A stretch of DNA of 64,000 nt from Ischnura elegans (lineage: Eukaryota; Arthropoda; Insecta; Odonata; Coenagrionidae). The stretch lies in NCBI RefSeq assembly GCF_921293095.1, contig NC_060258.1, forward strand, positions 2,046,001-2,110,000, written 5' to 3'. Made by a program: the position numbers and the translations under genes. This document shows positions 1-64,000 of this stretch, in pieces. The notes under the pieces are model-generated. The model had not been told where the DNA came from and did not search any database. It was given only the letters and a program-made list of their open reading frames with translations. The stretch's first letter is position 1. Every line of letters starts with the position of its first letter.

Positions 1-58
1 CACTGAAGGCAAAGGTATGATACTTCGCCGCTGTTGTCCCCCGTGTTTTCACTTACAG

Positions 59-158
59 TAAATCCATCGAAGCAAGAGCTTACCTGCACCAACGTGTCCC
101 TCTCCTCCTCTCCTTTTACACCAAAAACGTGATTCCTGCACTGCTAGCCAAGGCGAGG
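59..158 (+). CDS. Internal exon of an unidentified upstream gene
   Basis: Seen: an acceptor (TTCACTTACAG) at 58 is followed by an open frame of one carried-over base plus 33 codons, ending in AGG before a GTGAGT donor at 159. The peptide starts KSIEARAYLHQRVPLLLSF and ends IPALLAKAR, a basic and hydrophobic helix-like composition unlike random translation. The frame upstream is closed by TGA at 18-20, and the other two frames give no plausible peptide. The start phase implies two bases from a preceding exon outside the window. I do not recognise the family. It faces away from the zinc-finger gene ending near 9 kb and is unlikely to belong to it. Following exons were not found downstream, so the next intron is long or the later exons are too short to see. 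Confidence 0.5.
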
Positions 159-1560
159 GTGAGTTCTGTCTCTATTCCTCACCCTTATACTTCCCCTCTC
201 TCAATATTCCCACTGCATCAATTATTTCCTGTCCTTTTCGTTGGCCTCCCTTTCTAATACAAACAATATCAAGAGATGGATTACATTCATTTTTGTCTTG
301 GCATTACAGTCAGGAGTTTGCTAGTTGGGTTAGGAGGTTAAAAAAAATATTTCTGAATGTATAACGGTTGTGCTTATGTGGAATTTTTACGTATGTCATG
401 GTCTTAATCAAAACATTAAAAATCATTATAAAAAGCTTTATTTGAATATAAATCATTCATTCGTAAATTTAAATATCAACTTAGATTTGAATAATTGAAA
501 GATTTGTTCGTAATTTAATTTTCCAAGATTTGCCAAAATATGGCCATTCATTGGAGATATTTTTATATGTGATGGTGAGGTGGAACTTCTCGCACATATT
601 AAAAATTTGTTCTTTGTTGTCTATGAGAAGTTTTATTTTATGCTAGAAAAGTGTAGCTGTTTCACCATATTTAATTGCAATAAAGTTTCGTTTAACATTC
701 TTAAAATTCTTCATGTTCCGTGTTCCAGTTATTTTAAAAAAATGACGAGTGTTACTGCTATAATATGCTCATAGATATCGTAATTTTAAGATGCTTACCG
801 TTAAAAATATTAAACTCAACCAATCTGAGGGATATATAATAAATTTTAAGGTAATATAATATAAGGAAGTAAAAGATCGTCGATATTCAAATCCATGAGA
901 CATCATTCTCGTGATATTAAATTCCTCACAGTTGTTAGTCTTACCATTTTTGATTACTAATATAAATGAGTCTCTTAGAACGGAGGTTAGTTTGAGAATA
1001 TTTTACAACTTTTTTTTAATTATTGCCATCGCCGTTTTGTTAAAGGGGTAATATCTCATCTCACTATGAATTTGGACCTAATGTTCACATTGCATTTTGG
1101 TTGTGATTGCATAGGTTTTCCACGGTTGCATAAATTAATTTCTAATCTTTCCTTTCAGAGATGAATTTGGTCTGACATACTTTGGAGGACGTGATGAATC
1201 CAGTCCTGAAAAGAAAATTATGTTTACATTCATTAGATTTTCATCTAGCCTCTCAGTTTTTGTACAGTTGGGTTAACTTAATCAGTCTTTTGTTTCCTGC
1301 AATTGTTGCAGCTATCATATGTTAACACTCACTTGTCTTTTAGTAATTTCATGTTTGTTACATGGAAGTCACTGCTTTCATTAGGTTGGTAATGGCATTT
1401 TGAGGTTTCAGATTTTTTAATTTCCCATATGTTGCACAATTTTACTGTTTTTCTTTATTTTCGGTCTAGTTATATGTTATTCATTCACGTCTTTCAAAAA
1501 TTATGCTTTTGTTAAGATCTATATATTTTAGTGGTCCCAATTCACTCCTCTCCGTTTTCA
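159..1560. other. AT-rich intronic or intergenic stretch, no gene seen
   Basis: Apart from the donor at 159, the sequence is AT-rich with short random frames only. I see no splice-bounded open frame, tandem array or transposon end. Confidence 0.5.
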
Positions 1561-1830
1561 GGCTAGACCTTTATGCCTTCCCCACGGGATTTGACCGGGG
1601 ATGATGAATCGGGGTTCCGCTAAATAAAGGTGGTGCTGTTCGGCCGTGACGGACGATGACACCGCACGGTCGAAGAGGGATTGATGCCCCTCCACAACCA
1701 GACTTTTGTCGCGTAAATTAAATGAGGGCACAGATTTGGTTCCCCGGGTTCCGCGTACGCCGCGTTACTACTCTGAGAGGCGATCGAATGAAGAATGTTT
1801 CGACGACTTTGGAAAGATAAACAAAATGTG
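1561..1830. other. GC-rich island of unknown origin
   Basis: About 270 bp are clearly richer in GC and CpG (for example CCCCGGGTTCCGCGTACGCC near 1741) than the AT-rich flanks. There is no convincing frame. It does not match the other GC-rich island at 58.6 kb by eye. It may be an rDNA-like or transposon-derived fragment, or a promoter CpG cluster. I could not assign it. Confidence 0.3.
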
Positions 1831-1880
1831 CCCTTTTCACAGCGTATTTAATGAAAAAAATAGAGAAAGAAAAGAAATAA

Positions 1881-2010
1881 CCCTCTTCAACATACACGGC
1901 GTCTCATTCAATAAACAAAGAGAATAACGAACCCTTCAAAACACACGGCGTCTCCTTCAATAAACAAATAGAATATTGAGCCCTTCAAAACACACGGCGT
2001 CTCCTTAAAA
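1881..2010. repeat. Short tandem repeat, unit about 50 bp, about 2.5 copies
   Basis: The block CCCTTCAAAACACACGGCGT, then CTCCTTCAATAAACAAA, recurs three times with a period of 49-51 bp. The last copy is cut short. The short frame through it is a by-product of the repetition. Confidence 0.7.
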
Positions 2011-3529
2011 TATAAAATATTTGAAATGGGATACCAGATTGGGGGCGAGGCTGAGGACATCGCCTCAAATGATGCCCGTGATGGACACCCTTTCGGAAAT
2101 GGAGAATTTCACTTAAAGTTCGCTGTCTCTGGTCTTCTATTCATGAGGATTGAATGGAGGACAACACACTGAGATAAGTTTCGAGAGTTCGAAACCCAAA
2201 AATACATGCAGGGAGTCAATGATAACTGAAAATGTGGGAACCATGGGCCCATGTGGCGACGAGAATTCTCACGACGTTTTTTAGTTGAGCGAGGATGGAT
2301 CCTGCGTGAACCTTGGGTGTTGATTGAGGCGTGTCAATGAGGCAATGATGCCTGCCCTCGAATACTGCCCGGCACACCACCTTTTGCGGAATTCTCTTCG
2401 CTCTTCTCTTGGCCGCGTTCTCGTGCCTTGGCTAGATGTTCTTGGTTCCACTACGACGGCGGACTCCTTGCTGCGAACCACTCCTCCACAACTGTGGGCA
2501 CCCATCTCACTCTCTCTCTCTCTCTCAATCCGAGAAATAAACCCTTCTTGCCAAAATCGGGAAAACCTACAACGATCAGCTCTCCGGAATAGGAATTTTA
2601 CTTTTCAAATATGCAATGGCCTCAGACAATCACAATATACTATGGAGCAATGAACTATTCCTTCCGATATTTTTTGCCATATCTCTGTAGATGAATGGCT
2701 GCATCGAATGTAGCACATTCAATGAAATAGCATCTCATTGAATGTGATATCATCAGACTTGGAATTTACTAATGCGTGCAGCTAATTGTTGTGTATCTTT
2801 TTCCTACATAGCATTCTGACAAAATAAAATTATTCTAGCTCAGTGTCAATAACTTCTTTTAGATTCGAAATTAGTATCATGTGTGGTATTATGGATTCCA
2901 CTAAACAACTTCTATAAAAGACAATATTTTTCAGTCTTATAGGCATAAGATATGTATTAACATTGAAAATGAAAATAATTGGGCTTAGCACTTAAAAAGG
3001 ATTAGTGAAATAGGATGTCTTCCTAATCCAAGGAGGATTAAACTCATTTAAATGGCTGGAGGTAATTCACGTCTAACAGATTGGTGGCATATAGATACAT
3101 AATACCGTGTTGTGATGGTGCCTGTAAGTTTAACATGGGGAGATAAATGGCCTTATGTACTTATTTTTAAATTTTATTAAATACTCGGATGAATTACTAA
3201 AATTTAAGATCTTCCATCAAACCAATTTTTCTGGTATTTATTACCTGGAGGTACAGCTCCCCTTCTTAAGCCATCATTTCTCATTGTGTGTTATTTAGTG
3301 GTATCAATAATATTTCATTGATATTGAAGGCCAAATATTGGTATTCGCTCATGATAAAACCATTTACAGAAACATCGAAAATTTAAATTAACTTGATTTC
3401 TTTTAAAAAGGTGAATACGGCTTTTCATGCTGATGGACAATGGTTTAAGCCTATGTTGATTTACGATATTTATCATTGTGCTCAAGTTTATAGGAAGTAA
3501 GTGAATCAATCAGGTAACCTCGCTATTGG
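2011..3529. other. No supported gene; contains a (TC)n tract
   Basis: A CT microsatellite lies at about 2509-2527. Frames of up to 109 codons overlap on both strands at 2280-2650, but they lack splice-site context, domain-like composition or a second copy. Confidence 0.45.
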
Positions 3530-4005
3530 GTTGCGGTCCAACGAAAGCTACATTATCTAGAGACAGAAGTGCTCCGGAGCACAGGTCCATAAGCACTAAG
3601 TTCGCTGCGAGAATTTTTCCTTGGACCGGTCATGAGTGAAGTCAAAATGTCGGAAATGAACGAGGGCGGGCTGGCTGGGATTATAAGATCGAAGTCAGGG
3701 TTTTAAATGCGAATTGAGGCAATTATAGTCATTGGATACTAATGATTGTGTTCGAGTATCAATTAAATGAGTTTTATTTTCCAATATCTAGGTTCCACAA
3801 AGTAAAGCAAGACGCTTTGAACTGTATTTTTCACACCTACCCCTGCATATTCCTTCCAAATAAAACTCATTACCCTGGTAAAGTAAAAAATAGGGCTGTA
3901 GCACTTCGTAGCGAATAACGGATTGCTTGGGAGCTCGTAGGTGGCGCTCCAAAGCATTGGTAGCGTTCTTTGGACCGCACCCTGGGAATGGGAATAAAAT
4001 TTCAA
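3530..4005. repeat. Dispersed repeat, copy 1 (second copy at about 50.15-50.52 kb)
   Basis: This segment shares ordered blocks with 50150-50520 in the same orientation. They include AAGTCAAAATGT, GAATTGAGGCAAT/CAAATTGAGGCAAT, GGTTCCACAAAGT, TCACACCTACCCC and ACTCATTACCCTG. The two copies differ by many substitutions and indels. No coding capacity is shared, so this is probably an old non-autonomous transposon family. Confidence 0.6.
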
Positions 4006-4822
4006 ATAAACAAATTCATCTAATATCGTAAATTTATAATGTAGGATATGCTATAAATCTCAATTTATCGAATCCATATTTATAGATAAGTTTTATATGT
4101 AAATAGAAATTACAATTGAAATATTTCTTGAAACAGCGCCATAAAAACTTCCAATTCTTACATCACCTCGGACAATCTTGATTAGTTGTCGAAAACTATA
4201 CACTTATGATTATCAGAACAAATTTGCCACGCCCGCATCTTTTATCGGTCATAAAAATCTTGAATGGTTAAATTAAGGTAAAATATTTGTCGTGATTAAC
4301 ATAACCACAACCTTCACCAGTTCTAAGAATGTTGAACATTTAAAGAAAAGCAATTTAAATTGCGGCATATTCAGTTGAAATTGTCAATTGAATCGGCAGA
4401 TTTTTTCCAATAAGTCTGTGAAACAATTAAATTTGCAACGGGTTTTGCGTAGCAATTGCCTTGCCGTCTTCATATTGGATGATATTGATTTGTCTTACCA
4501 TAAAAACAATCTTAAAAAGACGCGTGCAGGGTGTATAAACTTTTGTGCATGCAGCCAATGTGCACCAGAGCTACTTCAGGCTTTCACTACATCACTGGTA
4601 ACCAGTGGACACGTTTCTCCAGCTCCGCCGGAGCTACCTCGGGGCTAATCACCACACCTGTCCATTGCGGAGATAGTAACAGATACAGAAAAAAATCAAG
4701 AGGGGCGCAAATGATACTTTGAGTTATGTATACTTTTATCGTAATAAAAAACAAGTTACACGCAAAATTTAAGAGTTTTATTTTAACTCATTGTACGAAT
4801 ATACTAAGCAATGCTATGTTAT
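4006..4822. other. No feature seen
   Basis: AT-rich sequence with only short overlapping frames; no splice-bounded exon or repeat end was recognised. Confidence 0.4.
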
Positions 4823-4907
4823 GAGTTACAAGTGTGGTTATGCAATATAAAAGAGTTACAAGTGTGGTTATGCAATATAAAAGAGTTACAAGTGTGGTAA
4901 TGCAATG
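4823..4907. repeat. 30-bp tandem repeat, about three copies
   Basis: GAGTTACAAGTGTGGTTATG followed by CAATATAAAA repeats at 4823, 4853 and 4883 with a period of exactly 30 bp. The third copy carries one change (GGTAATG) and ends in CAATGG. Confidence 0.85.
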
Positions 4908-7900
4908 GCCGGAAATGCGGGTGGCCTTTCTAGAGGGGTAATCGCCCCTTACCCCCAAAATGTAACTGCCACTGTACGGAACTAAGTGTTTATGGTCTCT
5001 GAAGTCAATATGGAATTTAGGGATAGAAATTATGGAGGACTTGAGTCACATAATTTGCTATGTGGCTTACTAACTCAGTTTCACGTCTATATTCACCGAT
5101 TCTGATAAACCTAATTAGGCCTTAAGGCTATGTCAGACATTACGTGCATCACCCAAGTCCTCAACAATATAGTCACTCCGCCTCTATCTCAACTGATGCT
5201 GAAATGTATTTCGTATAATAATGTCTTACATCAGCGATTGATTGAGATTTTATCTTATCCGCATTAACAGTACTATATTCTTCCAAGTCATTGTCCATCA
5301 CTTTACTTACTTCCCCTGCATGGAAAACCGAATTGGGACAGAATTTGTAGTGCTTCATTTTAAAACTGTATTTTTTTTATTTTTCTCTGATACACATTTT
5401 TAACCCAGAGAAATTCAGCAAATAACATGTTCTGAAATCCTACTTAAGTTTTAAAATGCATTACGCATTATTTTTTAACTGTGCAAGTGATATTTTTTGT
5501 AAAGATCAATTCTTCTAACAATAAATCTAACCGTAAAACTAATGAAAACATGGGAAGAGTAATCAGAACACTCCCATCCTCGTAACGTAAAAATATAAAG
5601 GAAAAACGAATGAGGGAGCGCAAGAAAAGGGCAAACGGTCAATCGACCGCTGGCGGTCATTATAGGTATGCGGCTTGCCCCGGTCATTCTAGTGCTAACA
5701 CGTGTGTTTTACTTGCAGTCAAACTACCTCTTGTGTAGCAATCAAGTCAAGTTGGGTGGTGCACCACTGTGAAAAATCAGAATGTCCCGCATAATGACCG
5801 CTTCCCACTTCCCTTGGGTGCAGCAGGTGTTCGAGAAACGGGTCTCCTGCCACTTCGGATCGGAAGAAAGAAAAGTCAACGGTGGGTGTACCCGTTAGTA
5901 GTGCAAGCAGATTGTCGTCTTTACATAAAAAAGTTAACCAAAATCCCATTGAAATGGTGCATGCATGCGATAAAATAAAATATTATCCTCCTCCTCCTCC
6001 CCCTGCGTCAAATATGCGCGTAACATCGAGAAAAGAAATTATTTCACTGTTACATTTAGTAAGGTTGGATAGTGATAAAATAGAAAATAATGCATAAAAT
6101 GTGAAACTTCTTTTTATAAATGAATGGACGATCTACGTCTGTTAAACAGCTGAAAGAGAACAAATTCCCCACGGCCGTGCTCTTCGGTGGGCAAAGTGGG
6201 GGTTGGGGAGTATTTGTTTGTGTATTCGCGGAAATTTGTTCCTTAGAGCAAATATGCAAGGTGAATGTGTGAGCTGCGCGATTGTTTGCTTTCATAGTGT
6301 TTTAGCTTGATTTTCGTGTTTTAACCCCCCCTGTCAGCCTTTTAACTTAGCAGCCTCTACTTTGCCCACTAACGAGTACGGCCTTAGGGAATTTTTTCTC
6401 TTTTAATTTTACTTCCTACTTTTTTTTATCTTTTTCAATGAAATATTGGAAGACATATTTGACCACGTGACTACTGTGCGCCAATGCTCGCGTGTACTGC
6501 GGATTCGCGCAAAAATCGCTGTTATTTGTCACTTGCATAAACATACAGCTGCTTTTTTTTAAACTAATGTCTTTATAATACTCTACCTTCTTGTCACCAA
6601 CTTAGGTTTCCGCGCAAATCGACGTCACTCTTTTAAAACTAAACATTTATGCGATTTTTTCGAAAACATTTACTCCTCCTCAGTGGCGCATCGAGGGGGG
6701 GAGGATTTTGGGGGATAACCTCCCCCCCAGAGCTCACAGAAATTTTCAAGCTTAATCCATTATACATTGGATCAGTGTTACTTATAGTAGTGATAGGATA
6801 TATCAAATATCCTTCAAAAAGTAAGCCGTTAAACTCCCCATTTTGAACAATTATTCTTAATATTTTTCCAGAGGAGGGTCCCCGCAATTTCTGCTTACCC
6901 TGGCGGGTATGCAACACCCCACACTCCTAAGTATTAATTGCGCCTAAAACCCCTCAATCCTTAATTCTGAGCTGCGCCCGTGCCCCTCTTCCTTCACTCC
7001 TGTAGCAATCATCAACATCGCCTAAAGGTTGATATCTAGATTTTACGATAGTATTATCTCCATATTAATATATTAGTAAGTTCTGTCCAAAGTAATTGGC
7101 GCAGTAAAGAAAAAATATTATCTAAAATATGTAAATTTTGAAAAACAGAAAAGGCACGTTTCCGTTAGAAAAAGCGCAACAGTGACGCAATTAATCTAAC
7201 TTCAAATTTTTTTCATAAAAACGTAAGCATGGAATGAGGTACCCCAGACATATAGTAACATAACTCTCTTAGTAACAGAGGTTTTCAAAAATCCAAAAAA
7301 TCATTTTTGTCCACGTTTCCGGATCCGCACCACTGCGCGGCGCTCACTCGCACCATTTGGATTTCCCGTAGTGTTTTGCATTCCTCTCCCTTCTACTCCC
7401 TGTTGAGCCCCACCTATCGCATCGTTACCCCGTGTAAATTCCCGACCCTTCATTTACCACCGACACTCGCTAATCCCTCAATTGGACACCGAAACTCTCC
7501 AACCCATTCACGCTCTCCCATTTTTTCTTTTCCAAATTCATTAGGCTTTTGCCTGCCCTTTCTTAACCTCGCCCTCTTTAATGAGCTCTCCGCCCTCTCC
7601 TATTCAGGAATATTAATATTTTGTCCAGAGACCTATCCACGGATAATATTTAATTGCCTTATTTAATTTTGCCCCTTTAAGTTTCACAATGTTGCCCAGT
7701 ACCACGTCTTCCGACAAAATACCATTGGCGATATTAATTCTCAATTTTGCCTATTTTCCAGTACCGCATTGAGGGAGGCTGCAGTACTTTTTCAAACGAA
7801 TCATTATGGACGCATATTATTAGCATGCTGAATATGAAAACCCCACCAACCTCCATTCGATATTCGAGCATATATCTTCTCACAATTTCGTCATAATCCG

Positions 7901-8918
7901 TCGTGGTTGAGTGAATATTTTCCTGACACTATTAACTTGAAAGTCTATTCGTTTAGTTTATGAATATATATTTATAGCGCCCAAGGCCCCCTGAAAATTC
8001 CCTCCCTCTTCTGCCAGGCATTCAGACTTCGACCTTTGAAGTAAATGAAACCGTTTCAACACTTGCTTACAGCTGTATGCTGTAAAACTGTTTAACAGAT
8101 AATGATGAAAGCCAAGCAGAAGAGAAGATAGATGGATTCGCGGAGGATGCAGCTCGCCAAGCGTGAAAGAACACCTCTTATAGGACCATGCCGCAAGGTC
8201 CCGATTCCGCATGCTGTTAGGAGAGAGTATTAGACTATTCTCTGGGTCCGGATGAAAATCGTCTTCCCTCAGCCGGAGGCAATGGAGACGGACGGAGAGT
8301 TAGGAAGAAGGGAGGGAGGGAAGGAAGGGGGAGAAGAGAGAGAACTAGAACGACGTTGAACGATGGATCTCTCGCCTCTTGCTCGCAACTCCGAGGCAAT
8401 TTTTCTGCTCTTTCAGAATTAAAACAGTCAATACGATTATGCCGTAAGCCCTCTAGAATAAACTTATTCTATAGTTTAGAACTCTCTTAATCAGTCGTGC
8501 ACTATCATCAACTTGATATTTTCATAAAAAATATATAAAAGCACTACATGAACTAACATCGATCAGATAAACTAACATTATTTAACCATACAATTAGAAT
8601 TGATACCACATAAAAATTATTCTTGAGACTAAATGCCTTAAACTTTTATCAAAAGTGTTGAAATGCATGGCCTCTATTTAAATTCGAACACTTTTCTACC
8701 ATTCACTTAATCTACCATTAAAAATAGTAGTTAAAGGTAAAAGAATGATTTATTCAATCCTTGAAAATAAAGTAATGTTAGTTGAACATCGAGAAATTAA
8801 ATCACAGACCTAAATGAAAATTAGTATTATTTTAACATTATGAGGCAATTCTTTCAATTCTAACATGCAGTTATCGTAGTAATAAGAATTATTAACCTTG
8901 ATAGCTAATGAACACTAA
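4908..8918. other. 4 kb without a supported gene
   Basis: AT-rich sequence with short purine-rich (8300-8345) and CCT-repeat (5980-6002) tracts. Frames of up to 119 codons (for example 7307-7666) are proline/serine-rich low-complexity readings without splice context. It lies downstream of the minus-strand zinc-finger gene and upstream of nothing recognisable. Confidence 0.4.
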
Positions 8919-8924
8919 TTTATT
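8919..8924 (-). promoter_or_regulatory. Candidate polyadenylation signal AATAAA of the minus-strand gene
   Basis: AATAAA on the minus strand lies about 150 bp past the stop codon at 9071 and just past the apparent ancestral stop near 8923. A second AATAAA lies at 8749-8754. The motif is common in AT-rich DNA, so position is the only support. Confidence 0.3.
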
Positions 8925-9070
8925 AGAATCCTAAGACTGTTTCTAAATGACAGAAAACATGAATATTTTGAGAGAAAGTCTTTTCACAATCAATGCAAGA
9001 ATGAGGCTTCTTTCCTATGTACACGCATGTGTAAGACAAGGTTTCGTTTGGCAGCATAAGACTTTTCACA
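8923..9070 (-). pseudogene. Relic of two C-terminal zinc fingers past a premature stop
   Basis: Directly after the TAA at 9073-9071 the same frame continues as a finger (CEKSYAAKRNLVLHMRVH). It then hits a 2-base deletion in the linker (GAAGCCT where GAAAAGCCT is expected). The next finger continues in another frame as KPHSCIDCEKTFSQNIHVF and stops near 8923. The zinc-finger array therefore once extended further. The nonsense codon sits where every other finger has the Glu of CxEC, consistent with a single GAA to TAA change. The loss removes about two fingers of the array. Confidence 0.75.
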
Positions 9071-10482
9071 TTAATTGCATGCATAAAATTTCTCCTCCGT
9101 ACGAGTCTGCAAGTGGCGGACAAGGCTGCTCCTAACAGAGAAAGACTTTTCACATTCACGGCAGGAATAAGGTTTCTCCTTCGTATGAGTTCGAATGTGA
9201 TGAACAAGTGTACTCTTTAGAGAGAAAGACTTTCCACATTCACCGCAGGAATAAGGTTTCTCCTTTTTATGAATCCTCATGTGACAGATAAGGTTGCTAC
9301 TTACAGAGAAAGACTTTTCACATTCGTTACATGAAAAAGGTTTCTCCTTTGTGTGAGTCCGAATGTGATAGACAAGGCTACTCTTTTGAGAGAAAGACTT
9401 TTCACATTCACCGCAGGCAAAAGGTTTCTCCTTCGTGTGAGTCCGAATGTGATAGACAAGGCTACTCTTTTGAGAGAAAGACTTTTCACATTCACCGCAG
9501 GCAAAAGGTTTCTCCTTCGTATGAGTTCGAATGTGATGAACAAGTGTACTCTTTCGAGAGAAAGACTTTTCACATTCACCGCAGGAATAAGGTTTCTCCT
9601 TTTTATGAATCCTCATGTGACAGATAAGGTTGCTACTTACAGAGAAAGACTTTTCACATTCGTTACATGAAAAAGGTTTCTCCTTTGTGTGAGTCCGAAT
9701 GTGATAGACAAGGCTACTCTTTTGAGAGAAAGACTTTTCACATTCACCGCAGGCAAAAGGTTTCTCCTTCGTGTGAGTCCGAATGTGATAGACAAGGCTA
9801 CTCTTTTGAGAGAAAGACTTTTCACATTCACCGCAGGCAAAAGGTTTCTCCTTCGTATGAGTTCGAATGTGATGAACAAGTGTACTCTTTCGAGAGAAAG
9901 ACTTTTCACATTCACCGCAGGAATAAGGTTTCTCCTTTTTATGAATCATCATGTGACAGATAAGGTTGCTACTTACAGAGAAAGACTTTTCACATTCGTT
10001 ACATGAAAAAGGTTTCTCCTTTGTGTGAGTCCGAATGTGATAGACAAGGCTACTCTTTTGAGAGAAAGACTTTTCACATTCACCGCAGGCAAAAGGTTTC
10101 TCCTTCGTGTGAGTCCGAATGTGATAGACAAGGCTACTCTTTTGAGAGAAAGACTTTTCACATTCACCGCAGGCAAAAGGTTTCTCCTTCGTATGAGTTC
10201 GAATGTGATGAACAAGTGTACTCTTTCGAGAGAAAGACTTTTCACATTCACTGCAGGAATACGGTTTCTTTGCTGTGTGTGGAGTATCTGTGCATGTTTT
10301 TCCATCTATAATGAAGCTTTTCCTCACTTCCCTCACATTTTTCTTCTCCTTTGTTCCTCCAAGGTTTTCCTTGAGAAGCCCTTTCCTTATTTTACCTCTT
10401 CTTTCTTTCCTTGAATTTGATGCTATAACATTTGGTTCACGGGGAACTAACAAATCTGAGGCTTTTTCAGAAGCTGGGAGAT
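9071..10482 (-). CDS. Terminal exon: 14 tandem C2H2 zinc fingers (ZAD/C2H2 gene, minus strand)
   Basis: Role: sequence-specific DNA-binding array, inferred nuclear transcription regulator. Seen: acceptor TTCTTTTCTAG at 10483, then AT completes a Gly-to-Asp split codon with the upstream exon (phase 1). A basic linker rich in Lys/Arg follows for about 70 residues, then 14 fingers of pattern C-x2-C-x12-H-x3-H with HTKEKP linkers (10264 down to 9089). Fingers 1-12 are three copies of a four-finger unit. Recognition positions (-1,2,3,6) cycle R/S/T/H, Q/S/S/Y, Q/S/S/Y, V/S/N/C. Finger 14 has Arg in place of its second zinc-binding His. Finger 15 is cut by TAA after its first Cys. Linkers are KEKP rather than the usual GEKP. 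It joins eight upstream exons into a frame of about 822 codons. Confidence 0.93.
9257..10264 (-). repeat. 336-bp higher-order repeat (four fingers) in three near-identical copies
   Basis: Period 336 bp = 4 x 84 bp. Copies begin at 10264, 9928 and 9592 on the minus strand. They differ at only a few bases; for example, one base gives Met instead of Arg in finger 4. Silent positions are also conserved. Within each unit, fingers 2 and 3 are themselves an almost identical 84-bp duplication. This is a recent unequal-exchange expansion, or possibly an assembly-sensitive array. Confidence 0.95.
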
Positions 10483-11310
10483 CTAGAAAAGAATTTTACA
10501 TTTAAAATAAGTAAAGTCAGACATGTTATCTATGATTCGATAACCTAATTTATAATAACCATTAGACAGATATCAAAGTTGCAACTTTAACCGATCTTTT
10601 GGTTAAATGCCACACACATTACAAATGTTGCAATTAATTTTTACGGTTGCTTCCAAATATTGCTTCACAATTGAGTGGCCTTGCTGCTCAGAGAAAATCA
10701 GTAAGGTATTACATACTAACCTCTAATATCTACACCATAAAACACCCCACTGCACAATTTCATGCAAAATGGCACTAGAGCATCCTAATGAAAAAATATA
10801 CATAGCAGTTATATGTAAATTAAATAGCTAAAAAGAATAAGTGAGCATGGGCTGGTCACCTGCTGTCATTATTTTCTAGAACTAAAACTTCTGCACACAA
10901 GGGAATGACATTGAGTTTTGCCTATTTTTAGCCAAATTAGTTTTTTTCATATTTATTTATTCCATGAATATATGTTTGACCTAAAAAAGCACAGTTTCCA
11001 TGAGCACAACAAACTGAATTGGATGGGCTACGTACAAAAGCAAAATTTTCCCAGTATTTCAAAACTGAACCAAACCAAACCGGGGATCGAGCTTTGCATA
11101 AGCATAAAATTTTCAGTGAAAATTATAGAAATATTGATGAAAAACAGGCTTCTGTGAAGTACAAAGTAGGATGAAAGTACGTTAAAATTTAATACGAGGA
11201 TCACAAAATTTGACTGAATCTCAGATCCAGTTTTGGGGCATTTGAATAATCAGAATTAGTTACAAGTCCTTTCTGTGAAGAGAAATTTTCAAGCACTCAA
11301 GAGCACTCAC
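10483..11310 (-). other. Intron between the short exon and the finger exon
   Basis: Bounded by a GTGAGT donor at 11310 and a TTTTCTAG acceptor at 10483; AT-rich, no other feature seen. Confidence 0.75.
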
Positions 11311-11383
11311 CCACTGCCTCCGTCATAGACTCCATGGCCGTTGCCTTATTCTGAATCAGCTCTTCATTTTCCATAGAAGTAGG
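11311..11383 (-). CDS. Short linker exon joining to the zinc-finger exon
   Basis: Acceptor ATTATTTTCAG at 11384, then 24 codons plus one base (PTSMENEELIQNKATAMESM, then TEAVG/D), and donor GTGAGT at 11310. It starts in phase 0 like the upstream exons and ends in phase 1, matching the finger exon, where G+AT makes an Asp codon. The acidic helix-like peptide resembles the other linker exons. It has no known domain. The exact phase match to the 10482 acceptor is the strongest support. Confidence 0.82.
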
Positions 11384-12086
11384 CTGAAAATAATCATTTA
11401 AGTATGAATGGACAGTTGATTGGAACTTTCTTAGCAGGTGATTGAAGACAACCAATTCTTAAACCATGTAAACTCACATATTAGCTTATATTTACAATGT
11501 GAACAAGAAATAGAGTAATAATATTTATGATAAAATATGTATTCTCTATTAATGACAGCAAATGTAAGGAAATCTGATTTTACATCCTTTGAAAACAATA
11601 TAAATCATAAACAGCAAATTGAATCTGTAGTTGACAATCATCACATTCCAAAGTATGCCTTCCTTCTCGACTTTCATACTAAAAATTGTATTAATTTATT
11701 TATGCATGAATTTATTATGTGAATTGAGCACTCTCAAAAATCGCCTTAACTATCATGGCATACCTTGTCACTCACGAAACATTGTCTACATATCGATACC
11801 ATTTTACGCTTTCCTTAGTAAGGACATATAATAGAGAACTGAAGTTTTCTCTAAATCATTCATATAAATTTCGGCTAGGACAGGTGACCCCACAGCTAGG
11901 CTATCTAATTATTTAAAGTGCTTGCCAAGATTTTTCTTAGTAAAACATAAGTCAAATACCATGCATGCATGCAACAACAAAAAGAAACAATCAACTTGTC
12001 TTGTGATATGAATGCACCTCAAAGAACTCATTTAGGCTGAAGTAACTTAAACCACACAAAGGAGTGTCATTTTATAATTGAAAACA
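11384..12086 (-). other. Intron sequence, no feature seen
   Basis: AT-rich, with a few short frames and no recognisable transposon or exon. Confidence 0.5.
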
Positions 12087-12498
12087 TGTCTCAGAGGAGC
12101 ATATTGTGACCAATCCGGTGTTCGCTCCGGCACTGCCAGCGCCAGCGGCCGTAATAGGAACAAGGAGCAGTTCACGAAACCTGGAGAGGACGGAGGGCGG
12201 ACAGACAACCGCAGACGTACGGACGATAGGAGAAGGTGCAGGCGGACGGACGGAGGAGAGGCTTATTCACGGAAGAGTCAGGCACCTGAACGCCTCCCGG
12301 GATTTTGTTCTTTTCTTCTGTTGTTTAGGCTTATAAGAGTCTGGTTGATTGCATTCAGTGTGGAATTTAATATAACCAAATTGAAAAGTGGAGTCTCTTT
12401 CATTCCACAAATTTCTCTCACCAACGACCGCAGGCAACCCACGAACCCAACCCGAGAGAGAGAGGAGTCTGGTTACAGTCTGTCTCAGAGGAGCATAT
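12087..12498. mobile_element. About 380-bp insertion flanked by 18-bp direct repeats
   Basis: TGTCTCAGAGGAGCATAT occurs exactly at 12087-12104 and 12481-12498. It encloses a GC- and purine-rich segment (GGACGGAGGGCGGACAGACA and similar) unlike its flanks. A target duplication of 18 bp suits LINE-driven target-primed retrotransposition, so this may be a retroposed non-coding segment. No poly-A or (AAT)n tail is evident, and a tandem duplication with later divergence is an alternative. The frames through it are not convincing as protein. Confidence 0.5.
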
Positions 12499-12689
12499 AT
12501 TAATCTAAGAGGCAAAAGGTTCTTTACTTTTGTGGCCATATGAAAGGGTCTCTTGCTGTACACTGCTGTGTAATCGCAGAACATGAGTACAGCCTCACCA
12601 TGTCGAGTTAACTGCCCATGCACTTGGGCAATGGTGATGAGCTGTTCCAAGAAGTGTTCTTTGAGCATATGCAGAAGAAGAAGATACAT
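12499..12689 (-). pseudogene. Coding-like fragment of unknown family, interrupted by the adjacent insertion
   Basis: On the minus strand 12689-12499 reads as a well-formed peptide with segments EHFLEQLITIAQVHGQLTRH and GEAVLMFCDYTAVYSKRPFH, then MATKVKNLLPLRL. The composition is protein-like, with amphipathic helices and few low-complexity residues. At its low end the frame runs into the 18-bp direct repeat and the inserted segment, so it would be broken there. I do not recognise the family. It may be an exon fragment of another gene or a transposon product. Confidence 0.35.
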
Positions 12690-12713
12690 GAAAATTTGTA
12701 CAAATAATAAAGT

Positions 12714-13030
12714 GTTTAATAGTATATGACAGTGTAGGCCAGTTTGAATTGATTGGGCTACTTAAAAACCTGTGTAGAAAGTATATAACAAGTTTAATCA
12801 TTAAAAATACTTGAAATTCAGGATCTCCCCAAACATTATTTTCATCAACAAATTAAATTGAGTTATGTAAATTTCATCCATACCTCAGCAGCATTATTCT
12901 CCTCTAAATATTCTTTTACGTACATAAGAAAATTAATAGTATAATATAAGGTAGCAAGTTTGAATCGATTGGGCCACTAAAAAACCTCAGTAGAAAGTAT
13001 ATGCAAGTTCACTCATTTACGATATCATAA
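12714..13030. repeat. Local duplication inside the intron
   Basis: Segments 12714-12790 and 12935-13010 share AGTTTGAAT[TC]GATTGGGC[TC]AC and the following AAAACCT...GTAGAAAGTATAT in the same orientation. This is a tandem duplication around the relic exon. Confidence 0.6.
12884..12920 (-). pseudogene. Relic of a duplicated linker exon (copy of the exon at 16995-17123)
   Basis: The minus strand reads KEYLEENNAAE before a GTATGG donor, aligning with KKESPKETDATE before GTATGC at 16995. About 90 bp of flanking intron also aligns (for example TTGAAATTCAGGATCTCCCC against TTTAAAATTCAGGATTTATC, plus strand). The 5' half and a usable phase-0 acceptor are missing, so it is probably a dead exon copy. 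Confidence 0.45.
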
Positions 13031-13434
13031 ATGTGGGCTACTTGAGCCCTGTTGTCTAATTTGAGTCCAAAAATTAAAAAATGAAGTTTAGTTCTCTGTG
13101 TGCTCTCAACATCAGCAAAGCAATCTAGTTCAGTGCTCTGCTGGTAAGCATAGGCAGTACATAGGCAATAGATCGAGTCTAGGAGGTTTGGAAAAACACC
13201 ACCGAGAGCAGTAGTGGTTATTTAACAATCACATGAGTTTGTTTTTCATTCCATTCAGCAAAATTTCATCAGTTAAGACCTCAGGAACAGCCTATAACTA
13301 GATATGATTGCACATATTTCATATGTGGTCCGTTACCGAACGAAATTGAGGCATTTTACTGCCCTAACTGACTCATTAACTGTACAGTATGTTGTTAAGT
13401 AAAACTGGTACACATTATCCAAAAACCTAGGTCA

Positions 13435-13490
13435 CTTGAGCCCATTGTGCACAGAGTAGGGATATATATACTCTGTGCCTTGGGCTCAAG
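13435..13490. repeat. Imperfect hairpin with CTTGAGCCC ends
   Basis: CTTGAGCCCATTGTGCACAG on the left pairs with its complement on the right (TACTCTGTGCCTTGGGCTCAAG region) around GGATATATA. Arms are about 22-24 bp. CTTGAGCCC or its complement also occurs near 13033, 15212 and 15298, which suggests a small inverted-repeat element family or the ends of a larger element. Confidence 0.5.
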
Positions 13491-13499
13491 TAATTTACT

Positions 13500-16400
13500 A
13501 GCTCTTTAATTGTACTTCAGTGTATGACAAGTTTGCACTCATGTTCTCCACGGACAATTTTTTTAAGCTAAAAGTTTTAAGGACTGGGCCACAATTGTCT
13601 GCTTCTAATTCTAAGTAAAAAAGATGGGAAGAAGGTGATAATTGGAGACAATTTTACTTCACACCTCATAATCAATGTAATTCAATTCTGCAATGTACAC
13701 ATAATTTTTCTACCCAATTTATTCATCCCACCTCACTCAAGCACAGATGTGGTGTACTTTTGGCGCTCAAATTTAGTGGAAGGGCAAAAATCACCATTGG
13801 AAATAGTTCATTCTGGTAAAATGATCGATTCTTCCAAATAATCAGTTCACAATGCTGTAGCAAGTTGTTTTACAATAAATTGGAAAGCCACCTATAGGCA
13901 GGCTGAAAGAAAGATGGAATAGTGCTTAAAGAAGACAATCAGATTATAAGCCATTTGCAAATTCAAGAAAAATCCAAAGCCAATGGAGCCTTGTCTATGA
14001 TTAGGAATGCATTTCTTCAAGGACTGCAAGGTAAGAGAGGAGAGTTAGTGACACTACCCACTACATGGAAGGAATACTCATATGTTACCTAGATAGAGTA
14101 TAAGAGATAAGGTGTTAAAGTTAACTTAATGGCCTAATCTTGGAGGTGGACCAAAATCAATGATGTCTTGCCGTACAAAGTGTCTAGCAGGTTAAGATTG
14201 TGAAAAGTGCCCCCAGATATTTTGAAAAATTTCAGGCTCGGATTCTCGCAATTTCAACAAATGTTTTTAATAATAACCTGCTCAATGCTTTTCCCTACGT
14301 AAAACGGGAGTTATGCATATTTGAAATGATGATTTACCAATTATCACCGCTTTTGTCATGTTCATGCAGTACATAGGAAATTAAAGCTTAAAAGTATGGT
14401 TATAAACAACGATCAAGATTAATGTTAGTGTGATAGGCATTGTTTATTTAAATTTTTATTCTTAATCAATAATATTAGAAACTGATCAACAATAGTTGCT
14501 CTCAAAAATCAAATCAAATATCCTCGTGCAAATGAGACAAAGCAGGTATTCGTTTTTTTGACATTGTTTCACCAGTTTTTAAAATAAAAAAATTTGAATA
14601 CATTTTAAAGTTGGGGTAACAGCATGTTTTTTGGCGTTTCTATTGTTTCCTTAAGTTTTTAATTTAATTTTGAAAAATGGAACTTAGGAATAAGTTTAGT
14701 TTTCGGTCAAAAATTTTTGAAAAACAACAGGATAGTAGAACATAACTGAATTTACTTTTAAAATCAAGGAAACGATTTTACAAAAATAAAAACTGGAGAT
14801 AAGGTTAAAAAGCAATAAATAGTGTTTCAATGTTTTTGGGGTTATTATCCATTGTAAAGGCCTTCAACTTCGGGGAAACTCATAATTTTGGGTGCAATGT
14901 AAGTGCATATTTTTTATTTTTCGAAATATTAAGGGGCACTTTTAACCATCTGAACCGACTAGACCCTTTGGAGAAATAGTAATAGAGCCCCTAAACCAAT
15001 AAAAAGTATATTTTCTTTTGCTGGACTCTAAACATTGCCATGCACAAATCTAATTTTGTTTGTACAATATCTTTACAGTGTTGCTGGAAGTAATGTTTCA
15101 AGTGCTTTTTTGAAATTGAAATTTATAAAATTATGTTTTTTATAATAATTTATGTATGAAATTTATCTTTTGAATCATGCAGGATGATTAGAAATTATTC
15201 ACTACAATATCAGTCACCCTACTTGAGCCCAAACTGCTCTCAAATGGTAGTTATTATGGGTATTAAAGTTTGGGGTCAAGTAACTCAATATTAAGGTTAA
15301 CTCAAGCCCAAATAAAATAAACAATTAAAGTATTTACTTTGTAACAAATTATATGTGTAAGTATACATTCATTTTAAACCATAATTTAAGCATATAAAAT
15401 GAGTATTTCAAAGAAAGCAATACCATAACACCACCATTCACATGAGGACATGACATGGGGGAAGAAAAGGGAGTGGGATGATTCCTTTGGAGGGACGTGG
15501 TCACGTACTGTGGATTGGGGAAAAGGGGGAGGGGAAGAAAGGGGGGGAAGGGGAAGGTCCTGTTGTGGAAGGGCTTTTTGCTGATGGCTTGCTGGTGTGC
15601 ATGAAAGACCATGTGCTTACTACACAGATTATGAATTCAACAAAAAAATATATGCAATTAAACAAGGAAAAATACACACAAATGCATGATATTATTACCC
15701 AATTACCTTAACTTTACACACAATACTGGCACCTGAAAAGAAACCAAAATCAATCAAATTAACCCAAAACAAATGACATCCAGAAGATAATTAAAAGATG
15801 AAACAAGAATCTTCACTTCTTGTGATTCTTTGGCGTGAATACAAAAACAAATGAAGTGACCACATTAATCCAAAAACTATCCATTAATACATCCTGTCCA
15901 AAATAATAAAATATACACTCAGTCACGGGGAAAACAGGAGAACCAAATGAATAAAAAAATACAAGGGAAAAATTTTCTTCGGGAGACTTCTTCACAGTTA
16001 GTTCTTCTATTCTTGATTGGGGAATATAGGGGAATTCTTCGTGAATCTTTTTACCTTGGGGGGGAGGGGATGTAATATGGGATAACAGTTCTATTTATCC
16101 ACTCTTGGTCATAGATGGGTATGACCTCCTTGGCTGAGTCCTGTCACGGTCGCTTAATCTTCATTCGCCGTGGGCTGAGAGAATATTTAATTAATTAAGG
16201 GCCTAGTGGGTTGACTTTATTCCTCTTGGCGCAGGAAATCTACCCTTCTGTTCTTCCATTTCCTCTTCTTCACCACTCTTCTCTTCTTGGTCTAACCTCC
16301 ATGATTCTCTTACCTCTCTACTTCACCCCCACACGACAGACAAGATGCACTCGGCTCTCCATCATAGCATTTGGCCGCAATACAAAGCCGGCGTAAAAGT

Positions 16401-16994
16401 GTCTTCTCCTGCTGATATTTGTCTGAGATTTACAACCTAGAGAGGGTTAATATTCTGGGATTGTAGCTGGTGGGGGAAACCCTGGAAGAAGTGTGTTTTC
16501 CTATAACCTTCACCATGGGCAGGGGGTGTTGCTGAAACATGTTGTCATTTTGTAGAGGGAAGGGGTGCAGATTCCGTCACTCTCCATTCCCTGCTCACAG
16601 GTGTTATTTGGAGGGAGGGGATGGGGAAAAATGTAGACCATTCACTGGCCATGTACACAACACGGAAAAAAACCCAAAAATCAGGAAAGCGGGGAATCGT
16701 GGGAGAAAGGGGAAACACTTTACACTCCATTCAGGCTTCAATGCACACACACACATACTCACACATGATATTGCATCAGCTCTCCTTCCTTCGTGCACAC
16801 CAATTAAAAGTTACCCATGAAACATGCCAAGTGGCATTGGTTAAAATACGTTTGGCCATTTTTGAAAATAATGATTTTCAATGGTTTCAATATCTGGACT
16901 CAAGAAGGGCATATTTACAGAATTTAAAATTCAGGATTTATCCCAAACATCACTTTCAGTCATTAATTTAATTAAATTTGAATTTCATGCATAC
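13500..16994. other. Intron of the minus-strand gene, no exon supported
   Basis: AT-rich. Contains the scattered CTTGAGCCC motifs, a G-rich tract (15515-15560) and a CA tract (16742-16757). A TTTTCAG/GTGCC...GTAATT bracketed 26-base stretch near 15709-15734 on the minus strand is too short and out of phase to call an exon. Confidence 0.5.
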
Positions 16995-17123
16995 CTCAGT
17001 GGCATCAGTCTCCTTGGGTGATTCTTTCTTAGCCAAAACCGGCATAGAGTCCAGGTCTATCCCAATGGCTCCTGTGCCTTCAGCATCCACCTCTTCACAT
17101 TGGGAAGATGTTGAGGCCTGTGC
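16995..17123 (-). CDS. Linker exon F of the minus-strand ZAD/C2H2 gene
   Basis: Acceptor ATACAG at 17124, then 43 codons in phase 0 and donor GTATGC at 16994. The peptide starts AQASTSSQCEEVDAEGTG and ends LAKKESPKETDATE. It is acidic, Ser/Thr-rich and probably disordered, typical of the spacer between a ZAD and the fingers. A partial copy with homologous flanks lies at 12884. No domain is recognised. The phase-0/phase-0 boundaries match the neighbouring exons. Confidence 0.78.
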
Positions 17124-18189
17124 CTGTATATGAGTCCAAAATCAGCATCATTCAAGACAGAGATACAGAAATGTAGAAGTAACTTCGGGAGTTTACCAAA
17201 AAATAATGATTCTATTTATTGCATTGATATATATCTACAAATCACCCTAAAATATTCACTTTTGTAATATTCACATGTTAAAAGCTTGTGTGTGACATTT
17301 ATATGCACTAAATTGTACAATAGTGCATAAACCACATAGTGCTTGAAAAAGAAAAAAAAGCCACTCATCAAGAAAATGTAGGATTAATATCAAGTAAAAA
17401 ATCACTACTAATTTGAGAATGAATATATTTCTGATGCTTGAATGTGTGACTGAGACTTAGGTGTAATTTGAATTGCTTCAAGATTTTGTTGCCATCATTA
17501 TTCCTTACTTTGCCTTATCTTCTTCGCATGCAAAAAGTGATTGTACTCAGTTAATTACATCCACTAGGTGTTTTATTTATCTAACATCCTATTAGTCTTT
17601 GAAAATATAGATAAAAGTTTCAGTTTTCGGCACACCATATTTTCGTTAGCTCATCATACTGCAATGCCTGGACTTATTACCAACCTTGAATTCCCATGGT
17701 AGCCTTTTCAAAACTTCCTGCATTTCCTGGGTAGTAATCACTCTACCTGCTTTTTTTTACATTTACCCTACCATTCTATCATCTTCTAAGATTACCACAC
17801 TATACCGTGGGGTTGTAGTTCCACATGTCAGTATAGCATAGTTTGGAATTCTGTAGTGAGCTAGGCAGTAAATAGCTAAGGAGTATAAAGGAGCAATTCA
17901 TATCATGCAAGCAATAACTGCAAGTTTTCCTCATTCCACAGCCCATCTAACCTTAAGTACAATGGATATACTGCCCCTCTTTATGTACAAGAAGTAAGGC
18001 TAAAATAATTGTAAAAATGCTATTCCCATAACATTTTCATTTTTGGTGATCTTTTTAGAGGTGCATTGTGTAACTGTATTAAATGCTTATTATTTTAAGC
18101 ACACAAAATTTTGTTTTTAAGAGAAGAATCCTCACAGTTTTAATAAATGTTAAGGTTTACCAACACATGTGACTCAACAGTGCATGCAA
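17124..18189. other. Intron sequence, no feature seen
   Basis: AT-rich, with no splice-bounded frame or transposon end recognised. Confidence 0.45.
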
Positions 18190-18239
18190 CCAGCTCACAT
18201 TCACTGATCACCCTAAAAAGTAATGTATCTTTTAGAAAA

Positions 18240-18603
18240 AACCCCCGATGTTCATATCTGAGCGTAAAACTTGATAATGGAGTGTCTTGGGTGCAACATC
18301 TGCAGAAGCTCTGCAGAAAACATTAAGTCTACTGGTTTTTTGATTCTATCAGAAAAACTGTAGATATTGATGTATTGTTGTCAACTTATTATGGTGAGTT
18401 CTACCAGCCTGCAATGTTCAGTATCCTCCTCTGGGGCCCTAGATCCAATTATAAAATAATTTTCAAAATTCAAAAGAGGATACTGCAGATCTTAAGTAAA
18501 ATACCTTCATACACACCATGCCACCCTCTACTTCAAAAATTGAGCATATTACCTCATATTTGCATGTTTATGTATGCTGCAATTGCTTGTGCAAAATATT
18601 ATG
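18240..18603 (+). mobile_element. LINE reverse-transcriptase C-terminal relic
   Basis: Reads LDNGVSWVQHLQKLC, then LLSTYYGEFYQP, SILLWGPRSN, IFKIQKRILQILS and PLLQKLSILP in order. These are the thumb and post-RT segment of non-LTR retrotransposons (family pattern: YYGLFYP, GI.LWG, I..LQKRA.R, LF..L.IL). Stops interrupt the upstream part. It is truncated at 18604, where a pogo-like inverted-repeat element begins. The clade is probably Jockey- or CR1-like, from memory of the family pattern only. Confidence 0.75.
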
Positions 18604-19300
18604 CAGTAAAACCTCTATGTAGTGAACCTCTTTACATCATAAACCTCCATACTTCATACCACCCTACGGTTCTGTCTGATTAACATGTAAATTTATAGAC
18701 AAAGATCTTTGTAGTGAACCTCTTTACATAGTAAAACCTCCACTTATCATACCACGGAGACACCCCCAAGATGGCCTTACTACCTCCCCAAATCGTACTG
18801 AGACAACTAGAGACCATTAATGCAGCCATGATTACAAACATGGAATGACATTTTCAGCATTAAATGTATCATGCCTATCTTTTTATTATACACCTTTAAA
18901 TATGTTGTAATTTTCACATCAATCACTAGTTGTGGCAATTTTGTTCCATATGAGAGCATACCTAAAATTAAATAAGAAAAAAGGTATCCAACTATCCTAA
19001 TAATTTTAAGTGACTGTTGAATTGAGAGAGATCGCATAGTTTCTTCTTGAATCATGGTAAAATCATGTAAGAGCGCTCCCATTCTAGAATTATTAAATAA
19101 TAAATGCGTGTTCATTTATGCATGAATACAATGGTTTAAAACACATGAATATGATGGTTGAAAAGACAGTACTGTCTTTCCTTTCTGACGGATATGAAAA
19201 AGTGGTGCCTATCACTAAACCTCTCTAAAGCGAACCTCCACACATCAAATTGCCCAAATTTTGGTCCCCTCAATTACGATGTAAAGAGCTTTTACTGTAC
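18604..19300. mobile_element. pogo/Tigger-like non-autonomous DNA transposon
   Basis: The left end CAGTAAAACCTCTATGTAGT and the right end, read on the minus strand, CAGTAAAAGCTCTTTACAT, are imperfect inverted repeats. They are of the type seen at pogo/Tigger ends (CAGT..AACCTC..). Internal TIR-like monomers (GTAAAACCTCCACTTATC near 18739 and GCGAACCTCCACACATC near 19220) are also typical. It interrupts the LINE relic. TA flanks are only clear on the right. No transposase frame is present. Confidence 0.55.
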
Positions 19301-19558
19301 ATTTATAATTTTGCAACCAATGACAATTATCATTCTGAGTAAACTAGTAAAGCTTCAAGCCTCCACAAAACTTTTATAAGAACAAAAACCTTGAGTTATG
19401 TCCCTTGGCACATGGCCTTATTGTTATTTAATAGGTTTCCACAGCAAGTTCAGTATGGAAAGACCATATCCCTCTTCATGTGCAAGATTCATGAGTTTAC
19501 TTTGAAAAACTTTCTTACTCTGTACACAAATTTCTTCATATATAAATTTATTTCTTTC

Positions 19559-21838
19559 TTAACACATTCAATGCGGATGATATTTTCACCGAAACCTCCA
19601 GTGACGGATGGGTGATTTTCCTTCATAACGGTGGTCTTGGAAGTAATACTATAGAATTTGCAATTTTTTTTGTTTCTTTTTCACGCAATTTGTAAAAAAA
19701 CCCTAATGACATACATGTATGCCACCCGTCACCAGTAATTGACAATTCACGCAACCCGCATTACACACATGCAATTTTCCTTGTATGAAGGAGTGAACTT
19801 TTCATATTTCCGTTTATAATACTTCTTCTACCATTGATTCCTTAGGTTAATGGCGGAAATATCTTGGAATTAGTCTTTACGTGTATTTTTTTTTGTTTCA
19901 ACGGCCATAGATTTAATTTTTTCAAGTCACAGAAGTAGAACACACAATGAACGGCAAGAAAAATATAAATTTATGGGATAAACATTTTTAAAATCTATGT
20001 TACCTCAGAGTTATTGCAAAATTGAAACATTTCAATAAAAATTCTCACAAATTTTTATGATATATTTGAAAGCAAGGCCTTAGACAGAGCCCTGGTTGAC
20101 CTTCACATTCTGGGCATATTGCAGTCACTGTCCTGTGGATGCCTTCACAGTTAGCAGAGAAATGAAGAGCCTGCATCATTCCTAAAAACCTATCACGGCA
20201 CATTTTCTCCCGAATATTGGCACTCACACTAATTCTGACCTCCAATCGTTAGAAATCATGTTAACCCTAATTGCGCCCATCTGGAGAAGAAGGCCCAGCC
20301 AAGTTTCCAGTTCTCCCTGTCCAACAGCTTCCAATCCATTATGCCCTTAGTGAAGGCCCTTGGTGAAGGATTTCGGAGGAAAATGCTTTCTGCATTTTTC
20401 TCTGTCTATGAGAGGATTATTTCAACGATAATATCATTGGCAAGTTGAAATAATCTCTGGGAGTACCGCTGGTAGGGAGGGACTCCAACCTTGAGCCTTA
20501 AAAATTATCCAGCAAAATAGTACAATTTGTGTAATGGAATGTTGCATATGTGATTAATACCTTAGTTTTTATGAAAATTAAGACTGTATCTGTACCTAAC
20601 ACTAGAATGTATTAATGACCTACAAAATGAAAACACCATAATGATCAGAGGACAAGTAATTGATGCGGAGCAATGACTGAGAAAATATGCTGTAAAATTA
20701 GGAAAAAAACCCAAATTATGTAAAAAAAAACGTAATTTAAAATAATTATTTTAAAATTATTAATAAAGTATAAAATACGACCTTTTGGACCGCATGGATA
20801 CATTTTGGAATAAAATAGTAAGTTTTGAGACCGGAATACACGTTATTAACAAAAAATAAGTCTGATAATAATTTTTGTGGTTGCACATAAGATAGGAATA
20901 ATTAAAAAAATAAAATAAAAATACTATTTCAAGGGAATAAATAATGGTTAAATGCCGTAATGCTTAAAATACCTCTGAGTTTATCTATTCTTTTCCGCAA
21001 TTTCGTTTACAAAGCTAAGGAAACAAATAAACAAGTAAAAAAATACAGACCAATACTGTAGATAATGTAATTCAGTGTTGCATACGCCATTAATGTTATT
21101 TTTTTTATGAAAAGGAAGAAAATCTGCAACTAACCCAACACGTATGAATAACTAAGAAAATGAAATAAAATCGAAATGAATAGAGGATCGGTAATTGACC
21201 TAGGGAAACGAATGGGAAAATATGCCGTAAAAGTAGGAAAAAGACCCAAAAAAATCATCCAGGATAAACGTAATTTGCATTAATAAAAAATGTTCCTAGC
21301 AAAAGAAATTCAAATATAACATCATTAACTGAAGCACCGCACTAAGATCATTTTTTATAATGTAGTGCGTACGAAACGGGGATAAATATCTTTAATAAAA
21401 AAGTTAGTCTGATCATAATTTTTGTGATAGCACATAAAATATGAATAAATTAAAAATGAAGGTAAAAAAACAAATTAAAAAAGAATAATCCATATGTAAG
21501 ACATGATTATGATATTTACGATAAGAATGATGAAAAAGAGACGAAGGAAATGAAAAGAAAAATCTCAACCTGCCAAATTGTTCCAAAAACAGCAGTAAAG
21601 TAAACAAAAAAACACTAAAAATGAAGGAACACGTAGAACTAGAAACGGACACTTCCGCAATGGTGTAAGGTCAATCCCGAACTGCGGGAGGGTGAAAAAG
21701 TAACGCTACGCGCACTCGGAGCACCCTAGTGACCAGCGGAAAAACGTACTCCCGAAGACATACATTTATGTCATCCGCCTGAGTGGAAAAGCCCTCATGA
21801 CATATATATATATATGTCATTCGCACTGAATGTGTTAA
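19559..21838. mobile_element. piggyBac-family element with TTAA target duplication
   Basis: TTAA at 19559-19562 and 21835-21838 flank inverted ends CACATTCAATGCGGATGAT (left) and CACATTCAGTGCGAATGAC (right, minus strand), 16 of 19 matching. Further in, subterminal repeats share ATGACATACATGTATG or ACATACATTTATGTCAT followed by C-rich CCRCC/CATCCG. A transposase remnant is inside on the minus strand. At 2.27 kb with most of the transposase deleted, it is a non-autonomous derivative. It lies in the intron after exon C2, and the paralogous plus-strand intron lacks it. Confidence 0.85.
20045..20245 (-). pseudogene. piggyBac transposase remnant, internally deleted
   Basis: About 66 codons. The first part (ISVSANIREKMCRDRFLGMM, then QALHFSAN) matches the region before the first catalytic Asp in piggyBac transposases (MSRDRF...LHFSDN). 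It then jumps to the C-terminal cysteine-rich motif (CPECEGQPGLCLRPCFQIYH). The catalytic DDE/D core between them is absent, so the product cannot be active. The frame joins both pieces, which suggests the deletion happened in an ancestor that then spread or that the join is chance. Confidence 0.75.
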
Positions 21839-21990
21839 TTTGTACTTTTTTGTACCTTAGTCACTCCATGACGTCCTATATTTGTACAAACAAATCACTG
21901 GATCAATAAAAATATTATTATTGTTACTATCATCACTGTCACCGCTACCATCGCTATCATTATAATTTACATTAATATCATAATTATTAC

Positions 21991-22119
21991 CTGACTAGAG
22001 CCTTGGGGCACAAGTTCATTTGTGGCCCCATCAGTGCCATGAGTGTGCACATCTCGTCCTTCATCATCACTGACCTGATCAGCTTTTACAGAAGGGGACC
22101 CACATGCTCCTATGCCACT
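21991..22119 (-). CDS. Linker exon C2 of the minus-strand ZAD/C2H2 gene
   Basis: Acceptor TTTCTCTCAG at 22120, then 43 codons in phase 0 and donor GTAATA at 21990. The peptide starts SGIGACGSPSVKADQVSDDE and ends VPQGSSQ. It is one of three exons of family C in the window, with 25561-25692 (minus) and 62411-62539 (plus). All carry a VK.DQ.SDD core and a TDG..... tail. It is closest to the plus-strand copy, and the homology continues for hundreds of bases into both introns. Acidic, no known domain, inferred flexible spacer. Confidence 0.85.
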
Positions 22120-23110
22120 CTGAGAGAAAGAGAATTGACACTTAACTGTAAATTGTTTTAACCAATTGGTACCAGAAGTAAAAAGATCAAACCAAAACAT
22201 GAATTACAGGTGCTTGCATAAATCAAAAATTCCCTGAAAAGCTATAGTGACCTCAGAGAAGAAGGCGGGATAAATTTGTTAACTAAGAAAACATGGCCCA
22301 TTAAAATACTCAGCCTTTTCATTCAGCCATAGAAAACCTTCCTAAGATGGAAAAATAAAATTTATCAGCAATATTTTGAGACATGATGGTCTTATGACAT
22401 CATTCATCAACAACCAAGAATATTTGTCTAAACAAGCAGAAGGAATACAGAAATGTTGATTTCATCTGTGAAAGGTAATCATCATATTTTGTTTCAATCA
22501 CAGTAGAATATGTATAATATTAATAATATGTCTTAATTTGATGAGATTGGGACTAGAAAGTCCCGTTTTCCATCTGAGCCCTCATCAAACATGACGTTTA
22601 TGCAGTGAAATACATAATCAAGTTGACCATGAAATTATATGCAGGGAAATTACATGAACAGATGTGGAAGTTCCATTGTCAAACATCAAAAAAATCATAA
22701 GCTAACTAAGTTACCATTAACCAAGTGTAAAAAGATGTAAGCAAACGTGGGAAAAACCTAAGGATATTGATTGTCATCCTTATTGGAAAAAAACCCACTG
22801 CAGAACAACACCCACTCAAGGAAAGGGTGTAAAAAACCAGTGAAAACCTACCAACAAAGTGCTAATGTAAACCAGGGTATCTACAAATACAAGAAATTAC
22901 AAGTAAATTTCACCCAGTACCTGGAAATAAAAGGAAAATTAGATGAAGCCGGAGGATATCAGCGCTGAATCTGTTCCCATGATGTTACCTGTCTCATTGT
23001 TGTTCTCAAAGAAGTTTTACGTGTAGTGCCTGTTTGAAACATGCAGTGAAGATGATTTACATAGTGGTTAGTCAATGCAATAAATCTAATGCTTTCCCAG
23101 AGAATATACT
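22120..23110 (-). other. Intron with homology to the plus-strand paralogue
   Basis: The last 450 bp before exon C2 align with 62080-62410 of the plus strand. Examples are TCAAAATATTGCTGATAAAT and GAAGGTTTTC[CT]ATGGCT, and the polypyrimidine region. No separate gene is seen. Confidence 0.7.
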
Positions 23111-23290
23111 CGAAAAAGGCAATTCGGGCTTCCAGCCGGGTGGTCTCCCTCCATACTGCCGATGTTTTGGAATACAAGTCGGGTTCCATTGCCATCCTAT
23201 TAGCCCTGAGGATGGAAGCCAACTTGTGTTCCAAAATGTTGGTGGAATGGAGGGAGACCACCCGGCTGGAAGCCTGAATAGCCTTTTTCG
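23111..23290. repeat. Foldback element, about 85-90-bp arms
   Basis: The left arm (CGAAAAAGGCAATTCGGGCT then TCCAGCCGGGTGGTCTCCC) is the near-perfect complement of the right arm (GGGAGACCACCCGGCTGGA then AGCCTGAATAGCCTTTTTCG). Similarity continues through TTTTGGAA[TC]ACAAGT to a short centre near 23200. The RNA would form a stable hairpin. The many opposing frames here follow from the symmetry. Probably a foldback MITE. Confidence 0.85.
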
Positions 23291-23439
23291 GGTAGTCAAT
23301 GCTGTTCCATTTGCGACATGCAGTAACAATGAATCATTTATTAAATCTGACTGTCCGATTGCAAGGTATACATAGTTTTTCATTTCCCCCAGTATATGAG
23401 TCATGTACTCCACTAATTACAAACATACAACAAGCTCCA

Positions 23440-23600
23440 TCAAAAAAGGCTCATGGAAAAAATTTATACCTCTCAACAACCAACCTCATTTGCCAACACC
23501 CAATACCCTTTTCAAAGATGGTGAAGGACAAATCCTGAGTCCCCATATAATTTCCTCTATACCATTCTCACCACATCCACACTTGCTCTAGAAAGAGTAC
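23440..23600. repeat. Intron block duplicated at 26150-26310
   Basis: TTTATACCTCTCAACAACCA, CAACACCCAAT..CC.TTTCAAAGATGG and the following ATAATTTCCTC...TTCTCA align with 26160-26300 in the same orientation. Each block sits upstream (minus sense) of a family C exon, which supports tandem duplication of exon plus intron. Confidence 0.65.
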
Positions 23601-23884
23601 ACTTTCTATAAATTATTTTTGGGAACAAGGTTCTGTTTGGCAGACATGGCTAGAAACTGCATCGTCACCTGATTTATGCAACCAACAGCAACCAGTACAA
23701 CAATTTTTTTATTCACCACCAATGACTGTTCAATTTGAACTTTTTCACCAGGGAAACATGATTCAAATCATTGGGGGTATTCTGTCACACTGTATTCGGC
23801 GATCGGTTGTTCATGAAATCACCATCACTAAGTGTGCGAGTACCAAATACTACATTAGGTAGAATGAATTCCACTTATTTTCCT

Positions 23885-24290
23885 TCCATATAAGGCAAGT
23901 TTCTCCATGGGAGTGAGGCGTGGGCGTTGAAAACAGCAGAAAAGTTAAAGTTGAAGCATTGCAAATGTGGAGCTACCGACAAATGATGAAGATAAAATGG
24001 ATCGACTGTGTATGTAACGAGGAAGTGCTTTGAAGAGTGGGAGAAAAGAGGTCTTCTAAAAAACCCTTAGCAGAAGATGGAACTACATAGGTGGCCACAT
24101 TATGAGACACGATGGCCAGATGACATCAAGAGTAGAAGGACTGGTGGAAGGGAGGAAGGGTAAGGAATGGCCTTGAATGAGTTTCATATGGCAGGTCATT
24201 AAGGATGTATAATAGAAGGAATATGTCACCTAAAAATGTCTATCAGATAGAATATCTGCATGAAACCAATGCTAAGATTGTTGACTAGTG
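23885..24290 (+). mobile_element. LINE 3'-end relic, copy 1
   Basis: Reads HGSEAWALKTAEKLKLK, then after a 1-base shift ALQMWSYRQMMKIKWIDC and VCNEEVL, then stops. This matches the C-terminal tail of RTE-like LINE polymerases (YGSE.WTL....LEAFEMW.YRRMLKI.W.D.V.NEEVL). It is followed by a 3' part (CATGAAACCAATGCTAAGAT) shared with the copy at 25150-25520. Several stops and shifts; dead. Confidence 0.75.
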
Positions 24291-25149
24291 ATGTTGATGA
24301 TGATCCTTCCTTCTGCTTTGTGGTGATCAGAAGTGAGCAAGGTACACATCTGCGCTCACTAAAGTGGAAAGTGCCCTGACGTCAGAGCCCTCACTGGTTC
24401 AGTGAGCAATGGTGAGCAATCACCGCGGCTGTATGCCCCCAATCTGTTCAGTACCATGAAAGATATTTTTCAAGAACGACACATAGGGTTCCCCCTCTAA
24501 CTTAAATATAAAATTAACAGTTTTTTTGGCATCCACGATCTAAATGTTGTCTAATTCATGGTGTGATTATAAGCCATTTTAGGCAGAAATATTGATCAAG
24601 TAACAATCACAAGCCTCAAATTAACTAAAAATTTAACTAACGCAACAGACACTGCACATGCAAATGCAGCAATGAAAGTGCTATCTCTCATAAAATTACC
24701 TATCATTAGCTAAATTCAGAGCTGTCTTAAAGTTGTGAGTTGGAATATGGAGGGAGCAGGGAAGTTAAGAAGTGTTTGGAATTTCACCAGGGTTAATGAA
24801 CACTTTCGTTACTGGTCTTCCAGATTTGGTGCAGGCTTGTGGTCAATGTGTCGTCATGGCACACGGACCAATACTTGTGCTTCGAATGTACGTGTGCAGA
24901 TAAATGCATTACTGACCTTGAAATATAATCAACATATCAATTTTTCTTTTGATCTGTCAATCCTAGTTCTACAATGAAGTGTGAGAGATTTTTCATGTTT
25001 TGTGACAAAGTTCACAGCTTATTCACAGTTTTCAAGGTTGAGTGGGAGCCTTGGACATATCTCTATTTTAGTTAGAAATAAAAACTTTTAGGAATATGAT
25101 TCCCTTAATCTCCCATGAAAAAGTCATCAGAATAAGAGTGGAAATGTTA
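24291..25149. other. Intron sequence, no exon seen
   Basis: A short segment near 24876 (CTTGTGCTTCGAAT.TACGTG) matches, in reverse orientation, the end of the window at 63945-64000. That suggests another dispersed repeat. Otherwise nothing is recognised. Confidence 0.4.
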
Positions 25150-25525
25150 GAAAGGCTTCAAAATTTACAGCTGCAGAAAAGTTGAGAGTGGAAGCTTTAG
25201 AAATGTGTTGCTCCAGAAGAATGTTGACCATAAAGAAATTGATAAAGTAACAAGGAAGTATGAAGGATAAAGGGAGAAAAGAAGTATTCTGAAAACCTTA
25301 ACTTTATCGCCCACATCATGACATATGATGGCCTCAAAGACAATCGACAGACAAAGAAAAGGAGAGGTGGACAAGAAGGGAAAGGAATGCCTCTGCATGT
25401 TTTTCATGGGTCAGGTTATTAAAGATACAAAAAAGAAGACGATATGCATAAAAAGGTAAGCAGATGTTAGACCATAATTGAGGGCTGTATGAAACCAATT
25501 TTAGTTTTGTTAAATTATGATGGTG
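25150..25525 (+). mobile_element. LINE 3'-end relic, copy 2
   Basis: Reads AAEKLRVEALEMCCSRRMLT and IKKLIK, then stops. This is the same RTE-like tail as at 23885-24290, ending with the shared 3' segment (GGGCTGTATGAAACCAATTT). Two independent truncations or one duplicated block are both possible. Confidence 0.65.
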
Positions 25526-25560
25526 ATACAATACAAAATAAAGTTCATTAATAGTATTAC

Positions 25561-25692
25561 CTGATTGGAAGAGTCTTGATGTATCAGTTTGCTTGAGACA
25601 CCATCAGTGCAATCATTGAGTATATGTCCTTCTTCATCATCGCTAATCTGATCTTCTTTAACAGGAGAGCACTTGTATCTTACCGGATCACT
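25561..25692 (-). CDS. Linker exon C1 of the minus-strand ZAD/C2H2 gene
   Basis: Acceptor TTTCCAATAG at 25693, then 44 codons in phase 0 and donor GTAATA at 25560. The peptide begins SDPVRYKCSP, has the family core VKEDQISDDEEG and ends LIHQDSSNQ. It is a tandem paralogue of exon C2 with the same phase and similar donor context. Acidic spacer with no known domain; alternative splicing between C1 and C2 is possible because both are symmetric. Confidence 0.8.
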
Positions 25693-26149
25693 CTATTGGA
25701 AAGAGGGACAACGATGGATACCTATTTTATTCAATTGGTTAACAAATAAAAAGTGATCATGAACAAAGCTTGAATTACATGATCTCTGTAGAAAAAAAAA
25801 TTATTCCTGATGAATGATTTTGGCTTCTTTATAGAAAACAGATTAACTTAATGAACCGTTGCGATTCCATCAATAAAGTCCTTATACCTTCCCATATAAT
25901 CTAATAATAGCCACAGTATGAAGGAGAAACAACTTCATTGGGAAAATCTTGGAAATAAATAGCTTTTTAAGATGTGATCCTTCCCGATCATTAAAATTAA
26001 TTTCCAAAAGGGAACAAGGCCAAGAGCACCGACTTATAAAAAAATGATAAAAATCTAAGAATAAGCAAAATCTTAATATTTCATTAAAAGTGGAAGGGTT
26101 TCAAGACTATGAACAACAGCAGCAGAAAATTCAGTCAGAGTATATAAAA

Positions 26150-26310
26150 ATCAGTTCACATCACTAAAAATTTATATCTTTTGGCAATCAACTTGCATTG
26201 CAAACGTCAAACACCCCATTCAAAAATGGCAAAGAAGGTTGAATCCCTAGCCTACACTATAAATTCCTCTTCATTTTCATCACAAAATCCAAATCTGCAA
26301 CATTTTGATT
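26150..26310. repeat. Intron block duplicated at 23440-23600
   Basis: Partner of the block described at 23440-23600; same orientation, upstream of exon C1 in minus-strand sense. Confidence 0.65.
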
Positions 26311-26776
26311 CCTATGAACATCAATCCCTCATAAGGAATGCAAGTTATATAGTTGAATTTGGCTAGCAGCTACATCATGATGTCACAGTCAATCTGTTTC
26401 ACTGTACCTAAGTCAAAAGTACTCAGTTTAATTCTCAATTCCTAACATCCCCCCTTCCACTCCATGGTAAACGGAAGTGAAACTGTGTTTGTGTGATCAC
26501 ATAACAAATGACTGCTCAGTGCCGAGATGACAGAGAGCTTACTTGCACAGAAAGCAAAGTTGAGTGGTCAGTTAGGCAAAATACACCAAATCAGTTCATT
26601 ACATTTTATTTTAATGATTCAAAGATGAAAGCTCTTCTGTAGTTGTTCATGACTGTTGTTGGCAAAGGCGAGGCAAAATGGTGTAGGTTCCTGCTAAGAG
26701 GTGTTGGGAATAATCCATAAAGGAATGGCAATGTGCCATAGGAAATTTAAATTACACTTGGCAAAAGTACACTCAC

Positions 26777-26890
26777 CAGGTCATCAGTGGCCAATGGGTC
26801 AGAGGCATCACTTCCAGCTGGATCTGACGTGTACAGCATGGGATTATTCTCCTCACTGAGGTGATCTTCATTCTCATCTTTTATATGAAA
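26777..26890 (-). CDS. Linker exon B of the minus-strand ZAD/C2H2 gene
   Basis: Acceptor CCTCTTCTAG at 26891, then 38 codons in phase 0 and donor GTGAGT at 26776. The peptide starts FHIKDENEDHLSEENNPM and ends ASDPLATDDL. The plus-strand exons at 49854-49973 (FHVKKENEDPLSEG...DPLATDEL) and 61366-61485 are clear homologues. The intron after the donor also aligns with that after 49973. Acidic with no known domain. The K-E/D-E-N motif resembles a SUMO consensus, but that is only a pattern. Confidence 0.88.
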
Positions 26891-27582
26891 CTAGAAGAGG
26901 ATAATGGGCATCACTCAATAAAAGCAAAATATTAATAACCTCATTTGATAATGAAAACTCCTCTTTTAATTGGTACCACTCCAGATGGGCACAATACTCT
27001 TGAGATTCTTGCAGCTCACAGATCAAAGTCTAGAATATAAATGTCCAAATAGGGAGAGGGAGCTAGATGACCAAGAGCACACTGAATGAGAGTTATGGTC
27101 ACTTACAGTAGGGGCATAACAGTGGGAACGATAGGTCGAGGTTCCAGTGTAAATTGAATTGTGCTCATCTTTTCTTTACCCAGGCTTATAAAGAGGTGCT
27201 ACAACAATTTATGCTAATTCCGTAGTAGAATTAAAGGAGGAAGATGGCTTGAACAAATACGAGGGCAATCATGAGAGACAGCCTAGTTTTAGCCACTACC
27301 AATGGCTACCCCACGGGATGAGAGACACTTTTTTCAACAGATTACAAGTGATGTACCACTGATATTGACTTGCATGAATAAAGATTTGTGTGGTATGCCT
27401 TTTTACCTCATAGATTACTACTGGACCAGTCCAACAACTGAAGGTTGCATAATGGTGAGTGACTTCCCATAAAAATACTTATATTCACGACAGACACACC
27501 CTCTTTCTTCAAGCAACCAAGAAATTTGTACGACTGAAGGTGGTTCACTTAAGGTTTCACTGAGTATAAGAATAAAACTTAC

Positions 27583-27756
27583 CAACTTGTCATCCCTGGG
27601 AAGTAGGCAGTCTGGCACAGGAATGTATATTTCAGTGGTTTGGGCTGAGCAAGTGAGCTGTGAATTGTTTTCAATCACGTCTTGAATGCAGTCCGTAGTC
27701 TCCACACTGGCCTCAGGCCCCAAATTGTCATCAACTGCCCCTTCTCTTTCAAAACT
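27583..27756 (-). CDS. Linker exon A of the minus-strand ZAD/C2H2 gene
   Basis: Acceptor TTTGTCTACAG at 27757, then 58 codons in phase 0 and donor GTAAGT at 27582. The peptide starts SFEREGAVDDNLG and contains the highly conserved stretch AQTTEIYIPVPDC, ending PRDDKL. The plus-strand exon at 47278-47445 has QTTEIYIPVSDC in the same place, and a diverged third copy is at 44018-44224. Conservation of that stretch while the flanks drift suggests it is a functional short motif. In this gene it follows the ZAD exons across a 11.7-kb intron full of transposons. Confidence 0.88.
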
Positions 27757-28029
27757 CTGTAGACAAAGTTCCCACTGTCTGTCAATAGATGGCTATAGCA
27801 CTTATTGCTGGTCGTTTTTTAAATACCAGAAACATCATGACTCAAGGCTAGACATTTGGTGAACAAACTGCTCAACCACCATGATGAATTTATCTCGGTA
27901 ATAGGCACTTTGTGTTGTGAGAAAATTTCGAAGATTGAGCCAATTATCCATCATATGTGGGAGTAAATGATTTCCTCCTTTCAATTAAAGAAAACAGGGG
28001 ATAAAGTGCACCAAGAGTCCCATTAAGTT

Positions 28030-28610
28030 AACCGAGATGCTGCTCTAAAAGAAACAACGTTAAATGATTGGTATCATTGTTTCAAACTCCGTAATTCTAA
28101 TTATGACGACCGTCCATTTGAAGGAAGACCAAAAGCCTTCAATGAGACTTAATTGGAGGCATTGCTTGAAGAAGACGAATGGGAAACTCAAGAAGACTTT
28201 GCTTTGTATTTGGAGTTACCCACCCAGCCATTGCATGCGTTGGAAATTTAGTATTAAGCAAGGAACTTGGGTTCCCAATGATTCAACAGTAATTCTAAAG
28301 CATATAAATGATCCACCTCACATTACAAAATCCATTAAAAACTAGCTGGTAATTATCAAATGTAAAGGCCAAATGTTGCCTGCAAATTCTCCAGGCATTG
28401 CACTGTCTGATTATTACTTGTCCCATTCGATGGTACATGGTCTGACAGGTCCGCACTTGCACCCACATGAATACAATGAAAAATGGCTTCATTAACGCAT
28501 AACCTCAAAAGATGAACACTTTAACCATCACATTATTTAAGCTCTGCCACAATGATACAGAAAAATTGCATCTGACCATGGACAACTTCCTTCCTTTTAT
28601 ATGTGACCCA
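28030..28610 (+). mobile_element. mariner-family transposase relic
   Basis: Reads LNDWYHCFKLRNSNYDDRPF and EGRPKAFNET, a stop, then LEALLEEDEWETQEDFALYL. This matches the N-terminal HTH region of mariner transposases (DRPRSGRP..., LE.LL.ED..QTQ..LA). After a large deletion the C-terminal part appears: SPGIALSDYYLSHSMVHGL with the final catalytic Asp of DD34D, then KWLH and SKDEHFNHHII. The first two catalytic Asp residues are lost with the deletion. Several stops; inactive. Confidence 0.8.
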
Positions 28611-28980
28611 TTATAAATTCGGATATATAGCTCCGTTTTTCTCATAGAGTGGACAGAACCTCATTAATAACCCAGATTTTTATATTATTAATCAAATTGT
28701 AATGTATGTAAATGGATGCCGGTTACTAAGTAGCACGATGATTGTTTTTCTTTTAAAAATGTGATTGTCACCAATTTTGATGCAGATGTAATGATGAATT
28801 AACTGTGCCTGTGAGAGTTATTGTACATTGGCAATGAGGAAAATTAATTAAATCATATACGGAGTAAAACTTTGGTTGAGAAAATGACTTCACCAGCTGG
28901 AGATGATGGAGGCCTTACTAATCCACAAACAGGAACTATGAGTATTGTCCATTTTTCTGCTAGAAGCATTGGTTCCCTGA

Positions 28981-29418
28981 ATGAATACCGAAATGGAGAT
29001 GATTGAGAGACATACCAAGAAGAAATTAGAACAGTACTTTGTGGCAAACTATATAGATACTGAAAGAAGAGTGGCAGTTTTACTGACTCTGGTTGGTGAA
29101 GAGGCATACAAAACACTGAAAGACCTGTGCAACCCGGTACTTCCCAGGGAGAAATCTTATGACCATTTGTGTCTCATTTTAAAGCAGCATTGCTCAAAGA
29201 GGATATCAGTATTCAGAGAAAGAATTGAATTTTATGAGGTGCGGCAATCAGCGCAGGAGACTGTTTGGGAATGGTATGCCCGGATGAAGAAGAGGGCCGG
29301 TGACTGCAAATTTGGAACTATGCTCGACGAGATGCTAAAGGATGAATTTATTTGTGGATTATCAAGAGGACCGATTCTGGATAAGCCGTGTGAAGAAGAC
29401 CACACTACACCACAGTAG
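28981..29418 (+). pseudogene. Gag fragment of the gypsy relic
   Basis: About 145 codons with the helical capsid pattern of Ty3/gypsy Gag (KKLEQYFVANYI-like, AVLLTLVGEEAYKTLKDL, RERIEFYEVRQ). A reading-frame break near 29005 separates it from the apparent N-terminus at 28884, and a stop at 29416-29418 precedes a shifted continuation at 29342-29569. Structural protein in the family; not functional here. Confidence 0.75.
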
Positions 29419-29604
29419 AACATCTTGGAAATGGCCACTAATGGAAGCGGCATTTTCTACCATGACAGCAGCACGTGAGGAAATGGATTATATTAATGTC
29501 AAGAGGAAGCAGTGTCACAACCCAGACCGGGCATTTCAAGTGGCCATGAATATACGAAGCAGGACCTAAAGAGAACTGACCTTCAGACCCACCCTTCATA
29601 AGTT

Positions 29605-30093
29605 ATGGGAGAAATGAACAGGTGCAGAAGTTGTGGTGAATGTAACCACAATTTTTCGAGTTGTAAGTTTAAGAAATATAGGTGCCGCAATTGTCAGCAG
29701 ATAGGACATTTAGCCAAGGCATGTAAAATTTTGGGTAACCATTCTGTTGATATTAGCGACAAGTTGGAGTCTCGTTTGAATTTTGTTCAGATGAATTATT
29801 GTGAAAACAGTAAGGTTATAAGGCCTTCGACTGCCAGTGTAGTCATTAATGATAAGCCTTTGTGTATGAAGCTAGACTCGGTTGCAGGGATTTCGGTAAT
29901 TCCAAATTCGGTATATGATGAGCATTTCTCCATGTATGGGCTTAAAGAAACTGATATTCGATTAAGAAAGTATGACAATCATATTGCAGTTCCTGCTGGT
30001 GAGATCAATGTTCAAATATGCTATAATGGTATACGCAAACTTTGTAGGCTTATTGTGGTTGATGGTGGTACCCGCTCCATGTTTGGGAGTTGA
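29605..30093 (+). pseudogene. Nucleocapsid zinc knuckles and protease of the gypsy relic
   Basis: Two cysteine-rich knuckles: a partial CRSCGECNHNFSSC and a canonical CRNCQQIGHLAKAC. The aspartic-protease start follows, MKLDSVAGISVIP. The catalytic triad that is D-T/S-G in the family reads D-S-V, which should abolish activity. The frame ends at 30093, overlapping the polymerase frame by four bases. Confidence 0.75.
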
Positions 30094-30780
30094 TGGATGT
30101 TTTTGAAATATTTAAAGGTAATTTATTAAACTATTCTTTGAATGCCATGAATTGCAATAGAGATTTAGTGATACTAATTAAGAAACATGGGGATTTGTTT
30201 AAATCCGAGCTGGGTAGGTTTAAATATGAAAAGGCTTCTCTAAACACTAATGAGTCAGTCATGCCAATATTTTTTAAACCTCCTCATGTACCATTTGATT
30301 TTAAAGCAAAAATGGATGAGGAACTGGACAGATTGGAGAAGGAAGGTGTTATTTCCTTGGTAACTAATTCAGAATGGGGAACACCCTTGGTCCCTGTGAT
30401 GCAGCCAGATGGCCGATTGAGACTGTGTGTTGATTACAAGGTAACAATAAATAGGCACTTGGATGATATTAAACATCCTTTGCCTCGCATCAAGGAACTC
30501 TTTGCTGCTCTGCAGGGTGGGGAGTACTCCACTAAGTTGGATTTTTACCAGGCCTATAATCAATTAGAATTAACAGACGAAAATAAAAAGTTGTTGACTT
30601 GGAGCACTCATAGGGGAGTATTTGTTCCTAATAGGCTACCATTTGGTACAAAACCAGCACGTGCACTCTTCCAGAAAAGTGTGAAATTTTTTTTACAAGG
30701 GTTGACAGGTGTTATAATTTTTTTGGATGATATAGTGGTTATTGGAAAAAGTACAGAAGAACATTTTAACAATCTGGATA
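30090..30780 (+). pseudogene. Reverse transcriptase of the gypsy relic, truncated
   Basis: Contains the RT signature blocks: EGVISLVTNSEWGTPLV, LRLCVDYK, PLPRIKELFAAL, YSTKLDFYQAYNQ, LPFGTKPARALFQ and the catalytic FLDD box (VIIFLDDIVVIG). The sequence breaks after EEHFNN, so the thumb, RNase H and integrase are missing. Reading continues into unrelated repeat sequence. Confidence 0.85.
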
Positions 30781-31560
30781 TGGGTCCTTCCATGTCAACT
30801 CAACCTGGAATTAATCTCACGCTGGAAAATTCACATTTTTTTAAATTCAGAGTAAATCCTGCCTTAGTTAGCCCCTCGCAAACTATATGGGTCATTCCAT
30901 GTCAACTCAACCAATTTTTGGGGTCCCACGCCCACCATCTCAGATTTTGATCATTTTTCCCTGTTGTTAGTTTCAACCTTAGTTAAGAAAAATCCAAAAT
31001 ATCAAAGACCCATTGCTAGTATTTTCCAAGATATGAGTGTTTGAAGTCAATGAGGCACACAAAAATTGTGTGCACCGATCAAATTATTCATAACTATCAT
31101 ATTTGTGCCCCTGTAAAACCTAAACCAAACTAGTGAAGCTAATAAAAATTTTAGAGGCTATAAAAACGCTGCTATAGTTTTCAAAAATGTGATCAAAACG
31201 ATTTTCACTTCACAACTTTTTTTTCTATAAATGTTCAAAACTTGCAGTTTTGACAAATTTCGACAAAAAAGTGACATTTTCAAATACCTGCAAAAATCAC
31301 ATATATCAAATGAAAGCCATAAAAATCTCTGTAAGCATGGTAAATACCACCAACTTTAATATAGGGTGCGGTTTTGGGCAATTTTTGATTTATTTGTTAA
31401 TAAATCTTATGAAAATCATCATTCCGCTAAGGTTTTTTGTTGAAAAATGCCACTTTTTCAACTTCTTATAACAAAAAAGGGACACCAATTAGGTGACTGA
31501 GTTTTTTAATATAACTTGCTTTATACTCCCTCTTTCAGGAAAAATTAAACCTGAAGTTGC
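30781..31560. repeat. Unclassified repeat with internal direct repeats
   Basis: GGGTC[CA]TTCCATGTCAACTC occurs at about 30782 and 30888, about 106 bp apart, just where the gypsy polymerase is cut. The downstream sequence to about 31560 is AT-rich and non-coding. It looks like the end of a second element inserted into, or recombined with, the gypsy copy. The boundary at 31560 is a guess. Confidence 0.4.
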
Positions 31561-31870
31561 TCCCATGATGGATAGTGCTTATATGATTTATTTTATTGAT
31601 GGTTGTAAAATGGCGGGCTACAGCACTTATTTTCAGGACTTCTCTCAAAAGGGGAGTTGTATTTGAGTATCAAAGTTCCTGTAAACCCCTATCATTCTTT
31701 AAATTTAGCAGGCAATCTATTGTTAATTACCAAATAGTAGAAAATGGAGACATTTTAGTAAATATATGGATTTACTAGAAATTTTTAATTGGGCAAAAAC
31801 TGGTTGAATGTGTACATATTACCTAGTACCTATAGTACCTATTTGAAGGATAAGTACATACCTCTGACCT

Positions 31871-32212
31871 CTAAGCCTGATGGTAAGCATCCCTGGCCTT
31901 CTCAATTGCAGTGAATGTGGAATCTGGCAAGGTACACTGCCTTCCTGTGATGGTCTTACGCTCTGGTGCATGCATTAACACATCTGTCAACATTATCCGG
32001 CACTAATCCAAATGTTTTGGCAAAATGTTTGACCTAGCCTTACCATCTGGTGTCATGAAATTCACAAGAATTTCACCATCCTCAACTGTTTGAACAACAC
32101 AGCCAATGCACCATCTGTTTTCATACACAGCAGCGACATAATATCCAGGTGTATGATGAAAATATGAATTCAAATAAAAAATGGGATCCCTGAGGCAACC
32201 TGATATCACCAT
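31871..32212 (-). pseudogene. C-terminal fragment of a transposon-associated protein, one internal stop
   Basis: Reads GYYVAAVYENRWCIGCVVQT, then VEDGEILVNFMTPDGKAR, and LPKHLD before a TAG. It continues in the same frame with CRIMLTDVLMHAPE and TITGRQCTLPDS, ending at TAG 31871. The pattern (YVA..Y...W.IG.V, V.FM.P.G, W P..D.CW, GR.Y.L) recalls a small beta-barrel-like domain in uncharacterised, often transposon-linked, arthropod and cnidarian proteins. That match is from memory. A diverged copy of ENGDILVN lies at 31739-31766 on the plus strand. Probably a mobile-element product. Confidence 0.45.
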
Positions 32213-32427
32213 GAAGTATCTCTTACAGTCTCATGGAGACTTTGTGCAAGAGATGTCAAGAAAGAAGATGACACCTTTTTTACTTGAAAGTAGACAATTA
32301 GATGGGAATACTGTTGAAGGGTTTTGTCCATATACACCCGGGTTTGAGGGAAAAAAGCATTTAAAATTTAAAAATACGATCACATTGAATTTAATTAAAC
32401 AATTTGGCTCATTCTTTCAATGCCAGT

Positions 32428-32500
32428 TTGGCCTAGTGGTAACGCACTGCACTTTCATTTTGAAAGACCAGGGTTTGAGACTCCGAGAGAGTAAATTTTT
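32428..32500 (+). mobile_element. tRNA-derived SINE head
   Basis: TGGCCTAGTGGTAACGC fits an internal A box and GGGTTTGAGACTCC a decayed B box, with tRNA-like spacing (about 45 bp). It lacks a full cloverleaf, so it is a SINE relic and not a tRNA gene. Confidence 0.6.
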
Positions 32501-32689
32501 TCCAGTCAGCCACCTTCATTTTTGTTATGTTCAATCTTCTTCAGATTAGTTGATTTCAGACGTTTTACATTATTTTACTTGACTGCTCCTTGAGAATAAG
32601 CCTTATATTGACACTGATATTGCTAAGATTCATCCAAGCATGAGTGTCAAAACTGTGTTACTGGCATCAAAATGAAGGGAACTTATTTT

Positions 32690-33050
32690 CAGAGCAAAAG
32701 ATTTTAAACATGCGATCTTTGAAGAGTTGCCCAGGTCCCGTGTGGGAGAAAGATATAAAACCAGGGAGAATGAAAATTGACAAGCTTGAAATGATCGACA
32801 GATGGGTATACGATCGCTTTGTGGAAGCCAGGAACAGGAATGAACAGGTGATGATGCGGATTTTACAAGAATAGGCTATTTCAGGGCGATTTCAGCACAC
32901 ATCTCCAGGATTTGAATTCTAAGCCAGTGCTTCATGGGTTGCATCTTACAAGAAGAGACACCGAAGCGTGCAATGAAAAAATATATGTCAACGAGCGAGC
33001 GTCTGCTGAAGAAATATTGCACAAAGCATAGTAACACACTCATACACAAC
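32690..33050 (+). mobile_element. CENP-B-type HTH (pogo-like) transposase relic
   Basis: Reads KLEMIDRWVYDRFVEARNRN and EQVMMRILQE, a stop, then ASASWVASYKKRHRS. After a frame change it reads YVNERASAEEILHKA. This is the CENP-B/pogo N-terminal HTH region (W...F.EAR, ..W...FKKRH.I..R.ITKYV). No DDE catalytic domain remains. Confidence 0.5.
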
Positions 33051-33426
33051 AGAGTATGATATTATGGCCTCAGGAAAGCTGCTTCCTAAAGTTTTTTGTG
33101 CATGCCATAATCTGGTGGTGATTTTGAAAAGACAGCCATTATAATTAAAATGCTAGATATCCCAAAAATGTACAAGAAAAGAATATCTTCCCATTCATAT
33201 AGTTCATTCTAATCTCTACTCCAACGATTTTTCCATTCACTTCAAATTCATCAAACAAAATAGATATATAAAATGAAATACATCCCATTCCCTATGCCAT
33301 GAAGCTATTTGCAAAAACCTTATCTGTACAAATAATAAGCATTTTCAAAAAAGTTGACCGAAAAAATATATCATGAGAATCAAAATCATCACCTCATATT
33401 TTTAAGGCTTGTTTACGCCACACAAT

Positions 33427-33578
33427 TGTTAAGATTAAGAACATTTTTGTTAATTACGCAGTTCTTTTGTTTTGTATTTTTGATGTTCGTCTGACTCAGA
33501 AATAAAAGTCAGTCTTTCTTCTGCTCGCAACATGAACAGACCTGTTTCATTTCCCTGTGCCCTCTAACTTTTTTATCA
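33427..33578 (+). repeat. 5' LTR of the copia element, 152 bp
   Basis: Starts TGTTAAGATTAAG and ends TTTTTTATCA (TG...CA ends). AAATAAAAGTC near 33502 could be the TATA or polyadenylation element. It is short for copia LTRs. Confidence 0.95.
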
Positions 33579-33595
33579 GGTTATGGGCCCGGATA
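33579..33595 (+). promoter_or_regulatory. Primer-binding site matching the initiator tRNA-Met anticodon arm
   Basis: GGTTATGGGCCCGG directly follows the LTR. The complement of the initiator tRNA-Met anticodon stem-loop is GGTTATGGGCCCAG, so 13 of 14 match. Drosophila copia is known to prime from an internally cleaved half of this tRNA, so the same mechanism is inferred here. Confidence 0.8.
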
Positions 33596-33629
33596 CGATA
33601 GTTTAAATTTTAAACTTAACGAGTTAAGA

Positions 33630-36600
33630 ATGGCGAGCGATCAGGGGACAAATGTGTTAACCGTGGCTTCCAACCACTTGCCTCCAATAGACAAACTTGA
33701 AGGAGAGAAAAATTGGGAAAATTGGAAATATTTAATGGAGCTTTACTTGGGATTGGACGATCCTTACGAGTGCGTGTTGAAGCAGCCACCCGAATCAGTC
33801 CGAAATAATCCCTCATCTCCTGAAATGAAGAAAGACAATAGAGCCCGCTCGAAAATCTCTCTCATGGTGCAACCTCATCTCATAATTCACGTGAGGTCGG
33901 CCAAAACCGCCTACGAAGCATGGAATAACCTGTGTGACGTGTTTGAAGACAGAGGGGCATTCAGGCGCATTTGTCTGTTTGATGAATTGTTGGACACTAA
34001 ACACGACAATTTTAGTTCACTCTTAGATTATGCTATGGCCATGAAGAATATCATCTATAAAATTGCCGAAACCGGGAAACCTGTTGATGATGAGTTTGCG
34101 GCCTTCGTAATGTTAAAAAATTTGAGGCCTGACTACAAATGGCTTCGTCAGCTTACAGAAAAGAGTGTTAAGAAAGAAGAGGACTTGACGCCAATAGCGG
34201 TTTGCAATGAGCTTGTGCGAGAAGGACAGAAGGAAGCGGCGGAGACAGGGGGTGCAACCAATCAGGCGCTCCTAGCCGGCACAAGTAGGAACCAGCGTCG
34301 CGGTTCGTCATCCAGAGTAAAGTTCAGTGGAAGAGGTGAAGTAGCATGCGGAAGTGCAATGGCAACTTCACCAGGAGCGGTCCAGCAGGCGACAAAACGG
34401 CACCAGAACCAGTATCATCGTGGCAGCCAACATGGTGTGACCTGCTATTGTTGTAAGAGACCTGGCCACATAGCTGCCAGGTGCTGGTTTAAAGGAGAAG
34501 GTAAGAGAGGATGCAGAAATGATGGTGGTGGAGAAGAGGGTTCAGGCACATCACCCTGGAGCCTTATAGCTGCTATGAGTGCTGTGAGTAACAAAAATTG
34601 CTGGTACATTGACTCGGGTGCTTCAACGCATATGAGTGGCAATAAAAGTTGGTTCAATTGGTATATTGAAACAGATAGTAAAGCTGTGAGTTGCGCTGGC
34701 AATGAAACACTGAAAACAGCTGGTATTGGTAGTATTAGTGTTAAGGGTATCAACGGCTTAAGTGCCATTAAAGATGTTGTTTATATCCCAAAACTTTCAA
34801 CTAACTTACTGTCTGTTAGTGCAATGGTTAAGAATGGCCTGATTCCTGTTTTCTCTCCAGATGGTTGTAGTGTATATAATAAACATGATGTCTATATCAA
34901 GGGTGTCCCCCTGCTTAAAGTCCCTGAATCGGGTGGAACTTACAAAATAGATTTCGATGTAAATCCAGTAGCCATGCTAGTAGAAGATGCAAAAAATTGT
35001 GATTTTAATCTGTGGCATCAAAGGTTAGCTCATTTAAGTAGGAGTAACATGATCCGCATGTCAAAGGGTCTAGTAAATGGTCTTGTCCTGAATCCAGAGT
35101 GCATAGACATTGAATGTGATAGCTGCATAAGGGCCAAACAAATAAGAGCTCCATTTCTAAGGGGAAGGGCTGAAAGAGCAAAAATCACTTTAGACCTTAT
35201 ACACTCAGATGTTTGTGGCCCACTAGACTAAACATCCTTTGGAGGGCATCGATATTTTGCAACCTTCATTGACGATAAGACACGATTCACATTTGTAGCC
35301 TTACTTAAAACGAAAGGTGAGGTATTTGAAAAATTTAAGTTGCATAAAAAACTGGTGGAGAAGCAAACAGGAAAAGCTATCAAATGTTTAAGGTCTGATA
35401 ATGGAGGGGAATACTTTTCCAAAGTGTTATCTGAGTTTCTAAACAATGAAGGCATCCAACGGCAGTCTACTATCCCTGGAACACCTTAGCAGAATGGAGT
35501 AGCGGAGAGGGCTAACAGAACAATTTTAGAAAAGAGTAGGGCTATGCTAAAACAAGCTGGTCTTGATAACAGGTACTGGGGGGAAGCAGTTAATACTGCA
35601 GTTTATCTTAAAAATCTGTCTCCTACAGTGGCATTAAAAGGAAAGGTTCCATTTGAAGCATGGACAGGAAGGAAAGTCAATGTTGGTCATCTTAAAGTTT
35701 TTGGATGCAGTGCTTATGTTCATATTCCAAAAGAAAAAAGTAAGAAACTTGGTGATAGAAGTAGAGAGTGTATATTTGTGGGGTACGATAGTGAAAAGAA
35801 AGGGTACCGTTTAATTGATCCCAAAAATCCTTATCAAATAGTGTTGGAAAGAAGGGTATTGTTTCACTAAAAAAGATTTCCAATGAAAAATCTACTAGGT
35901 GATAATGAGGGTGTTGTTGGGTCTCCTGATACCTCGGAGATATTAATTCATGTCCCAACTAAGCCTAAAGAGATAGATATAGAAATCCAGAGAGACCCTG
36001 AAGATGACAATTCGGGGGGATCACAGACCTCTAATGACAATACTGAAAATTCTGTGGAATTAAGAGAACGTAGATATCCATTAAGAGACAGAAAACCCTG
36101 TGATTACTCTGACTATTTGGTGTACAAAGCTGAACTGGAGAGCATGAATGATGAACCCGAAAAGCGAGAACAAGCGTTAGCTAAATGGGATAAAGCTCAC
36201 TGGAAAAATGCAATGGATTAGGAAATGTCGTCCTTAAGAAAGAATAAGGTATTTACTTTAGTTCCTAGACCTACAAATGTGAATGTTGTACAAAATAGGT
36301 GGGTATTCAAATTAAAAACTGGTCCTGATGGTACAATTGATAGATATAAGGCTCGTTTGGTGGCAAAAGGATATACTCAGATGCAGGGCTTAGATTATAT
36401 CGACACATTCTCTCCTGTTGTTAGAGCTGAAAGCTTAAGGTTAATTCTGTCTTTAGCTGTAAACATGAATTTATTTATAAAACATATTGATGTATGTACG
36501 GCTTTTCTAAATGCTGAATTAGAAGAAAAAGTGTACATGGAACAGCCAGAGGGTTATGTTGATCTTGACAATCAGGAAAAGGTATGTTTATTAAAAAAGG

Positions 36601-37679
36601 CTATCTATGGATTGAAACAGTCATCTAGATGTTGGAATGCCAAGTTACATGAGATATTAATGTGTTTAAACTATGTCAGATCAAAGGGTGACCCTTGAGT
36701 TTATATGAAGCATAAGACTCATCATGTATTAACTATTATTGCTGTGCATGTGGATGATGTATTTATTATTTCTAATGATCAGGATGAAGTGAAAACTGTA
36801 AAATTGACATTTCAAAAGAATTTTGATTGCAGAGATTTGGGAAAACTTTCAAATTTTCTAGGTATTGAAGTGGAATATTGTGAAGATGGGAAAGTCAAGC
36901 TTTCTCAAAGATCTTATTTAAATAAGATCCTAGAAGGGTTTAATATGAAGGACTGTAATCCTGTTAGAACACCAATGGAAAAGGGCATTTGTCTGGAAAG
37001 AAATGCTGGTCCTAAACCAAATGTACCCTATCAATCTCTAATAGGTTCGTTAATGTACTTAAGTGTATGGACTAGGCCAGATATTGTGCAAGCAGTAAAT
37101 TACCTAAGTCAATTTAATGCTTATTATGGGGCTCAACATTGGAATTGTGCTAAAAGACTACTTCGATACTTGCAAGGAACCAAAGAATTGGGTTTAATAT
37201 TTAAAAAGGGTAACAATGAATTGTGTGGTTACAGTGATGCAGATTGGGGAAGTGACACTGTTGATAGAAAATCCTACTCAGGGTACTTCTTTGCATTTTC
37301 TGGTGGACCAATTTCTTGGCAGTGCAAAAAGCAGTCTGTGGTAGCACAATCAACAACAGAAGCTGAATACATTGCACTCAGTCAGGCCTCCAATGAGGCC
37401 ATATACCTGCAAAACTTGTTAAAAGAACTTGTTAAAAAGGATTTTGTTGTGACTATGTTTTGTGATAATAAGTCAGCTGTATTTTTGTCTATGAATGCTG
37501 CCTACAAAAGGAGGACAAAACAAATAGATTTGAGTTATCATGTTGTGAGAGACTTGGTGGAAAGAAAAAGGGTGTTAATAGAGCATGTTCCAGGTGAGAA
37601 GATGATTGCGGACATTTTCACCAAGCCACTTGTGGGATCACGCTTTAAGTCTTTGGTAGAATTATTGGGAATGCAATAA
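33630..37679 (+). pseudogene. copia gag-pol, one frame with five in-frame stops
   Basis: Start ATG at 33630. In order: Gag (WENWKYLMELYLG...; 33630-34430), zinc knuckle CYCCKRPGHIAARC (34441-34482), protease WYIDSGASTHMSG (about 34600), GAG pre-integrase FNLWHQRLAHLSR (about 35005), integrase (35150-35870), reverse transcriptase (36225-36800; catalytic box HVDD) and RNase H with YSDADW and TTEAEY (about 37230-37370). Stops lie at 35229-35231, 35487-35489, 35868-35870, 36219-36221 and 36696-36698, all in one frame with no frameshift. Two are in or near the integrase core and one just before the RT active site. The copy cannot make its own Pol unless the stops are suppressed. Confidence 0.95.
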
Positions 37680-37689
37680 CTGCTGAATT

Positions 37690-37699
37690 AAAGGGGGTG
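37690..37699 (+). promoter_or_regulatory. Polypurine tract of the copia element
   Basis: AAAGGGGGTG immediately precedes the 3' LTR, the expected position for the plus-strand primer. Confidence 0.85.
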
Positions 37700-37853
37700 T
37701 GTTAAGATTAAGAACATTTTTGTTAATTACGCAGTTCTTTTGTTTTGTATTTTTGATGTTCGTCTGACTCAGAAATAAAAGTCAGTCTTTCTTCTGCTCG
37801 CAACATGAACAGACCTGTTTCATTTCCCTGTGCCCTCTTTAACTTTTTTATCA
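37700..37853 (+). repeat. 3' LTR of the copia element, 154 bp
   Basis: Identical by eye to the 5' LTR except for an extra TT (CCTCTTTAAC against CCTCTAAC). Ends TTTATCA, then the target duplication ACAAT. Confidence 0.95.
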
Positions 37854-38071
37854 ACAATAACATATGCAAGTTGATGTGCGAATGCATGAAAGATGAATGC
37901 AAGGACCAAATCACACTGGTTCTATTTTCTATTCATGCATTCACGCAAGTTGGGTGTGTTACACAATGCATTCTTGTGTACATTTCTGGATTTATTTATT
38001 TAGACAATAATTAGCACAGGTGAATTCATGGAGTAAACAGACCTTTAACCATGAATCCTAATGCATCAACC

Positions 38072-38191
38072 CCCCTATGAAAAAATTGTATAAACCTGTT
38101 TCAAAATTTTATACAATCTTATACATTGCCATGGCAATTGTATAAATTGTATAAAATTTTGAAACAGGTTTATACAATTTTTTCATTGGGG
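38072..38191. repeat. Near-perfect 120-bp palindrome centred on CCATGG
   Basis: TGAAAAAATTGTATAAACCT, then GTTTCAAAATTTTATACAAT, on the left mirrors the right arm to TTTTTTCA. The centre is 38131.5, with only a few mismatches and no loop. Outer CCCC/GGGG pairs extend it. Probably a small inverted-repeat element; it can form a cruciform or a long RNA hairpin. Confidence 0.9.
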
Positions 38192-39496
38192 CCCCTACCG
38201 ATTTAAAAAGCAATACAGTGTTTAATACCACCAGCCACAATTATGACGATTCTTACCTGCAACAAACATCTCAATACATAAAAAATAGTATTTCACAACA
38301 AAAAAACATCTCTTAATATTAGGATACCTATAGAAATGTACCCATTTTTACAGAGTAATTACTAAAAACCAAACTCTCAATAAATAAAAACAACACTCTC
38401 AATAAATAAAGAACACACTTTTATGTGCATGATTTTCATAGCACCAAAATCATGTACACAAAATATTATTATCGAAGAATTGTTTGAAATAACGGTTTAT
38501 ATAAACAAAGTAATAAAACATTTGATAAACAACTGGCAAAGATAATTTTAGTAAATAATATTGTTATCAAATCAATCGGATATGTTACAAATATAAAAAA
38601 TGCAAACACTTAGTATTGTAACATTGCAACGAACAAGCACATGAAATAGCCAGGTATGTACAATAAATTTTCTTAACCTGTTCTAAACATTTTAGATCGA
38701 TTTGTTGAAATATTTCATTGGTTATATCTTCGTGCATTTCAACTTCAAAATGGCAAATAAACTTCTTTAAGTCCGCAAGTACGGTTCTATTAATTATCTA
38801 AACTGTAAGTGCTGGAATTTAAAACCGAACAGGAGGTAAAAAGCAAAAGAAATACATCGAAAACATATTCCACAAAAATTTTCATGTTCATTGATTTCTT
38901 TTTTGAGTTGGTCATTCATGAATTCAAATGATTCACTTTTACGGCTATTATTCAATTGTAAACACTTAGTTATACCAAAATAAAAAAACGACTTCACTCT
39001 TCACCATTGAGTAACCAGATGCGACTTAACTAATGCCTCGTCAGGATTAACTAATTCGGAAACACAATGTGGGACATTGGACTCTTTTCACAGTTCAGTC
39101 GATCATGCACAAGGGCCTTTAGTACCATCTTATGTTGTTCATTAACAAATTTAATACCCCATTAACTTTTGATGCCTAATCAAAGCGATTTTTAACAAAC
39201 GTTGCACGTACCAGTTTGCTACAGTCATAAAGCATTATACTTACCCCGTCGTAGCAAGTGATTCATGAAATACACAATTGAGTTACTTTTTAAAGTTACT
39301 GTTATAACCAGTTCAACCAACAAATGCAAACATCTTGCTACATTTTTCATTCTCGTTGATATAAAATTAAAACTACTAATACCGGCCTACACGGTGTATA
39401 CTCACGAACAAGTTAATATCTGTTTGCGAGAATGATTCAACATCATGTGGAAGTTACACGAGGCATCCAATGAAAAAAAAAATTAGAAGCACTCAC
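38192..39496. other. Intron after ZAD exon 2, no exon seen
   Basis: AT-rich, with a duplicated ACTCTCAATAAATAAA at 38371 and 38395; no splice-bounded frame or transposon end recognised. Confidence 0.5.
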
Positions 39497-39634
39497 CCTG
39501 AAGTAATTTCTGGACGAAAATTTTCTCAGTTCTGCGTCCGATTCATGACAAATATTCCTGAAATCGTAGAATTCAATGATCTTTTTCAAGCACAGTGGAC
39601 ATAAAGTGGCAGGCAGGCCATCTCCCACAGCAAC
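39497..39634 (-). CDS. ZAD exon 2 of the minus-strand gene
   Basis: Acceptor CCTTTCTTAG at 39635, then 46 codons in phase 0 and donor GTGAGT at 39496. It supplies the second half of the ZAD: VAVGDGLPATLCPLCLKKI, with the second C-x2-C zinc pair, then EFYDFRNICHESDAELRKF. This matches the family pattern DGLP..IC..C...L...Y.FR..C..SD..L. ZADs are homodimerisation modules at the N-terminus of many insect C2H2 proteins. Gene context, with fingers far downstream on the same strand, agrees. Confidence 0.93.
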
Positions 39635-39752
39635 CTAAGAAAGGAATGAAAACATATGCAAGAGATTTCAGACGTACCAAGGAAAATATGTACTCATAGA
39701 ACGGAATAAAACAAGAGGTAAGGAAATCGATAACATGTAACCCGCCACTTAC

Positions 39753-39920
39753 TTTTAAGTGGACTAAATCATATAAGGCATCCCCTACAGTTATCTGGCT
39801 TGCTACAATTGAAGTGAATATGTTATAATAATAATCATTTTTCTTCATGCAAAGTCTGCATGGGGTGCCCTCAGAATTCCTGTCTAAAGAATCCGAGTAA
39901 TTCCCGAAGGTAGCACTCAT
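39753..39920 (-). CDS. ZAD exon 1 with the start codon, minus-strand gene
   Basis: ATG at 39920 begins MSATFGNYSDSLDRNSEG, followed by the first zinc pair CRLC and the ZAD helix FTSIVASQITVGDALYDLVH. It ends in phase 0 at the GTAAGT donor (39752). With exon 2 it makes a complete ZAD of about 75 residues with both C-x2-C pairs. The start is chosen because the plus-strand paralogue begins at an equivalent ATG (41000) and because the first Cys of a ZAD usually lies within about 20-30 residues of the N-terminus. The 5' UTR is not resolved. Confidence 0.92.
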
Positions 39921-40999
39921 GTTTTCACAGCAATAACTAATTCAGTCTCTAAAACAGTTCACTCCTCAAGCTAAGCATCCACACAGCACTCAGTGATTAC
40001 TAAATTCCTAATAAATTACGATCATTTCCATGAAGTACACCAATGCAAAAACATTATACTTATTTAGAAAAAGGGCGTGTTAGGCTCACATTTAAATGTG
40101 ACCTCAAAAAGAAATCACATCGCAGCAGAGTAATCAGCAAATACTTCAACAAATTCTATGTTTATTGACGTTCTACAATATAACAGACCAGGGTAGAAAG
40201 TTTTAGTTCAGATACCAGACTTTAGTTGCGTTTCTGACCACTAGAGGATAACGTACGGAATAGGCCTACAATCGATAAATGAGGAATTTGCAACGATGAG
40301 TGATATATAATTGAGCTTAATTGCATTATTTTAAACATGAATATTTAAAAAACTCTTTAAATTCAGCGTTCAAGATATTTTGTAACCTTTTTCATATTTA
40401 AAGACCGTATATGAACTGTGACCGTGTGGAAGCTGAAGTCGGCCTTAAATTCAGTTTCTGGCCTAAGCATAGAATAATAATTAAACATAAGATATAATAC
40501 TAACAAAAATTGAAAGAAAATTGACGAATATAAATTAAATTTCCCTTTTTTTTCAAATGGAAAGAAATTTGTCTTGAAACGCGGATGTTTGGCCTGTTCT
40601 ATAGGTGTGCTGTTTGCGGAAAAAATGAGAACTAGATATCATCGATTCTAATCTGAGGTTTGATGGCATGTTCTTTTATTAACAAATAACAAGTAAACTT
40701 TGCGGATCGATCTTTGTCGTGCATGTTGTGTTCGTAAGATTTGCAATCATGTCATAAATTGTTGAAAATATTCTCAGCCCTTGCTATTGAGTCGTGAAAT
40801 GTCTCTCAGGCGATTGTTGTTCGTTGTTGGCGTCGTTGGTCCTTTCGTTGAGCATAATAATCATAAGTATTTTCATTTTCAAACATCAACGTACTGAATG
40901 TAGTTTCTTTGTGTGATTTTGAGATCTTTGTCTGTGAGTAGATAATGTCTTTGACGATATACCTGATTTAAACAGAGAATTTGATTTTGAAGGGAAAAC
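39921..40999. promoter_or_regulatory. 1.08-kb divergent intergenic region between paired start codons
   Basis: This separates the two head-to-head genes and should contain both promoters and 5' UTRs. I see no unambiguous TATA box or inverted symmetry by eye, and the sequence is AT-rich. A G/T-rich stretch lies at 40780-40860. Confidence 0.45.
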
Positions 41000-41152
41000 A
41001 TGAGTCGCACCAGCGGGATTTTCACGGAATCTTCAGGAAGGATTTGCTGACTTAGTAGGAAAAATCATGATAATTATTACAACATATTCACTTCGGATGT
41101 AGCATGCAAAATAACTGTGAAGGATGCCCTACATGATTTAGTCGGCTTACAT
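41000..41152 (+). pseudogene. Broken ZAD exon 1 of the plus-strand paralogue
   Basis: ATG at 41000 and GTGAGT donor at 41153 match the minus-strand exon 1 in layout. NYYNIFTSDVACKITVKDAL, then HDLVGLH, aligns with its ZAD helix. However, the first zinc pair is destroyed: the Arg codon of CRLC is TGA (41048-41050) and the second Cys codon is AGT. In the plain reading the protein would stop after 16 codons. Either the gene is a pseudogene or it starts elsewhere without this half of the ZAD. Confidence 0.82.
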
Positions 41153-41558
41153 GTGAGTGGCACATTAAATGCTATCGATTTTCTTTAAAATGGTGCTTCC
41201 TTCATCTTGTTTTATCCAAGATAATTACGAGATCTGTTGATGCATAATGATGCATGTGCCTTTGTGACCAAAATCACTTTTTTAAATTCACAAAAAATGC
41301 TTAGTTTATTTTCTGTTTTTGAGTTCATTTGTTGTTTGTTTTTTATTTGTGAGCATGTTTGCTTTTATTTTTATTTCTTTTATTTCTTTGTTTGAGACGA
41401 TGCTATGGTGATAAAAGATATATAATAAATTGTCAGTGAGAGAGCCATCTTGAAGTGGGCGTAATAAAAGTGTATTGAGAATAAAACAGAGTGTCTAGTG
41501 ATATTTACATGAATTTAATCGCTGTGATACGTTAATAATTTGTTTATTAATATCTCAG

Positions 41559-41693
41559 ATTGCTGTGGGAGATGGCCTGCCCACTACCAGACCAGTGTGC
41601 TTGAAGAAACTTACGGAATGCAGTGTTTTGAAAAAGATTTTATCATCATCAGACGCGGTTCTGACCGAAAGTTTGCCGAGTAGTTGCTGCAGG
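41559..41693 (+). CDS. Degenerate ZAD exon 2 of the plus-strand paralogue
   Basis: Acceptor AATATCTCAG at 41558, 45 codons in phase 0, donor GTGAGT at 41694. It begins IAVGDGLPTTRPVCLKKL, close to VAVGDGLPATLCPLCLKKI, but one codon shorter, and the first Cys of the second pair is gone (RPVC). The later conserved FR..CH is also lost. The frame is open, but the ZAD cannot bind zinc normally. It is best viewed as an exon under relaxed constraint. Confidence 0.75.
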
Positions 41694-44017
41694 GTGAGTA
41701 CTTTCCCTTTTTTCTTATTTGATGACTGACGTGGTGTAAGTATGGCAGAGTTAAAGGTGACACTCTTCGGTTTTTGTCGACAACAGTAGGAATCTTGAAA
41801 GAAAAATTTTGCGGACTGGAATATTTGTTGTATAAAGTTGTGAGGATTAACTCTATATTTTAATCGATTAAATTCTTGGTGATACAATTGGAGAAATATA
41901 ATGTTGTAGTACTACCGGTGGCCATTAATTGGAACACTAACTATAAAGGCGCTTCCATTAACGGTCAAAAGATAATTTAGCATACCTTTTGGTAATCTAA
42001 AATAATAGGGCACATGAAAGGTCCTCGTCCATGGTCTACGGAAAAAATGTAAAAAGTCCAAATTCCCATAAACGGTTTTTCCTTACCTCTGGCAGAATGC
42101 TATTCATGTTGCAGTTGGTTTTTCAGTGCCAAAGACTGAAAACATTTCATCTTCTGGTAAAACTTAGTGTTTAATAGACAATGATATTCAGGAAAGTATG
42201 GGATTCGAATTCACCTTTTATCAACTTAGCAAGGCAATGCACACACATGACTCTTCCATGCTCTATTTTTTTTTAAGAACAAAGAAACCTCTGACCATAT
42301 GCTGCTAAATAATGAAATGTGAGAGACCTTGAAAATAGGTTGTTGATCGGTTGTCAATTTTAGTTCCAAGTGAATGTAAACATATTATATTTCTTTTTTC
42401 TGTGCAAGAAAATTTTAGAGGGTAATGCATAATTGTTACATGATTGGTTTTGCAAGTTTTAAGGATATGAATATCAGGGTTGTTAAAAAAATATTTTCAT
42501 GAAATAATTTTGTAAGAGAAGATGACTGAGGTTTCTTTTTTCTTAAATAATGTTCTTGCTGTCTACATGGTACTTACCTGTACTAGTTAATGTCTTCATA
42601 AAGGAATGCATAAATGGACACGAAAATGCACAGTTTGACCACCCAAGTCGTATAAATGCATGAAGAAAAAATAGAACCTGTTCTAATATGGTTCATGTGT
42701 ACTTGTTCCATTCTGGTGTACTATAATCGCCCACACATTATCTTGTTCAAGTGTATGCATGGTGTGCACAGGCCAGAAAAGAACGGTGGTTATATTTTTG
42801 CTCATGATTGCTGTGTTATTGTTTTTTTTCAGTTATAAGGGTTATTTGAAAAAAATCATGATAAATAAAATATTTTTAGCATAGAAGATTATTTTGTGTG
42901 TCGTTTTTGCAACTGTAATAAGTAGGTTATTAACAGTATTACTCCCACTCATCTCTATGGTTTGGTTGAAGAATAGTGGAAACCATACCTTTGGTCATGA
43001 AAATTCTAAAATTTTCTATCCTGGATATAGTGTATCACAACTGTTTAAAAAAATGGTTGTTTACATGCAGGCATACTAAAATTGTAATGATAGAACTCAC
43101 AATGCTTGTTTAAGTAAAATCTATGGTAACCTGGATAGTCGAAGTTGATGCAAATATAATAAACGTGATTATGATGTCACAAATTAGCAACTTGCATACA
43201 AATGGAACAAGTACATGAAGGTCTGTCAGATATATTTTGTTAATTTGTTTATAGAATTTTAATTTCATTTTTTAGAATTCAATGTTGGACATTTTTTACT
43301 ACGTAAAATAAGTTTTTAGTGCTTGACCTTGTTTTAATTTTTTTATGCTCTAATCAATTCACATGCATAATAGAAAGTGGAAAATAAATTTCTGTAAGCC
43401 AGCAAGTATGTTTTTCATAATGATGTAAGCCCCAGAGATAATCTTTAAACATAAAGAAGACATCAAGAATGAAAGAAGTATATCAAAAGCATATGCTATG
43501 TCAATGGTTTCTATGGTAAGACTTGGGCTTAAATAAAATATATTAAGTGATATTGATAGTTTATAACTCTTTACTCAGAAATTCCTGATTTTCTAATTGA
43601 GTGCAGGAATAAAAAATGTTTCTTTTCATTCACTTAAATGTGAAAATGACAACCTTCATCAACATTGTTGTTAAGAATATAATTACAATTAAATTAAGGG
43701 AATAAAACCACATCTTCATGACGTCTAATACTCTAATCCATATGCATAATATATTTTTCTGTGAAAGGGCCCACTTTAAGGCCTTTGAGGGCTCAAAGTT
43801 CGTTGCATTGCCTGAATTAGAATCAAGTTTACCTAGTTTCTTCCTGCCAAATTTAGTTTCATTTGGTTCGGTAGTTTTCAAGCCATTTAGCAACAGATGG
43901 ACAATACTCAGTATTTAGTTGACTGTGTATAAAGAATATTTAGAAATTTCCTGTTTCATCAAGATTAGGAGCATCTCTTCCTTTTTTACTTTGATGGAGG
44001 TCAGTTGCTTATCACAG
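41694..44017 (+). other. Intron of the plus-strand gene, no exon seen
   Basis: AT-rich, no recognised element. The frames at 42656-43079 lack splice context. Confidence 0.5.
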
Positions 44018-44224
44018 GTACTTTCTCTGAAAGGAAATGAGGCGGCTGGTGACGAGTGGGATTTTTCTTCAGATACGAAGGGCTGCATGGGGGCTGTGAA
44101 GTGCCTTCATTCGCATCTGCATTCGAAATGCGGTTGGAGGCACTTCACAGCTCACATACTTTGTCCTTACAACTGTGTCACGCATTCTGTACCAGACTGT
44201 AATCTACTGAGAGCCAATGTATTG
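44018..44224 (+). CDS. Diverged extra copy of linker exon A (plus-strand gene)
   Basis: The 5' intron end (AGTTGCTTATC...TACTTTCTCTG) and the exon align with exon A at 47278. GGTGA[CT]GA..., the run to GGGCTGC, GGCACTTCACAGCTC and GTACCAGACTG are shared. With the acceptor ATCACAG at 44017 the exon is 69 codons in phase 0, ending ANVL before a GTTAGT donor. The original acceptor position reads CTGAAAG and seems lost. The conserved TTEIYIP motif is gone, and an imperfect palindrome (GTGAAGTGCC...GGCACTTCAC, 44098-44149) sits in the middle. It may be a dying exon. Confidence 0.5.
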
Positions 44225-45774
44225 GTTAGTTTCCTTCTCATCTATTGTGAAACTTGAGATAAAAAACCTCCAGATGCACTAAGTTCTTGGTGAAAGAAAG
44301 GAAGTGGGTTCGCCTAGTGGAAATATTTCTGCGGGAAGTCACTGTCAATTGTGCGAACTTCAGGGGTATGAGTTGTATGATATAGGGCAAAAAGCGTAAC
44401 CGTAATCATTTTAATGTAAGTCACTCTTAGTTTTAAATCACTAAAACACTGCTTACCTCCTAGGAGAAATGTCTTGTATCTAATGTAGTAGGCCAATGGT
44501 AAACAATCTCAATTCTATTTTGGAGGCAATAGTATTTGGTAAAACATGGCTGGAATCAAAGATTGCTCTGTAAATGTTCCAGCAATTTTCATGCTTTACA
44601 TCAGCTAAAGCACTAACTCTAAACCTACTGTCACCTCTTAATTAGAATGGGAAAAGTGAAGGTGAACACAATCCAATGTATTAATGAAGTAAATAGTTCT
44701 ACTAAAGATAATAATTACCTGGATTTTGTTATCACTGTGCATTAGCAACTTTGCTCTAAAATCTAAAATAGCCCCAGAAAAGTCATCTCGTGGTGCACAG
44801 GATATAAATTATATTGTTATGCATTAAAAACACCTCACTCAGCATGAAATGTGCTAGCATGACACTCCATAGGAACATGTTTATAGTTAAGTGAGGGGTA
44901 CATGAAATAGAATCAAAAAGATTATGGGAAGAATTTTTTTCATTTGCATGGTCTGATTTACTCACGAGAAGGCAAAAAATTAAAATGAGAGTATGGACTT
45001 AGTTGTAAATGTATCATTTTTTGCTATGACATTTGAAGACTAATTCATGATAGAGTTTTTGAAATTCCTTTCATCCACAGCTCCAATCCACACTCAGATA
45101 TTTGGGAGATTACTTTACTCGGTTGCAAATACTTTGGGTACTGTTTGTTAGAAAACTTGTATGTTTACTCAGTGTGGCCCGATGGTGTGCCGTCTATGGC
45201 GTGAATGCATCTAGTGCTACATAGAGGCAGCTTTCAGACGAAACAACTTTTCACGGGCCAATATTCACAGAATGATATGGTCAGTGGTACGAAATGGTGA
45301 CAAGCTCAGTTCCAGTTTAGATTGACCAAATGCTTAAGTCTGCTCCTGAATCATTGAAATTAATCCAAATGATTTAGCCTTAATTTTTCAGCATTCTTTC
45401 TGTAGCAGGCATTGGGGTTTATTTTTGGTCTCTCTGTTTATGCCTCAGCATGCCTCATGTTAAAGGAGATTACATGGGTGATGGTGTGATCAGCAACAGC
45501 ACTAGTTTTTTTTATGAACTGTTTTTCCATTACTATGTTGGGCAGTGTCTTTTACTGTTGTGAATTTATTTAATCTAAATGTGTATAATAACATTTATTT
45601 TTTCAGGGTTTGTTGGCGTACTGCTATTAAAATACAAGCCATGGGCATTTAATGATACCCTTACTGGGAAGTGATGCACAGCTGTTGATGTTCATATTTT
45701 ACATTGCAACTAGTGGAAGATTGATCTGACATTATCCCAAATTTTATGCAAATTATTTGTTGACTAAAAAGCAG

Positions 45775-46368
45775 ATAGTTCTGTTTGATTTGTCTATAGT
45801 GTTTATAAATTTGAATAAGGATATCATGAATCAATGTAAATCACCATTATACTCCAAAACTGATAATATGGTAGTGCATCTGGGAAGACTTCCTGAATGG
45901 ATCAGTGAACAAAAAACGGTGAAAGTGTTGATAAAATCTCAGGAATGTGTAATTACCTCTCTACCATCTTCTGTAACATGGAAGGAGTATCGATTTATGA
46001 ACAGCTTTTGTGGGAAAAACTTGTTGCCGTCACAAAACCAAGATTTGGTCAATGGCCAGAGGTTAACTCACTCTACTGGTGGGAACGTGACAGTGAATTT
46101 CATGGCCAAGTTACCTGATGACATAAATTATTGTTGTAAAGTAATAGGGGCTTGCATTAACCCTTTCTTTGGATTTGATTTGTGTCATCATGCAATCGAC
46201 TTACTGAACAATGAGGCCTTCCAGTGTCTTAGAAAAGTACAGGAGAACATTGATTTTGTGCTTAGCATGGCCATCACTGAAGCTCAGTGTTCTGATGTAG
46301 AGTGCAAAGAATGTATATTGCTGATGGATGCACCGTGGCTAGCAGCATCAAATCCTGGAGGCAGCCTG
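45775..46368 (+). CDS. Long open exon of unknown family (plus-strand gene)
   Basis: An uninterrupted frame of up to 204 codons (from 45757) ends in GGCAGCCTG before a consensus GTAAGT donor at 46369, in phase 0 like every other exon of this gene. The nearest phase-0 acceptor is AAAAAGCAG at 45774 (weak tract); AATAAG at 45822 is an alternative. Segments include HLGRLPEWISEQKTVKVLIK, FMAKLPDDINYCCKVIGACI and the Cys-rich CSDVECKEC. I recognise no domain. No equivalent was found in the minus-strand gene, whose matching intron is filled with transposons. It could be a genuine extra exon or an unrelated captured fragment. Confidence 0.5.
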
Positions 46369-47277
46369 GTAAGTTTTTGAGAGCACCAGGGAAAAGGTGG
46401 GAGTGAAGTTAAGTGGAATACATGTGGTCAAGTTATTAAAGAGTGAGGAGACATAATTTTGTTCTGGTAATGGTCCACTGAGTAATAGGAAAGCAGAATG
46501 TGGTAAAGACTTTTGTGGTCGGGGATGCATGGGTTGCAGATAGAAAGTTAAGGGGAAGTGTGTGCATTGTGGCCATGCTGATTGCTGTTTTCAAAACCTT
46601 CTTTAACTGCTTCATATTTTACCGCAAGAGACTCCATTTTCCTAACAGATTTTAGTGCTGAGAGATCATCTGAGAAGGGAGGGATCAGTTTGATGGCAGT
46701 CAATAGTGCATAGTATTGGGGAAATATTAAGATTCTTTATTGGTAGCCTATTAAGTATTCAGGGAGTGTGTTGTTCTCCAATATGTATCCTGTTACCTGG
46801 TCGATGGGAAAAGCTGGTTTGCTTAAAAAGTGTTAAATCTCTTTCTCTCTCCCAATGTTGAAATTTCCTTTGCTGCTTGGTAATTCATGGAAGAGGCTCA
46901 GGTATTCAGCCAAAATGACCCTTCTCTGCTTCACGTCTCTCTTTTCCAGCAGTTATATGGGTAGAATTCTTAAATAAACCAAAGAATAAAATGTTAGCTG
47001 AAGAGTACACCTTAATAACCATACCTCTGTACGTGTACTATTGTCACCCTGAAATGTCCTCACCAACGCCTCGTGACAGTGTTTTCTAGGTCTTTGTCCT
47101 TAAATGCAGTTGAAGTGGAGTGGCTTAGCAATGCATGCTTGGTCCTTCAATCTAACATAATCTTTTCTAGTAATAGAGGTAAGATTTCAAAAATCCTGTT
47201 TCATTATATCTAGGTGTGCCCCTAATTTGTTGACTTTGAAGAAGGTGAGTTGTTTATCTCCATTACTTTCTCTGCAG

Positions 47278-47445
47278 AGTATCAAAGAAGAGGAGACAGG
47301 TGATGACAATTTACGGTCTTCTACTGACTCACAGGACTGCTTCCAAAGTGCAAATGAAGGCACTTCACAGCTCCCATGTGCATTCCAAACTACTGAAATA
47401 TACATTCCTGTGTCAGACTGCCAAGAAACGAGACCAGATGCTTTG
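47278..47445 (+). CDS. Linker exon A of the plus-strand paralogue
   Basis: Acceptor TTTCTCTGCAG at 47277, 56 codons in phase 0, donor GTAAGT at 47446. It starts SIKEEETGDDNLRSSTDS and keeps the family motif FQTTEIYIPVSDC, ending TRPDAL. It aligns with the minus-strand exon A (AQTTEIYIPVPDC) and the first bases of both following introns (GTAAGTTTTATTCT). Acidic spacer with an IKEEE patch, no known domain. Confidence 0.86.
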
Positions 47446-48574
47446 GTAAGTTTTATTCTCACCTACAATTACACCTGAGTTGGACGACCTTGTGTTGTGT
47501 AAATTTCTCATCTGTATAATGAAAATGGGTGTGCCTGACATGAATAGATGCTATTCTCAATTCTATTCTACAACTCTCAGTTGTACGGAACAGCAAGTTT
47601 ATGCGAGTCAAATAGCCTAATCACTATTATCTATTTACACTTGTGGCGATGTTTGTTGTGGAACAGTGTTAATCTTATGGCAGAAATTTGCATGGCAAAT
47701 GAACTGAGATAGCTTGAGTTTGCTTGCAAGCTAATAAATATTCTTATGTATAACACTGATTGGTTTCAAGATACTTCCCTGTTTGTTCAATCTTCCCGCT
47801 TCACCTTGATTTTGAAACGTGCCTAAACTCTCATGTTACCTCTTTATATAACGAATGAGGACCGAATAAGTCTTAGATAACCATGTGATATATAATTTTG
47901 GTTCACTGTGTCCCCTTATATGTTATATCTTTGCAGTGTACATAGAAGGCTAAGTTCTTAAACGTTAATAATCGAACAGGTGTAGGTGAAGTGAGAAGAG
48001 ACAAGTGTTACTTTTGTAATTTTTACAGTGATTCTGGCAATCAAGACAAATCTTATGAATATTCTGGGAGCTTATATCCTGCAATTTAAAAAAATTAGGT
48101 CTTATGGGTTTAGAAATGTTAAGAATATGGGATAATAAGTAACGTGTCAAATAACCCAATGCCGCTGTGGAGTGGAGTGGAGCTAGAAGAGCTGGTATTT
48201 TTTTTCGTACCGCAGAGCCCCATTCCCTCACTGAGGACGTTTCCTTAGAGATGGACGGGTAAATGTGATGTGGTGTAGTGCGGCAGATAAGGTTTCACTC
48301 CTGGATTGGTGGGAGATAAAAAAGTATGGGTTATAAATGGTAAGAAAGAAGGAAAACTATGAGCTCTTCTAAGGTGCAGAGAATCCATATGAGGGTTAAG
48401 GAAGATTGTTAGGTTCTTGCCCTCTATAAATACTACAGGGTGCATTTCAAAGGTAATTCAATTCATAGCTTTTCTATGCTCTCTCTAGCAACCTTAAACA
48501 CTCTATTGCCAGTTGTGAGTAGAAATTTTACAATCTACACTTACTGCAGTGTTACCTAAAATGCAGGTCTCAGA

Positions 48575-48650
48575 GTTGGCGGCAGAATAAAGTACTTGCC
48601 TGACTAACTGAAGGTCGTGGGTTCGTGTGATCGTTGTTAAGTTGTTAATA
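48575..48650 (+). mobile_element. tRNA-derived SINE head
   Basis: GTTGGCGGCAGAATAAAGTA then CTTGCCTGACTAACTGAAGG and TCGTGGGTTCGTGTGAT resemble a tRNA with A box, anticodon arm and a B box (GGGTTCGTGTG for GGTTCGAATCC). The B box is decayed, so it is a SINE relic and not a tRNA gene. Confidence 0.55.
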
Positions 48651-49515
48651 TCCGGGATATTTGTGATTATGATCATCTTTCCTTAACATTTGATAGATTT
48701 CCCTCCTTTAAAGGCACTGTTTTTGGGGTGGTGAAGATAAATATATGGGTTATTCACCCTTAATTCATTCATTATTGTAAGAAAGCTCAAAGTTACACAT
48801 AGCATGGAATGAAGTTTTGTGTTTCAAGAGGCAGGCGTAAAACTGTGATTGAAGATGGATATCATTATATTAAGTATCTACTGTCACTTGTAAGAAGTAG
48901 CATTTAAGCACTTAAGAATTTGGTGGATTTTGCCCGCCGGAATATAAACCTCATTTTGCAGATCTAAGTACATATTGGATCAACTCGTCAGATATATCAT
49001 AGAAAACTTAAGCATTTGGTGGAATATGCCATCAGAAATTTTAACTTCATTTTACAGATCTATTGGCAGCTTGGATCAAACAGTTTTTAATATTCAGTAT
49101 GTGTTTTTAATGCCTAAATACCGAAAAATGCACTGGTTAGAGCCTGAATTGAATATTTTGCTTTGTTATGGAATTCCAATAAAAAACTCTTCTTAAAATA
49201 ATTGGAAACAATTCTTAAGCTCCTTCTTAAGGTCATGCTCTAAATAAAAAAAGTGTATCAAAATTTCAAAAGTATTAACTCATTCTCTAATCCATTGAAT
49301 TTTTATGGTCTCATGATTTTGATCAAAAAAAGAAATGACATTGGGCAGAATTATTTATATGAAATTACAAATAATGGAAAGGATCGTAAAATTATTGTGG
49401 AGGTTGAACTAAATGTTCCTAACTTTGAAGTGGGAGTGAAAAGAATCTCATGATTACATGCATTTGGTCAGCTTGAGTGGTGTTGAGGTGAAAGAGAAAG
49501 TTTTATAGTTATCAT

Positions 49516-49794
49516 TCAACACATTCAGTGCGGAGCACATCAATTGACGTGCTCTACTGGTAGGGTCGGGAGCCCTTTCTCCGCCTCCATATGTAACTAA
49601 TATCCACTTCCGAGTCTTCCGATGGTGTGTATGGCCTTCAACAAGCTTCCTTCTTTCGAACCGTGTGCGCCGTTTGTAAAAGCAGTATTTGAACGGAAAT
49701 TATGTTGCAGAAACCTCCTGCTTTTGTTCTCTCTTATTATATCGGCCAATTATGATGACTTTAATGAAAATCAGGCCTACATTGAATGTGTTAA
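49516..49794. mobile_element. piggyBac-related MITE, about 271 bp
   Basis: Ends CACATTCAGTGCGGAGCAC (left, 49520) and, on the minus strand, CACATTCAATGTAGGCC (right, 49790) share CACATTCARTG with the large piggyBac derivative at 19559-21838. Flanks are TCAA and TTAA, a TTAA duplication with one change. Non-coding. Confidence 0.7.
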
Positions 49795-49853
49795 ATAGGG
49801 TCTTAGTACTATTATTTTGCCTTTATTTAGTGGCACCTAGCATTCTATTCTAG

Positions 49854-49973
49854 TTTCATGTGAAAAAGGAGAACGAGGACCCTCTCAGTGAAGGGAATTA
49901 TCCTGTGATGTACACTCCAAATCCACTGGAAATTTCAAGAGATGTAACAGATCCATTGGCAACTGATGAACTG
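49854..49973 (+). CDS. Linker exon B1 of the plus-strand paralogue
   Basis: Acceptor CTATTCTAG at 49853, 40 codons in phase 0, donor GTGAGT at 49974. Begins FHVKKENEDPLSEGNYPVM and ends TDPLATDEL, matching the minus-strand exon B (FHIKDENEDHLSEENNPM...DPLATDDL). The intron after the donor also aligns. A second plus-strand copy follows at 61366. Acidic, no known domain. Confidence 0.87.
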
Positions 49974-50149
49974 GTGAGTGTACTCTTGCATGGGTCAGTG
50001 AAGTTGCACTATCATACAAATTCACTCCATGGTTGAATATTCCCAATGCCCCTCAGCAGGAAACCAACATTTTCCCTAAGTTGATGAAAGTTGAATCATA
50101 GAGTACAGAGGTATCATTAGTGACTGCATTCTTCAAAACGAACTGTGCA

Positions 50150-50520
50150 TTTTAATGAAAAGAATAGGTTTGTACTGCCGCTCAACTTTGCTCATTGCTG
50201 GGGCGATCCAATGAATGCCACATTCACTCCAAGATACTTTGGACAGAAGTGTTGCAGAGCAGCACGCAGTGGCTATCTTCGCTACAAGAATTTCTTTTCA
50301 GATGGGTCAAGAGCAAAGTCAAAATGTAGGATGAATGAGGGGGGCTTAACATATTAAGAGATGCAAATTGAGGCAATAATTGTCACTGAATATTAATAAT
50401 TATGGTCGAATATCTTTAAAATGAGATTTTTCCAATATTCTGGTTCCACAAAGTTAAGGCTGAATTTGTCACACCTACCCCACCTACCATGAATGTTGAT
50501 GAAACTCATTACCCTGAACA
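50150..50520. repeat. Dispersed repeat, copy 2 (first copy at 3530-4005)
   Basis: Same ordered blocks as 3530-4005 in the same orientation, for example GCAAATTGAGGCAATAATTG and GGTTCCACAAAGTTAAGGC. It lies in the intron after exon B1. Confidence 0.6.
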
Positions 50521-53500
50521 GTAAAAAGTATTTTATTGCTTTAAAAAATGTTGAAGTTGGCACCTCTTTCTGGTTTTCAAACAATTGGAGCATATATATT
50601 TCCCAACCAATTGAAGTTTCAACTTCTTTAATAATATTTCCTGAAAGTAACAACAAATTGATCTCTTACCAGAGTCTTCCAACATGATAGTGTAACTATT
50701 GCAAAAATTATAAATAAGTAAAAACTGACTGTTTCCCCTGGGATAAAAAAGGCCATTTTTATAATTTTACTAAATGGCCATTGTGAAATAACGACTTAGA
50801 TTGATGAAAATGAGTATTATTTTTATTTGCCAAAATTGATGGTAATAAAATGAAGTATTACCCGAAATGCACTAAATCTCTAACTAAATTATCTCATATT
50901 GAATATATTTGTTTTCTGTAAATATGTTTTAATGCATGGGTACTGAAATCATATGCCTGGTACTCCCTCGAGCAGTTCTCAAAATAAAAGAATATGATCT
51001 CCACGCAATCAGAAAGTAATACATGCATCTAAAATTTTTTCCACTCTAAGCACCAAATTCAAATACTCTTGACCGTTCTAAGCTGATTCCAAAGTACCGA
51101 CACTATGTGATTTGTTCTTGATACCAGTTCTACAGGGCGAGAACCAGGTACCAGAACTGACCTATCTCTAATTAATAACTTCCACCACATCATCATCAGC
51201 TGTTTTTCTGTCTTTCATTGGCAGGTGTCCCAAACACCAAAGAGGTCTTCACCTCATTCTGTTCAAGGCCTCTGTTTTGACTCCCCTTTCGCTTCATCCT
51301 AATCTCACCTTGTCCATCATCTTCGGTCCTATTCTTCCTCTTCTCTTTTCTCCTTCCACTGTTCCCTAACTGCTGTATTTAAAATCCCCATCCCTCTGAA
51401 AACATGCCTCATCCAAATCTTATTCCACCACATAGTGCCACATAATTCTATGATTGGTTTGACGAAGCTCTGCTATTAGTTGTTCTTGTATAACCTAGCC
51501 TTTTAACACTAACATAATTCTTCTACTTTACGTCCTTCCACACCTTTCTGTACTATGGCTTTCCAGAAAATAACATGTTTAGACATACCACATCAGTGGG
51601 TGGGCTTAGTGCCACTTTCTTCGCGTACAAGTGCTCCTACACTCCATATGCGACCAGCCGTGGTATCCAGCCAGTTGTGAATTGAGAGTTGTGAAAAGGT
51701 TTTCGTCAGCAAAAATCACTAACCTATGGGGTGATTTCCTTTATCAAAGAAAGCAGAAGGCATTGGTTGCGATTTTTTACCCACCGTTAGTGCATTCATA
51801 GTATACAAATTGTTTGATTTTAGAAATCCCAGCTTAGATTAATGTTAATGATCAATTTTAACCTCACATGAAAAAGGCCAGATTGGCACCCATGTAATGC
51901 CAATCCACGTAACGTCACAGGGACCTAGATGCCATGCGAGTGTCAGAAGTTTTACATCTTCTGAGATTAGCAATGCATGCATGAGGCACAGACCTCAGGG
52001 AAACATCTCTTAATAATCACCTTATAAAATTGCCTATGGTCAGAAAGTATCCTCCTTTGATAGGGTATAGGATAGGGTAGGGTAACTCATTAAATCCCAA
52101 GCATGTTAACAATTTAAAAATTCCAAATATTTTGATGAATTAGCAATAAAACACTCAAATAAGGCAAATTATCCATTAATATATTTTTATTGTTTTTAGT
52201 TTGCCGTTAGTGAAACGTTGCGCATGTGCAACATTGGGATTTCCCATGTCAAATGAGCCGTGTTGCACTTTTTTCAGAACTCTATTATTTTTGCAAATAA
52301 TTCTTTTTTTTATAACCTAAATGTATAATTCACCTAAAATATTTATTAAATTTTGTATTGTTCTTGAAATTTAGAAGAGCAATCAGCATGTTGATGAATA
52401 TTGCACTTTTAGTAATCACTTATCCTCTGGCTGCTAGGAACTCGGCATCTTTGTTGTTAATTTTTTCGTCACGATTGTGGCCAACCTGTCTTTCCTTACT
52501 GCATTTTGCAAATTATTTAATCTATTATGTCCTATATAATGGCAATTTTAGTGACTATGAGGGTAGTTGTTCAAATTAAAACTTGAAGCTTGTAGGTGGT
52601 GGAAGCCTCCATGTTATCAATAAGAGACACTTTGTGACTTCCACTAAGTATTTGTAAAAAATTAAACTATTTGACCCGTTTCGACTATTACACCATTATA
52701 AAGTACAGAAAATATAAAGCAACCGATCTAATAATGTAAATTTTATATCGTGGAAGTAACTTAGTGTCTGCTATTGATAAAGAGTTATTGCTCCTTCACT
52801 TTTTTCTTTTTTCTTTAGGTAACATAACACTATTTCTTAACAAAAATGTGTAACTGATGGTTAATCCAATCACAACTTCAAATTTACAAATGTATCCAGT
52901 GTACCAAAATGTGGTAATACGTTCAGTTACATATCATGACAACTCAAAGAATAATGCATTCTTTTTACCGATCATATGATCAAAAGATCCTTACTTTCAC
53001 TTGGACAGTTCCTTTTGAGTGCGAAGAGGGCACCTGATGACTCTCTTTTCTCTCGTACAGCAAGGGATTCTATAGTCATAATTTTGAAAAATCCCATTAG
53101 AGACAAAAGACTGCAATTTGGAGCCTTACCAGCTCATTATCGTCAGTGGCCAGTGGGCATGAATTTCTCAGAAAATACTGTGATAATGTGATCCCTCCTG
53201 ACTCTGCCTTCTTTTTGCTCACTCGCCAACCCCCACTGTGCACGGAGACTCACTGGTGCCGGGATGTCCCCGCCCAGCCTAGCTTTTTTCCCTCCCACTG
53301 CATTCTCTTTGAATCCTAATCAACAATACCACGTAAATACGACTTTAGGATCTATTTCCTAACCCTCATATACTCACTTGCTTTTAGCATTATTGTCAAC
53401 TGTGGTGAAAAGATCGTTCTTACCTTAGGATGCCAGCATATCTTGGAATTGCAGATGCTCACAGAAATCATTATATTTTCTGGACACTCTATAGCAAAGT

Positions 53501-54826
53501 TTTTATGCTTCTTTTATGTTTAGGTCACAGTAAATTCCCACTATAGCAGAAGTAAACGCTGATTTAATCTTGCTCGATACGTGATGTTAAAAATATCAAA
53601 GTCACAACTCTGTGAAAACCCACCACCTGCCAAACATTCTATTAACGACCCTACAAAACTTATGAAGATGTATATGTAGGACTAAAATATTGTACAATTG
53701 CCTGAAGCTATAGTGTCACCATAAAAATGTAACGTTTTCTTGATAACTTTTTCATTTTTCAGTCCAAAAAGAAAAACTCTAAACGACTACTGCCATGGCT
53801 CACCCTTTCCCTGGATTACCGGGGTGCTTCCAATTTTGCATGAACGCAACACTTCTTTATTCTTTAATAATTTGAAAACCACAAAGTCAAATTCACTCAA
53901 TTAGTTGTAAAGGCCTAAAATACAAATTCATCATTTTATTTGCAGAGAGATATAATCATCAAGAGCGTCAGAATGTACATAATATGTTAACTTAGAAGAT
54001 AATGTAAACTAATGACTTACATATAAATGAAAAGGTCAATGTAAAAACAAAAATTATAAACTTTCTTCCGTAGAAAAATTCATAACATTTTAGGAAGCAT
54101 TGAGCTACCTATGTTAAAAATGTTAGCTACTTATCAACGACAAATACGGAGAAAAAAAATTGCAAAGTCTGCATTGCGTTCATGCAACATTGGGAAGAAA
54201 AGGATTAATATTTTTAAATGCGAAAAGGGTTAAAACCTTTATTCAACCCAAGTGCTACCTGCAGGCAGGGCACTCTGCAATCCTGCTAGCATCCTGTATT
54301 GTAGAAGCATTCATAGCCTTCCACCAAGTTGGCCTCACACAGCTGAGACCAGAATGATGTCGTACGGGCTTTTCTCAGTATTCATACTTAGCCGTTGCGA
54401 TTTCAGGTGCTTGAAAATTTTCACTTTTCATTTAGTCGCGAAAATTAAATATCATCATTAAAAAATCTAAAAGAGTGTAATCCATACTCCAGGAGTAAAT
54501 AATCTTTTGATTTAAGCAATTTCTAAAAATTGAAAACCACCCTTTTGTCAAAAAGCACCCCTAGCGATCTACACACCAAAATGGAATTTATTTACAGGAT
54601 ATCCCTCGTATTTTATTAAATTGCTATTTTCAATGCATATTTTTTATTTCAAAATTTCTGTTAGTATCTGGACAGTCCTTGTATGTATCTCGTATGAGGC
54701 CCACGTTTGCCATTCTTCCCTTCCACAAGCTCCTCAATTAAATTTTCACTTAACTTTACTGGTCATTGTTTATCTAGCATGTTTGGAACATAATATAATC
54801 GCTTACCTCTTTATGCCCCCTTGAAG
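50521..54826 (+). other. Intron of the plus-strand gene, no supported exon
   Basis: AT-rich. The minus strand of 51190-51450 reads as a Lys/Glu/Arg-rich, stop-containing frame that could be a LINE tail, but no motif is clear. The piece 52190-52260 is slightly GC-richer. No splice-bounded frame seen. Confidence 0.4.
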
Positions 54827-55024
54827 GAAGAGTATGTGGAGGAATTGGGTGCAGAGGAGGGGCCGTTTGAAGGGACGGTGGGTAAGGAAGAGTGGTATGA
54901 CGAGTATTATGAAGGGGGTTATGAGGAAATGATGGAAGAGGACACTGCTGAGGAGGGGCAACTAGATGAAGTAATGGATGTGAGAGCCGCTCCTGCAGAT
55001 GGCAGTGCGGTTGCTGTTGCACTG
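54827..55024 (+). CDS. Highly acidic exon D of the plus-strand gene
   Basis: Acceptor TGCCCCCTTGAAG at 54826, 66 codons in phase 0, donor GTGAGT at 55025. Begins EEYVEELGAEEGPFEGTVGK, continues EEWYDEYYEGGYEEMMEEDT and ends SAVAVAL. Nearly half of the first 50 residues are Glu or Asp, with regularly spaced Tyr. The type is seen in acidic activation or chromatin-binding tails, but no family is recognised. No counterpart was found in the minus-strand gene. The higher GC than the flanks and exact splice frame support coding. Confidence 0.75.
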
Positions 55025-55799
55025 GTGAGTTCCACACATAAAGGGTGAAGATATCAGTGATAAAATTAATACAACTGAGTCTGATTTTGATTTAACATCT
55101 TCGCATTTTATGTTTTTCTGCATTTAATACTTATTTTCTGTGGTCTTGGTTCATTCCATTAGAGAACAATGTACAAATTATCCTCATTTAGCATTTCCAC
55201 TTTGCACATTAATTACCGTAAAAATGTTTACCCCGTAAACAACCCGCCATGTTGTTGTTTAAATGAATAAATTAAAATTAACAATGGTAGTGAGGGACGC
55301 AGAAGGAAAAATATGGCAGTCGTGTATGGAGAGAAGGAAGAGATAGACGTGTTATAAAAACAAAACGTTACAAGCTCTAGTCTATTGAAAAAAGGAATCA
55401 TATGTCATGAAAAAGTATTATATTTACCCAAAAAATTCAGTACAATGGAACGGATGAATGTGTCTGACTTTGTGACACAGATCCTATTTTCAAGTTACAT
55501 ATATATTATATACAATTGCATACAATGATGTATGTTTTACCAATTCAGAAAGTACCTCACTCAAAAATTTTAAAACAACATATTTAATTTCTAATACTAT
55601 TTCCCAGTGGGGAAAAGTTAGTTCAAAAGATATGCAAAGAATATTCTCAAGCGAAGCAAGTTTAGTGCAAAGAATGTTCTTCATGAACGTCCAAAGAATC
55701 AACAAATGGCGCACTATCCGAGTTCAAAGAACATTCTCCTGCTGTAGTTCAAAGGATGTTCTTTGGTTATTCATCTTGCACTACCTATGGCCAGATCGT

Positions 55800-56640
55800 T
55801 CAATAAGAAGGTTCGAAGTTGCTTCTTTGGATATGCATCGTGAACTATCTCTTGCCAGAGGGTTCAAAGTTGCTTCATAGGACATGCATTTTGCACAACC
55901 TCTGGATAGATGCTTCATTGGGAAGGTTCAAAGCTGCTTCATAGGATATGAATTGTGCACAACCCCTGGCTAGATGATTCATTGGGAAGGTTCAAAGCTA
56001 CTTCATAGGACATGCATTTTGCACAACCTCTGGCTAGATGATTCATTGGGAAGGTTCAAAGTTGCGTCATAGGACATGCATTTTGCACCACCCCTGGCTA
56101 GATGCTACATTGAGAAGGTTCAAAGTTGCTTCATAAGACATGCATTTCGCACTACCCCTGGCTAGATGCTACATTGAGGAGGTTCAAAATTGCTTCATAG
56201 GATATGCATCATGCTCTACTCCTGGCTAGAAACTACATTGAGAAGGTTCAAAGTTGCGTCATAGGACATGCATTTTGCACTAACCCTGGCTAGATGCTAC
56301 ATTGAGGAGGTTCAAAGTTGCTTCATAGGATATGCATCGTGTACTACCCCTAGCTTGATGCTACATCGAGAAGGTTCAAAGCTACTGCATAGGACATGCA
56401 TTGTGCACAACCCCTGGCTAGATGATTCATTGGGAAGGTTCAAAGTTGCTTCATTGGATATGCATCGTGTACTACCCCTAGCTTGATGCTACATCGAGAA
56501 GGTTCAAAGCTACTTCATAGGACATGCATTTTGCACTACCCCTGGCTAGCTGCTACATTGAGGAGGTTTAAAATTGCTTCATAGGATATGCATTGTGCTC
56601 TACCCCTGGCTAGAAACTACATTGAGAAGGTTCAAAGGTG
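55800..56640. repeat. Minisatellite, unit about 65 bp, about 13 copies
   Basis: The unit GAAGGTTCAAAGTTGCTTCA then TAGGACATGCATTTTGCAC then AACCCCTGGCTAGATG.TTCATTGG repeats head to tail, with substitutions alternating between variants (AGATGATTCATTGG and AGATGCTACATTGA). A degenerate prelude with TTCAAAGAA/GATGTTCT motifs starts near 55635. Frames through it are artefacts of the period. Confidence 0.92.
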
Positions 56641-56745
56641 AAGACTTAACCCGCTTATTTTGTGGCAGGTAAATGGAGAAGCAGTCCACACCAATATGTG
56701 CAGAACAAACTTGTCATGTCAGCCATAATATGGTAGGAAAATGGC
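56635..56745. repeat. Intron segment repeated at 61120-61220
   Basis: AAGGTGAAGACTTAACCC, CAGTCCACACCAATATGTGC, GAACAAACTTG and GTCATGTCAGCCAT align with 61124-61215 in the same orientation. The minus strand of the second copy leads into a tRNA-like B box, so both are parts of one SINE family. Confidence 0.6.
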
Positions 56746-57769
56746 ACATATAGATTTAACTTCATATCGACATATCATGATAGGGGGATGTAGTTTTGCA
56801 AAATAAGTTATATGTATGAATAGTACGTTGCCTTCTAGCATACTGTTAAAAGCCCTATCCCAGCAACTACAGTAACAGGTCTGCAAAAGATATCTATAAA
56901 ATGCACAATTTTATCGATCATAATTTCAACTGTAATAACTGCATTAGTTTTCTTTAACTTATATTTTGTTTTGTAACTTATTTTTATTTACCAGTTAGAG
57001 TTTCAGTCCCTCACCTAAATAAATAAAAAAGATATAAGGGAAAAATCGAATTTCCAGCATTTTTGATTCGATTTTTTTTTTCAAGAAAATGTGTCAAGCG
57101 GAATGTGCATCATTGGTAAATGTGACCTATCTGTCAAAGATTATGTCTTTATATTTTTATTAATATGGCAGGAGAGGAAACTTGTATAAAACGATTTTAG
57201 TATATTCCCATTTACTTTACATTGAAAATATATTTCGGCATAAAGTTAAAACTATGGTTGCCATGAGATAACAGAAATCTAAAGTTACCAATCACGTACT
57301 ATCCTGAAAATTTCGGGCAGGAACGGTCGGGCTTTGTGAACTCCCATGTTAAAACAAGGTAGCCTCCCCTCACCCCCCCCCCCCCCCACTTTTTCCTTAG
57401 ACGTCGTAGTAATGGTAACTTTCATAGATGGCAGAACTAGCAATTAGCGGAAAAACTGGTTATTCAATTATGTCATCCAGTGTCCGCAGTAATAGTAATA
57501 CTCGCATTTCCTGAAACACAAAACTTTTTGTTTCTTTTAAATAAAAACCTATATTAATTAAACTTTAAGTCATTTTTATTGATACAAACAGTAATGCATA
57601 AAAAACAAGGCAACATTAAAATTTGAAAAAGATCACTAAAAAACGATAGATCACCACTTCAAGGCCTAACGTTCGAAACAGTTTTCTTAAAAATGAAAAT
57701 ATACTAAGGCAGTTAAACAGCGTCACATTCAGGGATAAGGAAAGAAATATCGCTAACTCTAACACATTG
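56746..57769 (+). other. Intron sequence with a poly-C tract
   Basis: A run of 14 C lies at about 57376-57389; otherwise AT-rich and featureless. Confidence 0.5.
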
Positions 57770-58545
57770 AGCAAAAGACAGTTGTGAATGCAATGCATTA
57801 ATAGGTGCATGAACAATGAATAGCAATCAGACAACTCGCTTAAACACTTGCATATGAAGCAAAAAACAGTACACTCCAGCATAACCATGCAAGACAATTA
57901 AACCAACAGGCAGTCAGAGGCACTTCAACACAATCAGCAAAGGACAGTTGTGAATGCAATGCATTAATAGTCATGTGAACACTGAATAGTTATCAGGAAA
58001 CTCGCTTAAACACTTGGATATGATGCAAATGGCAGTAGGTACATCCCAGCATAACCATACAAGACAATTTAACCAACTGGCAGTCAGGGGCACTTCAACA
58101 CAATCAACATGAATGGCAGTTGTGAATGCAATGCATTAATAGGCGCATGAGCAATGAATAGCAATCTTACAGTTAGCTCAAACACTAGCATATGAAGTAA
58201 AAGTCAGTTCAACGCAGCATAACCATGCAAGACAATTAAATCGACAAGCAGTCGGAGGCACTTCGACACACTCAAGAAAGGGCATTTGAGAATGCAATGT
58301 ATTAAAATAGGTGCGTGAGCAATGAATAGCAATCAAACAACTAGCTCAACTCTGGCATATGAAGCAAATGGCAGTACACCACAGCATAACCATGCAGGAC
58401 AATGAAACCAACAGTCGGAGGCACATCAACGCAATCAGCAAATGACAGTTGTAAATGCAATGCACTGAAAGGCGCGTGAGCACTGAATATAAATCAGACA
58501 ACTGGCTTTAGCACTGACATACGAAGCAAAAGACAGTACGCCACC
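57770..58545. repeat. Tandem repeat, unit about 168 bp, about 4.6 copies
   Basis: ACAGTTGTGAATGCAATGCA recurs at about 57779, 57946, 58116, 58284 and 58446 with CATAACCATGCAAGACAATT and CAGAGGCACTTCAACACAAT in each unit. Copies are diverged by roughly a tenth or more by eye. The unit length is in the range of nucleosomal satellite DNA. Confidence 0.9.
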
Positions 58546-58619
58546 TCCCATCCGAAATATGGGCACCACTACCCGAAACACTGCGGTAGTGCTTCATTTT
58601 CACTTTATAAAAATAAAGA

Positions 58620-58935
58620 CTTATCACACGGATCACGAGAGCTCCCCCCCACGATCGGCGGGACATCTTCCGCCCGGGGGCCCGTCAAAACCGTGTCGGT
58701 CCTTAAAACATCTGTCTCTTTCTCATTCAATAGCTAGGCCTTGCTCTTCCGAATACGATGCGGGGCGAAACCCCGACGTTCCTAAGGCCTGCGTGCTTCG
58801 TTGGGTTAAAGGATTCCTCGAGTCGCTTTGCCCAAATGGCCAAAATTCAATTTTGCCGACCGGGGCCGAGGCACGGAGACCCTCGCGCGATCCGTCTCGC
58901 CACTTCCCCATCGATCTTCGCTAGCCGGTGAGAGT
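58620..58935. other. GC-rich island of unknown origin
   Basis: About 310 bp with many CpGs (TCCGCCCGGGGGCCCGTC, ATGCGGGGCGAAACCCCGAC) between AT-rich sequence and directly after the 168-bp array. It looks like structured-RNA or rDNA spacer material. I could not match it to the parts of 18S, 5.8S or 28S that I know. Frames on both strands are open but give unconvincing peptides. Confidence 0.35.
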
Positions 58936-61059
58936 CGAGTGACTCCACATAGCAGTCAAAACGCCAATACAAGGGGAATTCCACTTACGACAACACCGAC
59001 GTCAAATTCCCTTAAGAAGAATAGATTATTGAGGATGGATGGCTTATGTGAGTAGATGCCTATCATATTGTTTGATGATTTTAATAATGATATCTATTGT
59101 GATAGATGGTTGATAAAATCGGTAAACAATACACACGAAAACGGAAAAAAGCGCCAATTTTCTTCTGAAAAGCTTGTATCTCGTGTGACACTCCATTAAT
59201 AACGCTTGTTTGTATGAAAAAGCCCATTACAAGAACCAAATACTCCAGTGTTTCAATCACGACAACTTCCATATGTGATTATAGCATTCTACTTCATAGC
59301 CCTCAACGGAGGACCTCTTGAAGTCTCTATTGAACTCCAGAACGTCAGATGTGGTGAAAATTACTTCATCCATTATTCACAACTGAGATATACATCAGTA
59401 TTCGCTTCACAAAATTGCTGAAAATACACCCGTTTCGCTCACCGCTAGACTGTAGCGTCAGCATCAGTAAACAAGCCGGCCGATCATCTACGTCTCATTT
59501 CTGAAATTGGCCACCAGATGTGAGCTACTTTGATTCCTGTTGCGAATAAGCCTTCGCACAGGCTGGGTACGGTCAATAGCAAATGAGAAAATGAGACATA
59601 TTGATATTATTTCATTTAGATGTATCTTTATATAGAAACGTTGCTTTTCAAAATAGTTCATATGCATGTAGAGAACATTGCTGTTTAAGCAATCTGTTAG
59701 AAATTTTATCCCCGTAACTATGTAAATAAGTCTGAAAAAAGCAATTATCGAATGCACACTTGGATCGATAATATCTTCCACTCTAATCATTCGATCCGCT
59801 AGATTTTACTTTTGTCTGATTAAACACGTTAGCAGTAATATTATATTTGAATTTCATATTCATACTTTGAATAACAAAAAAGTTATTAGCGAATAAAGCG
59901 TATCTAAAGAGATTTGTATCGATTTAACTCTCACATGAATCAATCAGGTGGAATGGCCAGCATTGTAAAAGTTGACTTTTTTCATAACAGTTTTACCCTG
60001 AGAATTTCATTCGTCTAGCTTGAACGGTTGCCAAGTTATTCAAGATCGTGTACTTCACAAAATAATGGCGACTGTGATTTTTCATGTGCAGGATATTTTT
60101 TGGAATTTTATTATGAATCAACCAAGAGGTTTACGGGAAAATCAGGGTAAATCGTGAGGATATGAAGTACCCTCAACGGTTTTTCCAGAAGATTCCAAAT
60201 TTTCATATGGCACATGTCTCAAATCCAAGTTTGAAAATTCGTCATCTCAACAATGGAAAATTGAAAATCGTTTATTCCTCGGAATTCTTTCTACTTATGA
60301 ATATTCCAAGATAGGCCCGAAAGAAAAGCATAGGAAATTTTCAAAAAATCATAAAAAATACTTTTTGACAAAATATCGCAATGACAACCACATGAAAAAA
60401 TCAACCAAAAAATCTAGTTTTCGTCATAGGAATTTCATTTTCCTCAGACATTCGTAAATACGCAATAAAAGGAAAAAATTCTTAGTCCCATAAGGCTCCC
60501 ATCTTAGTTCAAGTTGATATATCTCGAAAACTAATCGACTTTTTCGCATTTTTGGAATTTTCCGCTGGATCACATCCGGTCCCCCTCCTTTGTATTAAAT
60601 TTCAGCTCTCCAGCTCATCTGGAAGTGAGTGAGTGAGTGGTTAGACATGCGATTGTATATATAAGGAGAAGATTCTGCTGTTGCTGTACATTTTAAAATT
60701 ATTTATCTGAGCTTTTCTCCCTTTATATGCAGTATAACGTAGATTCTTTAATTGAAATGATAAGTAGTAGACGATTCGCGGCAGTGTTTTTTAAGGTGTA
60801 AGGCATTCAAGCCTTAGGACCTGTTTAGTTAGAAAAAATGGCCATGTATAAGCTTGATAATGCACATGTAGGGCAAGATCAGTTTATGCTGGGGCTGATG
60901 GTGTTCCAAGGGTCAGGTTGCCCTGCAATGTCGATGAAACAAATGGCCCTTATTCTAAATAAATGTGAACAAATGGTGATAATAGATTTATCTTTATTGA
61001 TTGATGGAATTCAAGACTTTGAAGTCCTCTCCTACAATCAAGTTGAGAACGTGCAAATA
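58936..61059 (+). other. Intron of the plus-strand gene, no exon seen
   Basis: AT-rich. The frame at 60838-61110 has no donor or acceptor in phase, and its end lies in SINE-like sequence. Confidence 0.4.
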
Positions 61060-61215
61060 TACCAAGGCCTGGACGGGGGAAGGCCACCAATTTGGGATTC
61101 GAACCTGTAATACCTGAGTCGAAAGGTGAAGATTTTACCCACTTCTACTGTGACTAGCACATTGAGAAGCATTCCACACCAAGGCGTGCAGAGTAAACTG
61201 GTCATGTCAGCCATT
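61060..61215 (-). mobile_element. tRNA-related SINE relic, minus strand
   Basis: The minus strand has a perfect Pol III B box, GGTTCGAATCC (about 61096-61106), preceded by GTCACAGTAGAAGTGGG and CTTTCGACTCAGGTATTAC in tRNA-like spacing. The upstream part matches 56635-56745. Confidence 0.5.
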
Positions 61216-61365
61216 TCATTTTAGATTGTCTCTAAAATCTTATGCAAACATGATTTCAGCCAGCTCGAGTAGTCTCAGGTGAAAGAGAAGGTTTTATTGT
61301 TATTTTTTATAATTATTTACATTTTTATTTTTCCCCATTGATTGGCACCCAGCATTATCTTCTAG

Positions 61366-61485
61366 GTATCTGTGAAAGAGGAGAACAAAGACCCTCTCAG
61401 ATATGATAATTATCCTGAGATATACACACCGTATCCAGCTGCAATTTCAAGTAATGCTTTGGATCCATTGGCAACTGACGACTTG
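61366..61485 (+). CDS. Linker exon B2 of the plus-strand paralogue
   Basis: Acceptor ATCTTCTAG at 61365, 40 codons in phase 0, donor GTAAGT at 61486. Begins VSVKEENKDPLRYDNYPEI and ends LDPLATDDL. It is a tandem copy of exon B1 (49854) and a homologue of the minus-strand exon B. VKEEN and DPLATDD are the most conserved pieces across the three. Acidic spacer, no known domain. Confidence 0.85.
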
Positions 61486-62410
61486 GTAAGTTCATGTTTG
61501 CTTTGTTAAGCATAGCTTTGCTACTACACAAATTTAGTCCTCCATGGATAAATTCAATATCATTTGCCATACTAAAAATGCCTTTTCCATTCCTTCATCA
61601 AATGATATAGTAAATGTTAGATGTGTCGTAAGTCTTAATTAGAACTTTCAGTGTTACTCATCATGTTGGTTAAAGAAAAGCTCCTCCACTATGTTGACAT
61701 GCTAATTTTTTGCTAACCCCTATGTTTCCTGACCTATTTTGGTTGCTTTTTCAAGGAAGATTAAGGGAATCACAGTTCCTTAAGTTTTGGAAAATTGGAC
61801 CAAATGTTTTTTTAAGTAACAAAGTAATATGTCATTCTTGACGAAATCATTCAAAATGAATGGGTCATTGCACTGAACAGAATGGGGGCATACAGCTGCT
61901 CTGATCACACACCTTTGCTCACTGAGCAAGTGATACCATCTTTGGAGAGGGTATTGGATGTTGGCAAACCAGGTTGGTTGTTGACAGGCATCAATTATTT
62001 TCTGTAAGCTGATTTTGATGGAGCATGCTATATGTTCAACTTTGATTGAAATAAAATGTAATGGTTTCCTTAAATGGATGAAATCAACATTTTTGTCTGG
62101 ACATGTAGACAAAAATTCTTGGTTGCCAATGAATGATGTCATGAGACAATCATTTCTCAAAATATTGCTGATAAATTTGTTCTTTATTCTTGGGAAGGTT
62201 TTCCTATGGCTAATTGGAAAGGCAGAGTAACTTAACGGACCATATCTTTTTGGTCAATAAATTTATCCTGCTTTCCTCTCTGAGGTCAGAATAGCAATTC
62301 AGGGAATTTTTCATTTGATTATACATTTGATGTTTTGGTTGTGAACTTTTACTTCTCGTGCCGATTTGTGAAAACCCATAGCAATTTAGTGTTAATTCTC
62401 TTTTTATCAG

Positions 62411-62539
62411 AGTGGAATGGGAACATGTGGGTTCCCTTGTGTAAAAGTAGATCAGATCAGTGATGATGGAGGAGGATATGTGCACAATGATAGCACAGAT
62501 GGGACCACAAATTGCCTTGTGGCCCAAGCCTCTGTTCAG
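62411..62539 (+). CDS. Linker exon C of the plus-strand paralogue
   Basis: Acceptor CTTTTTATCAG at 62410, 43 codons in phase 0, donor GTAATT at 62540. Begins SGMGTCGFPCVKVDQISDDG and ends LVAQASVQ. It is closest to minus-strand exon C2 (SGIGACGSPSVKADQVSDDE), and both introns align as well. By the order in the other gene, the F exon, the phase-1 exon and the fingers should follow beyond 64000. Confidence 0.86.
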
Positions 62540-62639
62540 GTAATTATAATAATAATAATAATAGCAGGACGTGGTGACCATCCCCATAGTAATATCATCA
62601 ACAAGAATAAAATATTCATCACTCAATTTTGGAATTAAA

Positions 62640-62818
62640 CAATTAAAAATTAAAAGAAACACAATATATAACATTCAAAAATCTGTAATACTGGATACAT
62701 GTCGAACAGTTAGATTGGTTTTAAATGAATTGTAACTTGAGGCAGCATCTTGGCAAGGCCCGACGCTGGCAGACCTCCAAGTAAATCTTGTGGAATAAAG
62801 AATAATAATAATAATAAT
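62640..62818. mobile_element. Retroposon 3' tail ending in (AAT)n
   Basis: GTAACTTGAGGCAGCATCTT then GGCAAGGCCCGACGCTGGC and TCTTGTGGAATAAAGAATAA, followed by AAT repeats, is a typical LINE/SINE 3' end. It splits an intron segment that is continuous in the paralogous minus-strand intron (21870-21990), so it inserted after the gene duplication. Confidence 0.6.
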
Positions 62819-64000
62819 ATTTAAATTGGTCCAGTGATTTGTTTGGACAAATATAGGGCATGTCAGTGAGTATGTAAGACACAAAAACAGTACTAATGAG
62901 AAAAGAAAAAAATGTTTTTATGAAGAAATTCATAATAATTATAAACATATATATTTGCACAAACATTAGCAGAAGACATTAATGCACATGTATGAGGTAA
63001 TATAGTCAATTTTTGAAGTAGAGTGAGTCATGCTGTTTAAGCAGACATTTTACCTATAACCTATAATATCCTCGTATGAATTTTGAAGATTATTTTATAA
63101 TTGGTTCTAGAGCCCAAGTTGAGGATACTAGACATCACATTCAGGTAGAATTCACTATATTAAATTGACAATAATACATCAATAACTAGTTTCTCTGATA
63201 GAATAAAAAAACAAGTAGATGTTATTTTCCTGTATAGCTTCTGAATTTATTGCTCCAAGGAGACTTGATTATTACGTTTTACACCCAGATAAGGAGAACT
63301 GTGATTATGTGGATTTCGTATCAGTTTTTACAGAGATAAGTTAGTGTAGAGCTGGTTGCATACACCGTTGAGTCCCATGAATTGGTAAACCTTAAAATTA
63401 AGTAAAATTAGTAAGATTAGTATTTTAAAACGTTATATTCTTGTGCTTTAAGTTATACACCAGGGTTCCCACGCAACCGTGAAAACCTTAAAACCGTGAA
63501 TAAGCGGTGAAAAAGCCTGGCGAAAGCCGTGAATTTTATAATGCAGTTAGAGTGGGACCCCTGTACGCATTTAATACACTACCCACGATGCACCCCTAAA
63601 AAAGCACAAAAAAAATTTCGCCATTAAATCTTAGAAATCTCTCAAACCTGAATGTAGAACTTTCATTGGCAGATTGGCATACGTAAGTATGATATAAATG
63701 GAATATAAAACCGTCAATAACTTCAAATATAAAAGTTTTCATGGGAATAAAACAATAATGGGTGGTTGATTTTCACGAGAGAGAGAGAGCATGGAAGTTT
63801 TCATAATTTTTTAACGTCAAAAGATTAAGAGGAAGAAAAAAAAAGTGAAAAAAACTCTCAGTTTAGATAAGAAAATTAAATCTATCGCTGCATTACGATA
63901 ATATTATAAGTAAAATCGATATTTCGATCATGTTTTTAGGCCGAGTCATGTGCAGACCCTGCCCAGGCACTTATCTGCGCACGTGTATTCGAAGCACAAT
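62819..64000 (+). other. Intron of the plus-strand gene to the window edge
   Basis: 62825-62960 aligns with the minus strand on both sides of the piggyBac element (21870-21834, then 19558-19500). The last 60 bp resemble 24876-24925 in reverse orientation. A GA tract lies at 63778-63789. No exon seen. Confidence 0.55.

Follow-up and report, generated by a model that had tools for sequence, protein, structure and literature searches.

The window analyzed here, a stretch of 64,000 nucleotides that we place by inference at 2.046–2.110 Mb of Ischnura elegans chromosome 13, contains two ZAD/C2H2 zinc-finger genes arranged head-to-head, with start codons at 39920 on the minus strand and 41000 on the plus strand. 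This head-to-head pair is an old arrangement, and the window holds one copy of a unit that has been amplified on chromosome 13 and other scaffolds. Our preferred account, to which we give a probability of roughly 0.6, is that one inverted duplication made a complete ZAD–linker–C2H2 pair, that the pair was later amplified as a unit, and that its products would be ZAD-dimerizing DNA readers of a family of chromatin or repressor proteins.

Inverted duplication of an entire gene

Comparison of the reverse-complemented left part of the window with its right part (threshold E ≤ 1e-3) returned 15 inverted HSPs, 11 of which fall in one collinear chain, a result reached by none of 2000 order permutations; the other orientation gave 3 HSPs, and a reversed, uncomplemented null gave 0. 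The original prediction of a head-to-head inverted duplication of a ZAD/C2H2 gene, with gene starts 1.08 kb apart, is thus borne out (1079 bp separate the two ATGs). It had also claimed that the duplication took in the entire gene, and had proposed looking past 64 kb for a plus-strand finger exon; that search recovered one, with an open frame of 453 aa, together with a counterpart of the 73-nt exon E that retains both its length and its splice sites (at about L019 5643–5715). With these two exons on the plus side, we conclude that the whole gene was duplicated. Inverted homology runs well past 62539, through the plus finger exon and on to a block at window-equivalent 87.1–87.8 kb.

Homology extends through the introns as first described, although the 450 bp said to align before exon C come to 382 bp, part of a flank that is 75–80% identical between the copies (an aligner-dependent value). 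The two exon series do share a common order on opposite strands; in our labels it runs ZAD1, ZAD2, B, A, C instead of ZAD1, ZAD2, A, B, C. The sets differ in that exon C is doubled in the minus copy, while the plus copy has two A exons with one live and one decayed B. In the predicted gene models the exons follow one another on a single strand, and their phases are compatible through exon E (splice-site weights for exon scoring were set from general knowledge). The exons are phase 0, as had been stated, except that the 73-nt exon leads into the finger exon in phase 1. Direct splicing of exon C2 into the finger exon was rejected, the well-scoring acceptors there being in the wrong phase, which exon E resolves; a candidate acidic exon of the minus copy (17123–16995), without counterpart in the inverted homology found, was also set aside.

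The spacer between the start codons is 89% and 91% identical in two other copies of the first subfamily that were compared (L028 and L011), and its conservation is no higher than that of the rest of the pair core, which lends no support to promoter sharing.

Table 1. Features of the head-to-head pair (window coordinates unless prefixed C13).
Feature	Position	Strand	Basis
Minus exon 1: ATG, first ZAD half (CRLC), ends ..HLK then GTAAGT, phase 0	39753..39920	-	Splice/frame reading, Pfam
Minus exon 2: second ZAD half (CPLC), phase 0 at both ends	39497..39634	-	Pfam, frame
Minus linker exon B	27583..27756	-	Homologous to plus 47278–47445
Minus linker exon A (IKDE...DPLATDDL)	26777..26890	-	Sister of plus A1
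Minus linker exon C1, probably ancestral extra C	25561..25692	-	Exon comparison
Minus linker exon C2, counterpart of plus C	21991..22119	-	Exon comparison
Minus exon E (73 nt), begins in phase 0 and ends in phase 1, matching the finger exon	11311..11383	-	Candidate by splice phase; conserved in plus
Minus finger exon, 14 fingers	9071..10482	-	Sequence reading
Spacer between both start codons	39921..40999	.	1079 bp
Copia-type LTR element in minus ZAD2–B intron	33427..37853	+	ACAAT target duplication
Plus exon 1: ZAD half, in-frame TGA 41048–41050, second Cys to Ser	41000..41152	+	Sequence
Plus exon 2: ZAD half, one codon shorter than minus, RPVC instead of CPLC	41559..41693	+	Sequence
Plus exon B1, decayed and without its normal acceptor	44030..44218	+	Splice comparison
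Plus linker exon B2 (IKEE)	47278..47445	+	Splice/frame
Plus linker exon A1 (VKKE)	49854..49973	+	Splice/frame
Plus linker exon A2 (VKEE), branching outside A1 and minus A	61366..61485	+	Exon comparison
Plus linker exon C	62411..62539	+	Splice/frame
Plus finger exon, 453-aa frame, outside window	C13:2118360-2119718 (window-equivalent 72360-73718)	+	Extended homology

An intact minus ZAD and a broken plus ZAD

The minus gene had been credited with an intact ZAD and 14 fingers, and both hold. Its spliced ZAD scores 53.9 bits against Pfam zf-AD (PF07776; cut-off 28), carries both cysteine pairs (CRLC and CPLC) by sequence, and weakly matches the sequence of chain 7pok_A (LD15650p; E 0.0041); exon 2 was recovered in the genome search as C13:2085521-2085628. 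The contact quartets of the fingers read (RSTH QSSY QSSY VSNC)×3 followed by LSTH VSSR, and the three 336-bp units of the finger exon differ by only 0–2 nt. The 14th finger ends in R instead of H, and two decayed fingers lie beyond the stop.

In the plus gene, a TGA falls in frame after the first cysteine of the ZAD and two of the four zinc cysteines are lost; a search against Pfam zf-AD gave no match at E ≤ 10. Linker exons B2, A1, A2, and C have open frames bounded by good splice sites, and one finger of the array lacks a cysteine (CNEW). The broken ZAD described for this copy is thereby confirmed; the extra A and B exons are present, but the A is probably ancestral and one B is decayed, and the acidic exon was dropped (54827–55024 has splice scores no better than antisense controls and no HSP in the inverted comparison). 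The TGA pattern of the plus-arm ZAD recurs at 28 genome sites, so that the window's copy is most likely not the one in which the stop arose, and the plus arms of copies L028 and L029 have intact cysteine pairs by sequence. The plus gene of the window has lost its ZAD and would be either a pseudogene or a putative ZAD-less finger protein.

Divergence between the arms

A gain of the extra A exon by the plus copy found no support, since minus A is sister to A1 with A2 outside (bootstrap 0.998, from three sequences and assuming similar rates); the second A exon probably predates the duplication and was lost from the minus copy. Bootstrap support for the history of the B exons is 0.74. Comparison of the two arms gives no sign of purifying selection on exon C (pN/pS 1.8; 82% identity in the exon versus 80% in the flank). 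In simulations of neutral decay with assumed indel rates, the chance of remaining open without constraint was 0.002–0.018 for ZAD2, B2, A1, A2, and C1; for exon C of the plus copy it was 0.13. Non-coding divergence is uneven along the arms, with K2P values of 0.34–0.65 from ZAD to A and of 0.18–0.31 around C, which calls for conversion between the arms or a second event.

The LTRs of the copia-type element in the minus copy show zero substitutions and one 2-bp gap. The alignment of the plus copy runs straight through the insertion point, where that copy has no element (65% identity over 264 columns), so this insertion is later than the duplication. The window contains transposons and satellites; Rfam and tRNA scans found nothing. 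Seven of eight linker exons carry the SUMO-site motif psi-K-x-E/D; 5 of 20,000 shuffles reached the observed 3/3, and with other representatives 124 of 20,000 reached the observed 2/3. We treat a SUMO-site reading of the linker as a lead only.

Amplification of the pair

A tag from ZAD exon 2 identified 562 sites in the genome (sites, not proven genes) and a plus-arm tag 116, against 0 for the reversed control of the former and 0 for the control of the latter. Among the 100 tag sites listed, 56 make up 28 head-to-head pairs; close neighbors in any other orientation are absent from this list. The pair core (window 39400–41800) is found at 39 other places on C13, C14, C16, and C17 (40 of 1024 candidates scored), its main matches being 88–92% identical to the window and side pieces down to 83%. 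Copies of the pair are clustered within the genome: the sites listed fall on chromosome 13, the smallest chromosome of the species, within its first 7.8 Mb, and on scaffolds C14, C16, and C17. Chromosome 13 was published as a fragmented assembly of a main and several unlocalized scaffolds (in the available passages of PMC10781644), and C14, C16, and C17 are probably unlocalized pieces of it.

In a tree of 26 ZADs, arm M and arm P each form a clade (100/99 and 100/98, respectively), such that ZADs of the first subfamily cluster by arm and not by locus; in the second subfamily both arms are intermixed. The grouping by arm in the first subfamily indicates that the inverted duplication predates the amplification and that the two genes were copied together as a unit.

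Finger arrays show rapid turnover, and finger number changes between close paralogues: two paralogues that are 98% identical in the first part of the finger exon have 10 and 9 fingers instead of 14, with the same contact quartets, and the window's plus arm has no quartet in common with the minus array. The predicted DNA-reading part differs in most copies compared. Among the best 150 of 3323 candidate finger-exon matches, 149 are without a stop within the match (open frames of median 466 aa) and 149 lie on C13, C14, C16, or C17; taking the best candidates favors intact copies. ZAD pN/pS is 0.57 for the M arm (14 ZADs, with 9 unique sequences) and 0.43 for the 12 unique sequences of the second subfamily, which suggests that the ZAD is under constraint, although for recent copies this ratio is no more than a rough test. 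No stop occurs in the 14 M-arm and 12 second-subfamily rows read; the loci were identified through a ZAD match, which likewise favors intact copies.

Alternative explanations

The window in isolation, with its chain of inverted HSPs, could pass for an ordinary local paralogue pair, made by one inverted duplication in place and diverging since, and it had indeed been described as a snapshot of paralogue divergence. That local reading does not survive the 39 other core copies (40 of 1024 candidates scored; main matches 88–92%), the arms grouping by type across loci or the plus-arm stop pattern at 28 sites, which already contradict a local origin, and we find it scarcely credible. The assembly of chromosome 13 could instead have inflated the copy number, by leaving haplotypes unresolved or joining repeats wrongly; the chromosome's published division into a main and several unlocalized scaffolds (available passages of PMC10781644) would fit, as would the identical ZADs of some fetched copies (e.g., L013/L014 and L028/L029), which could be assembly duplicates. 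Set against this are the number of unique ZAD sequences, 9 in the 14 M-arm rows and 12 in the second subfamily, and core main matches that differ from the window by 8–12% (40 of 1024 candidates scored), making inflation quite improbable as the explanation.

More weight attaches to the proposal that most amplified pairs are dead passengers of segmental duplications on a repeat-rich chromosome. The plus ZAD stop at 28 sites, with the plus-arm tag at 116, the decay of B1, the apparent neutrality of exon C and the transposons and satellites of the window all point this way, but the nearly complete absence of stops from the finger exons (149 of the best 150 of 3323 open, median frame 466 aa) and the stop-free ZADs with their signs of constraint (pN/pS 0.43–0.57; 14 M-arm and 12 second-subfamily rows) do not, and we regard it as somewhat unlikely. 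For the window's own plus gene, an internal start might yield a working finger protein that lacks a ZAD and acts as a competitor of the minus product; its 453-aa finger exon and the open B2, A1, A2, and C, with their good splice sites, would permit this, although the finger without a cysteine (CNEW) and the decayed B1 speak against it, and we consider it unlikely.

A model for the pair

In our preferred account, a single inverted duplication would have placed two complete genes head to head with a spacer of ~1.08 kb between them, and this pair would then have been amplified as a unit over chromosome 13 and scaffolds C14, C16, and C17, presumably through large segmental duplications, with pairs bearing the same broken plus arm copied together with an intact minus arm. 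The minus product may dimerize via its ZAD and read DNA with its fingers, for which the threefold four-finger module would suit a target repeating every ~12 bp. The wider family would probably comprise fast-evolving, dimerizing, sequence-specific DNA binders that act as chromatin or repressor proteins. Among Drosophila family members, homodimerization of the ZAD (for which see PMC5509000 and PMC9531945) and roles in heterochromatin are described between them by the available passages of PMC5509000, PMC7655104, and PMC9531945. According to the available text of PMC10547256, numbers of ZAD-ZNF genes in dipterans do not track those of transposons and the Drosophila proteins apparently lack specific transposon targeting, results that count against a repeat-silencing role. 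A bolder and doubtful extension would make chromosome 13 largely the habitat of one self-amplifying ZAD-finger pair, with one arm free to decay and copies that read different DNA, silence or organize repeats or act as drivers, and possibly with a link to the color morphs.

The color-morph locus of I. elegans holds three zinc-finger gene models, expressed and common to all morphs, and lies on unlocalized scaffold 2 of chromosome 13 (available passages of PMC10781644), whereas the window lies on the main scaffold. These three models of the female color-morph locus may belong to the amplified ZAD/C2H2 family.

Comparison with known systems

The many copies in one genome offer a testbed for the gain and loss of finger-array units, and the amplified pairs allow tests of arm-to-arm conversion and of whether the genes track repeats. 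In the literature searched, no case appeared of a head-to-head pair of fixed arrangement that had been amplified across a single small chromosome and related scaffolds. The KRAB-ZNF and FINZ-ZNF proteins carry an N-terminal domain other than ZAD. These mammalian and fish families are large, lineage-specific C2H2 sets, likewise clustered (available passages of PMC10547256); in contrast, the unit copied in I. elegans consists of two inverted genes separated by a fixed spacer. The same passages tie KRAB-ZNF and FINZ-ZNF genes to transposon control, which was not found for dipteran ZAD genes.

The closest likeness in architecture is to the Drosophila ZAD-ZNF proteins (PF07776 plus C2H2; e.g., Oddjob/Nicknack, Kipferl, Pita, and ZIPIC), which have an N-terminal ZAD with two cysteine pairs, a linker and C-terminal fingers, as predicted here. 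The Drosophila genes are also clustered and fast-evolving, with exon structure shared between neighbors, as here, and they number 91–98, with 37 of 91 in 13 tandem-array clusters (PMC7655104 and PMC5509000, available passages). Unlike these tandem clusters, the copied unit in I. elegans is the head-to-head pair, whose ZAD-exon-2 tag alone marks 562 sites, which are not proven genes.

The inverted duplication spans the whole gene

We aligned the reverse complement of bases 1–40460 to the remaining window (cut-off E ≤ 1e-3), the original prediction being that an entire ZAD/C2H2 zinc-finger gene had been duplicated head to head. The alignment gave 15 HSPs, 11 of them collinear (an order equalled by 0/2000 permutations), as against 3 HSPs in the opposite orientation and none for a reversed, uncomplemented null. 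Exons were called from sequence plus splice sites; of the 12 scored, two are first exons, and all 10 internal ones have lengths divisible by three. The proposed phase-0 structure stands for these internal exons and fails at the minus finger exon, whose usable acceptors require a phase-1 intron, making a phase-0 donor unsuitable. A 73-nt exon (11383–11311, minus strand) shifts the phase ahead of this finger exon, and its length and splice sites are kept in the plus copy, ~5.6 kb beyond the window end.

The plus-strand finger exon that was to be sought past 64 kb lies on C13 (taken as chromosome 13) at 2118360–2119718 and is alignable to the minus finger exon; the two share ~74% identity over 435 bp extending into the preceding intron. 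Inverted homology continues further out (6073–5333 against window-equivalent 87085–87844, 80%). With the 73-nt exon, finger exon and outer block all matched in the plus copy, the copying of the entire gene is borne out. The state of the N-terminal domain (ZAD, Pfam zf-AD) was likewise read correctly in both copies: the minus ZAD is intact, with zf-AD membership confirmed, and the plus ZAD is broken, with a stop, two zinc cysteines lost and no remaining zf-AD match; plus ZAD exon 2 is also one codon shorter than the minus copy. Decayed fingers lie past the stop of both finger exons (two in the minus copy, window 9070–8948, minus strand).

Mobile elements, repeats and other features of the window
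Feature	Position	Strand	Remarks
Copia-type LTR element, young	33427–37853	+	in minus-gene intron; ACAAT target duplication
Second retroelement remnant	28981–30950	+	Pfam: CCHC knuckle and reverse transcriptase above cut-off, gag below
Tandem array	55857–56637		64-bp units; between plus exons A1 and A2
Tandem array	57761–58539		166-bp units; between plus exons A1 and A2
Palindrome, near-perfect (95%)	38072–38191
Palindrome, 80%	23107–23294		in minus-copy stretch missing from plus copy
Open frame, 216 aa	45730–46380	+	between B1 and B2; no Pfam family above cut-off

The LTRs of the copia element carry no substitution (their sole difference is one 2-bp gap) and the plus copy can be aligned across the empty site at 65% identity, which together place the insertion after the duplication; its gag and pol regions are spread over several frames with stops between. 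Two related fragments (18088–18599 and 62949–63457, 74–75%) occupy the equivalent position in each arm. They gave no Pfam match, resemble the terminal part of a non-LTR reverse transcriptase, and were probably brought along by the duplication.

The pair is amplified on chromosome 13 and other scaffolds

Genome searches covered 1,722,721,009 bases in 110 contigs, C13 accounting for 21,320,372 and containing the window at 2046001–2110000; the ioIscEleg1.1 assembly is described as 1,723 Mb in 110 scaffolds, with chromosome 13 (21.32 Mb) the smallest tabulated (PMC9975421). A zf-AD profile gave 146 matches (150 of 900 candidates scored), those listed falling on C1, C2, C6, C8, C10 and C11 (12 rows) and otherwise on C13–C17. 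The pair core (window 39400–41800) recurs at 39 more places on C13, C14, C16 and C17, the last three probably unlocalised pieces of chromosome 13 (40 of 1024 candidates scored; main matches 88–92% identity). A 22-base tag in ZAD exon 2, common to both arms and allowed up to 2 mismatches, occurs at 562 genome sites versus 0 for the reversed control. Among the first 100 sites listed, all exact, 51 are on C13 (0.09–7.72 Mb) and 49 on C14; the close pairs that they form (within 4 kb) number 28, and every one is head to head.

A plus-arm tag has 116 genome sites (control 0), the 100 listed being on C13 (below 7.8 Mb), C14, C16 and C17. The plus-arm stop pattern has 28 (control 0); these are separate patterns, and 28/116 is only an approximate fraction. 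The stop probably predates the cysteine change, judging by the 8 of 28 stop-pattern sequences in which it is present while the second cysteine codon is still TGT. Past 7.8 Mb on C13 no pair-family tag occurs among the 100 sites listed per tag; other zf-AD matches reach 21.3 Mb.

Duplication preceded amplification in the first subfamily

We compared 28 loci, including the best-scoring pair-core matches (L009–L018) and a second subfamily (L022–L027, L030, L031) picked non-randomly, as looking paired in the zf-AD search. The window's ZAD exons had no match in 5 of the 28 (L001–L004, L007). In the window and 9 further copies (L009–L018) the minus-type (M) arm ZAD is stop-free with four cysteines and the plus-type (P) arm carries the same stop. 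Both ZADs are intact in L028 and L029; L005 and L006 comprise an M arm and the beginning of a P arm lacking the stop, and only an M-type arm is visible in L008. Both arms of the second subfamily are intact, being 94–96% identical over ~620 bp in 7 of 8 loci (93% over 3469 bp in L030), a pattern consistent with arm-to-arm conversion. ZAD pN/pS among copies is 0.57 for M arms (9 unique of 14 rows) and 0.43 for the second subfamily (12 unique rows; L025 and L026 not entered).

A 26-row ZAD tree resolves three clades: one holds every M arm entered (10 rows; 100/99), the second every P arm entered (6 rows; 100/98), and the third the 10 rows of the second subfamily, with their arms intermixed (100/99). 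The tree omits both arms of L011, L012, L014, L018, L029, L023, L025 and L026; for L015 only the P arm was dropped, and for L005 and L006 the incomplete P arms. Because first-subfamily ZADs cluster by arm, their inverted duplication is older than the amplification, with the pair as the copied unit.

Within the window's own pair, three-sequence exon trees, which presuppose roughly equal rates, group plus A1 with minus A to the exclusion of A2 (two-against-one flank columns 45, 18, 22; bootstrap 0.998) and plus C with minus C2 to the exclusion of C1 (91, 34, 18; bootstrap 1.0), and settle no grouping for B (46, 36, 37; bootstrap 0.74). Non-coding K2P between arms is 0.45 and 0.65 at the ZAD, 0.34 in one intron block, 0.65 at B2 and 0.41 at A1, compared with 0.18–0.31 across six blocks around and past C; synonymous differences are also lower at C (3.3/30.4 sites vs 41/94 for ZAD2+B2+A1; Fisher p 0.0008). 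These lower values around C make arm-to-arm conversion, or a second event, likely in this pair. Between arms, pN/pS is 0.75 (0.53–1.12) for ZAD, 0.70 (0.43–1.16) for B2 and 1.8 (0.79–7.6) for C; the A exons give 0.55 (three non-independent pairs pooled), with 0/1000 bootstraps ≥1.

Finger arrays vary in number and predicted contacts

The 14 minus fingers, correctly counted at the outset, consist of three repeats of a four-finger module and two additional fingers; the second and third repeat units are identical, and the first departs from them at 2 nt, neither change being synonymous. The first 97 aa of the finger exon gave 150 genome matches (150 of 3323 candidates scored; median open frame 466 aa), of which 149 lie on C13, C14, C16 and C17 and are stop-free inside the match, and one, on C19, has two stops. 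Contact residues were assigned by standard C2H2 numbering. Two paralogues that match the query part at 98% identity have 10 and 9 fingers vs the window's 14, and their contact quartets are those of the window's array; finger number therefore varies among closely related copies by one four-finger module and by a single finger. Eight other arrays (window plus arm, L037–L043; three identical) have at most one quartet in common with the minus array, so more distant copies are predicted to differ in DNA contacts.

Comparison with known ZAD proteins

Expansion and clustering of ZAD-finger genes are known; among the top-ranked abstracts of the open-licence papers searched, we found no description of a head-to-head pair as the amplified unit, or of this family on damselfly chromosome 13. 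The colour-morph locus, which lies on one of the chromosome 13 scaffolds, is reported to contain three expressed zinc-finger gene models (PMC10781644), which may belong to this family. The repeated four-finger module suggests a repeated DNA target; transposons are reportedly not specific targets of Drosophila ZAD proteins in one account (PMC10547256). Drosophila family members are described as dimerising through the ZAD, with roles in transcription, chromosome architecture and heterochromatin (PMC7655104, PMC5509000, PMC9531945), and by analogy we infer that the intact damselfly copies would encode dimerising ZAD proteins of this kind.
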